The position numbers and the translations under genes were made by a program. This document shows positions 1-64,000 of a stretch of 64,000 bases of DNA, in pieces; the first letter of the stretch is position 1, and each line of letters opens with the position of its first letter. The DNA comes from Shewanella baltica. Its GTDB lineage: Bacteria > Pseudomonadota > Gammaproteobacteria > Enterobacterales > Shewanellaceae. The DNA lies in NCBI RefSeq assembly GCF_900456975.1, contig NZ_UGYM01000002.1, positions 1,798,001-1,862,000 of the forward strand, given 5' to 3'. The notes beneath the pieces were generated by a model. It did not search any database. It was not told the origin of the DNA and saw only the letters and a list, made by a program, of their open reading frames with translations.

Positions 1-615
1 GCTGGTTTTGCCGATATCGATGAGGGGTAATGATTTGATATCTAAGGCCAAGGCGGGGCCTTGTTCATCGATGGCATTTCGATTGGGTAAAAATAGCGAT
101 TGCCCTAACTCGACTTCAATATCACCTGTGGAGATTTGGGTGATTTTTTGAGTGAGGTAAGCGATTTGGCTGAACTGTTTCAGCTCGGCAAAGCTCTGCG
201 GCCAGTCAAGTTTTAGCTGGATATTCACATCATTAAGCGTGATATGGCTGTCATGCACCCTAAGATTGGCAGAAGTAATGCGCCAATGTTCTAACTGACT
301 TTTCCCTAATTCAATGTCAATCAGTTCGCTGTCCATGCTTACGAGGGCAAAGTTTGCCGCCTGCATAATCAGTTTTTCAGCCTGAGTATTCACAATCCAC
401 ACAGTTAACGCCACGCCCGCCAAGATGCCCGTTAAGCTGGTCGCCAATAAGGTCTTTTTTAGGGGGAATTTACGGCGGCTTTGTTTTGCAACATGAGTAT
501 CCGTTCCAGAACCTGCAGCACCAGTGTGAGGGTCTGCGGATGTCTCCGTTGCCTCGTGTTGAGGTGCCTTGCTATCAGAGGCACTGCTACGGCTTGGCTT
601 GTTGTGGATTGGCAT
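1..615 (-). CDS. YdbH-like envelope protein, N-terminal part (cut by window edge)
   Basis: The minus-strand frame is open from an ATG at 615 to the window edge (205 codons), so only the N-terminus is visible. Residues 1-47 are polar and basic (MPIHNKPSRSSASD, then SRRKFPLKK). One membrane-spanning segment follows (TLLATSLTGILAGVALTVWI), then a long beta-type region starting IELGKSQLEHWRITSANLRV. A single N-terminal anchor followed by repeating beta strands is the layout of AsmA/YdbH-type proteins, which bridge inner and outer membranes in phospholipid transport. The YdbH assignment is inference from layout and wording; an AsmA-like or DUF748-like protein is the alternative. An AAGGAAAG element lies upstream of the ATG at a rather long distance. 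Confidence 0.5.
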   Translation of the reverse strand, partial: MPIHNKPSRSSASDSKAPQHEATETSADPHTGAAGSGTDTHVAKQSRRKFPLKKTLLATSLTGILAGVALTVWIVNTQAEKLIMQAANFALVSMDSELIDIELGKSQLEHWRITSANLRVHDSHITLNDVNIQLKLDWPQSFAELKQFSQIAYLTQKITQISTGDIEVELGQSLFLPNRNAIDEQGPALALDIKSLPLIDIGKTS

Positions 616-726
616 TGGGTTCGACTTCTTTCCTTATTCACTGAGCCCTGATCAAACTCGTGCCTTAGCATTGCACAAATACAATTACGCGTGCTTTGCA
701 CCGGCATTTTTGCTGAGGTACTTTTT

Positions 727-806
727 TAGCAAATGTCTTTAGCAACTGACATTAGTAACCGTCTTTAGTCACTGACTCTAGGAGCCGTCTTCTTAGCCGC
801 TGTCGC
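727..806. repeat. Degenerate tandem array upstream of the YdbH-like gene
   Basis: Copies of a motif like GTCTTTAGCAACTGAC recur about every 18 nt with substitutions (TCTTTAGCAACTGACATTAG, then GTCTTTAGTCACTGACTCTA, then GTCTTCTTAGCCGCTGTC). No coding function is evident. It belongs to the class of locus-specific degenerate arrays seen throughout this window. Confidence 0.55.
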
Positions 807-880
807 AGCGTGCACGAGCATCAGAGGCAGTTTAACACTCAAGGGCTTAGCTGACTAATGTGAAAGGATCATCGAATAGA

Positions 881-921
881 CAAGAGCCTGCTGTCAATAG
901 TTGAAGCTTTACAGGCTCTTG
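881..921 (-). terminator. Perfect 10-bp hairpin downstream of tyrP
   Basis: CAAGAGCCTG at 881-890 pairs perfectly with CAGGCTCTTG at 912-921 across a 21-nt loop. It lies 120 nt after the tyrP stop on the minus strand and has no T tract, so it may be an mRNA-stabilising 3' hairpin rather than an intrinsic terminator. The rest of 616-1040 holds two degenerate repeat arrays and no gene. Confidence 0.45.
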
Positions 922-940
922 TACCTAATCTGTTATTCGA

Positions 941-1050
941 GCTAGCGAATAGGGCTAGCGAATAGGGCTAGTGAATTGGGGCTAGCTAACTTTGGGCTAG
1001 CTAACTTTTGATTAAATAACTCTTGGTGAGTGAATTGCGACTAGCTAAAC
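941..1050. repeat. Degenerate GCTAGC array abutting the tyrP stop codon
   Basis: Read on plus it contains GCTAGCGAATAGG twice in succession, then a degenerate GCTAGTGAATTGG, then GGCTAGCTAACTTT twice. On the minus strand these are copies of the last tyrP bases, TTTAGCTAG, which include the stop codon. The array therefore looks like repeated duplication of the gene's 3' end. Confidence 0.7.
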
Positions 1051-2228
1051 ATCTGCGCGGCGATAACCACTATTCCGCAAAGTGTGGCGAGCATTAAGGC
1101 AAACTTGCCGCCCGCGACCCGATATCCCGTCGGCATATTGGTCGCATCTCGCGTCTGGCGCTGTTTCCACACCATGGCCACAGGTAAAAAGATAGCGAGG
1201 ATCACCAGCGCAATCGCCGCGTAACCTAGGGCTGTGATAAAACCTTGGGGGTAGAATAGGGCAAAACCTAAGGGCGGTAAAAAGGTGATGGCGGCGGTTA
1301 TGCCACGACCAGAAAAATTATCCTCACGTCTTAAGGTCGAGGCCATAAAATCGAACAAGCCTAAACTCACCCCTAAAAATGAAGTCGCAAGGGCGAGATC
1401 GGCAAACAAACTGATCGCGCTGCTTAAGTATTCGCTGTGCAGTACGCTCGCCAGTTGATTGATAAAGCTCGATAAGCTCTGATTTTCGAGCAATTGGCTT
1501 TGGCTCAGTACACCTTGGCTACCTACTTGCCACAAAAGATAAATGACCAGTGGTAAAGCTGAGCCGAGTAGCATGATCCTGCGCAGGGCTTTGACCTCAA
1601 CCCCTAAGTAGCGCACCACTGATGGAATCGACCCGTGGAAACCAAAGGAGGTAAAAATCACCGGAATAGCCGTGATAATCAAACCTTGGTTAAGTGGGAG
1701 TTCGAGTAAATGTGGGCTTTCTACCTGCGGCAGTAACAAGGCCAACATAAGCAGTAATGCCAATAGCTTAAGGGCAAACAAACCGCGGTTGATAAGGTCC
1801 ACACAGTGAGTTCCCATGCCCACAATCACCCCAATCAGCAAGGTAAACAGGATGGCGCCCGCCTGTGGTGGCAAACTTAGCCCTAGCCAAGTGCTCAGCT
1901 TTTGGTTCACTTGCTCACCGCCACCGGCAATGTAGGCGGCGCAAAGGGCGTACAGTAAAAACATCAAGGCGCTATTGGCGATCAACTGGCCCTTACGACC
2001 TAATAAGCGTTGCGCTAAGTGATTAAGGCTGGCATCGCTGGGGGCGAATTGATGGATTTCCACCATAAGCAGTGCCGTGTAGGCCATTAGCGCCCACAGG
2101 ATCAACATGATGGCGGAGGACGTGCCAAAACCAAGTCCCGCCGATGCGATAGGCAAAGCCAGCATACCCGCGCCGATAGTGGTGCCTGCGATAAGCAGCA
2201 AACTGCCGAAAATTTTATTCTGTGTCAT
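1041..2228 (-). CDS. tyrP: Tyrosine-specific transport protein
   Basis: 395-residue inner-membrane proton symporter of the hydroxy/aromatic amino acid permease (HAAAP) family that imports tyrosine. The N-terminus GSLLLIAGTTIGAGMLALPI is the family signature. The internal segments AIPVIFTSFGFHGS, LFADLALATSFLGVSLGLFD and ITFLPPLGFALFYPQGF closely match E. coli TyrP as I recall it. About eleven hydrophobic segments are visible, and the length is right (E. coli about 403). Mtr or TnaB would be the alternatives, but the wording is nearest TyrP. It is monocistronic, between a YdbH-like gene and the his operon, all on the minus strand. No convincing TyrR box was found upstream. The stop codon is embedded in a repeat array. 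Confidence 0.87.
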   Translation of the reverse strand: MTQNKIFGSLLLIAGTTIGAGMLALPIASAGLGFGTSSAIMLILWALMAYTALLMVEIHQFAPSDASLNHLAQRLLGRKGQLIANSALMFLLYALCAAYIAGGGEQVNQKLSTWLGLSLPPQAGAILFTLLIGVIVGMGTHCVDLINRGLFALKLLALLLMLALLLPQVESPHLLELPLNQGLIITAIPVIFTSFGFHGSIPSVVRYLGVEVKALRRIMLLGSALPLVIYLLWQVGSQGVLSQSQLLENQSLSSFINQLASVLHSEYLSSAISLFADLALATSFLGVSLGLFDFMASTLRREDNFSGRGITAAITFLPPLGFALFYPQGFITALGYAAIALVILAIFLPVAMVWKQRQTRDATNMPTGYRVAGGKFALMLATLCGIVVIAAQMFS

Positions 2229-2756
2229 AACATAATCTCAAAAGCGTGTCGGATGAAAAAGAGCTAAAGATTTGATCCGAAAGCAACTGTCTTAAAATAT
2301 TTTGATGCGATTCAATGTGAAACGATTCAAGCACAAAATGATTTAAGCAAATGAGACAGTGGCGCTCTGCGGATCCGAAAGGATATGGCCACAATGGAAG
2401 GTCAGGCGAGGGAGCCTATCTATGCACAAACAATCTGAAGATGCTGAAACTCGTATCTTCAGGTAGCTTGGGTATACCCATTGCGGCTACAGATAGGGAG
2501 TATAAAATGCTGTGAAACACATAAAACTTGCCTTAGCGTGTGTTGAGTAAAAACGGATAAGTGTTTTCATGCCTTGCCTTAATAACTTAACGGCAACGGA
2601 GGCTACCATAGGGATTAGAGGTGTACTTGTCAACCATTACAACAGTATTTTGTTTGTTTTTTGTCATGTGACTAAGCAGGAAGACATGCCTAACTCACAC
2701 TGAGTTTATGGTCAACGAGGGGAAGGAAAGAGGAGTTAGCTAGATTTATGGCAAGA
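2229..2756. other. Intergenic region between tyrP and the his operon
   Basis: About 530 nt without a supportable gene, presumably containing the tyrP promoter and leader. A hairpin is formed by CTGAAGAT (2435-2442) and ATCTTCAG (2455-2462) with a 12-nt loop, but no T tract follows on either strand. An opposing 14-codon ORF starting at 2422 overlaps this hairpin and is not credible. Confidence 0.5.
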
Positions 2757-2795
2757 TAAAAAATGCCGCAGACTTGGCTTAAGTGTGCGGCATTT
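2757..2795 (-). terminator. his operon terminator
   Basis: AAATGCCGCA (2761-2770) pairs with TGCGGCATTT (2786-2795). On the minus strand the stem is followed by a run of T. It lies 44 nt past the hisI stop, the natural end of the his transcript. Confidence 0.85.
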
Positions 2796-2838
2796 CAAGA
2801 TGTAAGCGACCAGCGTGATATCAGAGCCAGTGAGCAGA

Positions 2839-3480
2839 TTATGCTTTGCTCTGCAGCGCCTTTTCATGTCTTGCCAGCAAGTTTGCTGTGATGTCACTGA
2901 GGCTTAAGTCTTGATCTTCAAGCAATACCAGCAAGTGATAGATAAGATCTGAGGCTTCGTTAACTAACTCTTCCTTATCGTGGGTCGCAGCGGCAAGGGC
3001 GGTTTCAAGGCCTTCTTCCCCGACCTTTTGGGCGATACGTTTAGTGCCACGTGCAAATAAAGACGCTGTATAGCTGGAATCGGCACTTTGCCCTTTACGC
3101 GAGGTGATTAAGCTGGCGAGGTTGTTCAAAAATGGGTGCGCATTGTCATCTAACCAGCAACTTTCGGTGCCTTTGTGGCAGGTTGGGCCGTTGGGGATCA
3201 CTTGCACTAACAGGCTGTCGTTATCGCAGTCCTTATCGATAGCCACCAACTTTAGGGTATTGCCCGAGGTTTCACCCTTAGTCCACAAGCGCTGTTTTGA
3301 GCGGCTGAAAAAGGTCACATCACCTGTGCTTAAGGTTTTTTCCAGCGCGGCCTTATCCATATAACCGAGCATTAATACCTTGCCCGATAAATGGTTTTGG
3401 ATCACGGCAGGAATAAGCCCATCCTGTTTGTCCCAATCCAGCTCGCTAAAATCCGCTTTAGTGTTTGTTTGCGTTGACAT
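2839..3480 (-). CDS. hisI: HisI: phosphoribosyl-AMP cyclohydrolase / phosphoribosyl-ATP pyrophosphatase
   Basis: Bifunctional cytoplasmic enzyme for steps 2 and 3 of histidine synthesis. The N-terminal cyclohydrolase half (about residues 8-115) carries the metal-site elements DCDNDS and [11 protein letters not shown]. The C-terminal pyrophosphohydrolase half carries [20 protein letters not shown] and [19 protein letters not shown]. The ATG at 3480 is preferred because AAGAGTG sits 6 nt upstream and it gives a family-length product (213 residues, E. coli about 203). An upstream ATG at 3519 would add 13 unconserved residues. It is the last gene of the operon, 134 nt after hisF, and the gap holds a repeat derived from the hisF end. 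Confidence 0.95.
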
Positions 3481-3579
3481 AGTGTTCACTCTTAATTTGT
3501 TGATGCTTTTTAGCGACATATTCAGGTTGATTGCTCATGCTCTTACTGTCGCGGTATCGAGAGGTGGCATTAGCTCGCT

Positions 3580-3614
3580 ATTCACGATTAACCGCGAGCG
3601 GCTAATTGCAATAG

Positions 3615-3640
<26 letters not shown>
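3580..3640. repeat. Duplicated hisF 3' end
   Basis: On the minus strand ATTGCGATTAGGCGCTAG, the last codons of hisF plus its stop, is followed directly by the degenerate copy ATTGCAATTAGCCGCTCG at a spacing of about 20 nt. Further weaker copies follow. It is one of several arrays that overlap a stop codon. Confidence 0.55.
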
Positions 3641-5173
<1,533 letters not shown>

Positions 5174-6001
5174 TCATTGGTCAGCCTTATTTACACCTGC
5201 TTGGCCATCAGCAGAGTTGCTTCGCAGCGCTTTGTGCATCAGAGCTTCGTTCATCAGAGCTTTGTTCATCTTTAACTCGTCCATCTGTAAAAAGTTACGC
5301 AGAATTTGCGCGCCCACGGCGGCACTTTTTTCGGGGTGGAACTGTACGCCCATAAAGTTGCCTTTGCCGATGGCGGCGCTAAAGCCTTCACCATAGGTAC
5401 ATTCGGCTAAGGTAAATTCGCTCAACGGCGCGCGGTAACTGTGGACGAAATATACATAACTGCCATCTTCAATACCCGCAAACAGCGGGTGAACGTTAGG
5501 GCTGTTGGCGCCTTGTGAGTTTGTCGTGAGCTTAAGTTGGTTCCAGCCCATGTGCGGCAAAGGTAGGCTTTCAGCTTTGAGTAACTGCGTATCCAGCTCA
5601 CAAATGTCGGTTGGGATTATGCCTAAGCACTCACAATCTTGACCTTTGCCGCCGCGCTCCTTAGAAATTGCCGCCAACATTTGCATGCCAAGACATACGC
5701 CCAACACAGGTTGAGTCAGGCCTTGGATGAGTTCGACCAAGCCTTTTTCATGTAAGGACGCCATGGCGGCACCCGCTGTGCCCACACCCGGCAGCACCAC
5801 ACGTTTTGCCGCTTTGATTTTGGCTTTATCGTCTGTGACCAATACCTTAGCGCCTAAACGCTCGAAGGCGAAACGTACTGAGCTTAAATTGGCGCAGCCC
5901 GTGTCTATGATGACGGTTTCAGCATCTGATGATTCATTTGCTGTTAATTGCGGGCTAGCTGTTAATTGCTGGCCAGCTGTTAATAGAGTGTCTTGTTGCA
6001 T
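5174..6001 (-). CDS. hisH: HisH: glutamine amidotransferase subunit of IGP synthase, with repeat-derived ends
   Basis: Class I glutaminase that supplies ammonia to HisF. The nucleophile motif GVCLGMQML and the His-Glu pair in VQFHPEKS are present, with the core starting at TVIIDTGCANLSSVRFAFER. At 275 residues it is much longer than usual (about 196-220). The first 28 or so residues contain LTAGQQ-LTASPQ-LTANES, encoded by an 18-nt tandem repeat. The last 36 or so contain NKALM-NEALM-HKALR, encoded by a 15-nt tandem repeat. Both extensions keep the frame. The ATG at 6001 has GAGG 5 nt upstream; no good start lies between the extension and the core. It sits between hisB and hisA. Confidence 0.93.
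   Translation of the reverse strand: MQQDTLLTAGQQLTASPQLTANESSDAETVIIDTGCANLSSVRFAFERLGAKVLVTDDKAKIKAAKRVVLPGVGTAGAAMASLHEKGLVELIQGLTQPVLGVCLGMQMLAAISKERGGKGQDCECLGIIPTDICELDTQLLKAESLPLPHMGWNQLKLTTNSQGANSPNVHPLFAGIEDGSYVYFVHSYRAPLSEFTLAECTYGEGFSAAIGKGNFMGVQFHPEKSAAVGAQILRNFLQMDELKMNKALMNEALMHKALRSNSADGQAGVNKADQ
5229..5273. repeat. 15-nt in-frame tandem repeat in the hisH 3' end
   Basis: Three consecutive units, GCTTTGTGCATCAGA, GCTTCGTTCATCAGA and GCTTTGTTCATCTTT. The first two encode the pentapeptide copies NEALM and HKAL-like steps of the HisH tail; the third is degenerate. The unit length, a multiple of three, keeps the frame open. Confidence 0.85.
5939..5986. repeat. 18-nt in-frame tandem repeat in the hisH 5' end
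   Basis: Units TGCTGTTAATTGCGGGCT (5939-5956), AGCTGTTAATTGCTGGCC (5957-5974) and a partial third to 5986. On the coding strand they encode the hexapeptide copies LTAGQQ, LTASPQ and LTANES. Confidence 0.85.
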
Positions 6002-6032
6002 CCTAACCTCTTAAACGATTTATGCTGATGCC

Positions 6033-7124
6033 TTAAAGTACGCCTTTGCTCGATGGCAGAATATCGCCTTCAACTTTAACTGCTTGGCGTAGCGCGCGGC
6101 CGAGCACTTTAAACAGGGCTTCAACCTTGTGGTGATCGTTATCGCCTTCGGTCGACACATGCAGCGTACAGCGCAGGCCATCGGCAAAGGAGCGGAAGAA
6201 GTGTGGCACCATTTCTGTGGCCATTTCGCCTACGTGCTCACGTTCAAAATCGGCCGAGAATTTGATAAAAGGACGGCCAGAGATATCCAGCAGACATTCG
6301 CCCTTGGCTTCGTCCATCGGCAGACTAAAGCCGAAACGGGCAATGCCGCGTTTGTCACCGAGCGCTTGGCGCAGGGCGTCACCTATGGCCAGCGCCGTGT
6401 CTTCGACGCTGTGGTGATCGTCGATTTCTAAGTCGCCATCGACTTTCACATCCATTCTAAAATTACCGTGGGTGGCAATTTGATCGAGCATATGATCGAA
6501 AAAGCCAATGCCAGTGTCGATTTTGCCTTTGACTGAACTGTCGAGGTCCACAGTCACACGAATATCAGTTTCTTTGGTGGTGCGCACGACCGTCGCGGTG
6601 CGGCCTTTATTGAGCAGCGCATCGGCGATGGCGTTCCAGCCCAAAGTGTCGCGTTGATATTTCAGGCTTTTAATGCCCATGGCATTGCCCAGTTCCACAT
6701 CGGTTTCGCGATCGCCAATCACAGCTGATTGGGTGAAATCGATACAGCCTTGGGTGAGATAGTCTTTTATTAGCCCAAGCTTAGGTTTACGGCAGCTGCA
6801 ATTTTCATCGTTAAAGTGCGGGCAAATCACCACATCTTCGAAGTTAACCCCTTGGCTTTTGAGGATTTGCATCATCATATTGTGGGGCGCGTCGAAATCT
6901 TCCTGCGGGAAAGACGGTGTGCCAAGGCCGTCTTGATTGCTGACCATGACTAAACGAAATCCAGCCTTTTGCAGACGGAGCAAAGCGGGGATCACCTGTG
7001 GCTCAAATACTAATTTAGCCAGACTATCGACCTGTTTGTCGGTGACGGGTTCTTCAATCAAGGTGCCATCGCGGTCGATAAACAGAATTTTTTGTGCAAC
7101 GTTCGGGATAAATTGTGGGTTCAT
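6033..7124 (-). CDS. hisB: HisB: histidinol-phosphatase / imidazoleglycerol-phosphate dehydratase
   Basis: 363-residue bifunctional enzyme for steps 6 and 8 of histidine synthesis, a fusion typical of enterobacteria-like gammaproteobacteria. The N-terminal HAD phosphatase (residues 1-165) has DRDGT at about 17-21 and the zinc loop [15 protein letters not shown]. The C-terminal dehydratase (about 170-363) has [16 protein letters not shown] and the manganese motifs DDHHSVED and [12 protein letters not shown]. The C-terminus LPSSKGVL is conserved. It lies 101 nt downstream of hisC and 31 nt upstream of hisH. Confidence 0.97.
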
Positions 7125-7225
7125 GGCTCTACCTTCAAATTCAATTCGTTTAGCTAATGCTTAAACTGATTTTACCTTCAGCGCGGCATTCGCTTTTTAT
7201 TGGTTTTATTAGTTTTTATGTTCAG

Positions 7226-8386
7226 TTACATATTATTCGTTTCTGGTGATTGCTCAGTGCGTTGCGATTCAAATAAATTCACTAACACATCGGTATCCGC
7301 CTTTGAACTGAAGCTAAAGCGGATAGCCTTGGCAAGCCTTGGATCTTTGTAGGTGCGGGCGACAACACCGCTGCCTTGCAGTAACGCCACGACCTTGGCG
7401 ACATCATCAAATTCAGCCAGTACATAATTGCCGTTAGGCTTAAGCACGCGGGCGCGAGAATCTGAGCTATTCGATTTTGAACAATATGCGCTGATCGCCG
7501 CGGTGAGTCTGGCGCCTTGCTCATTTAATTCAGCAACTTGCACTTTCATCCGTGCAACGCCAGCGCTTGATAGCGCTTGGGTGGCGACTTCACTCACTGG
7601 CAGCGGCACAGGATAGGGCGCAATCACGCGCATAATGATTTCGACCACTGCCTCGTTTGCCAGCATAAAACCACAACGTGCGCCGGCGAGTGCAAAGGCT
7701 TTTGACAGGGTGCGCAGTACCACTAGATTCGGATAGCTTTCCAGTAAATCCGCCACACTGTTTTCAGGGCAAAACTCAATATAGGCCTCATCGATCACTA
7801 CAAGCGCGTCGGGCAGGGCTTTGATTGCTTGCTCGATAATGGCTTTGTCGATCACAGTCCCGGTCGGATTATTGGGATTGCAGATAAACACCAGTTTTGC
7901 GCCGCCAACGTCCTCGGCATAGCTTGTCGGCAAGCCATATTCAGCGCTGAGATTTAACGCTTTAACGCCCACATTAAAGGTGTTCGCGCTGATGGCATAC
8001 ATGCCGTACGTCGGGCCAAAGCAGGCAATGCTGTCGACACTAGGTATACAAAAGGCGCGAATTAACAGTTCAATCGCTTCATCGGCGCCGCGGCTGGCGA
8101 CTATCTTGCTGGCGCTTACGCCGCTGTATTCGCTGTAGGCACTGATAAGCTGCGGCGGTTGGCATTCTGGGTAACGATTCAATTTTGATAAATCGAGCGC
8201 TGCGGTATCGACATTATTGAAGGGTGATTCGTTGGCATTGATCCAAATATCACCACGACCGCCCAGTCTGCGGGCACTCTGGTAGGGCGTTAAATCCAGT
8301 AACTCAGGGCGCGCTAAACGCTCGGCTAAATTTAACGCTAATGCTGCGGGTTCTGCTGTCTTTTCCATGCTGCTCACTTGGCTCAT
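7226..8386 (-). CDS. hisC: HisC: histidinol-phosphate aminotransferase
   Basis: PLP-dependent fold-type I aminotransferase that converts imidazole acetol phosphate to histidinol phosphate. Seen are LTPYQSARRLGGRGDIWINANE, CNPNNPTGTV, VVIDEAYIEF and the PLP-lysine motif RTLSKAFALAGARCG. The ATG at 8386 (386 residues) is chosen over a GTG at 8395 because AGTGAAG lies just upstream and ATG is stronger; the difference is three residues. The C-terminus carries a short polar tail (SQRTEQSPETNNM). It is 28 nt downstream of hisD. Confidence 0.95.
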   Translation of the reverse strand: MSQVSSMEKTAEPAALALNLAERLARPELLDLTPYQSARRLGGRGDIWINANESPFNNVDTAALDLSKLNRYPECQPPQLISAYSEYSGVSASKIVASRGADEAIELLIRAFCIPSVDSIACFGPTYGMYAISANTFNVGVKALNLSAEYGLPTSYAEDVGGAKLVFICNPNNPTGTVIDKAIIEQAIKALPDALVVIDEAYIEFCPENSVADLLESYPNLVVLRTLSKAFALAGARCGFMLANEAVVEIIMRVIAPYPVPLPVSEVATQALSSAGVARMKVQVAELNEQGARLTAAISAYCSKSNSSDSRARVLKPNGNYVLAEFDDVAKVVALLQGSGVVARTYKDPRLAKAIRFSFSSKADTDVLVNLFESQRTEQSPETNNM

Positions 8387-8414
8387 TTTCTTCACTCACA
8401 TCTCATTAAGCGGA

Positions 8415-9716
8415 TCATTTCTCTAGGCTAGCTAAACGTACTGCGACGGCATTTTTGTGCGCATCGAGCAATTCGTTACTGGCTAACGTCATGACCGCTT
8501 GCCCCAGTCCGATTAAGCCTTTAGCGCTGAGTTCCTGCACGGTAAAGCGGCGGCTAAAGTCGGCTAATGACAGGCTCGATACGGCGCGGCTGTAACCGTA
8601 AGTCGGCAGCACGTGGTTGGTGCCACTGGCATAATCGCCAACTGATTCAGGCGTATAAGCGCCTAAAAACACTGAGCCAGCAGCGCGAATGTTTTTCAGC
8701 ACCTCACGGGGAAAGCGCGTTTGAATGATCAAGTGCTCAGGCCCATATTGATTAGAAACCTGCGCGGCTTGCAGCATATCATCCACAACCAAAGTACGAC
8801 TGCTCAGTAGCGCCGTTGCCGCGATATCACAACGCGGCAGGACGGCAAGTTGTCTCGTCAGTGCGTCATTCACGCCGTCCGCGATAGCTTGCGAATCCGT
8901 CACTAAAATCACTTGTGAATCAGGGCCGTGCTCCGCTTGTGAAAGCAAATCGGCGGCGATAAATTCGCAATTCGCGTCGCTATCGGCAATCACCAACACC
9001 TCAGAAGGGCCTGCCGGCATATCGATACACACAGTGCAGCGGCCATCCTGTGACACTAAGCGTTTAGCTTCCGTCACATAGCGATTACCAGGACCAAAAA
9101 TCTTATCAACCGCCGGAATAGTTTCCGTGCCAAAGGCCAGTGCCGCAATGGCCTGCGCGCCGCCCACTTGATAGATTTCAGTGATCCCACAGGCATTGGC
9201 GGCATAGATAATGGCATCGTTGATGGGCGGTGGGCTGACCAATACTCTTTGTTCGCAGCCGGCGATCTTGGCGGGCAGGGCAAGCATCATCACGGTAGAA
9301 ATTAATGGTGCGCTGCCACCGGGGATATATAAACCCACTTTTTCAATCGGTTCGCTACGTAGCTCGCAGCGTACTCCCGCCTCGGTCTCCATATCAATCG
9401 GGCGAAATTGCTGGGCGCTGTGAAACACATCTATGTTCGCCATGGCTTTGGATATCGCCGCTTTCAGCTCTGGCGATACCCGTGCGCTTGCCGCCGTTAT
9501 TTCGGCTTCGCCCATGCGCAGCTCACCAATCTTAGCGCTATTGAAGCCATCAAATTTTTGATTAAACTCTTGAATGGCGGCATCACCCCGCGTCGCCACC
9601 GCATCGAGAATGGCACGAACGCTTTGCTCTAAGCCGCTGTCACCAATTAAGGGTGAGCGTTTCAGCGCCGTTTTCTGCTCGGTGGTTGATAAGGTTGACC
9701 AAGTTAGGATTTCCAT
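8415..9716 (-). CDS. hisD: HisD: histidinol dehydrogenase
   Basis: 433-residue zinc enzyme that oxidises histidinol to histidine in two NAD-dependent steps, the last reaction of the pathway. Family motifs present are VGLYIPGGSAPLISTVMMLA, VGGAQAIAALAFGTETIPAV, KIFGPGNRYVTEAK, the substrate-site stretch DMPAGPSEVLVIAD, SQAEHGPDS, and GPEHL with the catalytic Glu-His. Length matches E. coli (434). Only 3 nt separate it from the hisG stop, so it is probably translationally coupled. Confidence 0.97.
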   Translation of the reverse strand: MEILTWSTLSTTEQKTALKRSPLIGDSGLEQSVRAILDAVATRGDAAIQEFNQKFDGFNSAKIGELRMGEAEITAASARVSPELKAAISKAMANIDVFHSAQQFRPIDMETEAGVRCELRSEPIEKVGLYIPGGSAPLISTVMMLALPAKIAGCEQRVLVSPPPINDAIIYAANACGITEIYQVGGAQAIAALAFGTETIPAVDKIFGPGNRYVTEAKRLVSQDGRCTVCIDMPAGPSEVLVIADSDANCEFIAADLLSQAEHGPDSQVILVTDSQAIADGVNDALTRQLAVLPRCDIAATALLSSRTLVVDDMLQAAQVSNQYGPEHLIIQTRFPREVLKNIRAAGSVFLGAYTPESVGDYASGTNHVLPTYGYSRAVSSLSLADFSRRFTVQELSAKGLIGLGQAVMTLASNELLDAHKNAVAVRLASLEK

Positions 9717-9719
9717 ACA

Positions 9720-10619
9720 TTACCCCATCATTTTTTCGATTGGCATCACCAGAATTGAGCTGGCACCGAGTGCGGTTAGCTGTTCCATGGTATCCCAGAA
9801 TAAATCTTCGGTACTGACGGCGTGTATAGCAACGCGGTTTGTATCATCATTTAATGGCAATACGGTTGGGTTTTCAGCGCCAGGCAGCAGGGCGACGATT
9901 TGATCTAAGGTTTCGGTTGGCGCGTGCAGCAGGATGTATTTGCTCTCACGGGCGCGGATAACACCATTGACGCGGGAAAGAATCTTGTCGATGAGTGCTT
10001 GTTTCGTCGGCGTTTGGGTTTGGGTCGATTGAATGATGCATGCCATAGAGCGGTAAATCACTTCAGTTTCGTATAAACCGTTGGCTTCTAAGGTGGCGCC
10101 CGTCGACACGAGATCACAAATACCATCGGCAAGGCCAGCGCGTGGGGCGACTTCAACCGAGCCTTTTAACATACAGTCGCGATAAGTTATGCCTTTTTGT
10201 TGCATAAAACGGCGCAGCAGGTTCGGGTAAGAAGTGGCGATGCGTAATCCTTCTAAAGAGGAGGCATCGGCGTAACTGAATTCTGTCGGTACGGCTAACG
10301 AGAGGCGACATGATCCGAAATCTAACTGACGCAGTTTGAGGCAATCTGCGGGCTTGTTCAGTGTTTGACGCTCGATTTGTTCCTCTTCGAGCACGTTTTC
10401 ACCGATGATCCCCATATCAACCACGCCGTCCATCACCAATCCTGGGATATCATCATCACGAACACGCAGTAAATCGATAGGCATATTGTCGGCGTGAGCA
10501 ATAAGGCGTTGTTCATTAATGGAAAATTTAACACCACAGCTTTTTAGCAGTTGCTGAGAGTCAGTAGAAAGACGGCCAGATTTTTGGATGGCGATGCGTA
10601 AACGGTTCGATTCAGTCAT
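9720..10619 (-). CDS. hisG: HisG: ATP phosphoribosyltransferase (long form)
   Basis: First and feedback-regulated enzyme of histidine synthesis, joining ATP and PRPP. Visible are [16 protein letters not shown] at the N-terminus, [12 protein letters not shown], the PRPP loop [14 protein letters not shown], and a C-terminal ACT-like regulatory domain (about residues 220-299) typical of the long form. The ATG at 10619 gives 299 residues, equal to the E. coli enzyme. An upstream ATG at 10700 would add 27 unconserved residues overlapping repeat DNA and is rejected. It is the first structural gene of the operon, 190 nt downstream of the attenuator. Confidence 0.96.
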
Positions 10620-10703
10620 AGTGTTATCTCGCTCAAAAGTATCAAAATTAAAAGATTCAAAAGTGTGTTGTTTAATCGGTTTAATACGCTTGCTGTTCAA
10701 TGG

Positions 10704-10742
10704 GCTCTAGCTAAAAAATCTAGCTAAGTGCTCTAGCTAACG
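10704..10742. repeat. Degenerate CTAGCTAA repeat between attenuator and hisG
   Basis: GCTCTAGCTAA, ATCTAGCTAA and GCTCTAGCTAA recur at about 14-nt intervals with filler. It is non-coding, in the leader mRNA between attenuator and hisG. Confidence 0.6.
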
Positions 10743-10807
10743 TATTGATAATTTATTAAATATCTAAAATTTCCATTTAAATTAAAACCAAAATTAACGC
10801 CTAAATG

Positions 10808-10839
10808 CAAAAAACCCCCGGAATTCCTTCCAGGGGTTT
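10808..10839 (-). terminator. his attenuator terminator
   Basis: On the minus strand AAACCCCTGG pairs with CCGGGGGTTT (one wobble), with a 9-nt loop, and is followed by six T. It lies 62-93 nt downstream of the leader-peptide stop codon. Between them a second pairing (GCCGGAGGA with TCCTTCTGGC, about 10861-10884) could serve as the alternative structure of a classical his attenuator. Confidence 0.9.
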
Positions 10840-10900
10840 ATGATCATCTTGAATCAGTCCGCCAGAAGGATATAGTCCTCCGGCAGTGAGCGTCCGAAGG

Positions 10901-10951
10901 CTACCGCATATGGTGGTGATGGTGGTGGATAGCGTTCAGTAGTGGGCTCAT
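10901..10951 (-). CDS. hisL: his operon leader peptide
   Basis: A 16-codon ORF, MSPLLNAIHHHHHHMR then TAG, preceded by GAGAG 5 nt before the ATG. Six consecutive His codons followed by an intrinsic terminator upstream of hisG is the diagnostic arrangement for ribosome-mediated his attenuation. When charged His-tRNA is scarce the ribosome stalls on the His run, an antiterminator forms and hisGDCBHAFI is transcribed. The run is one codon shorter than the seven of the E. coli leader. This is an authentic leader, not a cloned tag, as terminator and operon are in register. Confidence 0.95.
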   Translation of the reverse strand: MSPLLNAIHHHHHHMR

Positions 10952-11712
10952 TTTACTCTCTCGGTATTTAACTTTATTGGCTCAACTGCTCGAAATACAG
11001 TGAAGCGTTGAATGCGTTGTTACGGACGTCTATCCGTATAAGTAGATTTAAACTAACCGCTTTTATGAGCCTTTGCAACAGCAATTTTGAATTAAATGAG
11101 AATATTTATGCGTTTTTGTGAAAGGCAGGTGGTTATCGCTAAATAAAGCCATTGAGCATATTTGTTGAGGGGATGTTGAAAGTGGACCGAAATGTGTTGG
11201 TAAGTCGTGCCGAACTAGCATCAGCGTAATCTGTTCCAATGACCGAGAAAGTCGTGAAGTCAATGTGTATGTAATCATTAAGCACAGTCATTCCAGTAAC
11301 ACGCCGTGAATATATCCATATATGCCGCCGTCGAGCCTTCAGCGACGAGTTTATGGCGAGTCACTGGGGAAACAATGGCAATTAATGCTGCGCGTACTCA
11401 AGTATCTTGTTTTGGGAGCTTTGTATCAAAACTGACGACCCATAATGAATAGCTTTAAATGGAGGCTCATGTATGGCGCGAGGGAAAGAACCCGCGAAAT
11501 TATCCTTGCTAACTTGTAGTCTTATCTTAAATCAGCATAATGCTTCGAGCTGTTAAGCTTAACGCTATCGTTTACGGCTGCGGTTTGCGGCACTAACCAG
11601 TGCTTGTGGTTAATTAAAGTCATCACAATGCACTCGCTCAGCAGCCCGCAGCAGCTTATAGTGTGGCCTGACTACATTGTTTTATAACGATCCCTAACAC
11701 CTTGATAAAGGA
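10952..11712. other. Intergenic region between his leader and yoaA
   Basis: About 760 nt with no convincing gene. It must hold the his promoter (minus) and the yoaA promoter (plus). A 37-codon plus frame at 11322-11435 (MPPSSLQRRVYGESLGKQWQ and onward) lacks a good ribosome binding site. A 71-codon minus frame at 11063-11278 has no recognisable features. Neither is called. Confidence 0.5.
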
Positions 11713-13734
11713 TTGATTATCCCTTTGACTCGCTCCCGCCAACCGACATCAAAGCATGCACCCTCTAAAGAAATAGTGGCTAAGCCTGCTGCCTCAAAAG
11801 GCGCTGCTGCGGTGAGCCGACTCGCGGGCGAAGTGCAACGCGCATTTTTGCCCGATGGAGTATTGTCTAAACATATTCAAGGGTTTAGTGCGCGAACAAG
11901 CCAAATGCAGATGGCGCAGCAAGTGAGTGAGGCGATAGCGTCTAAGAGTAATGTGGTGATTGAGGCGGGCACAGGGGTGGGTAAAACCTTTGCATATTTG
12001 ATCCCCGCGATATTGAGCGGCAAGCAAGTTATCGTCAGTACGGGCAGTAAAAATCTGCAAGAGCAGTTGTTTTTTAAAGACTTACCCGCGCTGGTCGCCA
12101 TGTTGGGGATTGAGCCCAAACTGGCGCTGCTTAAGGGGCGCAATAATTATCTGTGCCAGTGGCGACTCGATAAGCAAATGAGCGAGGCGACACATATCGA
12201 TGCGCGTTTATTGGATGATTTGTTGAAAATCAATCAGTGGGCGAGCACCTGTAAAGATGGCGATATTGGCGGCTTGACCTCAGTACCTGAGAATTCCTCG
12301 GCGCTGCCGCTCGTGGTCAGTACCAAAGAAAGCTGTATTGGTAAGCGCTGCGATTTTTATGATGCCTGCTTTACGCGCAAGGCGCGCAGCCGTGCCATGG
12401 ATGCCAAAATTATTGTGGTTAACCACCATTTATTTTTCGCCGATAGCGTACTCAAAGACACGGGCTTTGCCGAGTTACTGCCCGATCCCGACGTAGTGAT
12501 TTTCGATGAAGCGCATTTATTACCCGATATTTGCGTTAACTATTTTGGCCAGCAATGTTCGAGTCGCACTATCGATGATTTTATTCAAAAGCTACTCGCT
12601 ATTTATCAGACCGAACTCAGTGATACGGGGCAACTCGCCCAATTTTGTCAGCGTTGCCTCGCTAAATTAAGTGACTGGCATAATCAGTTATATTCCTGCG
12701 GTGAATCCGACTGGCGTTTAGTGCTGGGCAATAAAGCGCTCGCGGCGGCGTCATGGGATTTATTAGCGGAATTAACTGCGCTGCAGAATTTATTAATGGC
12801 CCATATTGGCCGCAGTGAATTGTTAGATGATATCGCCATCAAGTTGGCGGAGCTGAATAATAAGCTCAGTGTGTTTTTTAACTGCGATAATAATCTGGCG
12901 GCCTACAGCATTGAATTTGGTAGTCGCTTTGTGGTGCTGCGAATTTCACCCATCAATATTGCCCGTGAGTGCCAGCAGTTATTTGTGCCGGAAACCAGCT
13001 GGATATTTACCTCGGCAACTTTGCAAGTTAACCGCAGTCTTGCCCATTTCGCCAGAGAAATGGGTATCGTCGATGCGCAGCAAAGCATTCTCGACAGTCC
13101 CTTCGATTATCCCCGCCAAGCGGTATTTTGTGTGCCGAGACAACTCGGCAGCGTGACCAATCAACAGCAAGCGTTAAAGCAGCTGGTGGAGGTGTGCGTG
13201 CAAGCTATAGATGCGGCACAGGGACGGACTTTTATTTTATTTACCAGCCATAAAATGCTCGAACAAGCGGCGCTGGCACTGCGAACTCGCACTCATTATC
13301 CGCTGCTGGTACAAGGTCAAGCGGGTAAACAGAGTCTTCTGACGAAGTTTCGCCAACTCGGCAATGCGGTATTGCTCGGCACCAGCAGTTTTTGGGAAGG
13401 GGTGGATGTGCGCGGCAAATTATTAAGCTGCGTGATTATCGACAAATTACCTTTTGTGTCGCCTGATGAGCCCCTGTATCGTGCCCGAGCCGACAATGTT
13501 AGTCGTCATGGACTCGATCCTTTTACTGAAGTGTCCTTACCGCAGGCGATTATTGCGCTAAAACAAGGTGTTGGCCGTCTTATTCGTGATGAGAAAGATC
13601 GCGGTGTGCTGATCCTTTGCGATAATCGCATCGTGAATCGCTACTATGGCCAAGCCTTTTTAAACTCATTGCCGCCGATGGCGCGCACCCGTGACTTAGA
13701 TAAAGCGCTGGAATTTTTAAGGCAGATCCCTTAA
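11713..13734 (+). CDS. yoaA: YoaA-type ATP-dependent iron-sulfur helicase (DinG/XPD family)
   Basis: 673-residue XPD-like superfamily 2 5'-3' DNA helicase, associated in E. coli with the polymerase III chi subunit in repair. Seen are Walker A GTGVGKT at 86-92, DEAH at 265-268, probable 4Fe-4S ligands C148, C208, C213 and C219 (CIGKRCDFYDAC), the late motif SSFWEGVDVRG, and QGVGRLIRDEKDRGVL. The frame opens at TTG 11713, right after AAAGGA. That spacing is too tight, and TTG at 11725 is an alternative, so the start is uncertain. About 40 N-terminal residues are extra relative to E. coli YoaA. The stop lies in a fourfold 14-nt array. Confidence 0.92.
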   Translation: MIIPLTRSRQPTSKHAPSKEIVAKPAASKGAAAVSRLAGEVQRAFLPDGVLSKHIQGFSARTSQMQMAQQVSEAIASKSNVVIEAGTGVGKTFAYLIPAILSGKQVIVSTGSKNLQEQLFFKDLPALVAMLGIEPKLALLKGRNNYLCQWRLDKQMSEATHIDARLLDDLLKINQWASTCKDGDIGGLTSVPENSSALPLVVSTKESCIGKRCDFYDACFTRKARSRAMDAKIIVVNHHLFFADSVLKDTGFAELLPDPDVVIFDEAHLLPDICVNYFGQQCSSRTIDDFIQKLLAIYQTELSDTGQLAQFCQRCLAKLSDWHNQLYSCGESDWRLVLGNKALAAASWDLLAELTALQNLLMAHIGRSELLDDIAIKLAELNNKLSVFFNCDNNLAAYSIEFGSRFVVLRISPINIARECQQLFVPETSWIFTSATLQVNRSLAHFAREMGIVDAQQSILDSPFDYPRQAVFCVPRQLGSVTNQQQALKQLVEVCVQAIDAAQGRTFILFTSHKMLEQAALALRTRTHYPLLVQGQAGKQSLLTKFRQLGNAVLLGTSSFWEGVDVRGKLLSCVIIDKLPFVSPDEPLYRARADNVSRHGLDPFTEVSLPQAIIALKQGVGRLIRDEKDRGVLILCDNRIVNRYYGQAFLNSLPPMARTRDLDKALEFLRQIP

Positions 13735-13782
13735 AAACGCTCCCTTAAAGCCTATCCCATAAAACAAATCCCTTAAGGCAGC
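13727..13782 (+). repeat. Four 14-nt units overlapping the yoaA stop codon
   Basis: TCCCTTAAAAACGC, TCCCTTAAAGCCTA, TCCCATAAAACAAA and TCCCTTAAGGCAGC run head to tail without gaps. The first unit contains the yoaA stop TAA (13732-13734), so each copy reproduces the final Pro codon context and the stop. Confidence 0.85.
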
Positions 13783-13836
13783 TCGCTTGGGGAAGTGTTC
13801 TAAAAGTTCGAAAGCTTAAAACTGAATTCATAAACA

Positions 13837-13869
13837 ACGGGCTGGCGATAGTTTCGCAAGCCCGTTTTT
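13837..13869 (+). terminator. yoaA terminator
   Basis: ACGGGCT (13837-13843) pairs with AGCCCGT (13859-13865), extended inward by GCGA/TCGC across one mismatch, and is followed by T residues. It lies between the convergent yoaA and TonB-receptor genes. Confidence 0.8.
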
Positions 13870-13903
13870 ACCAAGATAAACCCATGTCTGTGGCTGATTG
13901 CTA

Positions 13904-15892
13904 TTAGAAACTTGCCGTCACGCCCGCATAAATACTTCGGCTCTTTTGAATGTAATCAAGATCGGTAGCCACTTGGTCGCGTTCTGTATCCGTTAGGTTA
14001 GTGACGCCGAGTTTGACTCTGAACATAGGATTGATTTGGTAATTTGCGCCGAGATCTAGTGAACCATAACCCGTCGATTTTACATTGGTGCGCAAATACT
14101 GATCGCCAGTATAGTGGTAGGCGATAAAGGTGGATAAGCCCTCCAATGCCAGCCATTGCAGTTTCAGGTTGTAGCTGTCATCCGGCGTTAGGGTAAAAGG
14201 CGCGCCATTTTGCTTATCTTCGGCATCGGTTTTACTGTAATTACCGCTAAAGCTGACCGTGTCGGTTACATCGTACCAAGCCTGTAGTTCCCAACCGGTG
14301 ATCTTGGCTTCGTTCACGTTTTGATAAGTCAACACTGCGCCGGGCGTCCTATCCCAGGTTTCTGTGATGATTTTATTTTCTACATCATTGTGGAAGTAGG
14401 TGATTGAGCCGCCAAAATCCGTGGTTTGATATTGGGTCGATAATTCGTAGTTCACTGAGGTTTCGGCTTGTAAATCTGGATTGCCCGCGACGGTACAGGC
14501 GCCGCGACAAGCTGGGATAATATAGTCGGCTTGGGACTGCGACATATTTGGCGCTTTAAATGCCTTGCCACCGCCACCTTTGATCACCCATTCAGAGCTT
14601 AAGTTATACACCAAATACACGCGTGGGCTAAATTCGGTGCCGTACACATTGTGGTGATCGACGCGCCCCCCTAAGGTGATATTGAGTTCGCCTAAGCTAA
14701 ATTCATCTTGCAGATACAAGGCTGACTGGCTGTCGTCTAAGGTGCCATCACCCAAAATATTGCGGCTGTTTTCAAGCTGAGTCCAACGGTATTCCGCGCC
14801 GCTGGTTAACATGTGATCCCCAAGTAGTACTGTGGTTTGGCCGTCGAGATTGTGGTTAGTTTGGGTGATATGCCCAATCTCGGCGATCAGCGCCGAGTCG
14901 TCAGTCACCTCAACATTTTCATAGTAATAGCGCAGGCGAGTATCGCCCCAATTCCAGTGGCCATTGTGGGTTAAACCTGAGCTTATCCGCTCGGCTTGCT
15001 GGTTATTGGTAAGGATAGTGCCGTAGTTATTCCAATCCGACTCGCGTTCGTCGTTGGCGTAACTTAAGTCAAATTGCAGATCTTGTTGGCTATCAATCAA
15101 CCATTGCAGGTTAGCGAGGGCGCTGATTTCATCTCTGTCTTCTAACGCATCGATTGTGGGTTTTAAATCTGAGCGCCAGGCATCACGTTGATTGCTGTCG
15201 ACGATTAAGTTTGCCAGCAATTTATCTTTGATCAGCGCGCCGCTGGTGTAGAAATTGTACTTAGTGCTGTCGCCACCTTTGCCGCTGGTGGGCGTATCGT
15301 ATTGCACGCCGACACTGGTCTGCCAGTCGTCAGTGGGTTGGCGCAAAATCACGTTAACCACGCCACCTAAGGCTTCGGAGCCATACAGGGATGACATGGG
15401 CCCGCGCACGACTTCGATACGCTCAATCGCAGACATGGGAATGGATGATAAGTCAAAATCGTTACCATAACTGGAGGTTAGCGCTTCGCGGGAGTTGACT
15501 CGCCGACCGTTGATTAAGATCAGCGTGTAGTCCGAATCCAGTCCGCGTAGGCTAATTTCATTGCGACCATAGGGCGTGCCTTCACTGATATTCACGCCCT
15601 GTAAATAACGCACTGCACTGGCCAGATCGTCGATCACTAGCGCTTCGAGCTCGCTGCGGTTAATTACTGACACAGAAGCGGGCGCCGACAGTTCCGAATG
15701 CTGAGTTTGCGTAGCTGTGATCACCATACGTTCCATTTCTGGCGTGGCATCTTGGGGAGCTGCTGCAGTTGCCCATGCAGCGGGTAACAACAGGCTTAAG
15801 CCAATGGCGCGCGATAGCAGGCTCAGTTTAGGTGACAGAGCTGCAACGGATGTATGACTTGTTTTGCGAGTACGGCGGATTAAGCGGGACAT
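13904..15892 (-). CDS. TonB-dependent outer-membrane receptor (CirA/FepA-like)
   Basis: 662-residue outer-membrane receptor. A signal sequence ends near AWATAAAPQ (about residue 45). The plug domain (about 55-165) contains ISLRGLDSDYTLILINGRRV and IERIEVVRGPMSSLYGSEAL, and a 22-strand barrel ends in the aromatic YAGVTASF. The plug is closest in wording to CirA/FepA-type catecholate or colicin I receptors; the substrate cannot be told from sequence. The ATG at 15892 has AAGGAAG 8 nt upstream; an earlier ATG at 15949 would disrupt the signal peptide. A Fur-box-like palindrome lies in the leader, so iron control is likely. It is monocistronic. Confidence 0.9.
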   Translation of the reverse strand: MSRLIRRTRKTSHTSVAALSPKLSLLSRAIGLSLLLPAAWATAAAPQDATPEMERMVITATQTQHSELSAPASVSVINRSELEALVIDDLASAVRYLQGVNISEGTPYGRNEISLRGLDSDYTLILINGRRVNSREALTSSYGNDFDLSSIPMSAIERIEVVRGPMSSLYGSEALGGVVNVILRQPTDDWQTSVGVQYDTPTSGKGGDSTKYNFYTSGALIKDKLLANLIVDSNQRDAWRSDLKPTIDALEDRDEISALANLQWLIDSQQDLQFDLSYANDERESDWNNYGTILTNNQQAERISSGLTHNGHWNWGDTRLRYYYENVEVTDDSALIAEIGHITQTNHNLDGQTTVLLGDHMLTSGAEYRWTQLENSRNILGDGTLDDSQSALYLQDEFSLGELNITLGGRVDHHNVYGTEFSPRVYLVYNLSSEWVIKGGGGKAFKAPNMSQSQADYIIPACRGACTVAGNPDLQAETSVNYELSTQYQTTDFGGSITYFHNDVENKIITETWDRTPGAVLTYQNVNEAKITGWELQAWYDVTDTVSFSGNYSKTDAEDKQNGAPFTLTPDDSYNLKLQWLALEGLSTFIAYHYTGDQYLRTNVKSTGYGSLDLGANYQINPMFRVKLGVTNLTDTERDQVATDLDYIQKSRSIYAGVTASF

Positions 15893-15918
15893 ATCATTCT
15901 TCCTTGGATAATTTCGGC

Positions 15919-15937
15919 GAATGATAATTATTCTTAA
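15919..15937. promoter_or_regulatory. Fur-box-like palindrome upstream of the TonB receptor
   Basis: GAATGATAATTATTCTTAA is near-palindromic around ATAATTAT and resembles the Fur consensus GATAATGATAATCATTATC. It ends 27 nt before the receptor start, overlapping the likely promoter. Confidence 0.7.
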
Positions 15938-16323
15938 ATAGTGCATCAAGAGTGCAGATCCCGCTTTTGTGTAAAGACTATGTAAATTTTACTCTTTAGT
16001 AACAGTATGATAGCGGGTATGCAGTTGTGGATCGCAGCGTTCACCACGAAACTGATATTGCTGAGAAGCAAATATGAGAAAGCTAATGCGAAAAAGCGAA
16101 ACGCTGAGGTGGGTTAAATCGCGCAAAGATAGTGAAACTAGCCATAAATTGTCGGCAGATGCAGCAGGTAAATTCAATTTTTAATTATATTATTCTGATT
16201 TAAAAGGATAATTTAATTGGCATACGCTTTGCTGACACTTCTGCTTCAGATTTGTGGCGTTATGCAGGTTTGTGATGTGAATCGTCGCCATAAAAATTTA
16301 CAGCCAACATTCACGGAGAGAAT
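15938..16323. other. Intergenic region between the TonB receptor and the NTF2-like gene
   Basis: About 385 nt between divergent genes. An AT-rich stretch at 16171-16215 (TTTTTAATTATATTATTCTG) may hold promoters. No gene or strong hairpin was seen. Confidence 0.4.
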
Positions 16324-16902
16324 ATGAATCCAGCATTTTATAGCCTAGCCACAGTCGCCGTTTTAACCTTGTCACTCGCCACAACCGAACCGGCTGTTGC
16401 CACAGATGCTCCTACACTAGCTAAAGCCGCATCGGATAAAACCGCTGAGGCTTCACATGCAGGCATTGCGCAACCCGCGACAGCGTTAGAAGATACCTTA
16501 TCTGCCCAAATTGCAGCGGTGGATTTTGCCGTGTTTGATAGCTTCAATAAGTGCGCAGCCTCCGCTGAACTTAAGAAACACGCGGCGTTTTTCACTGAAG
16601 ATGTGGAGTTTTACCACGACACAGGTGGCGTGACGTGGAACCGCAAGGACATGATCGCCAACACCGAAAAATACGCCTGTGGCCATTACCGCCGCGAGTT
16701 AGTTGCGGGCACGATGAAAGTGTTTCCGGTGAAAGAGTTTGGCGCAATAGAGCTAGGCGTTCACCGTTTTTGCAGCTTTGAAACCGGCAGCTGTGATGGT
16801 CTAGCCGACTTTGTCATTGTGTGGCGCAAACAGGGCGAACAGTGGAAAGCCACCCGAGTGCTGAGTTATGGGCACAGAACCGCTGAGGCCAAAACTGACT
16901 AA
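16324..16902 (+). CDS. Secreted NTF2-like (DUF4440/SnoaL-type) protein
   Basis: 192 residues. A signal peptide (1-27, cleavage probably after AVA in EPAVATDAP) is followed by a low-complexity Ala-rich linker (28-60). An NTF2-like fold follows, beginning VDFAVFDSFNKCAASAELKK. The stretches HAAFFTEDVEFYHDTGGVT, RKDMIANTEKYACG and FVIVWRKQGEQWKATRVLSY match the cone-shaped DUF4440 pattern of polyketide-cyclase-like proteins. Four Cys in the domain could form disulfides in the periplasm. GGAGAG lies 4 nt before the ATG. Function unknown; it is divergent from the TonB receptor but no functional link is shown. Confidence 0.75.
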   Translation: MNPAFYSLATVAVLTLSLATTEPAVATDAPTLAKAASDKTAEASHAGIAQPATALEDTLSAQIAAVDFAVFDSFNKCAASAELKKHAAFFTEDVEFYHDTGGVTWNRKDMIANTEKYACGHYRRELVAGTMKVFPVKEFGAIELGVHRFCSFETGSCDGLADFVIVWRKQGEQWKATRVLSYGHRTAEAKTD

Positions 16903-16914
16903 ACCACGATACTA

Positions 16915-16972
16915 AAGCTAGCTTTTAACAAGAAACGAGTCCCTAACAAAATGCTAGCCTTTAACAAAATGC
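16915..16972. repeat. 18-nt array overlapping the DUF938 stop codon
   Basis: On the minus strand CATTTTGTTAAAGGCTAG, the codons for HFVKG plus the stop, is followed head to tail by CATTTTGTTAGGGACTCG and TTTCTTGTTAAAAGCTAG. These are three 18-nt copies of the gene's last codons including the stop. Confidence 0.85.
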
Positions 16973-17601
16973 AGCAGTCGATTATTGGCGGGCATAGCCA
17001 CATCTTGCTCGAGTGTTAAGCCTTGCTCGCTGGCTAAACTGCAAATCCATTCGATATCGCGAATGCCGCTGGCGGGATCGCGCTGTTTTAAAAAGGCATC
17101 GAATTGGCGATTGCTGTCACTGCTGAATTCGCCTTGGTAGTTGAAGGGGCCGTAAATGCACAGTGTTTTGAGTTGGGGGAGATACAGACCAAGACCAGTA
17201 AAAAGCGCTTCTACCATGTTTTTGCTCATAATATGCAAAGTGTTCGCAGTAAATACGCCATCAATATCAGGTGTTAATCCCTCCACCGGCCATGGCGCGG
17301 TAACATCAAGGATAAGCGGTAAAGCTAGATTTGCCCCAGCATTGAATAGCCCGCCTTCTTGCTCGCATCTTGCGCTAATGCCACCAATATATTCTGCTTG
17401 ATCGCTGGTTTGCCAGATTAAATGGGGAAGATTTGCTGCAAAAAATACGGCATGTTGGCCAGTGCCACTGCCGATTTCGAGCACATGTTGGTTGAGTGAG
17501 AATGCTTGCGTTAATACGGCTAAAATCGGCGCTTTGTTGTTTTCGCACGCTTGGGAAAACGGCAGTTGGCTAAGTGGCTGGACAATTGGCAATCGTGGCA
17601 T
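16954..17601 (-). CDS. DUF938 SAM-dependent methyltransferase-like protein
   Basis: 215 residues of the DUF938 class I methyltransferase family, substrate unknown. LPFSQACENNKAPILAVL is the typical opening, VLEIGSGTGQHAVFFAANLP is the SAM-binding motif I, and GVFTANTLHIMS and YGPFNYQGEFSSDSNRQFD are strongly family-like. The length is usual. It is monocistronic and convergent with the NTF2-like gene. The C-terminal codons and stop are the first unit of a downstream 18-nt repeat. Confidence 0.88.
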   Translation of the reverse strand: MPRLPIVQPLSQLPFSQACENNKAPILAVLTQAFSLNQHVLEIGSGTGQHAVFFAANLPHLIWQTSDQAEYIGGISARCEQEGGLFNAGANLALPLILDVTAPWPVEGLTPDIDGVFTANTLHIMSKNMVEALFTGLGLYLPQLKTLCIYGPFNYQGEFSSDSNRQFDAFLKQRDPASGIRDIEWICSLASEQGLTLEQDVAMPANNRLLHFVKG

Positions 17602-18021
17602 AATGGACTCTAGGTTGCTGAGATTAAAAGAGGATGACGCCGCACAAGCCTATCTTAAACCAGCAAAAAGCATAAGGCTTAAAAGATAAAATGAGCCACG
17701 CCTTAATATTCGGCGCCTAAGCTCATATTCTTAATCTCTGGCTCCTTAATCTCTAGCTCCATAATCACAGGGGCCGGCATTTCAGATACTTTCATCTCAA
17801 GCTTTTCCATTTCAGGCTCGTCAAGCAGGAGCCAGCCCAACTCCCTTTGTTATGTCCAGCAAGCGGTTAATCCAATCCACTATTGACCTCGATCTCAACT
17901 CAGATATACTCTCAAATTCTGAACGCTTGTAAAAAATATAAAACAACCGTTGGGGGGACGTGTTAACACTCGCGCCTATAAACTAAGACTCAACACCCAT
18001 TACCAGCACACAGCTTTTAGT
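17602..18021. other. Intergenic region before the PuuB-like gene
   Basis: About 420 nt without a gene. It contains a perfect-length 15-nt duplication, TTAATCTCTGGCTCC (17731-17745) and TTAATCTCTAGCTCC (17746-17760), with weaker copies around it to about 17830. No hairpin terminator was seen. Confidence 0.5.
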
Positions 18022-18077
18022 ACTTAACGTTCAACACTCAACTTTTAATATTTAACTTTTAACACTTAACTTTCAAC
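18022..18077 (+). repeat. Four 14-nt units directly upstream of the PuuB-like gene
   Basis: ACTTAACGTTCAAC, ACTCAACTTTTAAT, ATTTAACTTTTAAC and ACTTAACTTTCAAC run without gaps and end 4 nt before the AAGGA ribosome binding site, so they form the mRNA leader or promoter of the next gene. Confidence 0.85.
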
Positions 18078-18091
18078 ATCAAGGAATGACT

Positions 18092-19381
18092 ATGCCAGCA
18101 GAGCGTTGCGCCTCCTACTACAATGCCACCATAAACCAAGAGTCGAATTATCCTGCGCTTGAAGGCGACATTCGCGTCGATGTGGTGATTGTCGGTGGCG
18201 GGTTTACCGGTGTAGCAACGGCGCTGGAATTATCCGAGAAGGGCTACAAGGTGGCACTTATTGAGGCTAATAAAATTGCGTGGGGCGCAACCGGACGCAA
18301 CGGCGGGCAGGTGACAGGCAGTTTGTCTGGCGATGCCGCGATGACAAAACAACTGCGTCGTCAGATTGGTAATGAAGCTGAAGATTATGTGTGGAATTTA
18401 CGTTGGCGCGGTCATGACATTATTAAAAATCGAGTGGCCAAGTACGGCATAGAGTGTGATTTAAAGTTTGGTCATATCCAAACCGCTTACCAGATGCAGC
18501 ATATGCACGAGCTTAGGGCTATGCATGATGAAGCGCAGCGTCGCGGTATGTGTGAGTTTATGACCTTGGTCTCCGCCGATGAAATGCCCACCTATTTAGG
18601 CTCGCCCTTGTATCACGGCGGCTTAGTTAATCGGCGCAACATGCATTTGCACTCAGTCAATTTATGCCTGGGTGAAGCCCGCGCTGCAGCAGGTCTTGGG
18701 GCGTTGATCTTTGAAAACTCGCCCGTGCTCGATATTGAAGAAGGCGATGTAGCTACCGTTGTCACCGCCAAGGGAAAAGTGCGCGCCAATAGCGTGCTGA
18801 TCGCGGGGAATGCCTACCATAAACTTGCGCGCCCTCAATTGCGTGGCATGTTATTTCCTGCGTCCTTAGGCAATTGTGCTACTGCAATTTTGCCTGATGA
18901 GATCGCTTTGCAGATTAATCCGCAGGATTTAGCCGTGTACGATTGTCGCTTTGTGCTGGATTACTATCGCCTGACTGCAGATAAACGGTTGATGTTCGGC
19001 GGCGGCACTAATTACAGCGGCCGCGATCCTAAAAATGTGGCGGCGGAATTACGGCCTGCAATTGAGCGCACGTTTCCGCAATTAAAGGGTGTTGATATCG
19101 AATTTGCGTGGGCGGGAATGGCGGGGATTGTGATTAACCGTATCCCGCAGCTCGGCAAAGTATCGCCTAATGTATTCTATTGCCAAGGATATTCTGGGCA
19201 TGGGGTGGCGACATCACACATTATGGCTGAGATCATGGCCAATGCGATGGATGGACAATTGCGTGAATTTGATTTGTTTGCCGGCATGCGCCATATCCGT
19301 ATTCCGTTAAATGAATGGTTCGGCAATCAAGCGCTGGCGTTAGGCATGTTGTATTACACTTTACGGGAAAACTGGCGCTAG
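18092..19381 (+). CDS. FAD-dependent amine oxidoreductase, PuuB-like
   Basis: 429-residue DAO-family flavoprotein. The Rossmann motif VVIVGGGFTGVATALELSEK, then NKIAWGATGRNGGQVTGS, FVLDYYRLTADKRLMFGGGT and YCQGYSGHGVATSHIMAEIM closely follow gamma-glutamylputrescine oxidase PuuB of putrescine degradation. Substrate is uncertain because no other puu gene is adjacent; other DAO-type amine oxidases are possible. AAGGA ends at 18085, so ATG 18092 (spacing 6) is preferred to ATG 18086 (spacing 0). No terminator was seen; degenerate repeats fill the 3' region. Confidence 0.85.
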   Translation: MPAERCASYYNATINQESNYPALEGDIRVDVVIVGGGFTGVATALELSEKGYKVALIEANKIAWGATGRNGGQVTGSLSGDAAMTKQLRRQIGNEAEDYVWNLRWRGHDIIKNRVAKYGIECDLKFGHIQTAYQMQHMHELRAMHDEAQRRGMCEFMTLVSADEMPTYLGSPLYHGGLVNRRNMHLHSVNLCLGEARAAAGLGALIFENSPVLDIEEGDVATVVTAKGKVRANSVLIAGNAYHKLARPQLRGMLFPASLGNCATAILPDEIALQINPQDLAVYDCRFVLDYYRLTADKRLMFGGGTNYSGRDPKNVAAELRPAIERTFPQLKGVDIEFAWAGMAGIVINRIPQLGKVSPNVFYCQGYSGHGVATSHIMAEIMANAMDGQLREFDLFAGMRHIRIPLNEWFGNQALALGMLYYTLRENWR

Positions 19382-19429
19382 TTTGCGGCGTCTTGTCTGT
19401 TATCGCTTTGTTTGTTCGAACTGAGTAAT

Positions 19430-19530
19430 CCGCTCAACAACAGGCGGCTCCACAATAAACCTCTCAGCAATAGATTTTTTAGCAACAGACTGCTCCACAA
19501 AATACTGCTCAACAACCGGCTGTTCAGAAA
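19430..19530. repeat. Degenerate CTCAACAACAGG array between the PuuB-like and LysR genes
   Basis: GCTCAACAACAGGCGGCTCC, CTCAGCAATAGATTTTTTAG, GCAACAGACTGCTCCAC and GCTCAACAACCGGCTGTTC recur about every 20-25 nt. It occupies the space between two convergent genes. Confidence 0.6.
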
Positions 19531-19534
19531 AAGA

Positions 19535-20413
19535 TTAGTCCTGTTCGATGAGTTTTTCGGCGAGGTAATCGACTAATACGCGGATCTTGGCCGATAAATG
19601 GCGGTTTTGCGGATAGAGCGCCCAAATGCCTTCTTTGGCTTCGCGGTGACCGTCGAGTAAGGACAGTAAACGTCCTGCTTGAATATCTTCTTCAATATAA
19701 TAATCAGGCAGTTGTACTATACCAATTCCCTTTAGTGCCGCATCCCTTAATGCGTAGCCGCTGTTACAATTGAGATTGCCGCGCACTTTGATATTGCGCT
19801 CGCGGCCATTCTCCACAAAGCGCCAGTAATTGTGATTACCAATCAAGCAATTGTGCTGACTAAGTTCAGATAAGGTATGGGGCTGGCCGTATTTTTCCAC
19901 ATAACTCGGTGAGGCGGCCACATAGTGAGTGCGGCTGCTGAGCGGTTTAGCCATTAAACTCGAATCGGCGAGTTTACCGAGGCGAATGGCCAGATCGTAA
20001 CCACCTTCAATCAAGTCCAAGGTGCGATTAGTGAGGTCGACACTAAACTCAACACTGGGATATTGTACCATAAAATCATTGAGTAACGGCATGATAAATT
20101 TCTCGCCATAGGCCACGGGCGCCGTGAGTTTGACTAAGCCTTGGGGTGAGTCCTTTAGGTTTGAGATGGCGCGCTCGGCTTCTTCCAACCCGGTTTGTAA
20201 TTGGCGGCAATGACGATAATAAATGGTGCCTTCTTCGGTTAGCGACACTTTACGAGTAGTGCGGTAAAACAGCTTAGTGCCGAGGCGATTCTCTAAGGCG
20301 CTGACTTGGCGGCTCACGTGGGCGGTAGAGATATTCAGTCGCTGCGCCGCTAAGGTAAAACTTTCAGCCTCAGCCACTGCGACAAATTCAGAAATGCCAT
20401 CCCAGAGATACAT
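19535..20413 (-). CDS. LysR-family transcriptional regulator
   Basis: 292 residues. An N-terminal winged helix-turn-helix (about 1-60, FVAVAEAESFTLAAQRLNIS and VSRQVSALENRLGTKLFYR) is followed by an effector-binding domain (about 90-290). It is divergently transcribed from frmA-fghA with a 216-nt shared control region, the usual place for an activator of the glutathione-dependent formaldehyde pathway; that role is inference. An inverted repeat in the shared region is a candidate operator. Confidence 0.9.
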   Translation of the reverse strand: MYLWDGISEFVAVAEAESFTLAAQRLNISTAHVSRQVSALENRLGTKLFYRTTRKVSLTEEGTIYYRHCRQLQTGLEEAERAISNLKDSPQGLVKLTAPVAYGEKFIMPLLNDFMVQYPSVEFSVDLTNRTLDLIEGGYDLAIRLGKLADSSLMAKPLSSRTHYVAASPSYVEKYGQPHTLSELSQHNCLIGNHNYWRFVENGRERNIKVRGNLNCNSGYALRDAALKGIGIVQLPDYYIEEDIQAGRLLSLLDGHREAKEGIWALYPQNRHLSAKIRVLVDYLAEKLIEQD

Positions 20414-20449
20414 TGTTGTTACTCAGTAAAAATGAATTGCTTGAATACT

Positions 20450-20482
20450 AGATTGTCTCTCGCTGAGAAACAAATACAATCT
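20450..20482. promoter_or_regulatory. Candidate LysR operator in the divergent control region
   Basis: AGATTGT (20450-20456) is the reverse complement of ACAATCT (20476-20482), enclosing a smaller TCTC-GCT-GAGA dyad. It lies about 37-70 nt upstream of the LysR start and 148 nt before frmA. Nearby, TATGTTTGAGCCAA and TATGTTTGAACCAA form a 14-nt tandem pair at 20532-20559. Confidence 0.4.
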
Positions 20483-20596
20483 TCCTATTCATTAGCATCA
20501 GTGCAATCGGTATCAGCGTATGCTGAGTCGGTATGTTTGAGCCAATATGTTTGAACCAAGATGCTTTAGCTTAAGTGGAATTGATTACAACAATAA

Positions 20597-21769
<1,173 letters not shown>

Positions 21770-21816
21770 GCGGTTTCGCACTGTCAATTGATGCTTCAGC
21801 TTGATGTGACAAACCG

Positions 21817-21916
21817 GCAGACAGGTGACAATCTGTCTGCTGTGTTGCACTGAGCAGATGGCAAACGCTAAGACAAATGCCATGACTAACGCTAAGACAA
21901 GCGCTAAAAGATTGAG
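21817..21916 (+). other. frmA-fghA spacer: hairpin and 24-nt repeat
   Basis: GCAGACAG (21817-21824) pairs with CTGTCTGC (21833-21840) and no T tract follows. It is followed by AACGCTAAGACAA at 21864-21876 and again at 21888-21900, a 24-nt spaced repeat with a further partial copy. The hairpin could tune relative expression of the two genes. Confidence 0.45.
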
Positions 21917-21931
21917 CTTAAAAGGACTTGT

Positions 21932-22774
21932 ATGACCATAGAAAATATCAGTTGTAACAAGAGTTTCGGCGGTTGGCATAAGCAATATCGCCATCAATCT
22001 CAGTCGTTAAACTGCGAGATGCGCTTTGCGATTTATCTGCCACCTGAAGCGGTGAATAAACCTGTGCCTGTGCTGTATTGGCTCTCAGGCTTAACCTGCA
22101 CCGATGAAAACTTTATGCAGAAGGCAGGCGCCCAGCGCATGGCGGCTGAGCTTGGGATGGCGATTGTTGCCCCTGATACTAGTCCTCGCGGTGATGATGT
22201 GCCCGATGCAGCGGACAAAGCCTACGATTTAGGCTTAGGAGCTGGGTTCTACCTCAATGCGACCAAGGCACCGTGGAATCGACACTACAAAATGTACGAT
22301 TACATTGTCCACGAGTTGCCCGCGTTGATTGAAGCGCATTTTCCGGTGACTACCCAGCGCGCCATCTCTGGCCATTCGATGGGCGGCCATGGTGCTTTGG
22401 TGATTGGCCTGAGTAATCCGCACAGATACAGCTCTATTTCGGCCTTTAGTCCGATTTCGAATCCGAGTAATGCGCCTTGGGGCATTAAAGCCTTCAGTGA
22501 GTATTTAGGTGAGAATCGTGAACACTGGCGCCAGTACGATGCTTGTGAGTTGCTCAAGCTCGCCATTGCCGAGGTGCCAGTTATGATTGACCAAGGTGAA
22601 GCCGATAGCTTTTTAGACACCCAATTGATGCCACAATCGCTAGTGGACATTGCCAATGCTAAGGGTTATCCCTTAGATGTGCGGATGCAAGCGGGGTACG
22701 ATCACAGCTACTACTTCATCGCGAGTTTTATTGAAGAACACCTTAAGTTCCATAGTTTGTACTTTAAGCCCTGA
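21932..22774 (+). CDS. fghA: S-formylglutathione hydrolase
   Basis: 280-residue serine hydrolase (esterase D family) that releases formate and glutathione, the second step after FrmA. The nucleophile motif is SGHSMGGHGAL (Ser at about residue 149). YWLSGLTCTDENFMQKAGAQ and APDTSPRGDDVPD are family signatures, and the late DHSYYFIASFIEEHL supplies the catalytic His. It is 162 nt downstream of frmA, probably co-transcribed, and followed by a bidirectional terminator. Confidence 0.95.
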   Translation: MTIENISCNKSFGGWHKQYRHQSQSLNCEMRFAIYLPPEAVNKPVPVLYWLSGLTCTDENFMQKAGAQRMAAELGMAIVAPDTSPRGDDVPDAADKAYDLGLGAGFYLNATKAPWNRHYKMYDYIVHELPALIEAHFPVTTQRAISGHSMGGHGALVIGLSNPHRYSSISAFSPISNPSNAPWGIKAFSEYLGENREHWRQYDACELLKLAIAEVPVMIDQGEADSFLDTQLMPQSLVDIANAKGYPLDVRMQAGYDHSYYFIASFIEEHLKFHSLYFKP

Positions 22775-22809
22775 ATCGTCGATTCAGCAGTCACGCCGAT
22801 GAGCTAAAA

Positions 22810-22846
22810 CAAAAATGCCGCAACTCAGTGAGTCGCGGCATTTTTT
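22810..22846. terminator. Bidirectional terminator between fghA and sdaA
   Basis: AAAAATGCCGC and GCGGCATTTTTT form a long stem with an inner ACTC/GAGT pairing. A and T tracts flank both sides, suiting both converging genes. Confidence 0.9.
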
Positions 22847-22892
22847 ATAATGCAGTTTAAGTGATTAGTGGGAGTGAACTAACACTCAGCAC

Positions 22893-24269
22893 TTAGCACT
22901 CAACAATGTTGACTGCTAGGCCGCCTTTGGCGGTTTCTTTGTATTTGCTGCGCATATCTCTGCCGGTATCCATCATGGTTTTGATCACTTTATCCAGTGA
23001 AACCTTATGGTGACCGTCACCGCGTAGGGCCATACGAGAGGCGTTGATCGCTTTGATCGCGCCCATGGCATTACGTTCGATACAAGGCACTTGCACTAGG
23101 CCGCCCACAGGATCGCAGGTTAAGCCTAAGTTATGTTCCATGCCGATTTCAGCTGCGTTTTCAACGTGCTCAATCGTGCCGCCCATGATTTCAGTCAGTG
23201 CGCCAGCAGCCATAGAACAGGCTACGCCAACTTCACCTTGGCAACCCACTTCGGCGCCAGAAATTGAGGCATTCTTCTTGTACAAAATACCAATCGCGGC
23301 GGCGGTTAATAGGTAACGGGCGCAGACATCGATATCCACTTCTTGTACGAAGGTATCGTAATAGCATAATACTGCAGGGATAATTCCCGCAGCGCCGTTT
23401 GTGGGTGCCGTCACGACGCGATCGCCGGCTGCATTTTGCTCGTTGACCGACAGGGCGAATAAATCGACCCAATCCATTGCGGTTAATGGGTCGACGTTGT
23501 TACGGCCTTCTGCTTTCAAACGACGGTACAGGGCAGGGGCGCGGCGACGCAGTTTTAAGCCACCAGGTAAAATGCCTTCTTTTTGATAACCGCGTTCGAT
23601 ACAGGTTTTCATGGTCTGCCAAATGTTCCACAGCTTGGCTTTGACTTCATCTTCTGTGGCTAAACTCAGTTCGTTCGCCATCATCAAAGAAGAAATGCTC
23701 AGACCTTGCTCGCCACACAATTCTAATAATTGTGCTGCGCTACCAAAATCAAAAGGGGCTGCTTCGATTGGTGATGCAGGTGATGCGTTACGTTGGCTGA
23801 TTTCGTCTTCATCTAAGATAAAGCCGCCGCCGACAGAATAATAAGTGCGCTCGAAAATACACTCATCTTTACAATAAGCGTATAAGGTCATGGCGTTGGC
23901 GTGTGCTGGCAAGGTTTTACGTCTGTGGTAGGTAATGCCTTGCTCGCGGGTAAATTTAACCACTTTGCCACAGTGCAGAGTTAAGGTTTCGTCCTTGGAG
24001 ACGTGCTCTAAAATGCCGTCGATACTGTCAGTATCTACGGTTTCTGGATCTTCACCCATTAAGCCTAAAATCACTGCTTTGCCAGTGCCGTGGCCTTTGC
24101 CTGTTTGGCCGAGGGAGCCAAAGAGCTCGGCTCTTAATTCATCAATCTGGGTCACGAGTCCTGAGTCAGTCAGGTTTTGCATAAAAATTTTGCCCGCTTT
24201 CATTGGGCCGACGGTATGTGAACTCGATGGACCTATGCCGATCTTGAACATGTCAAATACGCTAATCAT
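22893..24269 (-). CDS. sdaA: L-serine ammonia-lyase, iron-sulfur type
   Basis: 458-residue single-chain L-serine deaminase that converts serine to pyruvate and ammonia using an oxygen-sensitive 4Fe-4S cluster. The beta domain starts MISVFDMFKIGIGPSSSHTV. The alpha domain has TAPTNGAAGIIPAVL, GCQGEVGVACSMAAGAL, and LGLTCDPVGGLVQVPCIERN with cluster cysteines. Length equals the E. coli enzymes (454-455). It is monocistronic. SdaB is the paralogue alternative with the same activity. Confidence 0.95.
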   Translation of the reverse strand: MISVFDMFKIGIGPSSSHTVGPMKAGKIFMQNLTDSGLVTQIDELRAELFGSLGQTGKGHGTGKAVILGLMGEDPETVDTDSIDGILEHVSKDETLTLHCGKVVKFTREQGITYHRRKTLPAHANAMTLYAYCKDECIFERTYYSVGGGFILDEDEISQRNASPASPIEAAPFDFGSAAQLLELCGEQGLSISSLMMANELSLATEDEVKAKLWNIWQTMKTCIERGYQKEGILPGGLKLRRRAPALYRRLKAEGRNNVDPLTAMDWVDLFALSVNEQNAAGDRVVTAPTNGAAGIIPAVLCYYDTFVQEVDIDVCARYLLTAAAIGILYKKNASISGAEVGCQGEVGVACSMAAGALTEIMGGTIEHVENAAEIGMEHNLGLTCDPVGGLVQVPCIERNAMGAIKAINASRMALRGDGHHKVSLDKVIKTMMDTGRDMRSKYKETAKGGLAVNIVEC

Positions 24270-24654
24270 GATAGAAGTCCTGTTGTGTCTTGTTTATTAT
24301 TTTAGTCTGAGTGCATGGGATTGCTCGCTCTGCAGATTGAAGCACGCTAATCTTCAACGTGAACTCTGGTCAATGGCGGCGCTCTTTCATGCGAAATCTG
24401 CTTGTGTGATACTCTAACCTCAGTATCCCATAGATTAGTGTGACAATTCACATTAGTTTTTTTAATTCGATATAGTTCGGATAAGCTGAACTTAATTGGG
24501 ACTTTTTTGCTGGCCATTTTATGGTCAAGAATACAGGCTTTAAAAGCGCTACAAGGGCAGATGGTTCGCTTTTTTGAGCATTTTTGTGAGCGCGGACTAC
24601 TTATGGCTTGAGTGGTTATTTTTTGAGTATTAATGAAAATTTTTAGGGAGAAGT
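24270..24654. other. Divergent control region of sdaA and nagZ
   Basis: 385 nt between divergent genes, AT-rich around 24440-24500 (TTTTTTTAATTCGATATAG). No hairpin, repeat or further gene is evident; it presumably contains both promoters. Confidence 0.4.
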
Positions 24655-25683
24655 ATGAGCTATTTAATGTTGGACCTACTGTCGTTGGACGTCAGTGAGG
24701 CAGAATCTGAGATGCTACGCCATCCACAGGTGGGTGGTTTAATTCTATTTTCCCGCAATTTTTCAAGCCGTGATCAGTTGATCCGTCTGGTACAACAGAT
24801 ACGCCAAATTCGCCCTGAACTATTAATTGCCGTCGATCATGAGGGCGGTCGAGTACAACGCTTCCGCGATGGCTTTACCGTTATTCCCGCCATGGGCGAC
24901 ATTTTACCCGCAGCAAAAGGTGATATAGCGTTAGCCAAACGCTGGGCCTGTGAGCTCGGTTTCTTGATGGCGATTGAATTACTGGCCTGCGATATCGACT
25001 TAAGTTTCGCGCCCGTATTGGACTTAAATGGCGTGAGTCAAGTCATAGGTAAACGCAGCTTTAGCCCAGAGCCTGCCGAGGTGATTACACTGGCCGAAAG
25101 CTTTATTGCGGGTATGGCCGCCGCTGGCATGGGCGCTGTGGGTAAACATTTCCCCGGACACGGCAGTGTGGTGGCGGATTCGCACTACGAGAAACCGATT
25201 GATGATCGCGATGCCGAGGCGATTTTTGCAAAGGATATCCTGCCGTTTAAAGACTTGATCGCAAAAGAGAAGTTATTAGGCGTGATGCCCGCGCACGTGG
25301 TTTATCCTAAAGTCGACCCCAACTCTGCGGGTTTTTCTGAATACTGGCTAAAACAAGTGCTGCGCAAAGAGCTTGGCTTTAACGGGGTGATTTTCTCCGA
25401 CGATCTTGGCATGCAAGGCGCAGGATTTGCGGGCGATTACCGTGCAAGGGCCAGCGCTGCCTTAGCCGCCGGTTGCGATATGATTTTAGTGTGCAATGAC
25501 AATGCGGGCGTAATGTCGCTGCTGGATGGTTTTACATGGCCAGCGAGTGCGCCGCAGCATCCTGCAAGTTTACTCAAGCCCAATGCCGCACAAACGGCCG
25601 CAGCGCTCGATAATACCGCCCGTTGGGAAAACGCGAAGCAGCTTGCGGAGCAAATTTGTTTGGCCCAACAGGCGAAAGTTTGA
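24655..25683 (+). CDS. nagZ: Beta-N-acetylhexosaminidase of peptidoglycan recycling
   Basis: 342-residue cytoplasmic glycoside hydrolase family 3 enzyme that removes GlcNAc from recycled muropeptides and so also shapes AmpC beta-lactamase induction where ampR-ampC exist. VDHEGGRVQRFRDGFT, the catalytic loop GKHFPGHGSVVADSHYEKP and the nucleophile motif FSDDLGMQGA are visible. Length matches E. coli NagZ (341). It is followed after 79 nt by ycfP, as in enterobacteria. Confidence 0.96.
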   Translation: MSYLMLDLLSLDVSEAESEMLRHPQVGGLILFSRNFSSRDQLIRLVQQIRQIRPELLIAVDHEGGRVQRFRDGFTVIPAMGDILPAAKGDIALAKRWACELGFLMAIELLACDIDLSFAPVLDLNGVSQVIGKRSFSPEPAEVITLAESFIAGMAAAGMGAVGKHFPGHGSVVADSHYEKPIDDRDAEAIFAKDILPFKDLIAKEKLLGVMPAHVVYPKVDPNSAGFSEYWLKQVLRKELGFNGVIFSDDLGMQGAGFAGDYRARASAALAAGCDMILVCNDNAGVMSLLDGFTWPASAPQHPASLLKPNAAQTAAALDNTARWENAKQLAEQICLAQQAKV

Positions 25684-25762
25684 TGTAGCGCAAGGTGTGA
25701 GATCACTCTTTTGCTAGGGTTAGTTAATTCACTGTAATCAAAAATGATTAAAAGGCCTTGAT

Positions 25763-26302
25763 ATGATTTTCTATCTTCATGGATTTGATGCGACTAGCCC
25801 AGGTAATCACGAAAAAATGCGTCAGTTGCAATTTATCGACCCTGACGTACGTTTGGTCAGTTACAGCACCTTGCACCCTAAGCACGACATGCAACACTTG
25901 CTCAAGGAAGTCGCCAAGCAAATGAAGCATAGCGACGATCCCGCGCCGTTAATGGTCGGCGTGGGACTCGGCGCTTATTGGGCCGAACGCATTGGATTTT
26001 TGAATGGTCTTAAATCTGTGCTGATTAACCCCAATTTGCACCCAGAAGAGAATATGCAGGGCAAGATTGACCGCCCAGAAGAATATGCCGATATTGCCAA
26101 TAAGTGCGTGTCGCAATTTCGTGAAAAGAATACCCACAAGGCCATGTGCATATTCTCAGTGAATGATGAGATGTTCGATAATCTGCAACTCGCCAGTGAA
26201 TTAAGCGCCTATTATTCGATTGATTGGGATGACGTTCAGCCCCACAAATTCCCCCAACTCGCCGCACATCTGCCCAAAATAAAAGCCTTTAAATTGGCTT
26301 GA
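25763..26302 (+). CDS. ycfP: YcfP-family (UPF0227) alpha/beta hydrolase-like protein
   Basis: 179 residues. [19 protein letters not shown] opens as in the family. [20 protein letters not shown] has Gly-Leu-Gly where the usual G-x-S-x-G nucleophile elbow would be, so the nucleophile Ser is not evident. Biochemical function is unknown in the family. It probably shares a transcript with nagZ and is followed by a hairpin. Confidence 0.9.
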
Positions 26303-26325
26303 TTGATATCGATTGGATAAAAGTA

Positions 26326-26364
26326 CCACTCCTCTTTTTATATTTAAGAGGGGGAGTGGGTTTA
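26326..26364 (+). terminator. Probable terminator after ycfP
   Basis: CCACTCCTCTT pairs with AAGAGGGGGAGTGG, with a 3-nt bulge. Only a short T run follows, so efficiency is uncertain. Confidence 0.55.
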
Positions 26365-26522
26365 TCTCATCGGCTATTCCGCCTTATGGTTTTGGCTTTT
26401 TATACTTCATGCCGCGCACATTAAGGGCTCTAAATTGTAAAATCGACTGTGTTGATTTTGGACTGAAATGTGTTAGATAGTAGTGCCGAAGGGCTGCAAC
26501 TTTAGTTTTAGTTTTATTTTTT

Positions 26523-26558
26523 AGTGATTTAGTGATTTAGTGATTTAGTGATTTAGTG
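26523..26558 (+). repeat. Perfect 8-nt microsatellite (AGTGATTT, 4.5 copies)
   Basis: AGTGATTT is repeated four times exactly and followed by AGTG. Perfect copies suggest recent or continuing slippage. It marks the left side of the accessory island and lies in no gene. Confidence 0.95.
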
Positions 26559-26560
26559 TT

Positions 26561-26720
26561 GGGTGGTCTCCACTTGCACAGGCTTGCCATGGCATTGACT
26601 CGTCGACACGCAGCAAGTCCGTCCGTGGATGCTCGACCGCCTCGTCCATGGGGCGGACGGTCGTCTCGCTAATCACCATAGCTCGCCTTTCGAGCGCATG
26701 CGTAACCTCTAGGTTTTAAA
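26561..26720. repeat. REP-like structured GC-rich tract
   Basis: Embedded in AT-rich DNA, this stretch contains nested dyads: TGCCATGGCA (palindrome), GTCGAC, CCGTCC and GGACGG 30 nt apart, and a hairpin GACCG-CC...GG-A-CGGTC near 26636-26664. It sits just downstream of a REP-associated transposase gene, where REP-type palindromes are expected. Assignment as a repeat family is inference; copy number elsewhere in the genome is unknown. Confidence 0.4.
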
Positions 26721-26853
26721 GACTAGATCTAATCTTAACGATTATTAAACACCACTCTTATTGGACAAAAACGTGCTATGTTTTGCGCGGAATTATCTTC
26801 ATTTCGGAACAACAAAAATAATTCCAAGCGCTGAATCGTGGGCAATAATGAAC

Positions 26854-27869
26854 TTAAGGATGTAACGCTTGGCTTGAGGCTTTACCTTTACACCATTTGC
26901 CGCTGTTGTGCTGCTTTTTAAACTCGCACATGCTATCCCATCGACCACTTATGCCACTGTATTGACGTCGAAACTCTTTAGCTGAAGTGAGCCACGCATC
27001 GGGCGAAATGCCTAATTCATTGAGTAGTTTTGGCCGTTGATTATCGATATAGCCTTTTTTATCAAGGCGCATAGCTCGTCCCGTCCAATCTATTAACTCA
27101 AGATAATCGGCAAAATGAAACGGAATACCCGTTTGCTGATTCAGAAGTGTTGAACCATCAAATTTTGCGAGGGCTTTATGTGGTATTTGCTGTAGGTTAT
27201 CTGCGGTATTTTTGGCCCGTTGGGGCGCGTTGATATGAGGATTAAGTGCATTCACGCGCTCCTGAATCGATGTAAAATCAGAGGATTGCACGGAGTCGGC
27301 AATCCCTGCTCGAATAGGATTTAAATCGACATACATCATGCACGCCAGCAGTGCTTGCTCATCTAACAACGCTTGTGACTTAAAACGGCCTTCCCAAAAA
27401 GCGCCTTTACACTTATCTTCACGATTGGCCTTACGGGCAATTTCTTCATTTAAACAGCGCATAAACCAAGAGATACTGCTCAGTCGCTCATACCACTCGG
27501 CGAGTAATGCATCAAGTAACATCACTTCACCGTCGATTAAATCATCACCATTCATATACTTAGTGGCGACAACATGGCCCTTAGTGATTTGACACCAGCG
27601 ACTAATAATATCTTTTTGCGTTAGCGATTTCGCCTTGTCGACATCAATTTTAAGCACTAAATGATAGTGATTACTCATCACCGCATAGGCGCAAATATCA
27701 ATGCAGAAAATACCTTGATTTTATCAACAATCCAGCCGCGACGATGCTCATAACTGCGGCCTGACAGTTTATCTTCACCGCACAGAAAAGCCCTGCGAAC
27801 ACAGCGATTTATTACATGATAGAAAGGTGTCGCATTAGCATCAATTAACTGTCTTCTGGCTGAGGTCAT
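26854..27869 (-). pseudogene. REP-associated tyrosine transposase (RAYT, Y1_Tnp family), frameshifted
   Basis: The N-terminal part (ATG 27869, GGAGTG upstream) reads MTSARRQLIDANATPFYHVI and WIVDKIKVFSA, then ends at TGA 27678. The continuation, IFCIDICAYAVMSNHYHLVL with the catalytic HUH motif HYH, then GAFWEGRFKSQALL and MYVDLNPIRAG, is in the -1 frame and runs to 26854. The two halves fit one normal RAYT protein. The overlapping bases could encode both FSA and IFC, consistent with a roughly 10-nt deletion between short direct repeats. The internal GTG 27681 overlaps the TGA, so coupled translation of the second half is conceivable, but the catalytic fold would be split. Confidence 0.8.
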
Positions 27870-27949
27870 AAGACACTCCAAAACGACAAAAGCAAGATAA
27901 TGTAAAGCCTAGTCAAAGAAGCTAAAAAACACAAAAAGATATGGCTGTC

Positions 27950-27984
27950 CTCTCTATTTGTCTTCTCTCTATTTGTCTCTCTAT
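27950..27984 (+). repeat. Short CTCTCTATTTGTCT tandem
   Basis: TCTCTATTTGTCTT, CTCTCTATTTGTCT and CTCTATTT are consecutive near-identical units just upstream of the RAYT gene. Confidence 0.7.
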
Positions 27985-28097
27985 TTAAAACAACATAATG
28001 CGCTTTAGGTTTGCCTTCAAGCAGCAGTGGCTAAAGTAGCCTTAACGAGGGTCATTAACATTGGCTGTAGGGGAAAAGGAGTCAAAAGCGAGCTAAT

Positions 28098-28310
28098 TCA
28101 TTGAAAAATGGTGTATTTCAGACGTGACAAGTCATCCCATAGTGCTTGGGAGATGTTAGGCGATAATTGTTTTCGGAGCGATATTAAGTAGCTGTCAGTT
28201 GATGTGAAAGTGCTGACAACTTGATGCAAAGTGCCGTCGTAGCTTTCTAAGTGCTCGCAGTAATCGGTGAGTTCTTGCAGTGTGCCCACCGTGCTGTTGT
28301 AGGGAGCCAT
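28098..28310 (-). CDS. Small hypothetical protein downstream of the DUF4365 gene
   Basis: 70 residues, no recognised family. The sequence starts MAPYNSTVGTLQELTDYCEH and ends DDLSRLKYTIFQ; it looks mainly helical and soluble, without signal peptide or membrane segment. It starts 10 nt after the DUF4365 stop on the same strand, which suggests a two-gene unit. The ribosome binding site is poor, however (AAGGTG is 17 nt away, within the upstream gene). The gene could be spurious or could depend on coupled translation. Confidence 0.45.
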   Translation of the reverse strand: MAPYNSTVGTLQELTDYCEHLESYDGTLHQVVSTFTSTDSYLISLRKQLSPNISQALWDDLSRLKYTIFQ

Positions 28311-28320
28311 CTATTAAGTG

Positions 28321-29562
28321 CTATTGCACCTTTTTCAGTTCGAACTCAAATCCTTCAGTTGCTTCAATATAGTAACTGAGTTGGCTCTTTGCGTTAAAGA
28401 CTACCTGCCATTCGTTGATCTCTTCGTTACGTTCGACACCATGGTATGCGAGTAAGCAGATATTATCAGCATGAGCAATAAGACTCTGAAACTTAGTACT
28501 AACTTCTTTACATTCATATGGAGATAGGCCAATTCCCAAACCTGCATTATATAACCTATTGATCTTAGGGAAGTAAGAATGCAAGACAGAAATAATCCCG
28601 CCAAACTCCAAACGACCTGAATCATAATCTTTTAGCTTTGAACTCAATTCGCAAACAAGAGGTTCAACCAAATTCTTAATCCCAGTCGTCTCCAAAACGA
28701 ACTTCTCTTTACAGATGCTATTCTCGGCATTGAATCGGGAGTTAGAGAGATAGTTATCGTCCCACTCTACCTTGATGTTTAAACCAATGTCTTCCCCTCC
28801 GTGAGACATGGGAAGGAAATTCGCATCTAAACTGTCAGAGAACCATTCAGAACGGCAAATATAATTGTTGTTCTTTTCATCTTCCGACGTTGGATACACA
28901 AGAAGCCATACTACGTGTGCTGCTGTTCCACTCCAACGGTTTCGCGTAATTTCGCTCCGATGATATTCACAATTAATCGCTTCAAGGGTGCAATTCTTTA
29001 CTACATCGATTAGTTCCGCCTGAGTATGCTCTTTGTTCAGCACAACCCTCAGCGAGTACCTCTTCGCTGCGTTATGGCTATTTTCTTCAATTGATGAGAT
29101 GGTGTAATTCTTGTGGACAGGCATTTTTCGAACTAGCCTCTTCATGTCCACATGCATTCCCGCATTAATTTTTTGATTTTTGGGTATTTCTATTTTCCAT
29201 GCAGTCTTGGTATAAGTGACAGTATTTGGTGTGACAACTTGCCAATAACATTCATCTTCATCAACATCACATAAGACAATTAATACGGGAAGTGAGTGAT
29301 GAAGCCAATAATCTAAATGCGACATGTCTCCTCGGTAAACATAGCCTCGGTCGTTGCTTTCTTTGAACCAAGATTTACCAGATTTAATCTGAACAGCTAT
29401 CAATCTACCAGTAGCACTATTTTCATCGACAAGTTCTATTTGTGCATCAATACCAAAGTCGGCGACCGTCTGTTCTCTAAATACATAACCAATGCGCTCA
29501 AATTTGTAACCAACACTTTGAACACCAAGACGATCTGTTTTGGAACTATTTGAAATCTTCAC
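28321..29562 (-). CDS. DUF4365-domain putative nuclease
   Basis: 413 residues. The N-terminal about 150 residues match the DUF4365 pattern, a PD-(D/E)XK-like fold. Candidate catalytic residues are E22 (KFERIGY), D39 (DFGIDAQIE) and Q58/K60 (AVQIKSG), followed by HLDYWLHHSLPVLIVLCD. The C-terminal about 250 residues are unrecognised. DUF4365 proteins are frequent in defence-like islands, but no activity is shown here. Codons are visibly AT-richer than flanking core genes, and it lies between transposase remnants, suggesting transfer. The start is GTG 29562. It may act with the small downstream gene. Confidence 0.75.
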   Translation of the reverse strand: MKISNSSKTDRLGVQSVGYKFERIGYVFREQTVADFGIDAQIELVDENSATGRLIAVQIKSGKSWFKESNDRGYVYRGDMSHLDYWLHHSLPVLIVLCDVDEDECYWQVVTPNTVTYTKTAWKIEIPKNQKINAGMHVDMKRLVRKMPVHKNYTISSIEENSHNAAKRYSLRVVLNKEHTQAELIDVVKNCTLEAINCEYHRSEITRNRWSGTAAHVVWLLVYPTSEDEKNNNYICRSEWFSDSLDANFLPMSHGGEDIGLNIKVEWDDNYLSNSRFNAENSICKEKFVLETTGIKNLVEPLVCELSSKLKDYDSGRLEFGGIISVLHSYFPKINRLYNAGLGIGLSPYECKEVSTKFQSLIAHADNICLLAYHGVERNEEINEWQVVFNAKSQLSYYIEATEGFEFELKKVQ

Positions 29563-29697
29563 TGCCTACGTTTCCCTCTAAGCATTTAACGCCTGTAACT
29601 AGCGAATCCCAGATAAACTCGATGAGATTCAAATAAGTAGACACGCATGATGTTTTTGATCTAAACCATTTAGCAAAAACCTCATAGATTCAACATT

Positions 29698-29853
29698 ATG
29701 CATGATATCGATATATTACACGATTTACTCAAAGAACAATGTCCTCAAGTACATCAGAAACGCCTTAATTCGCTGATGGTTGCTACCGCATGTGTTGCGC
29801 TGGACAGGCATAAACAGCAAAGCATTTTATTTACTGGGCGTGAAAGGGCATAA
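29698..29853 (+). pseudogene. IS4/IS10-type transposase N-terminal remnant
   Basis: A 51-codon frame beginning MHDIDILHDLLKEQCPQVHQ and KRLNSLMVATACVALDRHK resembles the first about 40 residues of IS10-type IS4-family transposases (IS10 begins MCELDILHDSLYQFCPELHLKRLNSL as I recall it). After DRHK the match stops and the frame ends, so over 85% of a roughly 400-residue transposase is missing. It abuts the lipoprotein gene and marks the right border of the accessory island. Confidence 0.7.
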
Positions 29854-29888
29854 TGCGGCGCTTACTATTTGAGATACAAGGAATAACC

Positions 29889-32132
29889 ATGAAGTACTTG
29901 GTTAGCGTAGTTGCATGCTGTTTATTATCGGCCTGTTCTTTTGGGGATGCTGATGTTGAGTTCACACCTGAGAAAGGGGAAGAGCGCTCGTATCAGCTGT
30001 ATAGCACCACCAACATCACTGTAGACAACGGTCGGCGTACCGAAACGGTTAATACTAGCTCACATCAATTGCTGCGTTATAAGGTCCTCGAAACAGGCAA
30101 AAACAGTCGGTTTCAAGTGCATGTCGATTATATGAACATGCGCGATGGTCAAGGGAGCGGCGTCAGTAGTGGCCAGCGGGCCGATCGTAATCCCGAAATG
30201 CACGCTATTTTCTCGCAGGGATTTGAATTTACGTTAAATCTAGACGATGGCAGCGTTAAAGAATTCAGTGCATTGAACAAACCGGTATGGCAGGCGCTGC
30301 TGGCTGAACGCGGCGCAGAGCTTGAGCAGGAACTGAAAAAACTCTTTAGCTCATCGGCCTTCCTTAGCACCATACCCGCCAAAGCAGGGGCGGTCGTCGC
30401 GCTTCCTACCTATCAAGGCCACGCCAATGCCAAACTTACTGTATTGCAAGTCACTGATACGCATGTGTTAGCCAAAGTTGAAAGTGATGGTGAGCAAGCC
30501 AAAATATACGGTCAGCTGATGTTAGAACGTGAGCGGGGTTGGTTAGCACAGTTAGCCTTAGTGGCAGAAGCGCCGTTTGAGCGCTACGGCTATAAGGGCA
30601 CAGTGCGCAGCAACGTTATTATGTTGCCGCAGCAGCGCCAGTTGGGTGATTTAACACAGCGTTTAGGTTTTGATTATGATTTCCCTGCCTTTGAGTATCA
30701 AAAACAGCCTGACTTTGTACTGGATGACATCAATAAGACCTTAGGCATTGATGCTGTGTTTGCCTATGATGCGGGTTACTTTTACCAGCAAGATGATCTA
30801 TTAAATCTAACCTATCATCATGACTTTTCAGGTTTTAAACCCGAAGGCGGATTTAGCTTAACCGATATCACGGCACACAGCGTGGATGGCACTGTGCTGC
30901 CACTGCAACTAAGCAAGGTGGGCAGTTACAGTTATCCAGAACAGGATGGTTTCCATCAATCTGTGCAGCAAAATCTGCTTATTGGCTGGAATGCACCAAA
31001 TGACCTCTTAGCTCAGGTTGCTGAGTTTCGCGCGACTGCCCATTATCATGGTGCGAAACTGGTCAAACTTAACCTGACACCTGATCCCAGTAAAACTGTG
31101 AGCTTGCAGTATGAAGATTTACAGCTGGAACTCTCGCCAATCCCAGATCAACCATTCAGTTATTTACTGAAATCGCGAGGCGGCGCTGACAAAACTTGGT
31201 TGTACCGGCGCTATGACGGTGCCGAAGGCGCTATGGTGCACTATCTGCCACCGCCAGCCACTGGACCGGATTGGTTAACCCCAGCAGAGCAAAATATGCT
31301 GGCGCTGACTTCATCGGCGCAATATGAAACGATTACACAGTTTACCTTTGCCGCCGCGCCGTCGACACTGACACTCTATGTGAATACTGCGACTGACAGC
31401 GGCGAACTGACTAAGAATATTCGTTTTATTCCGACCCTAGATTACGCGCAAAATATGGCTTATCCGCCGGCGCAGCAGCAACTGCTTTATAGCGATGATA
31501 TGTATGCGTCCTATGATAATCAGCCGCAACCTAGCACACCTTTCGATCCTGCCTTACTTGAGCCGCAAATCGTCGCCAAATACGGCGTTAGTATGCTGTT
31601 AACGTCCGAGCAGGCAGCGGTGTGCACCCTCAGTGTGGTCGATGCCCCTAAGGTAAACGGGCACACACTGCAATGGACAAACACTAACGCCAGCAACAAC
31701 ACGGGTTTTGGTGCTGGGCTAGATAAGTTTGTGCTGTACCAACTGAGTAGCACCGATGGGATCCGCCGCAATTTTTACGACATCAATGTCAGCAGCACCT
31801 TGGCCTGTACCGGTACGCCTCAATGGCAAGCACTCGCATATCACCCCGAGCAAAGCTGGTTGATTGATGTCAGTCAGCTGCCAGATTTGGATACCACTCA
31901 AACCGTGGCCGACGTTATGCGGCGCTATCGTTTTTTAAATGCGCAGAATTTACCCCTTGCGCCTGCTATGCAAGGTGACAGTAGTGATTTTTATCAACGT
32001 CCGTTGCAGCAAGTATTACGTGAGCAACGCTGGTTTGTGCTGGCGGGGCGCGCAGCACAAATAGAACAGCTTTCGATAAGCGGCGAACCTGTAAATAAAC
32101 AGTGGGTTAATACATTCCCTGCGTTACCTTAA
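29889..32132 (+). CDS. Large lipoprotein of unknown function
   Basis: 747 residues. A lipoprotein signal peptide MKYLVSVVACCLLSACSFGD is present with lipobox LSAC. The rest looks beta-rich and is not a family I recognise; GYFYQQDDLLNLTYHHDFSGFK and KTWLYRRYDGAEGAMVHYLP are sample stretches. The ATG at 29889 is chosen because AAGGA lies 6 nt upstream and it starts the signal peptide exactly. It is followed after 10 nt by a MORN-repeat secreted protein, so the two are almost surely an operon with a shared envelope role. Sorting residue Ser+2 suggests the outer membrane. Confidence 0.8.
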   Translation: MKYLVSVVACCLLSACSFGDADVEFTPEKGEERSYQLYSTTNITVDNGRRTETVNTSSHQLLRYKVLETGKNSRFQVHVDYMNMRDGQGSGVSSGQRADRNPEMHAIFSQGFEFTLNLDDGSVKEFSALNKPVWQALLAERGAELEQELKKLFSSSAFLSTIPAKAGAVVALPTYQGHANAKLTVLQVTDTHVLAKVESDGEQAKIYGQLMLERERGWLAQLALVAEAPFERYGYKGTVRSNVIMLPQQRQLGDLTQRLGFDYDFPAFEYQKQPDFVLDDINKTLGIDAVFAYDAGYFYQQDDLLNLTYHHDFSGFKPEGGFSLTDITAHSVDGTVLPLQLSKVGSYSYPEQDGFHQSVQQNLLIGWNAPNDLLAQVAEFRATAHYHGAKLVKLNLTPDPSKTVSLQYEDLQLELSPIPDQPFSYLLKSRGGADKTWLYRRYDGAEGAMVHYLPPPATGPDWLTPAEQNMLALTSSAQYETITQFTFAAAPSTLTLYVNTATDSGELTKNIRFIPTLDYAQNMAYPPAQQQLLYSDDMYASYDNQPQPSTPFDPALLEPQIVAKYGVSMLLTSEQAAVCTLSVVDAPKVNGHTLQWTNTNASNNTGFGAGLDKFVLYQLSSTDGIRRNFYDINVSSTLACTGTPQWQALAYHPEQSWLIDVSQLPDLDTTQTVADVMRRYRFLNAQNLPLAPAMQGDSSDFYQRPLQQVLREQRWFVLAGRAAQIEQLSISGEPVNKQWVNTFPALP

Positions 32133-32142
32133 GGAGCAGAAA

Positions 32143-33843
32143 ATGCGAGTCTTATTACTATTATCTGCGCTACTTATGTCGTTTAATTTGTCGGCTGAGC
32201 GAATTTTACTCGACCAAGAATGGCGGCTTAGCGATGTGCCGGGCGAAGCCATTTATTATCTGGAGCAAGCGCCGACAGAACAAGATGGCGAGTGGCCAGT
32301 GCAGCTATTTTATTTAGAAACGGATAAACCGGTTTTTAAGGGCAGTGTCAACAATCCCAATTTAGTCGAGAGTTTTATCGTTGGCGATTTCGAGTTTTTC
32401 TACCCCGACGGTCAATTGTCTCGCAAGGGCAGCAGCGATGCGCAAGGACATTATCAGGGCACGCATCTGCATTATTGGGAAGACGGAGCGCTCTCGGGAG
32501 AGTACCACTACCAGAATGGCCAGCTGAACGGCGAGCAGAAAAGCTATTATCAAAATGGCCAACTGCAGCGCCATGAGCATCGCGTGAATGGGGCTGAATT
32601 AGGCTTATCGCAAAGTTATCATGCCAACGGCCTGCTGGCATCGCGCGCAAACTATGGTGCGAACGGTATGGAAGGGCGATATGAAAGCTTCTATGACAAT
32701 GGTAAGCCAGAGCAAAGCGTGAATATGGTGGCGGGAAAATACCAAGGTGAGCGACTGTATTGGACTAAAGAGGGCTGGTTATACACCAAAGAGTTTTACC
32801 TGAATGGAAAAATGCACGGAGAAGTGTTGAGTTATCAGGCCGCAGACATTCTGCAAGAGATCAAACATTATCAGCATGGCAAGCAGGTAGGAAACCAGCA
32901 GCGTTTTAAAGGGCCAGGGCTGTTAGCCATGCAGCAAGAGTACGATAATGATGGCCGTGAAATACAGTATATTACCTATGATAATGCTGGCAATGTCGCC
33001 ACTCAAACCGATACTCAATATCTTGCAAAAGGCCGGATTAGCACTGAACAGCGCTTCGATGCCACTGGAAAGTTAACCCATCAATATCAGCGTGATACTG
33101 CGAAAAACTGGAGTTTACGTCAGCGCTTCGACTCTGCAGGTGAATTGATTGAACGCGATGAACAACTCAAGGGGCAATACGATGGCTTGTATATCGGGAT
33201 TGGCTGGAATGGCGCTGTCCAACGTGCGAGCTATAGCAAAGGTCAAATGCACGGTGCCTATCGGGAAGATAATGTAGAGGACGGCAGTTTTGTCAGCGGC
33301 CAATACCACTTAGGTTTAAAGGTCGGCAAGTGGGTCACGCAAACCCGTGACACGACGCGCAATGAGCAGTTTAACCAACAAGGTGAGTTGAGTGGCGAAC
33401 AAACAGAAATTGCAGCCGATGGCACGATAATGCGCCGAGAGTTTTATAAAAACGCTAAGTTACATGGCGCATATTTACTGCGTGGTTTTGATAAACAGCT
33501 GCAAGCCCAAGGTCAGTATGTTAACGGTCAGCGTGAAGGCCAATGGCTGCTGCAAGATGAAAGCAGCTACAGCATGGTTAAGCTCTGGCATGGTCACTAT
33601 AAAGCAGGACACGAAGTGGGTCACTGGCAAGCCTTTTCCGCCAACGGCCATTTATTAGGGCAGACGCAGTATGATGATAAAGGTCAATTGCAGGGTAAAG
33701 GTTACAGTTTTAACGAAGATGGCAGCCTGCTACAAAGTGATGAGTATCTTGATAATCAACTGCACGGCAGGTCGGTGTATTACTTTAATGGCGAACCCTC
33801 ATCCGAGTATCGCTATCAAAATGGTCAGATGATCAGCGACTAG
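32143..33843 (+). CDS. Secreted MORN-repeat (YwqK-like) protein
   Basis: 566 residues. A signal peptide (1-18, cleavage near LSA-ER) is followed by about twenty degenerate MORN_2-type repeats from residue 85 to the end, of the form FYPDGQLSRKG, YYQNGQLQRHE, FYDNGKPEQSV, FYLNGKMHGEV and YYFNGEPSSEY. Such repeats form elongated beta-hairpin sheets in YwqK-like proteins. The name toxin-antitoxin YwqK in databases has weak experimental basis and no toxin is adjacent here. It is the second gene of a unit with the upstream lipoprotein, AAGGAG before ATG, and is closed by a strong terminator. Confidence 0.82.
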   Translation: MRVLLLLSALLMSFNLSAERILLDQEWRLSDVPGEAIYYLEQAPTEQDGEWPVQLFYLETDKPVFKGSVNNPNLVESFIVGDFEFFYPDGQLSRKGSSDAQGHYQGTHLHYWEDGALSGEYHYQNGQLNGEQKSYYQNGQLQRHEHRVNGAELGLSQSYHANGLLASRANYGANGMEGRYESFYDNGKPEQSVNMVAGKYQGERLYWTKEGWLYTKEFYLNGKMHGEVLSYQAADILQEIKHYQHGKQVGNQQRFKGPGLLAMQQEYDNDGREIQYITYDNAGNVATQTDTQYLAKGRISTEQRFDATGKLTHQYQRDTAKNWSLRQRFDSAGELIERDEQLKGQYDGLYIGIGWNGAVQRASYSKGQMHGAYREDNVEDGSFVSGQYHLGLKVGKWVTQTRDTTRNEQFNQQGELSGEQTEIAADGTIMRREFYKNAKLHGAYLLRGFDKQLQAQGQYVNGQREGQWLLQDESSYSMVKLWHGHYKAGHEVGHWQAFSANGHLLGQTQYDDKGQLQGKGYSFNEDGSLLQSDEYLDNQLHGRSVYYFNGEPSSEYRYQNGQMISD

Positions 33844-33882
33844 CTGGTTATCGCGTAATCAACTTATCGCGCAATAAAACAG

Positions 33883-33908
33883 AAACCGGCAGACTATGCC
33901 GGTTTTTT
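33883..33908 (+). terminator. Terminator of the lipoprotein-MORN unit
   Basis: AAACCGGC and GCCGGTTT form an 8-bp stem with a 10-nt loop, then six T. It is immediately preceded by a short duplication TTATCGCGTAATCAAC / TTATCGCGCAATAAAA next to the MORN stop codon. Confidence 0.9.
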
Positions 33909-34357
33909 ACTTTTGTCTTTTGAATGTGTAGCTGGCATATTTTTGCTTGTCTTGCTGTAACGCTTCGCCATACACAGTACCCGTTATTAGCGTGGCATAG
34001 CGACACTTCAATTCTACAACCCTCACTTCTAACCCCATTACTTCCCAAACCCTCGTTTTGCAATTGCGAGCTGGCCAGAACAAGCACAATCTCAGCGTTG
34101 AACGTCAATGCGCCCTCATGTTTCTGCGATTTTCACAGGGGTGTTTTGTTAAATGAACAATGCAGGCAGAGGTAGGAGCCGATTTTCAGCTAAAAGCATT
34201 ATATTCGCTGGGGAGGGATAGTTTTACTTTTCAAACTCTTGAAAATAATTATTTATTGTGTAAAGTAGTCAGTCTTGCTATTTTGTAACAAAATGCTACA
34301 GAGTTGCTGTTGTATTTGTCCATTTATTGGATATCCCTTTGCGTATGTCGCCCGACA

Positions 34358-34390
34358 CAGCTAACTGCAGTCTTGTTAGCTGTTTTTTTT
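34358..34390 (+). terminator. Orphan intrinsic terminator; possible 3' end of a small RNA
   Basis: CAGCTAAC and GTTAGCTG pair across a 9-nt loop and are followed by eight T. No plus-strand protein gene lies between the previous terminator (33908) and this one, so it presumably ends a short untranslated transcript or acts in the yccX leader. The stretch 33909-34514 otherwise shows no gene. Confidence 0.7.
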
Positions 34391-34514
34391 GCCTAAAATA
34401 AAATATCGTTTGTTTTTTGCTCTATAGATCCATAGGTTAACACTTAGCCTTTGGATAATTGCGGCTATGCTTAATCCAATAACAGGCTTGTGTGCAATGC
34501 AAAAGGGGCATGAG

Positions 34515-34790
34515 ATGAAGCGTGTATTGATAAGTTTAACGGGTAAAGTACAAGGTGTGGGTTGTCGGCATGCGACCTTGACTAAGGCCAGAGCCTTGGG
34601 CGTGACAGGCTATGTCACCAATTGCCGTGATGGTAGTGTCGAAGTATTAGCCCAAGGCAGTGATATTGCGGTGAATAACTTGATTGCTTGGTGCGAAGTG
34701 GGCGTGCCTTGTACCGAGGGATTAACTGTCACTGTGGGAGAAGACGAAGCCGATGATATCTACCTCGACTTCTCCATAGTACAGTCTTAA
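34515..34790 (+). CDS. yccX: Acylphosphatase
   Basis: 91-residue acylphosphatase that hydrolyses carboxyl-phosphate bonds. LTGKVQGVGCRHATL has the phosphate-cradle Arg, and GYVTNCRDGSVEVLAQG has the catalytic Asn. The usual aromatic residue before the Arg is Cys here. The ATG at 34515 follows AAGGGG by 8 nt and gives the family length; an in-frame ATG at 34467 would add 16 odd residues. The final codons (VQS) and stop are the first copy of a downstream repeat array. Confidence 0.9.
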   Translation: MKRVLISLTGKVQGVGCRHATLTKARALGVTGYVTNCRDGSVEVLAQGSDIAVNNLIAWCEVGVPCTEGLTVTVGEDEADDIYLDFSIVQS

Positions 34791-34867
34791 GTTAAAAGTA
34801 CAGTCTTAAACAGCTGCACAGTCTTAAGCTAAACGTGCAGTCTCAAACAGCAGTACAGTCTAAGTCA
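34780..34867 (+). repeat. CAGTCTTAA array starting in the yccX stop codon
   Basis: ACAGTCTTAA, which encodes the final Gln-Ser and the stop, recurs at about 34781, 34800 and 34818, with degenerate copies near 34837 and 34854. The spacing is about 18 nt, so the array copies the gene's last codons plus stop. Confidence 0.85.
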
Positions 34868-34913
34868 TTCATTTTAGAGTACGACTCAAGTCTTTTGCAA
34901 TTTACTTGCTGAC

Positions 34914-35915
34914 TCAGTATTGCCCAACCGTTTGTATGGATTCGGCATTCTGACTTTTTTGCTGTGCACTAGGTTGTGCCATCTTACGAATTTGGATCAC
35001 CATGCCCATTTCGGGGTGATCTAAATAATGGATTTCCTCACTCTTCACCCGGCGGTTTTGCTCCAATGGCACTGACATTAAAAACGGAGTCATGACTTTA
35101 GGTGCCGTGAGTGTTGCGCTGGTATCGGCGGCATCGCTTGGCATTGCTGGTAATAGCTTTCTGCCTTCTTTGCGCATATTCAGTGCAGTTTCAATATACA
35201 AATAGTGGCTCAAGTAGATATTTAACGTGCCATCTAATTCCCAAACCGGTGAGACCACAGGTGCAAGCATAGGCGTGCCATCGGCATTGATCATAGGTTC
35301 TGTTTGAGTTGGCGTAACAATTTTTCTGCCATCAAAATGATAGGTATCCGAGAAATCTTTACCCGCAAATAAACGAATAGGCACAGAACCACTTTTGCCG
35401 CGCATCGGTTGTTGCCACGCCATGTGCAGTAAACTGCGCGTGCCGCGTTCACGGGAGATGCTATTGATAATGCTCGCGAACTGGCTTTGGCTGCGTGCTA
35501 ATAACACTGGGCCACCATTGGCGCTGGCATAGCTGGTCGTTGCGCTGCTGATTTCTGATGGGATCACTGGCGGATAGCGATATTCGACACTGGTCGGCGC
35601 GGCGGCTACAGGCTCAGACGTTGGCTCACCGTTTAAGCTTTCAGCGCAGTGGCTATTGGCATCGGCATCAAATACTAGCGTACAAGGCGCCGACTCACTC
35701 GCCATTGGGGTGATGACTTGTGCAACCGCTGGAGAGATCAAGTCTATCGCTTTATCGGTTTTCGTCTTGATCGGCGTATCTGGCCATTGCTCAGTTGACT
35801 GACTTTGGCGTTCAAATACATAGACTTCAACTTCGAACCAAGCTTCAGCTTGGACCACCTGACTGTACGATAGTGCAATGAGGGTAGCGATAGAGACCGC
35901 GAGTTTACGTAACAC
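34914..35915 (-). CDS. csiV: CsiV-family periplasmic protein
   Basis: 333 residues with a signal peptide ending near VVQA-EAWFEVEVYVFERQSQS. The AWFEVEV(Y)VFER opening, the central RVLLHMAWQQP-like stretch (SLLHMAWQQPM), LNIYLSHYLYIETALNMR and the closing EEIHYLDHPEMGMVIQIRKM are typical of the family next to mfd. In Vibrio cholerae CsiV supports peptidoglycan synthesis via LpoA/PBP1A; transfer of that role is inference. The start is GTG 35915, whose first base is the last base of the mfd stop (TAGTG), implying coupling. Confidence 0.8.
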   Translation of the reverse strand: MLRKLAVSIATLIALSYSQVVQAEAWFEVEVYVFERQSQSTEQWPDTPIKTKTDKAIDLISPAVAQVITPMASESAPCTLVFDADANSHCAESLNGEPTSEPVAAAPTSVEYRYPPVIPSEISSATTSYASANGGPVLLARSQSQFASIINSISRERGTRSLLHMAWQQPMRGKSGSVPIRLFAGKDFSDTYHFDGRKIVTPTQTEPMINADGTPMLAPVVSPVWELDGTLNIYLSHYLYIETALNMRKEGRKLLPAMPSDAADTSATLTAPKVMTPFLMSVPLEQNRRVKSEEIHYLDHPEMGMVIQIRKMAQPSAQQKSQNAESIQTVGQY

Positions 35916-38900
35916 TATTTATTATCTCCAAGACGATGTTGCGATAATTGTTCGAGCAAGAGTTTCACTAAAGCGAGCCTGTCTTTGCTGGTTTCGGCCG
36001 CAAGGCTGAACTTTAACTTATTCGGTCCTTCCATTCGATAGATTTGTGGCTGGCTTTGGAGTAATCCAATAATAAACATAGGATCGATGACGTGATCATG
36101 ACTAAATTCGATGCTGCCACCTTTACTGTGCACTTCTATTTTAGTCGCCCCTAAGCGAGTCGCCTCATGTTTATAGAGGGTCATTTCCATTAAGTTGCGC
36201 GTCGGTTCGGGCAATAGGCCAAAACGGTCGATTAATTCGACTTTTAACTCATCCAGCGCCGCTTCGGTTTCGCAACCTGCGATGCGTTTATAGAGCGATA
36301 GACGAATATTCACGTCGCTCACATAGGCCTCAGGCAGTAGGGCAGGGATACGCAGTTCAATTTCACATTGTTGATTCAGCATTTGCGCCAGCGATGGCTC
36401 TTTGCCTTGTTTTAAGGCTTTGACTGCCGCTTCGAGCATTTCCATGTATAAGCTAAAACCAATTTTCGAAATATGGCCGCTCTGCTCATCACCTAAGAGT
36501 TCACCTGCACCGCGGATCTCCAAATCTTGGGTCGCGAGCATAAAGCCTGCACCGAGATCTTCAAGGGCATCAATGGCTTCTAAACGCTTACGCGCATCGG
36601 GAGTCATACGTTTAGGATGCGGCGTCATCAAATAGGCATAAGCCTGATGGTGCGAGCGTCCGACGCGGCCGCGTAATTGGTGTAACTGCGCCAGACCAAA
36701 GGTATCGGCGCGCTCGATAATAATGGTGTTGGCACTCGGAACGTCGATACCAGTTTCGATAATAGTGGTACAGACTAACACGTTGAATCTTTGGTGATAA
36801 AAGTCAGACATCACCCGCTCAAGGTCGCGCTCACGCATTTGACCGTGGGCGACGACTACCCGCGCTTCTGGCAGTAAATCGATAATACCTTGGGCACATT
36901 TCTCAATACTTTCAACATTATTGTGCAGGTAATACACTTGGCCGCCACGGAGAATTTCCCGCAAAATGGCCTCGCGCACGGTTGCAGGATCGGATTCCCG
37001 CACAAAGGTTTTTACCGCTAAACGTTTGGCGGGCGGGGTGGCGATAATCGATAAATCGCGCATGCCCGACATGGCCATATTTAAGGTCCGTGGAATAGGC
37101 GTTGCCGTCAGAGTTAGGATATCCACGTTCGCACGCAGTGCCTTGATTTTCTCTTTCTGACGCACACCGAATCTGTGTTCTTCGTCGATGATCAGCAGGC
37201 CTAAGTTTTCAAACTTGGCCTCAGATTGCAATAACTTGTGAGTACCGATAACGATATCGACTTTGCCTTCTTCCAATTGCTGCAGCACTTGAGTCTGCTC
37301 TTTGGCGGTGCGAAAGCGTGACATCACTTCGGTGACCACAGGCCAGTCGGCAAATCTGTCTTTAAAGTTTTCATAGTGTTGCTGGGCAAGCAATGTGGTC
37401 GGGACCAGCACGACCACTTGTTTACCGGCGTTGACGGCCACAAAGGCGGCGCGCATGGCGACTTCGGTTTTACCAAAGCCCACATCGCCACAGACTAATC
37501 TGTCCATTGCTGTTGGCGATTGCATATCGGCTAACACGGCGATGATGGCGCTTTCTTGATCGACGGTTTCCTCGAAGGGGAAACCGCGAGCGAATTGGGC
37601 GTATTCATCTTCGTCAATCTCGCAGCTTTCGCCGGGACGAGATTGGCGACGGGCATAGACATCAAGCAGCTCGGCCGCAACATCGCGGATTTTTTCAATG
37701 GCTTTTTTCTTGGCTTTAGCCCACGTCTCATTGCCGAGTTTATTTAAGTGGGCGTCTTCGTCGGCGCCAACACTGTAGCGGCTGATAAGGTGCAATGAAG
37801 ACACTGGCACATACAGTTTATCGCCGCCGGCGTATTCCAATTGCAGGTATTCGGCGACCAGTCCACCCGTATCTAGGGTGACTAAGCCTTTATAGAGGGC
37901 AACACCGTGTTCTAAATGCACAATGGGCTGACCGACTTTGAGTTCGGCCAAGTTTTTAATCAGGGCATCGTTACTGATCTGACGCTGTTTTTCACGGCGA
38001 CGTTGCTGGGAAATTCGATGGCCGAAGAGCTCAGTTTCACAAATGATACTGATGCCATCTTTGGCGCTGATCTGCAGCAAACAACCGCGTGACAGCGGCG
38101 ACACGATAAGGCCTAACTTGGCATCACTTTGAATAAATTCATCAAAATGGTTAAATAGCACAGGTTTAAGCTGAATTTTAGCGAGCAATTCAAGCAGCGC
38201 TTCGCGGCGACCCTCGGACTCAGCGCTAAACAACATGCGTTTGGCGCTGCTGGCGTAATCTTGCAGCGCTAACAGTGGTTGCTTTAATTTATGGTTGGCG
38301 CTGATATCGGGCAGGGGGCTGGCAGCAATCACCACAGCTTTTGTCGTTTCAGTGCCATCTGTCGGCACGTGCATTTGATAACGTGGCAGCGGTTTAAAGG
38401 CGGCAAATAACTCTTCAATGAGTAAATACAGCTCTTTAGGCGCCAGTAGCGGCCGCAGTGGATCGACTCGTCTGTCTTGATAGCGATGTTCGACTTCTTG
38501 CAAATGCGCGCGCGCCGACTTTTCGATATCCCCTAAAGTGACTAACTGAGTGTCCTTGGGCAAGTAATCGAATAGGGTCGCTGTGTCATCAAAAAACAGC
38601 GGCAGGTAGTTTTCAATCCCCGCCGGCATCAAGCTGCGGCTCACCAGCTGATAAACTGATTCCGGCTCTTTAACTATGACCTCAAAACGGCGACGGTATC
38701 TTTGTCTAAAGCCTTCGATGGCAGAGCTGTCGGTCGGAAATTCCTTCGCGGGCAATAAGCGAATCGAGTCAACAGGTTGCAATGAACGTTGGGTTTCGGG
38801 ATCAAAATGGCGGATGGTCTCCACTTCTTCATCGAATAGCTCGATGCGCAGCGGCATATTCATCCCAGTGGGGAAGATATCCAGAATCGAGCCGCGAATG

Positions 38901-39430
38901 GCAAACTCGCCGTGTTCATACACTTGCTCAACTGAATGGTAGCCAGTGTCGGTTAAATGCTGGCGTACATCGTGTAACTTGTAGCTATCGCCTTTTTTCA
39001 GCACAAACACGTTGGCGCTCAAATAGGCCTTAGGTGGCAGGCGCATCATTAAGGTCGTGACCGGCACGATAACGATGTTTTGCTCAATTTGAGACAACTG
39101 CGACAGGGTTTCGAGTCGCTGGGAGATCAAATCCTGATGGGGCGAAAAACTGTCGTAGGGCAAGGTTTCGCGGTCAGGGAATAATCTGACCTTAATGCCT
39201 GTTTTACTGAGCAAATAACTCAGCTCTAGCTCTAAGCTTAAGGCGCTCGGCGTATCACTGGTGACAACTAAGGTCGTCCCCTTGTGTTGACGCGCTAAAC
39301 TGGCGAGTGTAACGGCTTGGCAAACGCCGCCCACAGTGGACAGAGTCTGAATTTGATTGCCATTTTTGACGGCTGGCGGCGTTAGGGCTGATATGTGAGT
39401 CATTGGCGTGCGATAAACTGATTCATTCAC
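35915..39430 (-). CDS. mfd: Transcription-repair coupling factor
   Basis: 1171-residue ATP-dependent translocase that displaces RNA polymerase stalled at lesions and recruits UvrA. Domain order is as expected: a UvrB-like N-terminal module, the RNAP-interaction region near GQPIVHLEHGVALYKGL, and a RecG-like motor with Walker A CGDVGFGKTEVAM, DEEHRFGV and TATPIPRTLNMAM. QLRGRVGRSHHQAYAYL and a C-terminal TRCF domain follow. Start 39430 or a second ATG at 39403 cannot be distinguished; neither has a clear ribosome binding site. It overlaps csiV by one base. Confidence 0.96.
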   Translation of the reverse strand: MNESVYRTPMTHISALTPPAVKNGNQIQTLSTVGGVCQAVTLASLARQHKGTTLVVTSDTPSALSLELELSYLLSKTGIKVRLFPDRETLPYDSFSPHQDLISQRLETLSQLSQIEQNIVIVPVTTLMMRLPPKAYLSANVFVLKKGDSYKLHDVRQHLTDTGYHSVEQVYEHGEFAIRGSILDIFPTGMNMPLRIELFDEEVETIRHFDPETQRSLQPVDSIRLLPAKEFPTDSSAIEGFRQRYRRRFEVIVKEPESVYQLVSRSLMPAGIENYLPLFFDDTATLFDYLPKDTQLVTLGDIEKSARAHLQEVEHRYQDRRVDPLRPLLAPKELYLLIEELFAAFKPLPRYQMHVPTDGTETTKAVVIAASPLPDISANHKLKQPLLALQDYASSAKRMLFSAESEGRREALLELLAKIQLKPVLFNHFDEFIQSDAKLGLIVSPLSRGCLLQISAKDGISIICETELFGHRISQQRRREKQRQISNDALIKNLAELKVGQPIVHLEHGVALYKGLVTLDTGGLVAEYLQLEYAGGDKLYVPVSSLHLISRYSVGADEDAHLNKLGNETWAKAKKKAIEKIRDVAAELLDVYARRQSRPGESCEIDEDEYAQFARGFPFEETVDQESAIIAVLADMQSPTAMDRLVCGDVGFGKTEVAMRAAFVAVNAGKQVVVLVPTTLLAQQHYENFKDRFADWPVVTEVMSRFRTAKEQTQVLQQLEEGKVDIVIGTHKLLQSEAKFENLGLLIIDEEHRFGVRQKEKIKALRANVDILTLTATPIPRTLNMAMSGMRDLSIIATPPAKRLAVKTFVRESDPATVREAILREILRGGQVYYLHNNVESIEKCAQGIIDLLPEARVVVAHGQMRERDLERVMSDFYHQRFNVLVCTTIIETGIDVPSANTIIIERADTFGLAQLHQLRGRVGRSHHQAYAYLMTPHPKRMTPDARKRLEAIDALEDLGAGFMLATQDLEIRGAGELLGDEQSGHISKIGFSLYMEMLEAAVKALKQGKEPSLAQMLNQQCEIELRIPALLPEAYVSDVNIRLSLYKRIAGCETEAALDELKVELIDRFGLLPEPTRNLMEMTLYKHEATRLGATKIEVHSKGGSIEFSHDHVIDPMFIIGLLQSQPQIYRMEGPNKLKFSLAAETSKDRLALVKLLLEQLSQHRLGDNK

Positions 39431-39488
39431 AAAGAGTTGCAGACATTGTAGAGACTTGATGGCGCAGGTGCCAGTGAAAAGTCAGCGG

Positions 39489-40160
39489 CTATTGACGCTC
39501 GTCTCTGGCGAGTTTACGTAACTTGAGTTGTTTCTGCTGCACATTGAGGCTGGCTTTGACTAATTGCTCCACGTCAGCTTCGAGAATTTGACTGAATTCA
39601 AAGTCGGTTTGCCACTGCGGGGCAGGCGACTGAAGTTCCGCCTGAGTATTGAATTCGTGGCTTTGTGTGTCACCGCTATTAGTATCGCTATTGGCGCTGC
39701 TCTCGGTAGATAGCGTTTTTTGCGCGGTAGAGGCGGTTACTTTGCCAAAACAGAGAATAGCGACTAGCTCGTCGTGAATAAACAGGGTGATTTTATAGTG
39801 TGATCCGATGTCCAAGGCTGTGGGTGTGAGTAGTCTTAGGCCGCTGCCACCAAACTGATTGCCAATGCATTTTTCGCCTTCTTGGGTTTCTTTCTCTAAT
39901 ACATGCTGCAGCACTAAATCCACTTTGCGGGATTGCAGCTTTAAAAAGTCCACCACCACCTTAGCGTCGTTGTCTAAATGGCGCAGTTGCAGCAAGCAAT
40001 TGGCTTCGAGCGTTTTCACTTCGCTGAGTAGCTGAATACCCAATGATTGCATTGATCTTAATGCCATTTCAGAGGGTAATGGCTCGGAACTCGGCCACAG
40101 ACTTAAGTAGGCGGTAAAAGGGTGAGGCACACTAAAATACGGATTGGTGTCAGTGAACAA
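39489..40160 (-). CDS. PilZ-domain-like protein
   Basis: 223 residues. An N-terminal stretch (FTAYLSLWPSSEPLP) is followed by a helical region and a beta-barrel-like core (GGSGLRLLTPTALDIGSHYK) resembling PilZ, a c-di-GMP-binding fold. The canonical RxxxR motif is not obvious, so ligand binding is doubtful. The last about 75 residues are a polar linker (SANSDTNSGDTQSHEF) and a helix. It sits 58 nt upstream of mfd on the same strand and divergent from lolC, an arrangement I associate with Shewanella; function inferred only from fold. Confidence 0.6.
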   Translation of the reverse strand: MFTDTNPYFSVPHPFTAYLSLWPSSEPLPSEMALRSMQSLGIQLLSEVKTLEANCLLQLRHLDNDAKVVVDFLKLQSRKVDLVLQHVLEKETQEGEKCIGNQFGGSGLRLLTPTALDIGSHYKITLFIHDELVAILCFGKVTASTAQKTLSTESSANSDTNSGDTQSHEFNTQAELQSPAPQWQTDFEFSQILEADVEQLVKASLNVQQKQLKLRKLARDERQ

Positions 40161-40254
40161 GGCTTGCCTCTTTATTTATAGGACCAATACCCCTATTATC
40201 GTGCCCATCTTCATGATTTAGCAAGTTCAGCACACAGGACGCAACCCTCTTTCA

Positions 40255-41487
40255 ATGAATCCAGGATTTCCTTTCTATATTGGTTACCGTTATTGGCGGG
40301 CCAGAAAAGCGAACGCGTTCGCGTCGTTCATTACTCTATTTGCCGTTTCGGGCATTTTTTTAGGCGTTGCCGCGCTCATTGTCGTGAGCTCTGTGATGAA
40401 TGGTCTCGAAGGCCAACTCAAGCAACGTATCTTAGGCGCAGTACCGCAATTAACCCTTTATAGTGAAGCGCCTTTAGTCGATTGGACTAAGCAAGCGAGT
40501 GCGCTTAAAGCCTTACCTGGCGTATTAGGCGTGACGCCGAGCGTGTCGACGCAGGCCATGGTGCAATCGGCGGCGAGTATTCGTGCTGTGCAGGTTTATG
40601 GCGTGTTCCCCGAGTTAGCGGAAAAGTTATCTTCGGTTGCCCAGCACACTTACTCAGGTGCATTTGAGCAGCTGACGAGCGGCGACTACAAGGTGATTTT
40701 GGGCTCTGAGCTGGCAAGGCAACTTAAAGTCGCCCCCGGTGATACGGTGCGATTATTGAGTGGCGATGGTGTGGTGTATTCGCCCTTAGGCCCAGTGCCG
40801 AGCCAACGTAAGTTTTTGGTCTCAGGCATTTTTGAAATGGGCTCTCAGGTCGATGCGGGCGTGGCGTATATCCATTATCAAGATGCGAAACGGCTGATGC
40901 GTCAACCCAGTGAGGCTATTGATCAGCTCAGACTCTATTTAGCCGATCCCTTTAGCGCACCCGCTTTAGCGCCTAAAGTTCAGGATATATTAGCTAAACA
41001 AGGTGTTAAGGCGACAACCAGCGATTGGCGTGATACCTATGGCCACTTGTTTGGCGCGGTCAAAATGGAAAAGAACATGATGTCGCTGATGTTGAGTCTG
41101 ATTGTGGCCGTGGCCGCATTCAATATCGTCTCGGCGCTGGTCATGATGGTGGTCGATAAAACCACAGATGTGGCGGTACTCAAAACCCAAGGCGTGACCA
41201 CACCCGCCGTGATGGGCATTTTTGTGGTGCAAGGGTCGCTTAATGCAGTGCTCGGTTTAGTGCTGGGGCTGGCGGTTGGGATACTCATCACCTTGAATCT
41301 GAATGGCATTATGACCACCTTAGGGATTTCTATTTTAGGTGTGGGGCAGAGCTTGCCGGTGAAATTGGAGTTGATGCAGTTGTCTGTGATCGTGATTGGT
41401 ACGCTACTGGTGACCCTGCTGGCGACCTTATATCCCGCACTGCGCGCCGCCAATGTGCAACCCGCGACTGCGCTCAGATATGAGTAA
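40255..41487 (+). CDS. lolC: Lipoprotein-releasing ABC transporter permease LolC
   Basis: 410-residue inner-membrane permease of the LolCDE complex that extracts outer-membrane lipoproteins and passes them to LolA. One N-terminal membrane helix (ASFITLFAVSGIFLGVAALI) is followed by a large periplasmic domain (about 50-270). Three C-terminal helices come after (MSLMLSLIVAVAAFNIVSAL onward), the MacB/FtsX layout. The C-terminus LYPALRAANVQPATALRYE is the family ending. It comes first in the lolCDE order. Confidence 0.94.
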   Translation: MNPGFPFYIGYRYWRARKANAFASFITLFAVSGIFLGVAALIVVSSVMNGLEGQLKQRILGAVPQLTLYSEAPLVDWTKQASALKALPGVLGVTPSVSTQAMVQSAASIRAVQVYGVFPELAEKLSSVAQHTYSGAFEQLTSGDYKVILGSELARQLKVAPGDTVRLLSGDGVVYSPLGPVPSQRKFLVSGIFEMGSQVDAGVAYIHYQDAKRLMRQPSEAIDQLRLYLADPFSAPALAPKVQDILAKQGVKATTSDWRDTYGHLFGAVKMEKNMMSLMLSLIVAVAAFNIVSALVMMVVDKTTDVAVLKTQGVTTPAVMGIFVVQGSLNAVLGLVLGLAVGILITLNLNGIMTTLGISILGVGQSLPVKLELMQLSVIVIGTLLVTLLATLYPALRAANVQPATALRYE

Positions 41488-41614
41488 CGGTATGCGAATA
41501 AACCTGTCGTTGCGACTGAGCGACGATGGAATAACGATTTCAATATACGAATAATTAAATGCATTGATTTGATGACATAAATCGATGCCAAAGCCTGTTT
41601 AAGAGAGAACTTCA

Positions 41615-42310
41615 ATGCAAGACGTGTTACTGCAAGTGCAGAGTGTCAGTAAGAGTTACCATGATGGCGCCGTGACCACGCAAGTGTTGTCTAATGTTGA
41701 TCTGCAAGTGTTTAAGGGCGAGCAGTTGGCGATTGTCGGCAGTTCAGGCTCAGGTAAAAGTACCTTGCTGCACATCATGGGCACGTTGGATGAACCAACC
41801 GCAGGTAAAGTCTTGCTGTTAGGCGAAGATTTATATCAAGTGTCCAGTGCACGCCAAGCGCAGATCCGTAACCAAGACTTAGGTTTTATCTATCAATTCC
41901 ATCATTTATTGCCAGAATTTACCGCGCTAGAAAACGTCGCTATGCCAGCGTTTATTCAAGGTAAAGATCGTAAGCTGGCGCTCGCCGATGCTAAAGCCTT
42001 GTTGGAGCGGGTCGGGTTAGGGCATCGCATGACGCACATTCCTGCCGAGCTATCTGGCGGCGAACGTCAACGTGTGGCTATCGCAAGGGCCTTGATTAAT
42101 AAACCTAAATTAGTGCTGGCCGATGAACCTACGGGTAACTTAGATGCCAACAGTGGCGATGCGGTTTATGAGTTGATCCGCGAACTCGCCGAACAACTGG
42201 GTACGGCGTTTGTGGTGGTGACCCATGATCATAAATTGGCCGCCCGTATGGATCGTCAACTGATGATGAAGAACGGCTTCCTGCAATTAGCGGCGGAAAC
42301 CCAAGTATGA
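41615..42310 (+). CDS. lolD: Lipoprotein-releasing ABC transporter ATPase LolD
   Basis: 231-residue cytoplasmic ATPase that powers lipoprotein extraction. Walker A GSSGSGKST, Q-loop in FIYQFHHLLPEF, signature LSGGERQRVAIAR, Walker B LVLADEPTGNLD and H-loop VVTHDH are all intact. It is 127 nt after lolC and overlaps lolE by four bases (ATGA), implying coupling. Confidence 0.96.
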   Translation: MQDVLLQVQSVSKSYHDGAVTTQVLSNVDLQVFKGEQLAIVGSSGSGKSTLLHIMGTLDEPTAGKVLLLGEDLYQVSSARQAQIRNQDLGFIYQFHHLLPEFTALENVAMPAFIQGKDRKLALADAKALLERVGLGHRMTHIPAELSGGERQRVAIARALINKPKLVLADEPTGNLDANSGDAVYELIRELAEQLGTAFVVVTHDHKLAARMDRQLMMKNGFLQLAAETQV

Positions 42311-43557
42311 AAGGACCGTTAGCCTTATCCATTGGTTGGCGTTTTTATCGCGCCCGCCAATCCAACAGCTTTATTAGCTTTATTTCCTTCGCATCGACTG
42401 CGGGCATCGCCTTAGGCGTGGCGGTATTGATCATCGTTCTGTCGGCGATGAACGGTTTTGAGCGCGAGTTAGAACATAGATTGCTTGGCGTCGTGCCGCA
42501 GGCGGACATAGTTGGCGTGAGTGAGCCTATCGCGAACTGGCAGAGTGTTGCCGAGGGAGCGCTGTTAATTGAAGGTATTCGCGGCGCGGCGCCTTTTATC
42601 CGCATGCAAGGTTTAGTGCAAAAGCCCGGCGGTTTTCAAGGTTTAGCCGTGGTGGGGATCGATCCAAAAGAAGAAATCAAGGTCTCGACACTGGCGCAAT
42701 TTATGAGCGATGCCAGCTGGCAGAGTCTAGGCCAAGATGAGAATAACATCGTCCTTGGGCAGAGTTTGTTGACCAAGTTGGGGCTTGAGGTTGGCGATAC
42801 GCTGGCCTTATATGTGCAGGATCTGGATCCAGAAGCGGCGGGCAGTTTACGCGCGGCGAAGAGCCATCGTTTTGTGGTGTCTGGCGCCTATAATCTTGGC
42901 GGCGAGCTTGAGCTGACTACGGCTTATATTCCTATGCAGTACGCGGCGCAGATTTTGAACATGAAGAGCGGCGTGACTGGCGTGCGTATTAGCGTCGATA
43001 AAGTGTTTGATGCGCCCGTCAAAGTGCGCGAGCTTGGTTATGCGCAAAAGCAGTCGGTGTATATCAGTGACTGGACCCGTACCCAAGGGCATTTATATCA
43101 AGACATTCAGTTGGTTCGCACAGTCATGTACTTAGTGCTTGTGCTGGTGATTGGTGTCGCTTGCTTTAATATCGTTTCCACCTTAGTGATGGCAGTGCGG
43201 GATAAAGCCTCTGAGATTGCGATTTTGATGACTATGGGCCTGAGCCGCCTTGCTGTGATGGGGATTTTCATGGTGCAGGGCGCCTTGAATGGTCTGCTTG
43301 GCTGTGGTCTTGGCGGGATTATCGGCGTGAGTGTGGCACTGAATTTAAGTGCGATTGCCAGTACGATGGAGCAGTTACTCGGTATTCAACTGCTGTCAGC
43401 CGATGTGTACTTTGTCGATTTTTTACCGTCTGAGTTACATGGCTCAGATGCGGTGTTGGTGATTGTGATGGCGTTTGTGATGAGCTTAGTCGCCACACTC
43501 TATCCTGCTTGGAAAGCCAGTCAGATTGCGCCAGCGCAAGCCTTAGCGGGGAGATAA
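42307..43557 (+). CDS. lolE: Lipoprotein-releasing ABC transporter permease LolE
   Basis: 416-residue partner permease of LolC with the same MacB/FtsX layout: helix 1 in FISFASTAGIALGVAVLIIV, a periplasmic domain, three helices from TVMYLVLVLVIGVACFNIVS, and the ending LYPAWKASQIAPAQAL. Having both LolC and LolE indicates the heterodimeric version of the exporter. The ATG lies within the ATGA overlap with lolD. Confidence 0.95.
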   Translation: MKGPLALSIGWRFYRARQSNSFISFISFASTAGIALGVAVLIIVLSAMNGFERELEHRLLGVVPQADIVGVSEPIANWQSVAEGALLIEGIRGAAPFIRMQGLVQKPGGFQGLAVVGIDPKEEIKVSTLAQFMSDASWQSLGQDENNIVLGQSLLTKLGLEVGDTLALYVQDLDPEAAGSLRAAKSHRFVVSGAYNLGGELELTTAYIPMQYAAQILNMKSGVTGVRISVDKVFDAPVKVRELGYAQKQSVYISDWTRTQGHLYQDIQLVRTVMYLVLVLVIGVACFNIVSTLVMAVRDKASEIAILMTMGLSRLAVMGIFMVQGALNGLLGCGLGGIIGVSVALNLSAIASTMEQLLGIQLLSADVYFVDFLPSELHGSDAVLVIVMAFVMSLVATLYPAWKASQIAPAQALAGR

Positions 43558-43752
43558 CTCAATTAGTGGTTGTTCGTCCTGTTAGCCGATTGGTGCTGAA
43601 ATCAGTGCTGACGCTTGCAGGAAACTCCTTTTATTCTCAATCACTATGTCTCAATGACTATACTATTTCTTTATTATTAGATTGTGGCGACTGAGGATGT
43701 GAGGACTTGATGACTCGAGTACTGAAGGCTTTAGAATGAAAGCCACATAAAC

Positions 43753-43800
43753 AAAAAGGCCAGTGAGCGCTCTTAGAAGAGACAGCCACTGGCCTTTTTT
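43753..43800. terminator. Bidirectional terminator between lolE and suhB
   Basis: AAAAAGGCCAGTG and CACTGGCCTTTTTT form a 13-bp stem with A/T tracts on both flanks, serving both converging transcripts. The rest of 43558-43908 holds the two repeat arrays described next. Confidence 0.93.
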
Positions 43801-43808
43801 ATGTCTAA

Positions 43809-43845
43809 CGTTTTGTATCTATGCGTTTTGTATCTATGCGTTTTG
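43809..43845 (+). repeat. Perfect 15-nt tandem duplication
   Basis: CGTTTTGTATCTATG occurs at 43809-43823 and 43824-43838 without mismatch, followed by a partial CGTTTTG. Confidence 0.95.
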
Positions 43846-43867
43846 GAAAGCTAAGTGTTAATCGAGA

Positions 43868-43920
43868 CTAACGCTTCGAGAATAACACTTCGAGATTAAC
43901 GCCTACAATTAACGCTTTAA
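43868..43920. repeat. 14-nt array overlapping the suhB stop codon
   Basis: TAACGCTTCGAGAA (43869), TAACACTTCGAGAT (43883), TAACGCCTACAAT (43897) and TAACGCTTTAA (43910, within suhB) follow each other directly. On the minus strand they are copies of the last suhB codons, AAGCGT plus TAA. Confidence 0.85.
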
Positions 43921-44712
43921 TGCTTCGTTCAATAATGGACGCATGATTTTAACTAGTTCTGTGGTCACTTTAGGTGAACCTGCAACGATGTTACCAGAAA
44001 TCAAATAGTTATGGTTGCCAGTGAAATCGGTAACCGTACCGCCCGCTTCGCGGCAGATAAGATCGCCTGCAGCGATATCCCATGGCTTTAAGCCGATTTC
44101 GAAGAAACCGTCTAAACGACCCGCGGCAACATAGGCTAAATCTAATGCGGCAGAACCTGCACGACGTAAGTCAGCACATTGGCCGAAGACTTCGCCGAAA
44201 ATAGCCATGTAAGTTTCAGTGTGTTGACGCGCCTTGAATGGGAAGCCAGTACCAATCATGGTAGGCGCTAATTCATTCACGTTGGTAACACGCAGACGGA
44301 AATCATTGAGTTTTGCGCCTTTACCACGGACGGCGGTAAAGAGTTCTTCACGGACAGGATCGTAAACAACCGCAACTTCAGTTTTACCTTTATGTTGCAG
44401 AGCGATAGAAATCGCGAAGTGGGGAATGCCTCTAACAAAGTTGTTAGTGCCATCCAGAGGGTCAACTATCCAAACGTAGTCGTTATTCTCACCGCGGTTT
44501 TCGCCTTTCTCTTCACCCACGATAGTGTGATCAGGGTAAGATTTACGAATTTGGTAAGTAATTGTCGCTTCTGCTTCCTTGTCTACACTGGTAACAAAAT
44601 CGTTGATACCTTTTGAACTGACTTCAATACGGTCAAGTTCGGTATAGGCGCGCATAATATTTTGGCCGGCCGCGCGGGCAGCGCGTACAGCAATCGTCAG
44701 CATCGGATGCAT
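43909..44712 (-). CDS. suhB: Inositol monophosphatase family protein SuhB
   Basis: 267 residues, identical in length to E. coli SuhB, a Mg-dependent inositol-1-phosphatase that also joins the rRNA antitermination complex. Metal-site motifs are GEEKGE, WIVDPLDGTNNFVRGIPHFA and KPWDIAAGDLICREAGG. The ATG at 44712 follows AGGGGA by 6 nt; a start at 44757 would add 15 unconserved residues. It is divergent from trmJ (as in E. coli, where suhB and trmJ are neighbours). Confidence 0.95.
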   Translation of the reverse strand: MHPMLTIAVRAARAAGQNIMRAYTELDRIEVSSKGINDFVTSVDKEAEATITYQIRKSYPDHTIVGEEKGENRGENNDYVWIVDPLDGTNNFVRGIPHFAISIALQHKGKTEVAVVYDPVREELFTAVRGKGAKLNDFRLRVTNVNELAPTMIGTGFPFKARQHTETYMAIFGEVFGQCADLRRAGSAALDLAYVAAGRLDGFFEIGLKPWDIAAGDLICREAGGTVTDFTGNHNYLISGNIVAGSPKVTTELVKIMRPLLNEALKR

Positions 44713-44865
44713 TGCAATCCCCTGGATGTTAAAGAACGTTAAAATAGCGGGCGGCATTATACCCGATTTGATAGTTATATCAAATACCGATTTTCATATA
44801 AGCATTCGGCAATGGCTGTGATAATATTCGTCCCCAACGTTTTATGAATTAAATTAAGTTGTTTC

Positions 44866-45594
44866 ATGCTAAGTAATATTCGAGTGGTTTTAGTGGGGAC
44901 TTCGCACCCCGGCAATATTGGTTCCACTGCCAGAGCGATGAAGACTATGGGTCTGTCAAATCTGTACCTTGCAGAACCGCGTGTTGAACCCGATGGGCAT
45001 TCCATTGCATTAGCCGCGGGTGCATCGGATATTCTGAAACATCTTGTGAAAGTGGATTCACTCGCTGAAGCGATTGCCGATTGCAGTCTCGTGATTGCAA
45101 CCAGCGCGCGCAGTCGCACCTTAGATTGGCCGATGTTAGAGCCAAGAGAAGCAGGAGTGAGATTAGCGACAGAGGCACTTAAAGGCCCCGTGGCAATCGT
45201 GTTTGGCCGTGAGAACCACGGGTTGAGCAATGAAGAGTTGCAACAGTGCACTTATCATGTGGCGATTCCTGCAAATCCTGAATACAGCTCGCTCAATCTT
45301 GCGCAAGCCGTACAAATCATTTGTTATGAAACCCGTGTTGCCCACCTCGCACAAAAAGAAGTGGCCGAAGAAGAGCTGACTGAGTATCCCTTGGCCGCCG
45401 ATCAGGAACGTTTCTTTGCACACCTTGAGACGACACTGCTATCAACCGGATTTATCATTAAGAATCATCCCGGACAAGTGATGATGAAACTGCGCCGCTT
45501 GTTTAGCCGCGCACGGATTGAGAGTCAGGAGATGAATATCCTCAGGGGTATTTTGACCTCTATTGAGAAAGTGACGGGTTCTAAAGACAAATAG
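44866..45594 (+). CDS. trmJ: tRNA (cytidine/uridine-2'-O-)-methyltransferase TrmJ
   Basis: 242-residue SPOUT-class methyltransferase that modifies position 32 of several tRNAs. [55 protein letters not shown] and [10 protein letters not shown] cover the SPOUT core. A C-terminal helical region (about 165-242) completes the bacterial TrmJ length. It lies 54 nt upstream of cysE, probably in the same transcript. Confidence 0.95.
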
Positions 45595-45648
45595 CCAAAT
45601 CCTAATCATCAATAATTACCGTACAGAATGACCGTAAAGGGATAAACA

Positions 45649-46470
45649 ATGGGCGTGATAGCTAGGCTAAAAGAAGACATTGAATCTATATATCACCGTG
45701 ATCCTGCGGCGCGCAGCGCGTTTGAGATCTTGGTTAACTATCCGGGCATGCATGCCATTTGGTTGCATCGGATAAGCCATAAGCTATGGAAGCGCGATTG
45801 GCGCTTAACGGCACGTTGTTTATCGACTTTTTCCCGTTGGTTGACGGGTGTAGAAATCCATCCAGGTGCGACCATAGGCCATCGATTTTTTATCGACCAT
45901 GGTATGGGGGTGGTGATTGGTGAAACGGCTGAGATTGGTGATGATTGCACGCTTTATCACGGTGTAACGCTTGGCGGAACCACATGGCAGGCGGGTAAAC
46001 GTCACCCGACGTTAGCCAATAACGTGGTGGTGGGCGCGGGGGCAAAAATCCTCGGTCCTATTACCATGCACGACGGTGCGCGTGTGGGTTCAAACTCGGT
46101 TGTGGTAAAAGATGTGCCAAAAGATACCACAGTAGTGGGCATTCCTGGGCGCGTGGTGGCATCACCGTCACCGCAATCGAAAGAGAAAACTGAACGCCGT
46201 AGCGCGATGGCGAAAAAATACGGTTTTGATGCATACGCAGTATCACCGGATAATCCCGATCCTGTTGCCAATGCGATAGGGCAGATGCTGGATCATATGC
46301 ATCTGATGGACTCGAAAGTTCAAGAGTTGTGTCAAGCCATCCAAGGGCTGGGTGGTAATGTCTGCACCGAAAAACTCCCAGAGCTGGATATGGGCGAGTT
46401 TAATGATGCAGAGAAAGCCGCCGCCGATAAGCGACAAAATGCTATCGATGAGTTTGATCCGAGTATTTAA
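45649..46470 (+). CDS. cysE: Serine O-acetyltransferase
   Basis: 273-residue enzyme that makes O-acetylserine, the first step of cysteine synthesis. A short helical N-terminal region precedes the left-handed hexapeptide-repeat helix: [54 protein letters not shown] and [20 protein letters not shown]. The N-terminal helical domain is shorter than in E. coli CysE, and the C-terminal tail (about 190-273) is longer, giving the SrpH/EpsC-like form common in isc-linked cysE. Placement just before isc is logical, as cysteine is the sulfur donor. Confidence 0.93.
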
Positions 46471-46552
46471 CTTTAACGTAATGGTCTGAGTGACTTAAAA
46501 GTCTAGTTTCAACGGTTCTACTTTAGCGGATCTTGTTATAAAGGCTAATACA

Positions 46553-46576
46553 GCGGTCAAACCTTAGTTTGACCGC
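46553..46576 (+). terminator. Hairpin after cysE
   Basis: GCGGTCAAAC and GTTTGACCGC form a perfect 10-bp stem with a 4-nt loop (CTTA). It lacks a T tract, so intrinsic termination is not certain, but it separates cysE from the iscR promoter region. Confidence 0.55.
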
Positions 46577-46717
46577 GCCATAGTGTACTGATCACTTTTA
46601 TCCTGGGTTTATATCGTGCTAGATGTCGATTAATTGGCGCTCTAGCATTGAATCTTAAGCCGGAAAAAGGTTAAATACCCCACCAAGATGAAAGGGTATT
46701 GGTTATGTGCGCACTCA

Positions 46718-46742
46718 ATACTTGAGTGTTTTAGTAGGTTTT
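46718..46742 (+). promoter_or_regulatory. Upstream IscR type 1-like box
   Basis: ATACTTGAGTGTTTTAGTAG then GTTTT partly matches the type 1 IscR site (ATASYYGACTRWWWYAGTCRRSTAT). It lies immediately before a better match in the same orientation. Confidence 0.5.
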
Positions 46743-46743
46743 A

Positions 46744-46768
46744 ATACTTGACTGATTTACTCGGGTAT
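46744..46768 (+). promoter_or_regulatory. IscR type 1 box upstream of iscR
   Basis: ATACTTGACTGATTTACTCG then GGTAT fits the type 1 IscR consensus closely, with ATA, GAC, the AT-rich spacer and the GGG-TAT end in place. It lies 39 nt before the iscR ATG, so holo-IscR would repress the whole isc operon. Confidence 0.8.
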
Positions 46769-46807
46769 GTTGAAATAAAGCATACCTCTTCGGGAGCTAT
46801 GGTAGTT

Positions 46808-47269
46808 ATGAAACTTACATCAAAAGGTCGTTATGCAGTAACCGCTATGCTAGATGTGGCCATCCACTCGGCATCGGGACCAGTTCCCTTAGCGGACATC
46901 TCTGAGAGACAAGGGATTTCGCTTTCCTATCTGGAACAACTCTTCGCTAAGCTAAGAAAACACGGTTTAGTTGCCAGTGTACGTGGACCGGGCGGTGGTT
47001 ATCGCTTAGGCCTAGAAGCCAATGATATTTCAGTCGGCATGGTTGTCCATGCTGTAGACGAGTCTGTCGATGCGACTCGTTGCCAAGGACTTGGCAATTG
47101 TCAGAGTGGAACTCGCTGCTTAACCCATTCACTTTGGGGCGATTTAAGCAAACAAATTTCAGATTTTTTAGATGGTATCAGTCTTGCTGGCTTGATGCAG
47201 AAACGAGATGTGCAATTTATCTCGCTTAAGCAAGACACTATGCAAAAGGAACAAAGAGTCAGTTTATAA
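46808..47269 (+). CDS. iscR: Iron-sulfur cluster regulator IscR
   Basis: 153-residue Rrf2-family repressor that senses 2Fe-2S status. The winged helix (about 1-85) contains [20 protein letters not shown] and [18 protein letters not shown]; the cluster ligands are in [17 protein letters not shown] (three Cys and one His). ATG 46808 matches the family start; upstream in-frame starts (46799, 46748) would add non-family residues, and GGGAG at 46792 is 11 nt away. It is the first gene of the isc operon and autoregulated through the upstream boxes. Confidence 0.96.
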
Positions 47270-47349
47270 CTGAACTTTGTTATACGATAAAAATAATTTT
47301 TGTACGTTGTATGTAGCCTCGGCAGAGACTGCTCAGTACGGAGTGTGTT

Positions 47350-48564
47350 ATGAAGCTTCCTATCTATTTAGATTATGCCGCCACCACGCCTGTTGATCCA
47401 AGAGTCGCGGAAAAGATGTTCCAATGCATGACAATGGACGGCATCTTTGGTAATCCAGCCTCACGTTCACATCGCTACGGCTGGCAAGCTGAAGAAGCGG
47501 TGGATATTGCTCGCAATCAAATTGCCGAGTTAATTAACGCCGATCACCGCGAAATTGTGTTTACCTCTGGCGCTACGGAATCGAACAACTTAGCGATTAA
47601 AGGTGTTGCTCATTTCTATCACAAGAAAGGCAAGCACATCATCACCAGTAAGACTGAACATAAAGCCGTTCTTGATACCTGTCGCCAATTAGAGCGCGAA
47701 GGTTTCGAAGTGACTTATTTAGAGCCTGCGGCTAACGGCATCATTCCGATGGAACGTTTAGAAGCGGCAATGCGTGACGACACTATCCTTGTCAGCATCA
47801 TGCACGTGAATAACGAAATCGGTGTGATCCACGATATCGATGCAATCGGTGAGCTATGCCGTTCAAAAGGCATTATTTTCCACATGGATGCAGCGCAAAG
47901 TGCAGGCAAAGTGCCTATCGATGTGCAAGCCACTAAAGTGGATTTGATCTCGATTTCTGGTCACAAAATGTATGGCCCTAAAGGTATCGGCGCGCTATAT
48001 GTTCGTCGTAAGCCACGCATTCGCCTAGAAGCGCAAATGCACGGTGGTGGTCATGAGCGTGGTATGCGTAGCGGTACGTTACCAACGCATCAAATCGTAG
48101 GTTTAGGTGAAGCTGCTGCAATCGCAAAAGCGGAAATGGCCTCTGATGACGCTCGTATCGGTGCATTACGTGACAAATTATGGAATGGCATCAAGCACAT
48201 TGAAGAAACCTATATCAATGGTGATGCGATTGAGCGCGTTAGCGGTAGCCTCAACGTCAGCTTCAACTATGTTGAAGGCGAGTCGTTAATGATGGCACTG
48301 AAAGATTTAGCGGTTTCATCGGGTTCGGCATGTACCTCAGCCAGCCTAGAGCCTAGCTACGTATTACGTGCGCTTGGCTTAAACGATGAAATGGCACATA
48401 GCTCGATTCGTTTCTCTATCGGCCGTTTCACAACCGAAGAAGAAATTGATCACGCTATCGAAGTAATTACTCAATCTATTGATAAATTAAGAGAAATGTC
48501 TCCTTTGTGGGAAATGTTTAAAGATGGAATCGACCTGAACCAAGTTCAATGGGCACATCATTAA
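47350..48564 (+). CDS. iscS: Cysteine desulfurase IscS
   Basis: 404-residue PLP enzyme that mobilises sulfur from cysteine for clusters, thiamine and tRNA thiolation. [20 protein letters not shown] opens the protein, [20 protein letters not shown] holds the PLP lysine, and [20 protein letters not shown] holds the persulfide cysteine. Length equals E. coli IscS (404). It follows iscR by 80 nt and precedes iscU by 37 nt. Confidence 0.98.
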
Positions 48565-48601
48565 TTCTGACCTTTACAATAGATAATTTTGGAGCAGTAC
48601 C

Positions 48602-48985
48602 ATGGCTTACAGTGAAAAAGTGATAGATCATTATGAGAACCCACGTAACGTTGGTTCTTTTGATAAAAACGATCCTTCGGTCGTGACCGGTATGGTAGGC
48701 GCGCCTGCTTGCGGTGACGTGATGAAACTTCAGTTGAAAATTGGTGCTGATGGCATCATTCAAGACGCTAAGTTCAAAACTTACGGTTGTGGTAGCGCGA
48801 TTGCGTCTAGCTCACTGGTAACTGAGTGGGTTAAAGGCAAGACTATCGAACAAGCTGCGGCGATTAAGAACACAGATATCGCTGAAGAATTGGCATTGCC
48901 ACCGGTGAAGATCCACTGTTCAATTTTGGCTGAAGATGCCATTAAAGCTGCTATCGACGAGTACAAATCGAAACAAGCTAAGTAA
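48602..48985 (+). CDS. iscU: Iron-sulfur cluster scaffold IscU
   Basis: 127-residue scaffold on which clusters are assembled. [20 protein letters not shown] starts it; the three cysteines lie in [22 protein letters not shown] and [12 protein letters not shown]. The LPPVK motif recognised by HscA is present just before KIHC. Length matches the family. Confidence 0.98.
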
Positions 48986-48999
48986 CATCTGGAGTTAAG

Positions 49000-49323
49000 A
49001 TGGCGATTACAATGACCCCAGCGGCAGCCGATCGTGTCAGATCTTTCTTAGTCAACCGAGGCAAAGGTGTAGGCCTGCGTCTCGGCTTAAGAACATCAGG
49101 CTGTTCTGGTATGGCTTATGTACTTGAGTTCGTTGATTCTTTAAATGATGACGATGAAGTGTTTGATATCGAAGATGTGAAAATCATCATCGATGCCAAG
49201 AGCCTCATCTATCTTCAAGGGATCGAGCTGGATTTTGTTAAAGAAGGGCTGAACGAAGGCTTCCAATTTAACAATCCTAACGCAAAAGGTGAGTGTGGTT
49301 GCGGTGAGAGTTTCACTGTTTAA
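49000..49323 (+). CDS. iscA: A-type iron-sulfur carrier IscA
   Basis: 107 residues. The three conserved cysteines are in [15 protein letters not shown] and GECGCGES at the C-terminus. [17 protein letters not shown] starts as in the family. It is 14 nt downstream of iscU within the operon. Confidence 0.97.
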
Positions 49324-49339
49324 CCGCTAAAGTTGACGC

Positions 49340-49864
49340 ATGAATTATTTCGAGCTGTTTAAATTTTCCCCTGCCTTCGATATTGATACCGCCTTACTTG
49401 CAGAACGCTATCGCGAACTGCAACGGGCGGTTCATCCCGATAAATTTGCCAATGATACTGAGCAGCAAAAATTGCTGTCGGTGCAGCGCACGGCGCAAGT
49501 CAATGATGGTTTTCAAACCTTAAAAGATCCCATTCGCCGCGCCGAGCATATGTTGTCGCTGCGCGGCATTGAATTAAGCCATGAAACCACCACAGTGAAA
49601 GATACTGGCTTCTTGATGCAGCAAATGGAATGGCGTGAGGCGTTGGAAGACATACGCGATAGTGCCGATCCTCAAGCGAGTATTGACGAGCTATATCAAT
49701 CGTTTGCGCAGTACCGCGCGCAACTCACTCAGCAATTGACTCAACTGTTAACCAGTGAGCAGGCTGAAGATGCATTGTTAGCGGCGGATCAAGTTCGCAA
49801 ACTCAAATTTATGGCAAAATTACACGACGAGTTAACCAGAGTCGAAGACGCTCTGTTAGATTGA
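49340..49864 (+). CDS. hscB: Co-chaperone HscB
   Basis: 174-residue J-type co-chaperone that brings IscU to HscA. The J domain (1-75) has HPD in [10 protein letters not shown]; the C-terminal three-helix bundle (about 85-174) binds IscU. It is 16 nt after iscA and 67 nt before hscA. Confidence 0.96.
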
Positions 49865-49931
49865 TTTTGCGTGTTTATGTTACTTTGCTGACTCAAGCAC
49901 GCTTGAGTTGGCATTACTAAGTTGGATATAT

Positions 49932-51794
49932 ATGGCCCTTTTGCAGATAGCTGAGCCCGGTCAAAGTGCCGCGCCGCACCAACATAGACTTGCCGTTGGC
50001 ATCGATTTAGGTACGACCAATTCTTTGGTGGCGGCTGTTCGAAGTGGGGAGACGGCAACCCTGCCGGACGAACTTGGACAGCATTCATTACCTTCTATCG
50101 TGCGTTATACCCAAGATTCAGTCGAAGTTGGCGCCCTTGCGGCGTTGAGTTCGGCGCAGGATCCGCAAAACACGATCGTTTCGGTTAAGCGTTTTATGGG
50201 CCGCAGCCTGGCTGATATCAAAGCCGGCGAGCAATCATTCCCCTACGAGTTTGCCGAAAGCGAAAACGGTTTACCTTTATTCGTGACTCCCCAAGGCCAA
50301 GTAAATCCCGTGCAAGTGTCTGCGGAGATTTTACGTCCGCTGATTGCCCGTGCTGAAAAAACCTTAGGTGGCGAGCTGCAAGGTGTCGTAATAACCGTAC
50401 CGGCCTATTTTGATGATGCCCAGCGCCAAGGCACGAAAGATGCCGCAGCTTTGCTGGGTGTTAAAGTGCTACGTCTGTTGAATGAACCGACGGCTGCTGC
50501 GATTGCCTACGGCTTAGACTCTAAGCAAGAGGGCGTAATTGCCATCTATGACTTAGGCGGCGGCACCTTCGACATTTCTATTTTGCGCTTGAATCGCGGC
50601 GTATTCGAAGTGTTAGCCACCGGCGGTGATTCTGCGCTTGGCGGCGATGATTTCGATCATTTACTCCAAGCACATATGCAACAAGTGTGGCAGCTTAGCG
50701 ACATCGACTCACAATTAAGCCGTCAACTGTTGATTGAATCGCGTCGAGTCAAAGAAGCCTTAACGGATGCAGCAGAAACTGAAGCAAAAGTGATCCTTGC
50801 CGATGGGACTGAGCTCACGCAAATCGTTACTAAAGCTGAATTTGATGCCATGATTGCGGCGTTGGTTAAGAAGACCATTGCTAGCTGTCGCCGTACCCTG
50901 CGTGATGCGGGCGTAACGACAGATGAAGTGCTTGAAACTGTGATGGTTGGCGGTTCAACGCGCGTGCCATTAGTGCGTGAACAGGTTGAAGCTTTCTTCG
51001 GTAAACCACCACTGACGTCTATCGATCCCGACCGTGTTGTCGCGATTGGTGCGGCCATTCAAGCCGACATTTTAGTGGGTAATAAACCCGAATCTGATTT
51101 GCTGCTCCTCGATGTGATCCCTTTGTCATTAGGCATAGAGACCATGGGCGGTTTAGTGGAAAAAGTGGTGTCGCGTAATACGACGATTCCGGTTGCGCGA
51201 GCACAGGAATTTACCACCTTTAAAGATGGTCAAACGGCCATGGCATTTCATGTGGTGCAGGGCGAGCGTGAGCTCGTTGCCGATTGCCGCTCACTGGCGC
51301 GTTTTACTCTAAAAGGTATTCCGCCGTTAGCTGCAGGCGCTGCGCACATTCGTGTGACTTTCCAAGTGGATGCAGATGGTTTACTCAGTGTGACCGCGAT
51401 GGAGAAATCCACCGGCGTGCAGTCAAGTATTCAAGTTAAGCCGTCTTTTGGTTTATCGGATACTGAAATTGCCACTATGCTGAAAGATTCGATGAAGTAT
51501 GCCAAAGACGATATCGGTCGTCGTATGCTGGCCGAGCAGCAAGTGGAGGCGGCGAGGGTACTCGAGTCTTTACATGCCGCGTTAGCGAAAGATGGCGACT
51601 TGCTGAATGCCGATGAGCGTAGACAAATCGATGCCACTATGGCCAATGTGGCGCAAGTTGCCGCGGGCGATGATGCCGATGCGATTAAGCTCGCGATTGA
51701 AAAACTGGATGAGCAAACCCAAGATTTTGCTGCCAGACGTATGGACAATTCTATTCGAGTGGCATTCAAAGGCCAGTCGATCGACAACATATAG
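49932..51794 (+). CDS. hscA: Hsp70-type chaperone HscA
   Basis: 620-residue specialised Hsp70 that drives cluster transfer from Isc[21 protein letters not shown] matches the E. coli start, so ATG 49932 (GGA 7 nt upstream) is preferred over an ATG 24 nt earlier. [40 protein letters not shown] and [17 protein letters not shown] are the nucleotide-binding motifs. A substrate domain follows from about residue 390. Confidence 0.97.
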
Positions 51795-51802
51795 GTGATG
51801 TA

Positions 51803-52141
51803 ATGCCCCAATTAGTCTTTCTTCCCCATGCCGAGTTGTGCCCAGATGGTGCAGTGCTTGAGGCGAATGTTGGTGAGACCATTCTTGATGTTGCCCTGCG
51901 TAATGGCATCAATATCGAGCATGCATGTGAAAAGTCCTGTGCTTGCACGACGTGTCACTGTATCGTGCGTGAAGGCTTTAATGATCTTGAGCCAAGTGAT
52001 GAGCTAGAAGATGATATGTTAGACAAAGCTTGGGGACTTGAGCCCGAAAGCCGTCTATCTTGTCAGGCGAAAGTGGTCGACACTGACATGGTGATTGAGA
52101 TCCCTAAATACACGGTTAACATGGTCAGCGAAGGCAATTAA
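51803..52141 (+). CDS. fdx: Isc-type 2Fe-2S ferredoxin
   Basis: 112-residue adrenodoxin-like ferredoxin that supplies electrons for cluster assembly. Ligands are visible in CEKSCACTTCHCIV and RLSCQAK. It starts 8 nt after hscA and is followed after 19 nt by a strong terminator, so the isc operon ends here without iscX. Confidence 0.97.
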   Translation: MPQLVFLPHAELCPDGAVLEANVGETILDVALRNGINIEHACEKSCACTTCHCIVREGFNDLEPSDELEDDMLDKAWGLEPESRLSCQAKVVDTDMVIEIPKYTVNMVSEGN

Positions 52142-52160
52142 TGCTGCCGCGATAATTGTT

Positions 52161-52187
52161 AAAACCAGTCCACGTGACTGGTTTTTT
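52161..52187 (+). terminator. isc operon terminator
   Basis: AAAACCAGTC and GACTGGTTTT form a perfect 10-bp stem with a 5-nt loop, followed by T residues. Confidence 0.94.
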
Positions 52188-52299
52188 GCTTTTGGCGTTG
52201 AGCATTTGTGCAACTAATCTTGTCTATGCCTCTAGTTGTTTGATTTATCCCTGCGCAGGCGTATTATGCGCTCAAAATTAATGGTTGCCGGAGACCAGA

Positions 52300-53205
52300 A
52301 TGAGAATAGCGATCTTATCGCAAGGGCCTGAGTTATATTCAACGAAGCGACTCGTTGAAGCGGCTCAATTACGTGGTCATGAAGTACAAGTAATCAATCC
52401 CCTTGAATGTTATATGAATATCAACATGCGGCAATCGAGTATCCACATTGGTGGGCGAGAGTTACCCGCATTTGATGCTGTGATCCCCCGCATTGGGGCG
52501 TCGATTACCTTTTATGGCTCGGCGGTATTGCGTCAGTTTGAGATGATGGGCGTATATGCTTTAAATGATTCTGTTGGGATCTCGCGCTCACGTGACAAAT
52601 TGCGTTCTATGCAGCTGATGTCACGCCGCGGCATTGGCTTACCCATTACTGGATTTGCCAATAAACCGAGTGATATCCCCGACTTGATTGATATGGTGGG
52701 TGGCGCGCCTCTGGTGATTAAATTACTCGAAGGCACCCAAGGTATCGGCGTGGTATTAGCCGAGACTCGTAAAGCGGCTGAGAGCGTGATTGAAGCCTTT
52801 ATGGGCCTTAAAGCCAACATCATGGTGCAGGAATATATTAAAGAAGCCAATGGCGCAGACATTCGCTGTTTCGTGCTCGGCGATAAAGTGATTGCCGCCA
52901 TGAAGCGTCAAGCTATGCCCGGTGAGTTCCGCTCTAACTTGCACCGTGGTGGCACGGCAAGTTTAGTCAAATTAACCCCAGAGGAACGCTCAGTCGCCAT
53001 TCGTGCAGCTAAGACCATGGGGCTTAATGTGGCTGGTGTTGACTTGCTACGCTCAAACCACGGTCCTGTGATCATGGAAGTTAACTCTTCACCTGGTCTT
53101 GAAGGAATTGAAGGCGCCACCACGAAAGATGTGGCGGGTGCTATTATTGATTTTGTTGAAAAAAATGCGATTAAAGTGAAAAAGGTGACGCAAGCACAGG
53201 GTTAG
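52300..53205 (+). CDS. rimK: RimK-type glutamate ligase
   Basis: 301-residue ATP-grasp ligase; in E. coli it adds glutamates to the C-terminus of ribosomal protein S6. [20 protein letters not shown] is the family start. [40 protein letters not shown] and [17 protein letters not shown] are the ATP-grasp elements. ATG 52300 follows GGAGA by 5 nt; a TTG at 52285 is rejected. It lies between fdx and iscX but is separated from fdx by a terminator. Confidence 0.94.
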
Positions 53206-53318
53206 TGCCCTTGCTGTCGAGTATTGACTACGGAATATCAACACTTGATTCACCTCCTTATGGGTAACGCCGTTTAGCAAGAACTTACCCATTAAAGCGA
53301 ACCGAATAGGGGAAAACG

Positions 53319-53516
53319 ATGACATTAACCTGGATAGATTCGTTAGATATTGCGTTGGAATTACTCGAAGCACACCCAGAGGTGAATCCTACTCAGCTGC
53401 ATTTCACCCAATTGTATGAGTGGGTGTTAGCCTTGGATGATTTTGCCGATGATCCCAAGCACTGTAATGAAAAAATACTGGAAGCGATTCAGCAGTGTTG
53501 GATTGATGAAAAGTAG
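53319..53516 (+). CDS. iscX: IscX, acidic iron-sulfur cluster assembly modulator
   Basis: 65 residues. MTLTWIDSLDIALELLEAHP, QLYEWVLALDDFADDPKHCN and EKILEAIQQCWIDEK match E. coli IscX position by position, including the acidic helix that binds iron and IscS. GGGGAA lies upstream of the ATG. In E. coli it directly follows fdx; here a terminator and rimK intervene, so it is probably expressed with rimK or alone. Confidence 0.93.
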   Translation: MTLTWIDSLDIALELLEAHPEVNPTQLHFTQLYEWVLALDDFADDPKHCNEKILEAIQQCWIDEK

Positions 53517-53628
53517 TGAGCACAGCGGTGATACGGCTTTTTATGTGAGGCATCTTGTCCTTTTGACGTTTAACTAAGGTGATTTACCTCACGTATTTGC
53601 AGGGGCGCAGAGAATATTTGGCGAGAGT

Positions 53629-53642
53629 TTGATCACAGTCAA
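53629..53642. promoter_or_regulatory. FNR/EtrA-like site upstream of the HPGHG small-protein gene
   Basis: TTGATCACAGTCAA deviates at one position (ATCAA read as GTCAA) from the FNR consensus TTGAT-N4-ATCAA. It lies 91 nt before the ATG of the 55-residue gene, a distance that fits an activated promoter. CRP binds similar sites. Confidence 0.4.
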
Positions 53643-53733
53643 GTTCATTTTTAGCGGATATCGTACCTTGTTGTATATTGGTTAAGGCATTTAAATGGCT
53701 TAACTTTGTTATCGCAACTGCAAGGATGTTCAC

Positions 53734-53901
53734 ATGAAACTTTTGCTTGTATTGTTATGTATGCTTGTCCCTTCAATGGCTTGGGCTCATCCAGGGCATG
53801 GCGGTGTCGGTTTATTCCATCACTTGTTAGATCTTGCTCCCGCAGTCATTTTAGTCGCTTTGATTGCTTGTGCAGGTATTTGGGCAAAAAATAGAAAATA
53901 A
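53734..53901 (+). CDS. Small HPGHG membrane or secreted protein
   Basis: 55 residues: a signal peptide MKLLLVLLCMLVPSMAWA, then HPGHGGVGLFHHLLDLAPAV, then a hydrophobic segment ILVALIACAGIW and the basic end AKNRK. AAGGA lies 7 nt before the ATG, and a terminator follows the stop, so it is a complete small gene. Four His and the HPGHG motif right after the cleavage site recall the start of HupE/UreJ-type nickel/cobalt transporters, but the rest of such a transporter is absent. A small one-helix periplasm-facing metal-binding protein is a reasonable but unproved idea. Confidence 0.75.
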   Translation: MKLLLVLLCMLVPSMAWAHPGHGGVGLFHHLLDLAPAVILVALIACAGIWAKNRK

Positions 53902-53923
53902 TCCCATTTTTTAATGAGTTAAT

Positions 53924-53962
53924 GGACCCTGCTGAGGATTTATCCTCCTAGCGGGGTCTTTT
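53924..53962 (+). terminator. Terminator after the HPGHG small gene
   Basis: GACCCTGCTGAGGA pairs with TCCTCCTAGCGGGGTC (wobbles and one mismatch), followed by TTTT. Confidence 0.8.
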
Positions 53963-54098
53963 GTGTGATCAAGCTGATTACGAATAAAGCGAATGTGCGC
54001 AATATCTCAGACTAATTTGCTATAAAGATAGGATTTAGCTTTTAAATTTCGTATAATCCGCGCGAATTTTTTAAACTTGCTGACAAAGGAAGCTAGTT

Positions 54099-54530
54099 AT
54101 GGCGATCGAACGCACATTTTCTATTATCAAACCTGATGCTGTTGCAAAAAACCACATCGGTGCTATCTACAATCGTTTTGAAACTGCTGGTCTTAAGATC
54201 GTTGCATCAAAAATGTTACACCTGACCAAAGAACAAGCTGAAGGTTTCTATGCTGAGCATAGCGAACGCGGCTTCTTCGGTGCTCTGGTTGCATTCATGA
54301 CTTCTGGTCCTATCATGGTCCAAGTATTAGAAGGCGAAAACGCTGTTTTAGCTCACCGTGAAATTTTAGGTGCAACTAACCCAGCTCAAGCGGCTCCTGG
54401 TACTATCCGTGCTGATTTCGCTGAAAGCATTGACGAAAACGCGGCTCACGGCTCTGATGCTGTTGAATCTGCTGCTCGTGAAATTGCTTACTTCTTCAGC
54501 GCTGAAGAACTGTGTCCACGCACTCGTTAA
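54099..54530 (+). CDS. ndk: Nucleoside diphosphate kinase
   Basis: 143-residue enzyme that equilibrates nucleoside triphosphates. [20 protein letters not shown], the loop [16 protein letters not shown], the HGSDAVESA stretch with the phosphorylated His, and REIAYFF are all present. Length equals E. coli Ndk. It is monocistronic with its own terminator; codon use is strongly biased, as expected of a highly expressed gene. Confidence 0.98.
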
Positions 54531-54546
54531 TTCGATGCTAAGACTG

Positions 54547-54572
54547 AAAAAGGAGCCCTAGGCTCCTTTTTT
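54547..54572 (+). terminator. ndk terminator
   Basis: AAAAAGGAGCC and GGCTCCTTTTT enclose the 3-nt loop CTA, 16 nt after the ndk stop. Confidence 0.95.
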
Positions 54573-54721
54573 ATTGGCTGCAATTTAGCGAATACTGCTT
54601 GCCGTGCGCAATGAATCTAATGCCGCGATACCAATTACATCTCGCTTTACCGTTTTAAAGCGGTATTAGCGTTTGTTTTTATTGTTCTTTTAAAATTCTG
54701 CACATTTTTTTAATTTTCTTG

Positions 54722-54749
54722 CTTGAAATTTTCTCTCCCGTCCTTATAT
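54722..54749 (+). promoter_or_regulatory. Sigma32-like heat-shock promoter
   Basis: CTTGAAA (54722-54728), a 13-nt spacer and CCTTATAT (54742-54749) fit the heat-shock sigma factor pattern CTTGAAA-N(13-15)-CCCCATnT with two changes in the -10. It leads into the small heat-shock gene. Confidence 0.65.
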
Positions 54750-54779
54750 CTATTTCAGGATCGCTCGATGAGGATCCTA

Positions 54780-54888
54780 GTGTGAATTCTGTGCCGTAAG
54801 GACAGAAGATTTAATTCGGCAGACTCTACAAACGTTTTCATCCTGAAAACAGTCCGCCAATTCTCCATATTGCTTAAGACAAGGATAT
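54780..54888 (+). promoter_or_regulatory. ROSE-like RNA thermometer in the ibpA-type 5' leader
   Basis: The last hairpin (54867-54888) pairs ATATTGCTT with AAGGATAT, so the ribosome binding site AAGGA (54881-54885) is held in a stem with one U-G pair and an unpaired G in UUGCU, the hallmark of ROSE elements. Upstream hairpins are also visible (GTTTTCA with TGAAAAC at 54834-54850; TCTGTGCC region with GGACAGA near 54788-54806). Heating would open the last stem and free the ribosome binding site. Confidence 0.8.
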
Positions 54889-54892
54889 GAAT

Positions 54893-55336
54893 ATGCGTAC
54901 TTATGATTTAACACCACTTTACCGCAGTGCCATTGGTTTTGACCGTTTAGCGCAATTGGCAGAACATGCCGCTGCCAATAATGGCAACTCAGGTTATCCT
55001 CCATATAACATCGAATTACTCGGCGAAAATCGTTATCGCATAACGATGGCCGTAGCGGGATTCTCAATGGATGAACTTGAGATCAGCAGTGAAGGTGAAA
55101 AATTGCTGGTGAAAGGCAATAAAGCCGAAAGCCAAACCGAGCGTAAATACCTGTATCAAGGCATAGCTGAACGCGGTTTTGAGCGTACTTTTCAGCTGGC
55201 AGACTATGTCACTGTGCTCGGTGCAAGTTTAGAAAATGGCTTACTCAATGTTGATTTAGTGCGTGAAATTCCTGAAGCATTGAAACCACGCAAAATTGAG
55301 ATCACCTCATCGCGCTTGTTAGACAGCCAGTCATAA
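54893..55336 (+). CDS. ibpA: Small heat-shock protein, IbpA-like
   Basis: 147-residue Hsp20-family holdase. [20 protein letters not shown] matches IbpA. The alpha-crystallin domain (about 37-130) includes [20 protein letters not shown] and [20 protein letters not shown]; the tail has KPRKIEI with the oligomerisation motif I-x-I. ATG 54893 lies 7 nt after AAGGA and matches the family; the ATG two codons earlier is too near. IbpB is the paralogue alternative. Control by sigma32 and a ROSE thermometer is indicated upstream. Confidence 0.92.
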
Positions 55337-55357
55337 TTGACGCTGTGATAATCGCTT

Positions 55358-55395
55358 AAAAAACAAGGGGAGCATTATGCTCCCCTTGATGTTTT
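55358..55395. terminator. Bidirectional terminator between ibpA and ilvH
   Basis: CAAGGGGAGCA and TGCTCCCCTTG form an 11-bp stem, flanked by A-rich and T-rich tracts on either side. It serves both converging genes. Confidence 0.9.
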
Positions 55396-55437
55396 TGTAT
55401 TTATGCGAAAAATGTCCGCGAGATTTCCTTCAGAAAA

Positions 55438-55932
55438 CTAGGCTTTCATGGCCTTTTCGCCGCGGGCCAAACCCACCACGCCGGAGCGTGAGACTTCGAC
55501 CAGTTTGGTGACTTCCCCCAGCGCATGAATAAAGGCATCGAGTTTATCTGACGTGCCCACCATTTGGATGGTGTATAAATTGGCGGTGACATCGACAATC
55601 TGTCCGCGGAAAATATCCGCCATGCGTTTCACTTCTTCCCTAAATTCACCTTGGGCACGGACCTTAACAAGGGCGAGTTCGCGTTCAATATAAGCAGACT
55701 CGGTAATATTCGATACTTTTAACACATCGATTAACTTATGTAGCTGCTTCTCTATCTGCTCTAACACCATTTCGTCGGCAACGACTGTGATATTAAGCCG
55801 CGACAGGGTGATATCGTCCGTTGGCGCCACTGTTAAACTTTCAATGTTATAACCGCGTTGTGAAAACAAACCGACCACACGAGACAGGGCGCCGGATTGG
55901 TTTTCTAATAATACAGATATAATTCGACGCAT
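55438..55932 (-). CDS. ilvH: Acetolactate synthase III small (regulatory) subunit
   Basis: 164 residues (E. coli IlvH 163). The N-terminal ACT domain [20 protein letters not shown] (about 1-75) binds valine; the C-terminal half completes the regulatory subunit. The ATG at 55932 shares its A with the ilvI stop (TAATG), implying coupled translation; an in-frame start at 55959 within ilvI is not family-like. Confidence 0.95.
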   Translation of the reverse strand: MRRIISVLLENQSGALSRVVGLFSQRGYNIESLTVAPTDDITLSRLNITVVADEMVLEQIEKQLHKLIDVLKVSNITESAYIERELALVKVRAQGEFREEVKRMADIFRGQIVDVTANLYTIQMVGTSDKLDAFIHALGEVTKLVEVSRSGVVGLARGEKAMKA

Positions 55933-57650
55933 TAGCATTTCTCCGTCTTGGTCAGCCACATTTCATTCATCGCACCACCGCGGATCAACATGGGGTACAC
56001 GTGCTCAGTTTCATCCACCATGATATCGATAAAGACCAGCCTGTCTTTCATCGCCAGCGCTTCAGCCATTTTTGACTCAAGTTCGGTGGGATCGCTGATC
56101 GTCATGCCAACATGACCATAGGCCTCGGCAATTTTGGCAAAATTTGGCACTGAATCCATATAGGAATGTGAGTGACGGCCAGAGTAAATCATGTCCTGCC
56201 ATTGTTTTACCATGCCAAGGAAACGATTGTTTAAGTTGATGATTTTAACCGGCGTATCATATTGCAGCGCGGTCGAAAGCTCTTGAATGTTCATCTGGAT
56301 GGAACCATCACCCGTGACACACACAACAGTAGCGTCAGGCATGGCCATTTTTACGCCCATCGCGGCGGGCAGGCCGAATCCCATTGTCCCTAGGCCACCT
56401 GAGTTGATCCAGCGACGCGGCTTATCGAACGGATAGTACAAGGCGGCAAACATTTGGTGCTGGCCAACATCTGATGCGACATAGGCATCGCCATTGGTTA
56501 GCTTATACAAGGTTTCAATCACTTGCTGTGGTTTGATGCGGCCACTGTTTTTGTCATAGGCCAGACAATCGCGACTGCGCCATTGTTCAATGTCATTCCA
56601 CCAAGTAGCAATGGCATCGTTGTCGTTGTGTTCGTTCGATTCATCTAACAGTGCCAACATGCTGTCTAAAATGCTGTCGGCTGACCCCACGATAGGAATA
56701 TCCACGTGGATAGTTTTTGAAATAGACGAGGGATCGATATCTATATGCAAAATGGTCGCGTTCGGACAGTATTTTTCCACATTATTGGTGGTTCTATCGT
56801 CGAAGCGTACACCAATACCGAAGATCAAATCGCAGTTATGCATTGTCATGTTGGCTTCGTAGCGACCGTGCATCCCAAGCATGCCTAAACTGTTTTTGTG
56901 GGTGCTTGGAAAAGCGCCAAGTCCCATCAGCGTGCTGACGACGGGAATATTTAATCTCTCAGCCAATTGCAGGATTTGCTTATCACAACCTGAGATAATC
57001 GCGCCGCCACCGACATAAAGTACCGGTTTTTTCGCGGCTAACAGGGCTTGAAGACCACGGCGGATCTGACCTTTATGGCCTGATGTCGTTGGATTATACG
57101 AGCGCATTTTGACGCTTTCTGGGTAGCAATATTCGTGCAGCAGAGCTGGGTTTAAACAATCTTTTGGCAGATCGACAACTACAGGACCGGGACGGCCAGT
57201 AGAGGCAATGTAAAAAGCCTTTTTAATAATTTCAGGAATTTCAGTCGGATCTTTAACTAAAAAGCTGTGTTTCACTACAGGGCGAGAGATACCTATCATG
57301 TCGCATTCTTGGAAGGCATCGTTACCGATAAGATTGCTCGGGACTTGACCCGATAACACCACAAGGGGGATAGAATCCATGTAAGCGGTGGCAATACCGG
57401 TAATCGCGTTGGTCGCGCCTGGGCCTGAGGTGACTAATACAACGCCCACTTTACCCGTGGCACGGGCGTAGCCATCGGCCATGTGTACGGCGGCTTGTTC
57501 GTGGCGAACGAGTATGTGTTCAATACCGGGGATAACGTGCAGGGCGTCGTAGATATCTAAAACTGAACCGCCAGGATAACCAAAAATGTGCTTTACGCCT
57601 TCATCGATCAAAGAACGCACTATCATGCTGGCGCCGGATAACATCTCCAT
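55932..57650 (-). CDS. ilvI: Acetolactate synthase III large (catalytic) subunit
   Basis: 572-residue ThDP- and FAD-dependent enzyme, first committed step of branched-chain amino acid synthesis. [20 protein letters not shown] and [20 protein letters not shown] hold the ThDP-activating Glu; [19 protein letters not shown] is the ThDP-Mg motif; [20 protein letters not shown] is typical of AHAS. AGGAG lies 6 nt before ATG. No leader peptide rich in Ile, Leu or Val was seen upstream, so attenuation is unlikely; Lrp control as in E. coli is only an inference. Confidence 0.96.
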
Positions 57651-57993
57651 GTGGAACTCCTATTGCATAGTACCGTTACGGTAAACAGTATCTTGTTACA
57701 GCGACGGTAATCGCTCTAAAAATTAAGCCTGAAGGGTAATTCAGACTCCGAAATGCTGAACTGACTTCGTCGAAGACAAGTGACTCATCCCTTAGGATGC
57801 AGCAACTGTTGCAATGAACAGAATTTCATCATATTCAAAAAAAACAACATTTCAAGCCTTTTATGTAAAAAATAACCAACTTGAAACAATTTCACGTTTG
57901 AATGACTCGATAACTTGCTTGAATCGCCAAGTAACCTAGGCTGGTTTATGGGCTTATCTTATATTTTTCAGATTGTTAGATGCTTAAAAAGCA
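57651..57993. other. ilvIH control region
   Basis: About 340 nt upstream of ilvI. It contains A/T-tract-rich DNA (57836-57900) and a dyad ACCGTTACGGT at about 57671-57681 in the leader. A short frame MMKFCSLQQLLHPKG has too few regulatory codons to be an attenuation leader. No other gene was seen. Confidence 0.45.
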
Positions 57994-58018
57994 AAAACGG
58001 CACTAAAAGTGCCGTTTT
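57994..58018 (-). terminator. Terminator downstream of the Bcr/CflA-type gene
   Basis: AAAACGGCAC and GTGCCGTTTT form a 10-bp stem with a 5-nt loop; on the minus strand T-rich sequence follows. It lies 165 nt after the transporter stop and separates it from ilvIH. Confidence 0.85.
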
Positions 58019-58147
58019 GGTGTTGGAGGTTAGATAAGCAGATACTTAACTGTCGCGATTAAATATTACTTATTTGCTACATCTGTGAAAGCCAATGCGC
58101 TGTTTTCACGCGATCAAACATGTGTTGCCGATGTGGCATTGGTATCC

Positions 58148-58192
58148 ATGGCTTTTAAAAATAGCCCCTTAAAAATAGATCCTTAAACCGTC
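58148..58192. repeat. CTTAAAAATAG repeat overlapping the Bcr/CflA-type stop codon
   Basis: On the minus strand GTTTAAGGATC (including the stop TAA) is followed by TTTTTAAGGGGC and TTTTTAAAAGCC at about 14-nt spacing, again as copies of the final coding bases and stop. Confidence 0.65.
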
Positions 58193-59406
58193 GGCGGTAT
58201 TTGATGCTTTGGACGGTTGAATTGGCAAATACCGACTAACACAATAGAACCTAACATGAGTGCAGAGAAGGGCACGGCTGTGCCATCGTAAAACACCGCC
58301 AATAACGGGCCCGCCAGTGCGCCACAGCCAAATCTTAAGGTGCCAATAACTGCGGTTGCGGTTCCCGTTTCTTGCTTGAACTTCATCAGTACTATCGCAT
58401 CGGCATTGACTGACATCACCCCTAGGCTACCCATCAAAGGAATAAGCATGATCACGGTAAAGTGATAGCTCATATCCAGCAGGTTTACGGTTAATAAACC
58501 GACACCAGCAATCGCCCCGAAAAAGGTCGACACATGCAACATACGTAGCGAACCATAACGGCCCACGATGCGCGTATTGATGATATTGGCCAACATCAAA
58601 GCGCCGACGTTAGTGCTAAACAAGATGGCAAAATAGGATTTATCTAAGGCAAAGACTTCCATGTAAACGAAGGGCGATGCGGTGAGATAACAGAAAAATG
58701 AAAAAGACGTTAACACGCCACTGGCAATGTTTAACTTAACGCCAGGGCGGGAAAATACGGTCGCATAGGCGCCAAGAAACGATTTTTGGCTGCGGGTATC
58801 CATATCTTTATCGCTGGGCATTTTTAGCGCCAATAGCACCAGTAATAACAGGGTTGCGGCATAGGCGGATTGAATGAAGAAGATTAAATGCCAATCACCG
58901 AGTTCGAGGATCACGCTGCCAATGCTAGGTGCGAGTAATGGCGCTAACATCATGATTAAACTCACGTATGACATACCCTTGGCGGTATTATCACCATAGA
59001 CTTCTTTGATGTATCCCGGCACCACCACAGTCGCAGCCGCGCCGATAAAGGCCTGTAAAAAACGTAGTCCAAGAAAGACTTCGACTTGACCCGCAAACCC
59101 AATCAGTAAGCTGGTGAGCATAAATCCACTCAGTCCCAATATCACCATAGGGCGACGACCAATGCGGTCGGCTAGGGGGCCGAAACATAACATGCCCAGC
59201 GCGTAACCCGCTAAGTAGATACTCAGGGACTGTTGCACTGTCGTGACATCGGTATGAAAACTGAGTGCCAATGTCGACATCGCAGGTAAGTACATGTCGA
59301 TGGCCAATGGCGTGATCGCGACAATCGCCGCAAGCATGGGAATAAGCAGCGCTAAATTCGGTATACGTCTGCCGTTATGGGCAGAAGGTTGTGATTGTGG
59401 GTCCAC
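58183..59406 (-). CDS. Bcr/CflA-family multidrug efflux transporter
   Basis: 407-residue 12-helix major facilitator. AIVAITPLAIDMYLPAMSTL, the DHA1 motif GPLADRIGRRPMVILGLSGF, and RFLQAFIGAAATVVVPGYIK are typical of Bcr/CflA drug:H+ antiporters; substrate not predictable. The start is GTG 59406 preceded by GAGGT. It is monocistronic. A palindrome with FNR-like spacing lies 147 nt upstream. Confidence 0.88.
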   Translation of the reverse strand: MDPQSQPSAHNGRRIPNLALLIPMLAAIVAITPLAIDMYLPAMSTLALSFHTDVTTVQQSLSIYLAGYALGMLCFGPLADRIGRRPMVILGLSGFMLTSLLIGFAGQVEVFLGLRFLQAFIGAAATVVVPGYIKEVYGDNTAKGMSYVSLIMMLAPLLAPSIGSVILELGDWHLIFFIQSAYAATLLLLVLLALKMPSDKDMDTRSQKSFLGAYATVFSRPGVKLNIASGVLTSFSFFCYLTASPFVYMEVFALDKSYFAILFSTNVGALMLANIINTRIVGRYGSLRMLHVSTFFGAIAGVGLLTVNLLDMSYHFTVIMLIPLMGSLGVMSVNADAIVLMKFKQETGTATAVIGTLRFGCGALAGPLLAVFYDGTAVPFSALMLGSIVLVGICQFNRPKHQIPPTV

Positions 59407-60001
59407 TGTTACCTCGGGTGGCGAAAGAATTGAAAGCGTATTTCACAGGTTTATGCGGTGTGGTTTAAATTGTACTAGGACAATTCACGATTAATCCGCC
59501 ATTTTGAAGCCAGTTCCTGCGCTACCAGTTTCTACACTAAGAGCGAGAGCACATGATCAAGATCATTGGCGGGGTTTAGGCAAAAGTGAATTGCGGTATT
59601 GTCTATTTGCATAGTTCAGACAGTAAGCAATAGCATAGTAAAGTGCTCGGACAAATAAACCAATCTTTGCGCTGATTTCTTTACTGTATTTTACCGATTA
59701 AATTGTAACTAAGTGGTAAGTTTGATTATCGAGGCATCACTTTAGTGGATTGAGCTGTTATCTTCACAAGATTCTTCATTTAAATCTTTCTTATCAAGTC
59801 TTTCTTATCAAATTGCAGTCCTTTGTAACTCAGTTCTTTACATCTTAGTCCTTCACATCCTTATGGTTCAAACTGACTCATTCGAAAGTGTGAGTTGTCA
59901 TTTGAGTGTCACGGCTTTGTCATCCCAACGTCTTTTATGCTGACTAATTTAGTGGGCTTTAGCCTCACCCTACTAAAAATAAAATATTCAGGAATGACAC
60001 G
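59407..60001. other. Divergent control region with repeats
   Basis: 595 nt between the divergent transporter and lipoprotein genes, with no gene seen. ATGATCAAGATCAT (59553-59566) is a palindrome close to the FNR/EtrA site (TGAT-N4-ATCA). TCTTTCTTATCAA occurs twice 14 nt apart (59785 and 59799), followed by weaker copies (CAGTCCTTTGTAACT, CAGTTCTTTACATCT, TAGTCCTTCACATCC) to about 59862. Confidence 0.5.
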
Positions 60002-61875
60002 ATGAAAACACAACGACTTCCGCTAGCCGCTGCCATTATGGCGAGCTTATTACTCGGAGCCTGCAGCGGTGATGATGGCGCAGCAGGTGATAAAGGCGAC
60101 AACGGCTTAAATTCACTGGTTAACGTGACGGCATTGAATATCGGTGATGCAAATTGTCCCGCCGGTGGTCAGCGAATCGATACCGGATTAGATGCTAACA
60201 ATAATGGACAATTAGATGACAACGAAATTGCAGCAGCGCAAACCCAATATGTTTGCCAGCCACAAACTGCAGGCTTAAAAGCTGAGTTAATTGGTCGTCA
60301 TCAGACTGGCGTTTATGGCTTAAGTGCCGCTGAAATCGTTGAATATCACAGTGCATCTAACCGTATTTTTGTGGTCAATGCCATTAGCGGCAAAGTGGAC
60401 ATTATTGATGGCAGTTTATTAGCAACCGCATCCAATGCCGCTGATCCGTTAGCATTGAATAATCTCGAAAAATTTGGCGAACTTGATGTTGCTAAAGACG
60501 TTGGCCAAACCTTTATGGGTAGCGTTAACAGTGTGAGCATTTCAGGCAACTTGTTAGCGGCTGCGATTGAACGTGGCGATGCTGACGGCAATAAAACCCA
60601 AGCCAATGGTTTTGTCGCTTTTTATCAGCTTAACGGCACAGATGCACCGCAGTATATCAGCGCGGTAGAAGTCGGCGCTTTACCCGATAACGTGGCATTT
60701 ACCCACGATGGTAAAACCTTATTAGTGGCTAATGAAGGCGAGCCAAATCCAGCCTATACATTAGATCCTGAAGGCAGTGTGGCGCTGATTGCAATTACTG
60801 ATAGTAAGCCCGCAGCCACTGCGACTATTATCGGTTTTAGTGAATTTAATCAGGGCGGTGCACGTGCCAGTGAGATCACTCCAGACATTAAAATCAATGG
60901 CCCAATGGCGAGTGTGGCGCAGGATTTAGAACCTGAATATATCGCCATTAGCCAAGATAACCGCCGTGCGTTTGTCAGTTTGCAAGAGAACAATGCCATT
61001 GCCGTAATTGATATCGCCAATGCCAAAGTCGCCAAGATTTTACCACTAGGCCTTAAGGATTACGGACTTGAAGTGAATAAAATTGATGCGAGTGACAAAG
61101 ACAATCTTGTCAACCTGCAAAGCTACACAGGCGTCTACGGCATGTATCAACCCGATACTGTCGCGACCTACCGTTGGAACAATACCGACTTTATCGTTAC
61201 GGCCAACGAAGGTGATTCCCGTGATTATGCGGGCTTTTCTGAAGAAGCCCGCGCAGGGGATTTAGTGCTCGACCCAAATCACCCACAATTTGCCGCTGCA
61301 AAAATAAAACGCAGTTAGCCCGCCTTAAAGTGACCACTAGCATGGGTGACGACGATAAGGACGGCGATTACGACAAGATAGTCAGCTTCGGTGCTCGCTC
61401 ATTCTCGATTTGGAGCGCAGACGGTCAGCAAGTCTTTGACAGTGCGAGTGATTTTGAACGTATTACCGCGGCACTTTTAGGCAGTCACTTCAACAATAAT
61501 AACGAAGAAAATAAAGGTGATAGCCGCAGCGATGACAAAGGACCAGAGCCAGAAGCCTTAGCCCTGGGTCAAATTGGCCAACGCTTATATGCCTTTATTG
61601 GCTTGGAACGCACCGCAGGCTTTATGATTTATGACTTGACCAATCCCTTCGATGTGCATTTTATCGATTATGTTGTGAATCGTGATTTTGAGGCCGACTT
61701 TGTTATCGATACAGATACGGGTGAAGTTAAAGGGGATGCAACATTGGCGGGTGATTTAGGGCCAGAAGGGATGAAATTTGTCAGTGCCGATAAAAGCCCT
61801 AACGGTAATCCTTTGTTAATCATAGGCAATGAAGTCAGCGGCACGACGAGTGTTTACCAACTAAAGATTAAATAA
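60002..61875 (+). pseudogene. Choice-of-anchor I-type lipoprotein gene broken by a 1-nt deletion
   Basis: The first part (60002-61318) encodes a lipoprotein signal MKTQRLPLAAAIMASLLLGA with lipobox LGAC, a short GDDGAAGDKGDNG stretch, and a beta-propeller-like region with VANEGEPNPAYTLDPEGSVA and FIVTANEGDSRDYAGF. It stops at a TAG after AAAKIKRS. The continuation LARLKVTTSMGDDDKDGDYD and the closing EGMKFVSADKSPNGNPLLII are in the next frame to 61875. Adding one A to the run at 61300-61304 restores NKTQLARLK and one 624-residue protein. It could be a true pseudogene, a slippage-switched gene or a sequencing error. Function is unknown; related proteins are often called esterase-like or alkaline phosphatase-like. 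Confidence 0.85.
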
Positions 61876-61932
61876 TGGTGCGTTAGTGGTTTATAACTAA
61901 TTACTTGTTCATCAAGCTTGTCAGTAACATCA

Positions 61933-61966
61933 GCGCCAGTAGCATACATGCTACTGGCGCTTTTTT
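61933..61966 (+). terminator. Terminator after the lipoprotein gene
   Basis: GCGCCAGTAGCA and TGCTACTGGCGC form a 12-bp stem, followed by six T. Confidence 0.95.
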
Positions 61967-62063
61967 ATGCTCTCTAATTTTATAAATTAGCTATTTAGTG
62001 TGAATTAACTTCATCTGACATGGCGCATAAAAATTGGCTGAGTTCGGAGGTTTTTAAGCGCTA

Positions 62064-63422
62064 TTACACCACTGAATAGGCATTTTGTACCAGGGAGTGA
62101 ATCGTCGCCTCGATACACTCAATCGCATGTTGAAATTGACTGTCGTTTTCGGCGCCGCCAAGGCTTAAGCGAATAAAATTGTCATGGCAATTAAAGTCAT
62201 CTCCGTTACGGATCAAAATGCCTTTAGCGGCCAGTGCAGTGACAAGATGATGGGCCTTGATATCTTCTGGCAGTTGTAGCCAACCGTTCAGTCCTCGCCA
62301 AGTTTGGGTTAATCCCAGTCGTTCGCCCATGGCGATACAGATGCATTGCCGTTGGCGCACTATGGCGTCGCGATCGGCAGTGATTTGGCCTTTCTTAATC
62401 AACTGACAGGCTATTTCAATGTTCAGCGGCGATACCATCCAGCATTGGCTATGAATCGCAAGTCGCACTTGGGCGATAAGTGGTTCAGGCACCAGAATAA
62501 AACCTTGCCTTAGGCCGCCAGAAAACAATTTGGACAGGCTGGAAATATAAATCACCCGTGGGATAGCCAGCTGCTTGGCTAGTTGCCACAGGGGCGAATG
62601 CCACTCTTCAGGTAAACAATAATTCACATCATCTTCAATAATATAAAACTGATACTGCTCGGCCAATTCAAGGAGTTTTTGCCGCTGTGATTCACTGTAC
62701 TGAATACAGGTAGGGTTTTGATTATTAAGGGTTAGATAGACTAACTTGGGATGGTGGATTTGCACTAACGCCTCAAAACGGGCGAGATCCACGCCATCAT
62801 GGGTGAGGGGGACTCCAATGCTGGTCACGCCAAGCTGCTTAGCGCAAATTCTCACGCCTGGATAACTGTATTGCTCGTGCAGCAGCACATCGCCTGTCGA
62901 TAAAAATGCACTCAAACAGGCAAAAATCGCTTGCTGACCGCCGTGGGTAAAGATCAGTTGCTCAGGCGTTTGTTGTATGCCGCGTTGGTTAAGCCATTGG
63001 TGAAACACTTGTTGATGTTGGTCTAATGGACTGGCGCGATAACCCAGTAACTGACTGAGCTTTGTCGGGTCTTTTGCTAATTGGCTGAGGCAATCACTGA
63101 GAGTGCTGATTTGATCTGTGAGTGGCTGCTGGCAGGTCGCCATATTCAATTGTACGTTAGCTGTATCAGCTACTGGTGAGGCGTTGACATAGGTGCCATC
63201 ACCCACGCGTGCTTCAACATAACCCCTTTGCTCCGCCAATGCATAGGCACGGGTTACTGTGCCAATAGTGATACCTAAGGCATCCGCTAGGCGGCGCTGC
63301 GGTGGCAGTTTACTGCCTTGGGTCAACACCTTCTGTAAAATGCCTTGTTCTATCGCACTGACTAAGCGCTGATATTTAGGGCCTGAAAAAGCGTTTAGGT
63401 CTGGCGTCCAGATTGTACCCAT
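62064..63422 (-). CDS. MocR/PdxR-type GntR regulator with aminotransferase domain
   Basis: 452 residues. An N-terminal GntR winged helix (about 10-78) contains KLPPQRRLADALGITIGTVT and RAYALAEQRGYVEARVGDGT. A fold-type I aminotransferase domain (about 110-450) has the probable PLP lysine in YISSLSKLFSGGLRQGF. Such proteins are PLP-responsive regulators, often of a neighbouring transporter or biosynthetic gene. It is divergent from a LysE-type exporter, with 92 nt between the starts, so control of that exporter is likely. Confidence 0.9.
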   Translation of the reverse strand: MGTIWTPDLNAFSGPKYQRLVSAIEQGILQKVLTQGSKLPPQRRLADALGITIGTVTRAYALAEQRGYVEARVGDGTYVNASPVADTANVQLNMATCQQPLTDQISTLSDCLSQLAKDPTKLSQLLGYRASPLDQHQQVFHQWLNQRGIQQTPEQLIFTHGGQQAIFACLSAFLSTGDVLLHEQYSYPGVRICAKQLGVTSIGVPLTHDGVDLARFEALVQIHHPKLVYLTLNNQNPTCIQYSESQRQKLLELAEQYQFYIIEDDVNYCLPEEWHSPLWQLAKQLAIPRVIYISSLSKLFSGGLRQGFILVPEPLIAQVRLAIHSQCWMVSPLNIEIACQLIKKGQITADRDAIVRQRQCICIAMGERLGLTQTWRGLNGWLQLPEDIKAHHLVTALAAKGILIRNGDDFNCHDNFIRLSLGGAENDSQFQHAIECIEATIHSLVQNAYSVV

Positions 63423-63489
63423 GACAATAAATCCATTGATCTCTAATATTCTCCGTATATTATTTATCGCATCTATTTATGTCAATAAA

Positions 63490-63501
63490 TGTATGCATAC
63501 A
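63490..63501. promoter_or_regulatory. Candidate operator between the MocR and LysE genes
   Basis: TGTATGCATACA is a perfect 12-bp palindrome 13 nt before the exporter start in the 92-nt divergent gap. ATTTATCGC/ATTTATGTC-like direct repeats (63460-63486) could be an alternative MocR site. Confidence 0.4.
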
Positions 63502-63514
63502 ATTTAAGGTGAAT

Positions 63515-64000
63515 ATGAATACTGCACTACTCTATGATCCACAATTATGGACCTTGATGGCTTCTGCCGCGTTGTTTTGTGCAACCATGACCATGACGCC
63601 CGGACCGAACAATATCCTCTTAGCGAGCTCTGGTGCACATTTTGGTGTGCTGCGTACCGTGCCGCATATTGCAGGGATCCGCTTGGGTTCGACCTCTTTA
63701 CACCTTGCGGTATTATTCGGGCTTGGCACCTTGTTCGAAGCACTGCCAGTATTGCACCAAGTCTTAAAATATTTCGCTTTAGCGTATTTGCTGTATCTGG
63801 CGTACAAATTAGTGACATCGCCAGTACAGAGCACGCATTTAGATGACGGACGAAAACCTATGACCCTGATTGAGGCCGCCTTATTTCAATGGATTAATCC
63901 TAAGTCGTGGATGTCGACCATCACTCTGTGCAGCGCTTTCACTCTCGGCGGTGATGGCTTTTGGCTCAGTGCCTTTCTTGGGGTATTAACCTTTAACTTA
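63515..64000 (+). CDS. LysE/RhtB-family amino acid exporter (cut by window edge)
   Basis: 162 codons are visible and the frame is open to the edge. MNTALLYDPQLWTLMASAAL begins it, and the family motif TPGPNNILLASSG follows at about residues 28-40. Four or more membrane segments are seen, and WINPKSWMSTIT is the second conserved motif. AAGGTG lies 5 nt before ATG. Substrate unknown; divergence from a MocR regulator suggests inducible export of an amino acid or an antimetabolite. Confidence 0.9.
   Translation, partial: MNTALLYDPQLWTLMASAALFCATMTMTPGPNNILLASSGAHFGVLRTVPHIAGIRLGSTSLHLAVLFGLGTLFEALPVLHQVLKYFALAYLLYLAYKLVTSPVQSTHLDDGRKPMTLIEAALFQWINPKSWMSTITLCSAFTLGGDGFWLSAFLGVLTFNL

Follow-up and report, generated by a model that had tools for sequence, protein, structure and literature searches.

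Degenerate short tandem arrays in the genome of Shewanella baltica and their placement relative to gene ends

Head-to-tail repeats with units longer than about 10 nt, mostly intergenic and varying in copy number among relatives, are known in bacteria as minisatellites or VNTR loci and serve as MLVA markers; in a study of E. coli confined to units of at least 20 bp with 90% identity, minisatellites are reported to make up 2-4% of the variable loci (PMC2884548). Long simple sequence repeats with units of 1-11 nt are patchily abundant among prokaryotic lineages (Mrazek et al. 2007, as summarised in PMC4679880), and the same source relates that slippage has been proposed for them and that unit length has been linked to the polymerase footprint. 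It also describes the TAACTGA repeats of Beggiatoaceae, short intergenic direct repeats some of which overlap stop codons and whose position is restricted by reading frame and stops. The tandem repeats of archaeal Borgs are portrayed as pervasive, recent and independently arisen, keeping the frame in genes and not between them, with examples of about 18-21 nt (PMC9879509).

Arrays that recall these systems are found in the window, a stretch of 64,000 nt of the S. baltica genome (contig NZ_UGYM01000002.1, positions 1,798,001 to 1,862,000), for which the first-pass annotation had listed eight sites where the final codons of a gene and its stop seemed to be copied in tandem. Arrays are indeed present at all eight, the array score between positions -20 and +110 relative to the stop being matched by 0/300 dinucleotide shuffles (nine stops were tested, as two genes flank the DUF938 site), but copying linked to the stop holds at only four. 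The final codons plus stop resemble the following DNA better than shuffles do at hisF (p 0.002), yoaA (0/1000), the DUF938 gene at 16954-17601 (0/1000) and yccX (p 0.001). The hisF repeat (3594..3632, minus strand) consists of two weak copies of period 20 across the stop (3615) and is close to the threshold, the yoaA array (13726..13776, plus strand) of 14-nt units across the stop (13734), the DUF938 repeat (16914..16967, minus strand) of a period of 36, equal to about two 18-nt units, across the stop, and the yccX array (34778..34861, plus strand) of about five 18-19-nt copies across the stop (34790). Self-match of tail and stop does not exceed shuffles at tyrP (p 0.12), suhB (p 0.20), the Bcr-type MFS gene (1.0) and the MORN gene (1.0), nor at the plus-strand gene ending at 16902 (p 1.0). 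At three of these sites the array lies downstream of the stop: at tyrP (941..1025, minus strand) 13-15-nt units begin 16 nt and end 100 nt beyond the stop (1041), at suhB (43862..43902, minus strand) 14-nt units begin a few nucleotides past the stop (43909), and at the MORN gene (33848..33880, plus strand) two weak 16-nt copies (score 10, near threshold) closely follow the stop (33843), which lies outside. The 14-nt units at the Bcr-type gene (58155..58187, minus strand) reach up to and touch the stop (58183), while the codons ahead of it are unrepeated. TRF reports rows for tyrP (941-1008), yoaA (13726-13776), yccX (34778-34861), suhB (43862-43902) and Bcr (58155-58187), and none at hisF, the DUF938 site or MORN.

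Equal arrays away from stops had been overlooked, for example an intergenic array at 726..791 (26/13 nt), one of 14/28-nt units at 18004..18079 immediately 5' of the start of the gene at 18086, about five copies of an 8-nt unit in a convergent gap at 26520..26558, and 15-nt units in the lolE-suhB gap at 43809..43845. The lol genes, thought to be free of such repeats, are not quite so, with a 14-nt, 1.9-copy TRF repeat at 43635-43661, about 80 nt past the lolE stop. The window as a whole is unusually rich: it has 15 arrays where the remainder of the sample would predict 4.0, but it was picked because a reader had spotted arrays there.

Arrays of the same kind occur genome-wide. A sample of 1.2 Mb of the same genome, of which 157.9 kb are intergenic, holds 66 intergenic arrays against 1 in three dinucleotide-shuffled sets; genes in all stretches, including those of E. 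coli, were called by a custom codon-usage script, which fixes stops reliably but not starts. Density per 10 kb amounts to 8.3 in convergent, 3.6 in tandem and 2.1 in divergent gaps (convergent versus divergent, p 0.0004). A density gradient toward the replication terminus was sought and rejected (5.1, 4.9, 3.7 and 2.7 arrays per 10 kb with distance; rank correlation p 0.27). Among the 41 arrays with at least 2.7 copies, the period is 12-17 in 35 and below 12 in two. Two arrays filed under period 10 or 12 are really 5- or 6-nt repeats. Arrays in coding DNA peak at a period of 15 (14/42), and 40/42 have a multiple of 3. As detection favours longer units in a simulation in which each copy was mutated at 5%, giving about 10% between copies, the drop beyond 17 nt does not stem from detection.

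Comparison of close species shows that arrays at orthologous positions are longer or shorter by roughly one unit or several. Copy number is unequal at yccX, yoaA, tyrP, Bcr, the DUF938 gene and suhB, in a comparison between species with one genome each in which orthologues were not placed in 3/6 cases for yoaA, 4/6 for Bcr, 3/5 for the DUF938 gene and 1/5 for tyrP. S. hafniensis has one unit fewer at yoaA, more units at the DUF938 gene, a different and longer array at suhB, and lacks 14 nt at 59785..59811, where S. baltica carries 1.9 perfect copies of a 14-nt unit; 55 nt of the tyrP array are missing in four other species, and three species display three copy states at Bcr. The comparison of 3' ends that the first-pass annotation had proposed for Shewanella strains shows, between species, changes in unit number. 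An inserted unit often resembles the adjacent one only poorly (71-85% identity), and the tyrP expansion comprises two unit types, one of which does not simply repeat the ancestral sequence. Clean intergenic indels versus S. hafniensis (68 retained of 117; coding, 16 of 31) number 5 at 3-8 nt, 11 at 9-17 nt and 0 at 18-25 nt, and for 5/8 of those of 12-17 nt the match to the flank surpasses that of 98% of shuffles. Pairs from other genera taken as controls, in which two loci (L052, L063) enter twice, have 4 intergenic indels of 12-17 nt among 46 clean ones, 0 of them tandem, and 12 Shewanella pairs have 5/86, 2 of them tandem; as the share is similar, indel length alone does not set the lineage apart.

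The annotation had envisaged a process that keeps duplicating DNA at transcript ends. Ongoing duplication is supported by the copy number shifts at the six sites and with arrays being more frequent after genes than ahead of them, but that the process is aimed at transcript or translation ends and thereby copies gene 3' ends appears improbable. Arrays are most frequent in convergent gaps and after stops, and 11/66 span a stop while 0 span a start (12 and 3, respectively, when longer gaps are kept). Nevertheless, array edges in the 1.2 Mb sample are evenly spread around stops, successive 20-nt bins between -20 and +80 holding 10, 9, 4, 10 and 9, the stop-containing tail matches itself no more often than a control anchor 24-40 nt downstream does (28/613 versus 18/503; Fisher p 0.45), arrays are also present in divergent gaps (8) and ahead of genes, and coding DNA has the same period peak. 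Selection for the copies as backup stop codons, also suggested, is very improbable. A stop triplet does recur one period downstream in 18/24 stop-spanning arrays, but only 9/24 periods preserve the frame as multiples of 3, where 8 are expected, the second in-frame stop follows at a median of 6.5 codons against 8.0 for all genes, and the stop-like triplet thought to mark each copy is near background, occurring in 86% and 81% of units on the two strands and in 75% of random intergenic segments.

Selected functional elements, such as binding sites, RNA 3'-end or regulatory elements, would fit with arrays at the same place but of different sequence in other species, as at the yccX stop of S. salipaludis and the S. 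glacialipiscicola orthologue of window 2308, and with a mild enrichment of CTTA/TAAG in the units (31 versus 15.9 of 84 arrays), for which the duplication reading does not account; we consider this origin unlikely, however, as close species already differ in both copy number and sequence, arrays are sparsest beside starts and the units hold no common sequence beyond shuffles. The annotation was right that units differ by locus: exact 10-, 11- and 12-mers are common to 23, 4 and 1 array pairs against 25.1, 5.7 and 1.7 in shuffled arrays. Consequently, although arrays have formed at many loci, there is hardly any room for a dispersed mobile repeat family or insertion-element footprints, with unit length also differing from locus to locus and no palindrome excess in the units (21/84 with at least 6 nt versus 19.0 random). 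Chance self-similarity of AT-rich intergenic DNA might cover a few near-threshold cases such as hisF and MORN, but is refuted for the set as a whole by the shuffle comparison and conflicts with the unit-sized indels between species, which leaves it a negligible probability.

Seeding by hairpins or palindromes, prompted by CTTAAG- or GCTAGC-like cores, was rejected on account of the same lack of palindrome excess. Inverted repeats of 5 bp in arrays with 15-nt flanks are fewer than in random intergenic DNA (24 versus 37.5), and so are 7-bp stems (10 versus 14.3), but the latter exceed those in the arrays' own shuffles (4.1), and hairpin seeding may therefore still play a part in some arrays.

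With respect to lineage, 0 arrays were found in 34.3 kb of E. coli K-12 (p 5e-6), and the mean over seven genomes of the order outside Shewanella is 1.1 arrays per 10 kb, compared with 4.2 for this genome. Small samples of Colwellia/Thalassotalea loci come close to the latter density (3.5 per 10 kb, from 6 arrays in 17.2 kb), one Shewanella scarcely exceeds other genera (1.65 per 10 kb), and the 12-17-nt peak is weaker in other Shewanella (9/18, 3/5 and 1/5 arrays). Gene content led nowhere as a cause: Ku, for end joining, occurs in 0/11 genomes, and the Exonuclease I C-terminal and SbcD C-terminal families each occur in 10/11, array-rich and array-poor alike and the present one included, both missing from the same array-poor genome.

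Arrays far in excess of shuffles, flat placement around stops, a peak in unit length, unit-sized differences between species and rarity in sampled E. coli DNA are the observed basis on which we favour, as the probable explanation, genome-wide slippage and duplication of short stretches in tandem, preferentially in steps of 12-17 nt, filtered by selection and raised in this lineage. Short stretches, typically of 12-17 nt, would be duplicated in tandem and later gain or lose units, the simplest molecular step being misalignment of the growing strand (slippage) in replication or repair. Selection would set where arrays persist, so that within genes almost only frame-keeping lengths survive, arrays directly upstream of starts are removed, and those after stops, chiefly in convergent gaps, are tolerated and decay through point mutation. 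A unit spanning a stop would be tolerated because its second copy ends up past the stop and does not alter the protein, which would make copied gene ends a by-product.

The imperfect inserted units and the two tyrP unit types go beyond simple slippage. It is conceivable, and we put it forward tentatively, that some Shewanella and relatives possess a distinct, inaccurate activity that inherently duplicates 12-17 nt at a time, for which retained primer-length lagging-strand flaps or a polymerase re-priming one footprint back are candidate sources. If this is true, degenerate arrays would be seeded genome-wide far faster than in E. coli, and the activity would shape post-gene DNA and five-residue protein repeats. 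Duplication and slippage filtered by selection, the reading we prefer, tells a mutational signature apart from a supposed gene-end system, and a 12-17-nt step that is common here and below detection in sampled E. coli DNA points to a difference in replication or repair. It also cautions that repeats around stop codons can form without any role in termination.

Among described systems, REP or palindromic units of enterobacteria are likewise short and extragenic (PMC2884548) but represent a palindromic sequence family, whereas the units here belong to no common family. Borg repeats are similarly pervasive and frame-keeping in genes but not in gaps; as characterised in PMC9879509 they are perfect, A-rich and located on extrachromosomal elements, in contrast to the degenerate chromosomal arrays of S. 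baltica. The TAACTGA repeats of Beggiatoaceae share short, intergenic, direct copies, some over stop codons, but as presented in PMC4679880 are a single fixed heptamer positioned mostly toward starts, while the arrays here are locus-specific, have no fixed unit between loci and avoid starts. Long simple sequence repeats, following the same source, resemble the arrays in lineage-patchy abundance and proposed slippage, but heptanucleotides dominate there, and here units are imperfect, mostly of 12-17 nt, and rarely within 1-11 nt. Closest are minisatellites, with which the arrays share head-to-tail units of about 10 nt or more, a mostly intergenic location and a copy number variable among species, and from which they differ by the narrow 12-17-nt range, strongly degenerate copies and a density of several per 10 kb of intergenic DNA; the arrays are thus best read as a size-restricted variant of bacterial minisatellites.

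Pfam domains at the named sites of the window, which covers G000:C2:1798001-1862000 in a genome of 5.3 Mb, agree with the gene names of the first-pass annotation: Trp_Tyr_perm (tyrP), His_biosynth (hisF), Helicase_C_2 (yoaA), DUF938 (the DUF938 gene, 16954-17601), Acylphosphatase (yccX), Inositol_P (suhB), MFS_1 (the Bcr-type gene) and MORN_2 (the MORN gene). Most of these places carry arrays, imperfect tandem copies of short units, according to TRF and a lag-based detector. The arrays are real, as the best tandem score between -20 and +110 of the stop was equalled by none of 300 dinucleotide shuffles at nine out of nine stops. That the copied unit consists of the last codons plus the stop, as had been proposed, held against shuffles for hisF, yoaA, the DUF938 gene and yccX and failed for tyrP, suhB, the Bcr-type gene, the MORN gene and the gene ending at 16902. 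The window has 15 arrays where the sampled remainder of the genome predicts 4.0, a nearly fourfold density that may be ascertainment.

A sample of sixty 20-kb stretches of this genome, with genes called by a codon-usage script whose calls in the window were plausible, contains 68 intergenic, 43 coding and one unplaced array at threshold 13. Gaps of at most 1500 nt hold 66 arrays in 157.9 kb of intergenic DNA, where three shuffles of the whole set yield one; the initial 20 stretches had 15 arrays versus 0.1 per shuffle. Array density per 10 kb is 8.3 in convergent gaps, 3.6 in tandem and 2.1 in divergent ones (convergent versus divergent, p 0.0004). Arrays cover 2.4% of the 25 nt directly behind stops, 2.7-3.7% of the DNA between 25 and 225 nt and 0.5% of the 25 nt preceding starts. 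The first-pass annotation had suggested a process duplicating DNA at transcript ends. Upstream array edges, counted in 20-nt bins from -20 to +80 of the stop (from 0 onwards each bin offered 573-644 sites; arrays in convergent gaps are counted from both sides), number 10, 9, 4, 10 and 9, without a peak at the stop. The stop tail matches the following DNA at p ≤0.025 in 28 of 613 genes, no more commonly than a control anchor placed 24-40 nt farther downstream (18 of 503; Fisher p 0.45). Stops are thus not singled out, and the gene-end reading is not supported. One telomere-like (CCCTAA)n hexamer array of about 10 near-perfect copies, in sampled stretch L125 (13358-13418; G000:C2:3513358-3513418), overlaps the stop of a minus-strand gene. 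Equally unsupported is a role as tolerated backup stops: among 24 stop-spanning arrays from sample and window (threshold 11), a stop triplet recurs one period downstream in 18, the period is a multiple of 3 in nine, and a second stop in frame follows at a median of 6.5 codons versus 8.0 for all genes. On the two strands, 86% and 81% of array units include a stop-like triplet, versus 75% of random intergenic segments.

The period is 12-17 nt in 35 of the 41 arrays with at least 2.7 copies in the studied genome. In simulations, two-copy arrays were detected more often the longer their period, and three-copy arrays were already detected at a rate of 62-88% with units of 8-11 nt; the drop above 17 nt and the rarity of 8-11-nt units are therefore not detection effects. 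Three other Shewanella genomes show a weaker peak (9/18, 3/5 and 1/5 arrays), and 39 further Shewanella loci around mfd have 23 of 35 arrays in this class. In coding arrays the commonest period is 15 nt (14/42) and 2/42 are not multiples of 3; one dominant size within and between genes of this genome suggests a mutational origin plus a frame filter.

Comparison with Shewanella hafniensis, whose Mfd is 98% identical (best segment), and other species indicates copy-number change site by site. The yccX array has about five copies in the studied genome and about two in S. hafniensis, and S. oncorhynchi and S. glacialipiscicola have fewer; in S. salipaludis this stop carries a separate duplication of two copies. 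The yoaA array has one 14-nt unit more than in S. hafniensis; the Bcr array is 14 nt longer in S. hafniensis and 13 nt shorter in S. oncorhynchi, and the DUF938 gene array has extra units in the former and none in the latter. At tyrP, where some unit variants are not plain copies, 55 nt of the array are missing from all four other alignable species. At suhB arrays differ between the studied genome and S. hafniensis and are nearly missing in S. oncorhynchi, S. glacialipiscicola and S. profunda. Apart from point changes, S. hafniensis shares the array upstream of 18086, and at L148:12072 its unit variants stand in another order. At L242, orthologous to window position 2308, the other species have one or two degenerate copies and S. 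glacialipiscicola a distinct array with units of about 15 nt. The tandem-gap array L149:5364-5477 (G000:C2:1905364-1905477) repeats a 12-nt unit perfectly more than nine times; it is likely a recent expansion, as about 95 nt of it are missing in S. hafniensis.

The alignment with S. hafniensis spanned about 76 kb, and only clean indels were kept (68/117 intergenic, 16/31 coding). The intergenic ones measure 1 nt (41), 2 nt (6), 3-5 nt (3), 6-8 nt (2), 9-11 nt (3), 12-17 nt (8), 18-25 nt (0), 26-40 nt (1) and longer (4); nine of 16 coding ones measure 12-20 nt. Flank match exceeded 98% of shuffles for 5/8 intergenic 12-17-nt indels. This class makes up 5/86 clean intergenic indels in twelve other Shewanella pairs (two tandem) and 4/46 in nine pairs from other genera (none tandem); the size class alone is thus not lineage-specific, and the tandem contrast is based on few events.

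Direct-repeat misalignment in replication or repair produces tandem gains and losses. The array data fit such misalignment with a preferred 12-17-nt step, which, speculatively, might be set by primer-length flaps or the polymerase footprint; this reading does not account for the unit variants at tyrP that are not plain copies, the altered variant order at L148:12072 or a mild CTTA/TAAG enrichment in array units. None of 11 genomes yielded Ku, and exonuclease I and SbcD occur in array-rich and array-poor ones alike, so none of them separates the two classes. G072, a genome of the same order listed as 100% complete, had no match to the C-terminal families of either exonuclease I or SbcD. Seeding of arrays by palindromes was tested and not supported.

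The studied genome has 4.18 arrays per 10 kb intergenic, three other Shewanella 7.3 (n=18), 1.65 (n=5) and 3.6 (n=5), and the single genome from another genus in the family 0.58 (n=1); six further members of the order range from 0 to 2.5, with 8 arrays between them. Six 50-kb stretches of E. coli K-12 gave no array in 34.3 kb intergenic (p 5e-6 versus the studied genome), and the seven non-Shewanella genomes just listed, pooled, gave 9 in 82.6 kb (p 1.5e-5 versus the studied genome). At threshold 11, E. coli has one array, its shuffles 1.3 and 300 kb of the studied genome 21. Small samples around mfd contained 6 arrays in 17.2 kb (3.5 per 10 kb) in Colwellia/Thalassotalea, 3 in 17.5 kb in Oceanimonas/Zobellella/Oceanisphaera, 1 in 16.4 kb in Aeromonas/Tolumonas, 2 in 9.1 kb in a mixed group of other genera and none in 6.0 kb in Parashewanella. 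Given arrays in other genera and uneven Shewanella densities, the process is not exclusive to Shewanella and varies several-fold within it. Cumulatively, the arrays reflect a real minisatellite-like duplication process of narrow unit size, raised in this lineage.

Titles and abstract openings among the matches listed contained no description of such arrays in Shewanella, weak evidence of absence given thin coverage of subscription journals. PMC4679880 treats TAACTGA repeats and summarises Mrazek et al. on 1-11-nt repeats, PMC9879509 treats Borg repeats, PMC2884548 treats E. coli variable segments and PMC12699852 describes short tandem repeats as weakly enriched on both sides of bacterial and archaeal genes.
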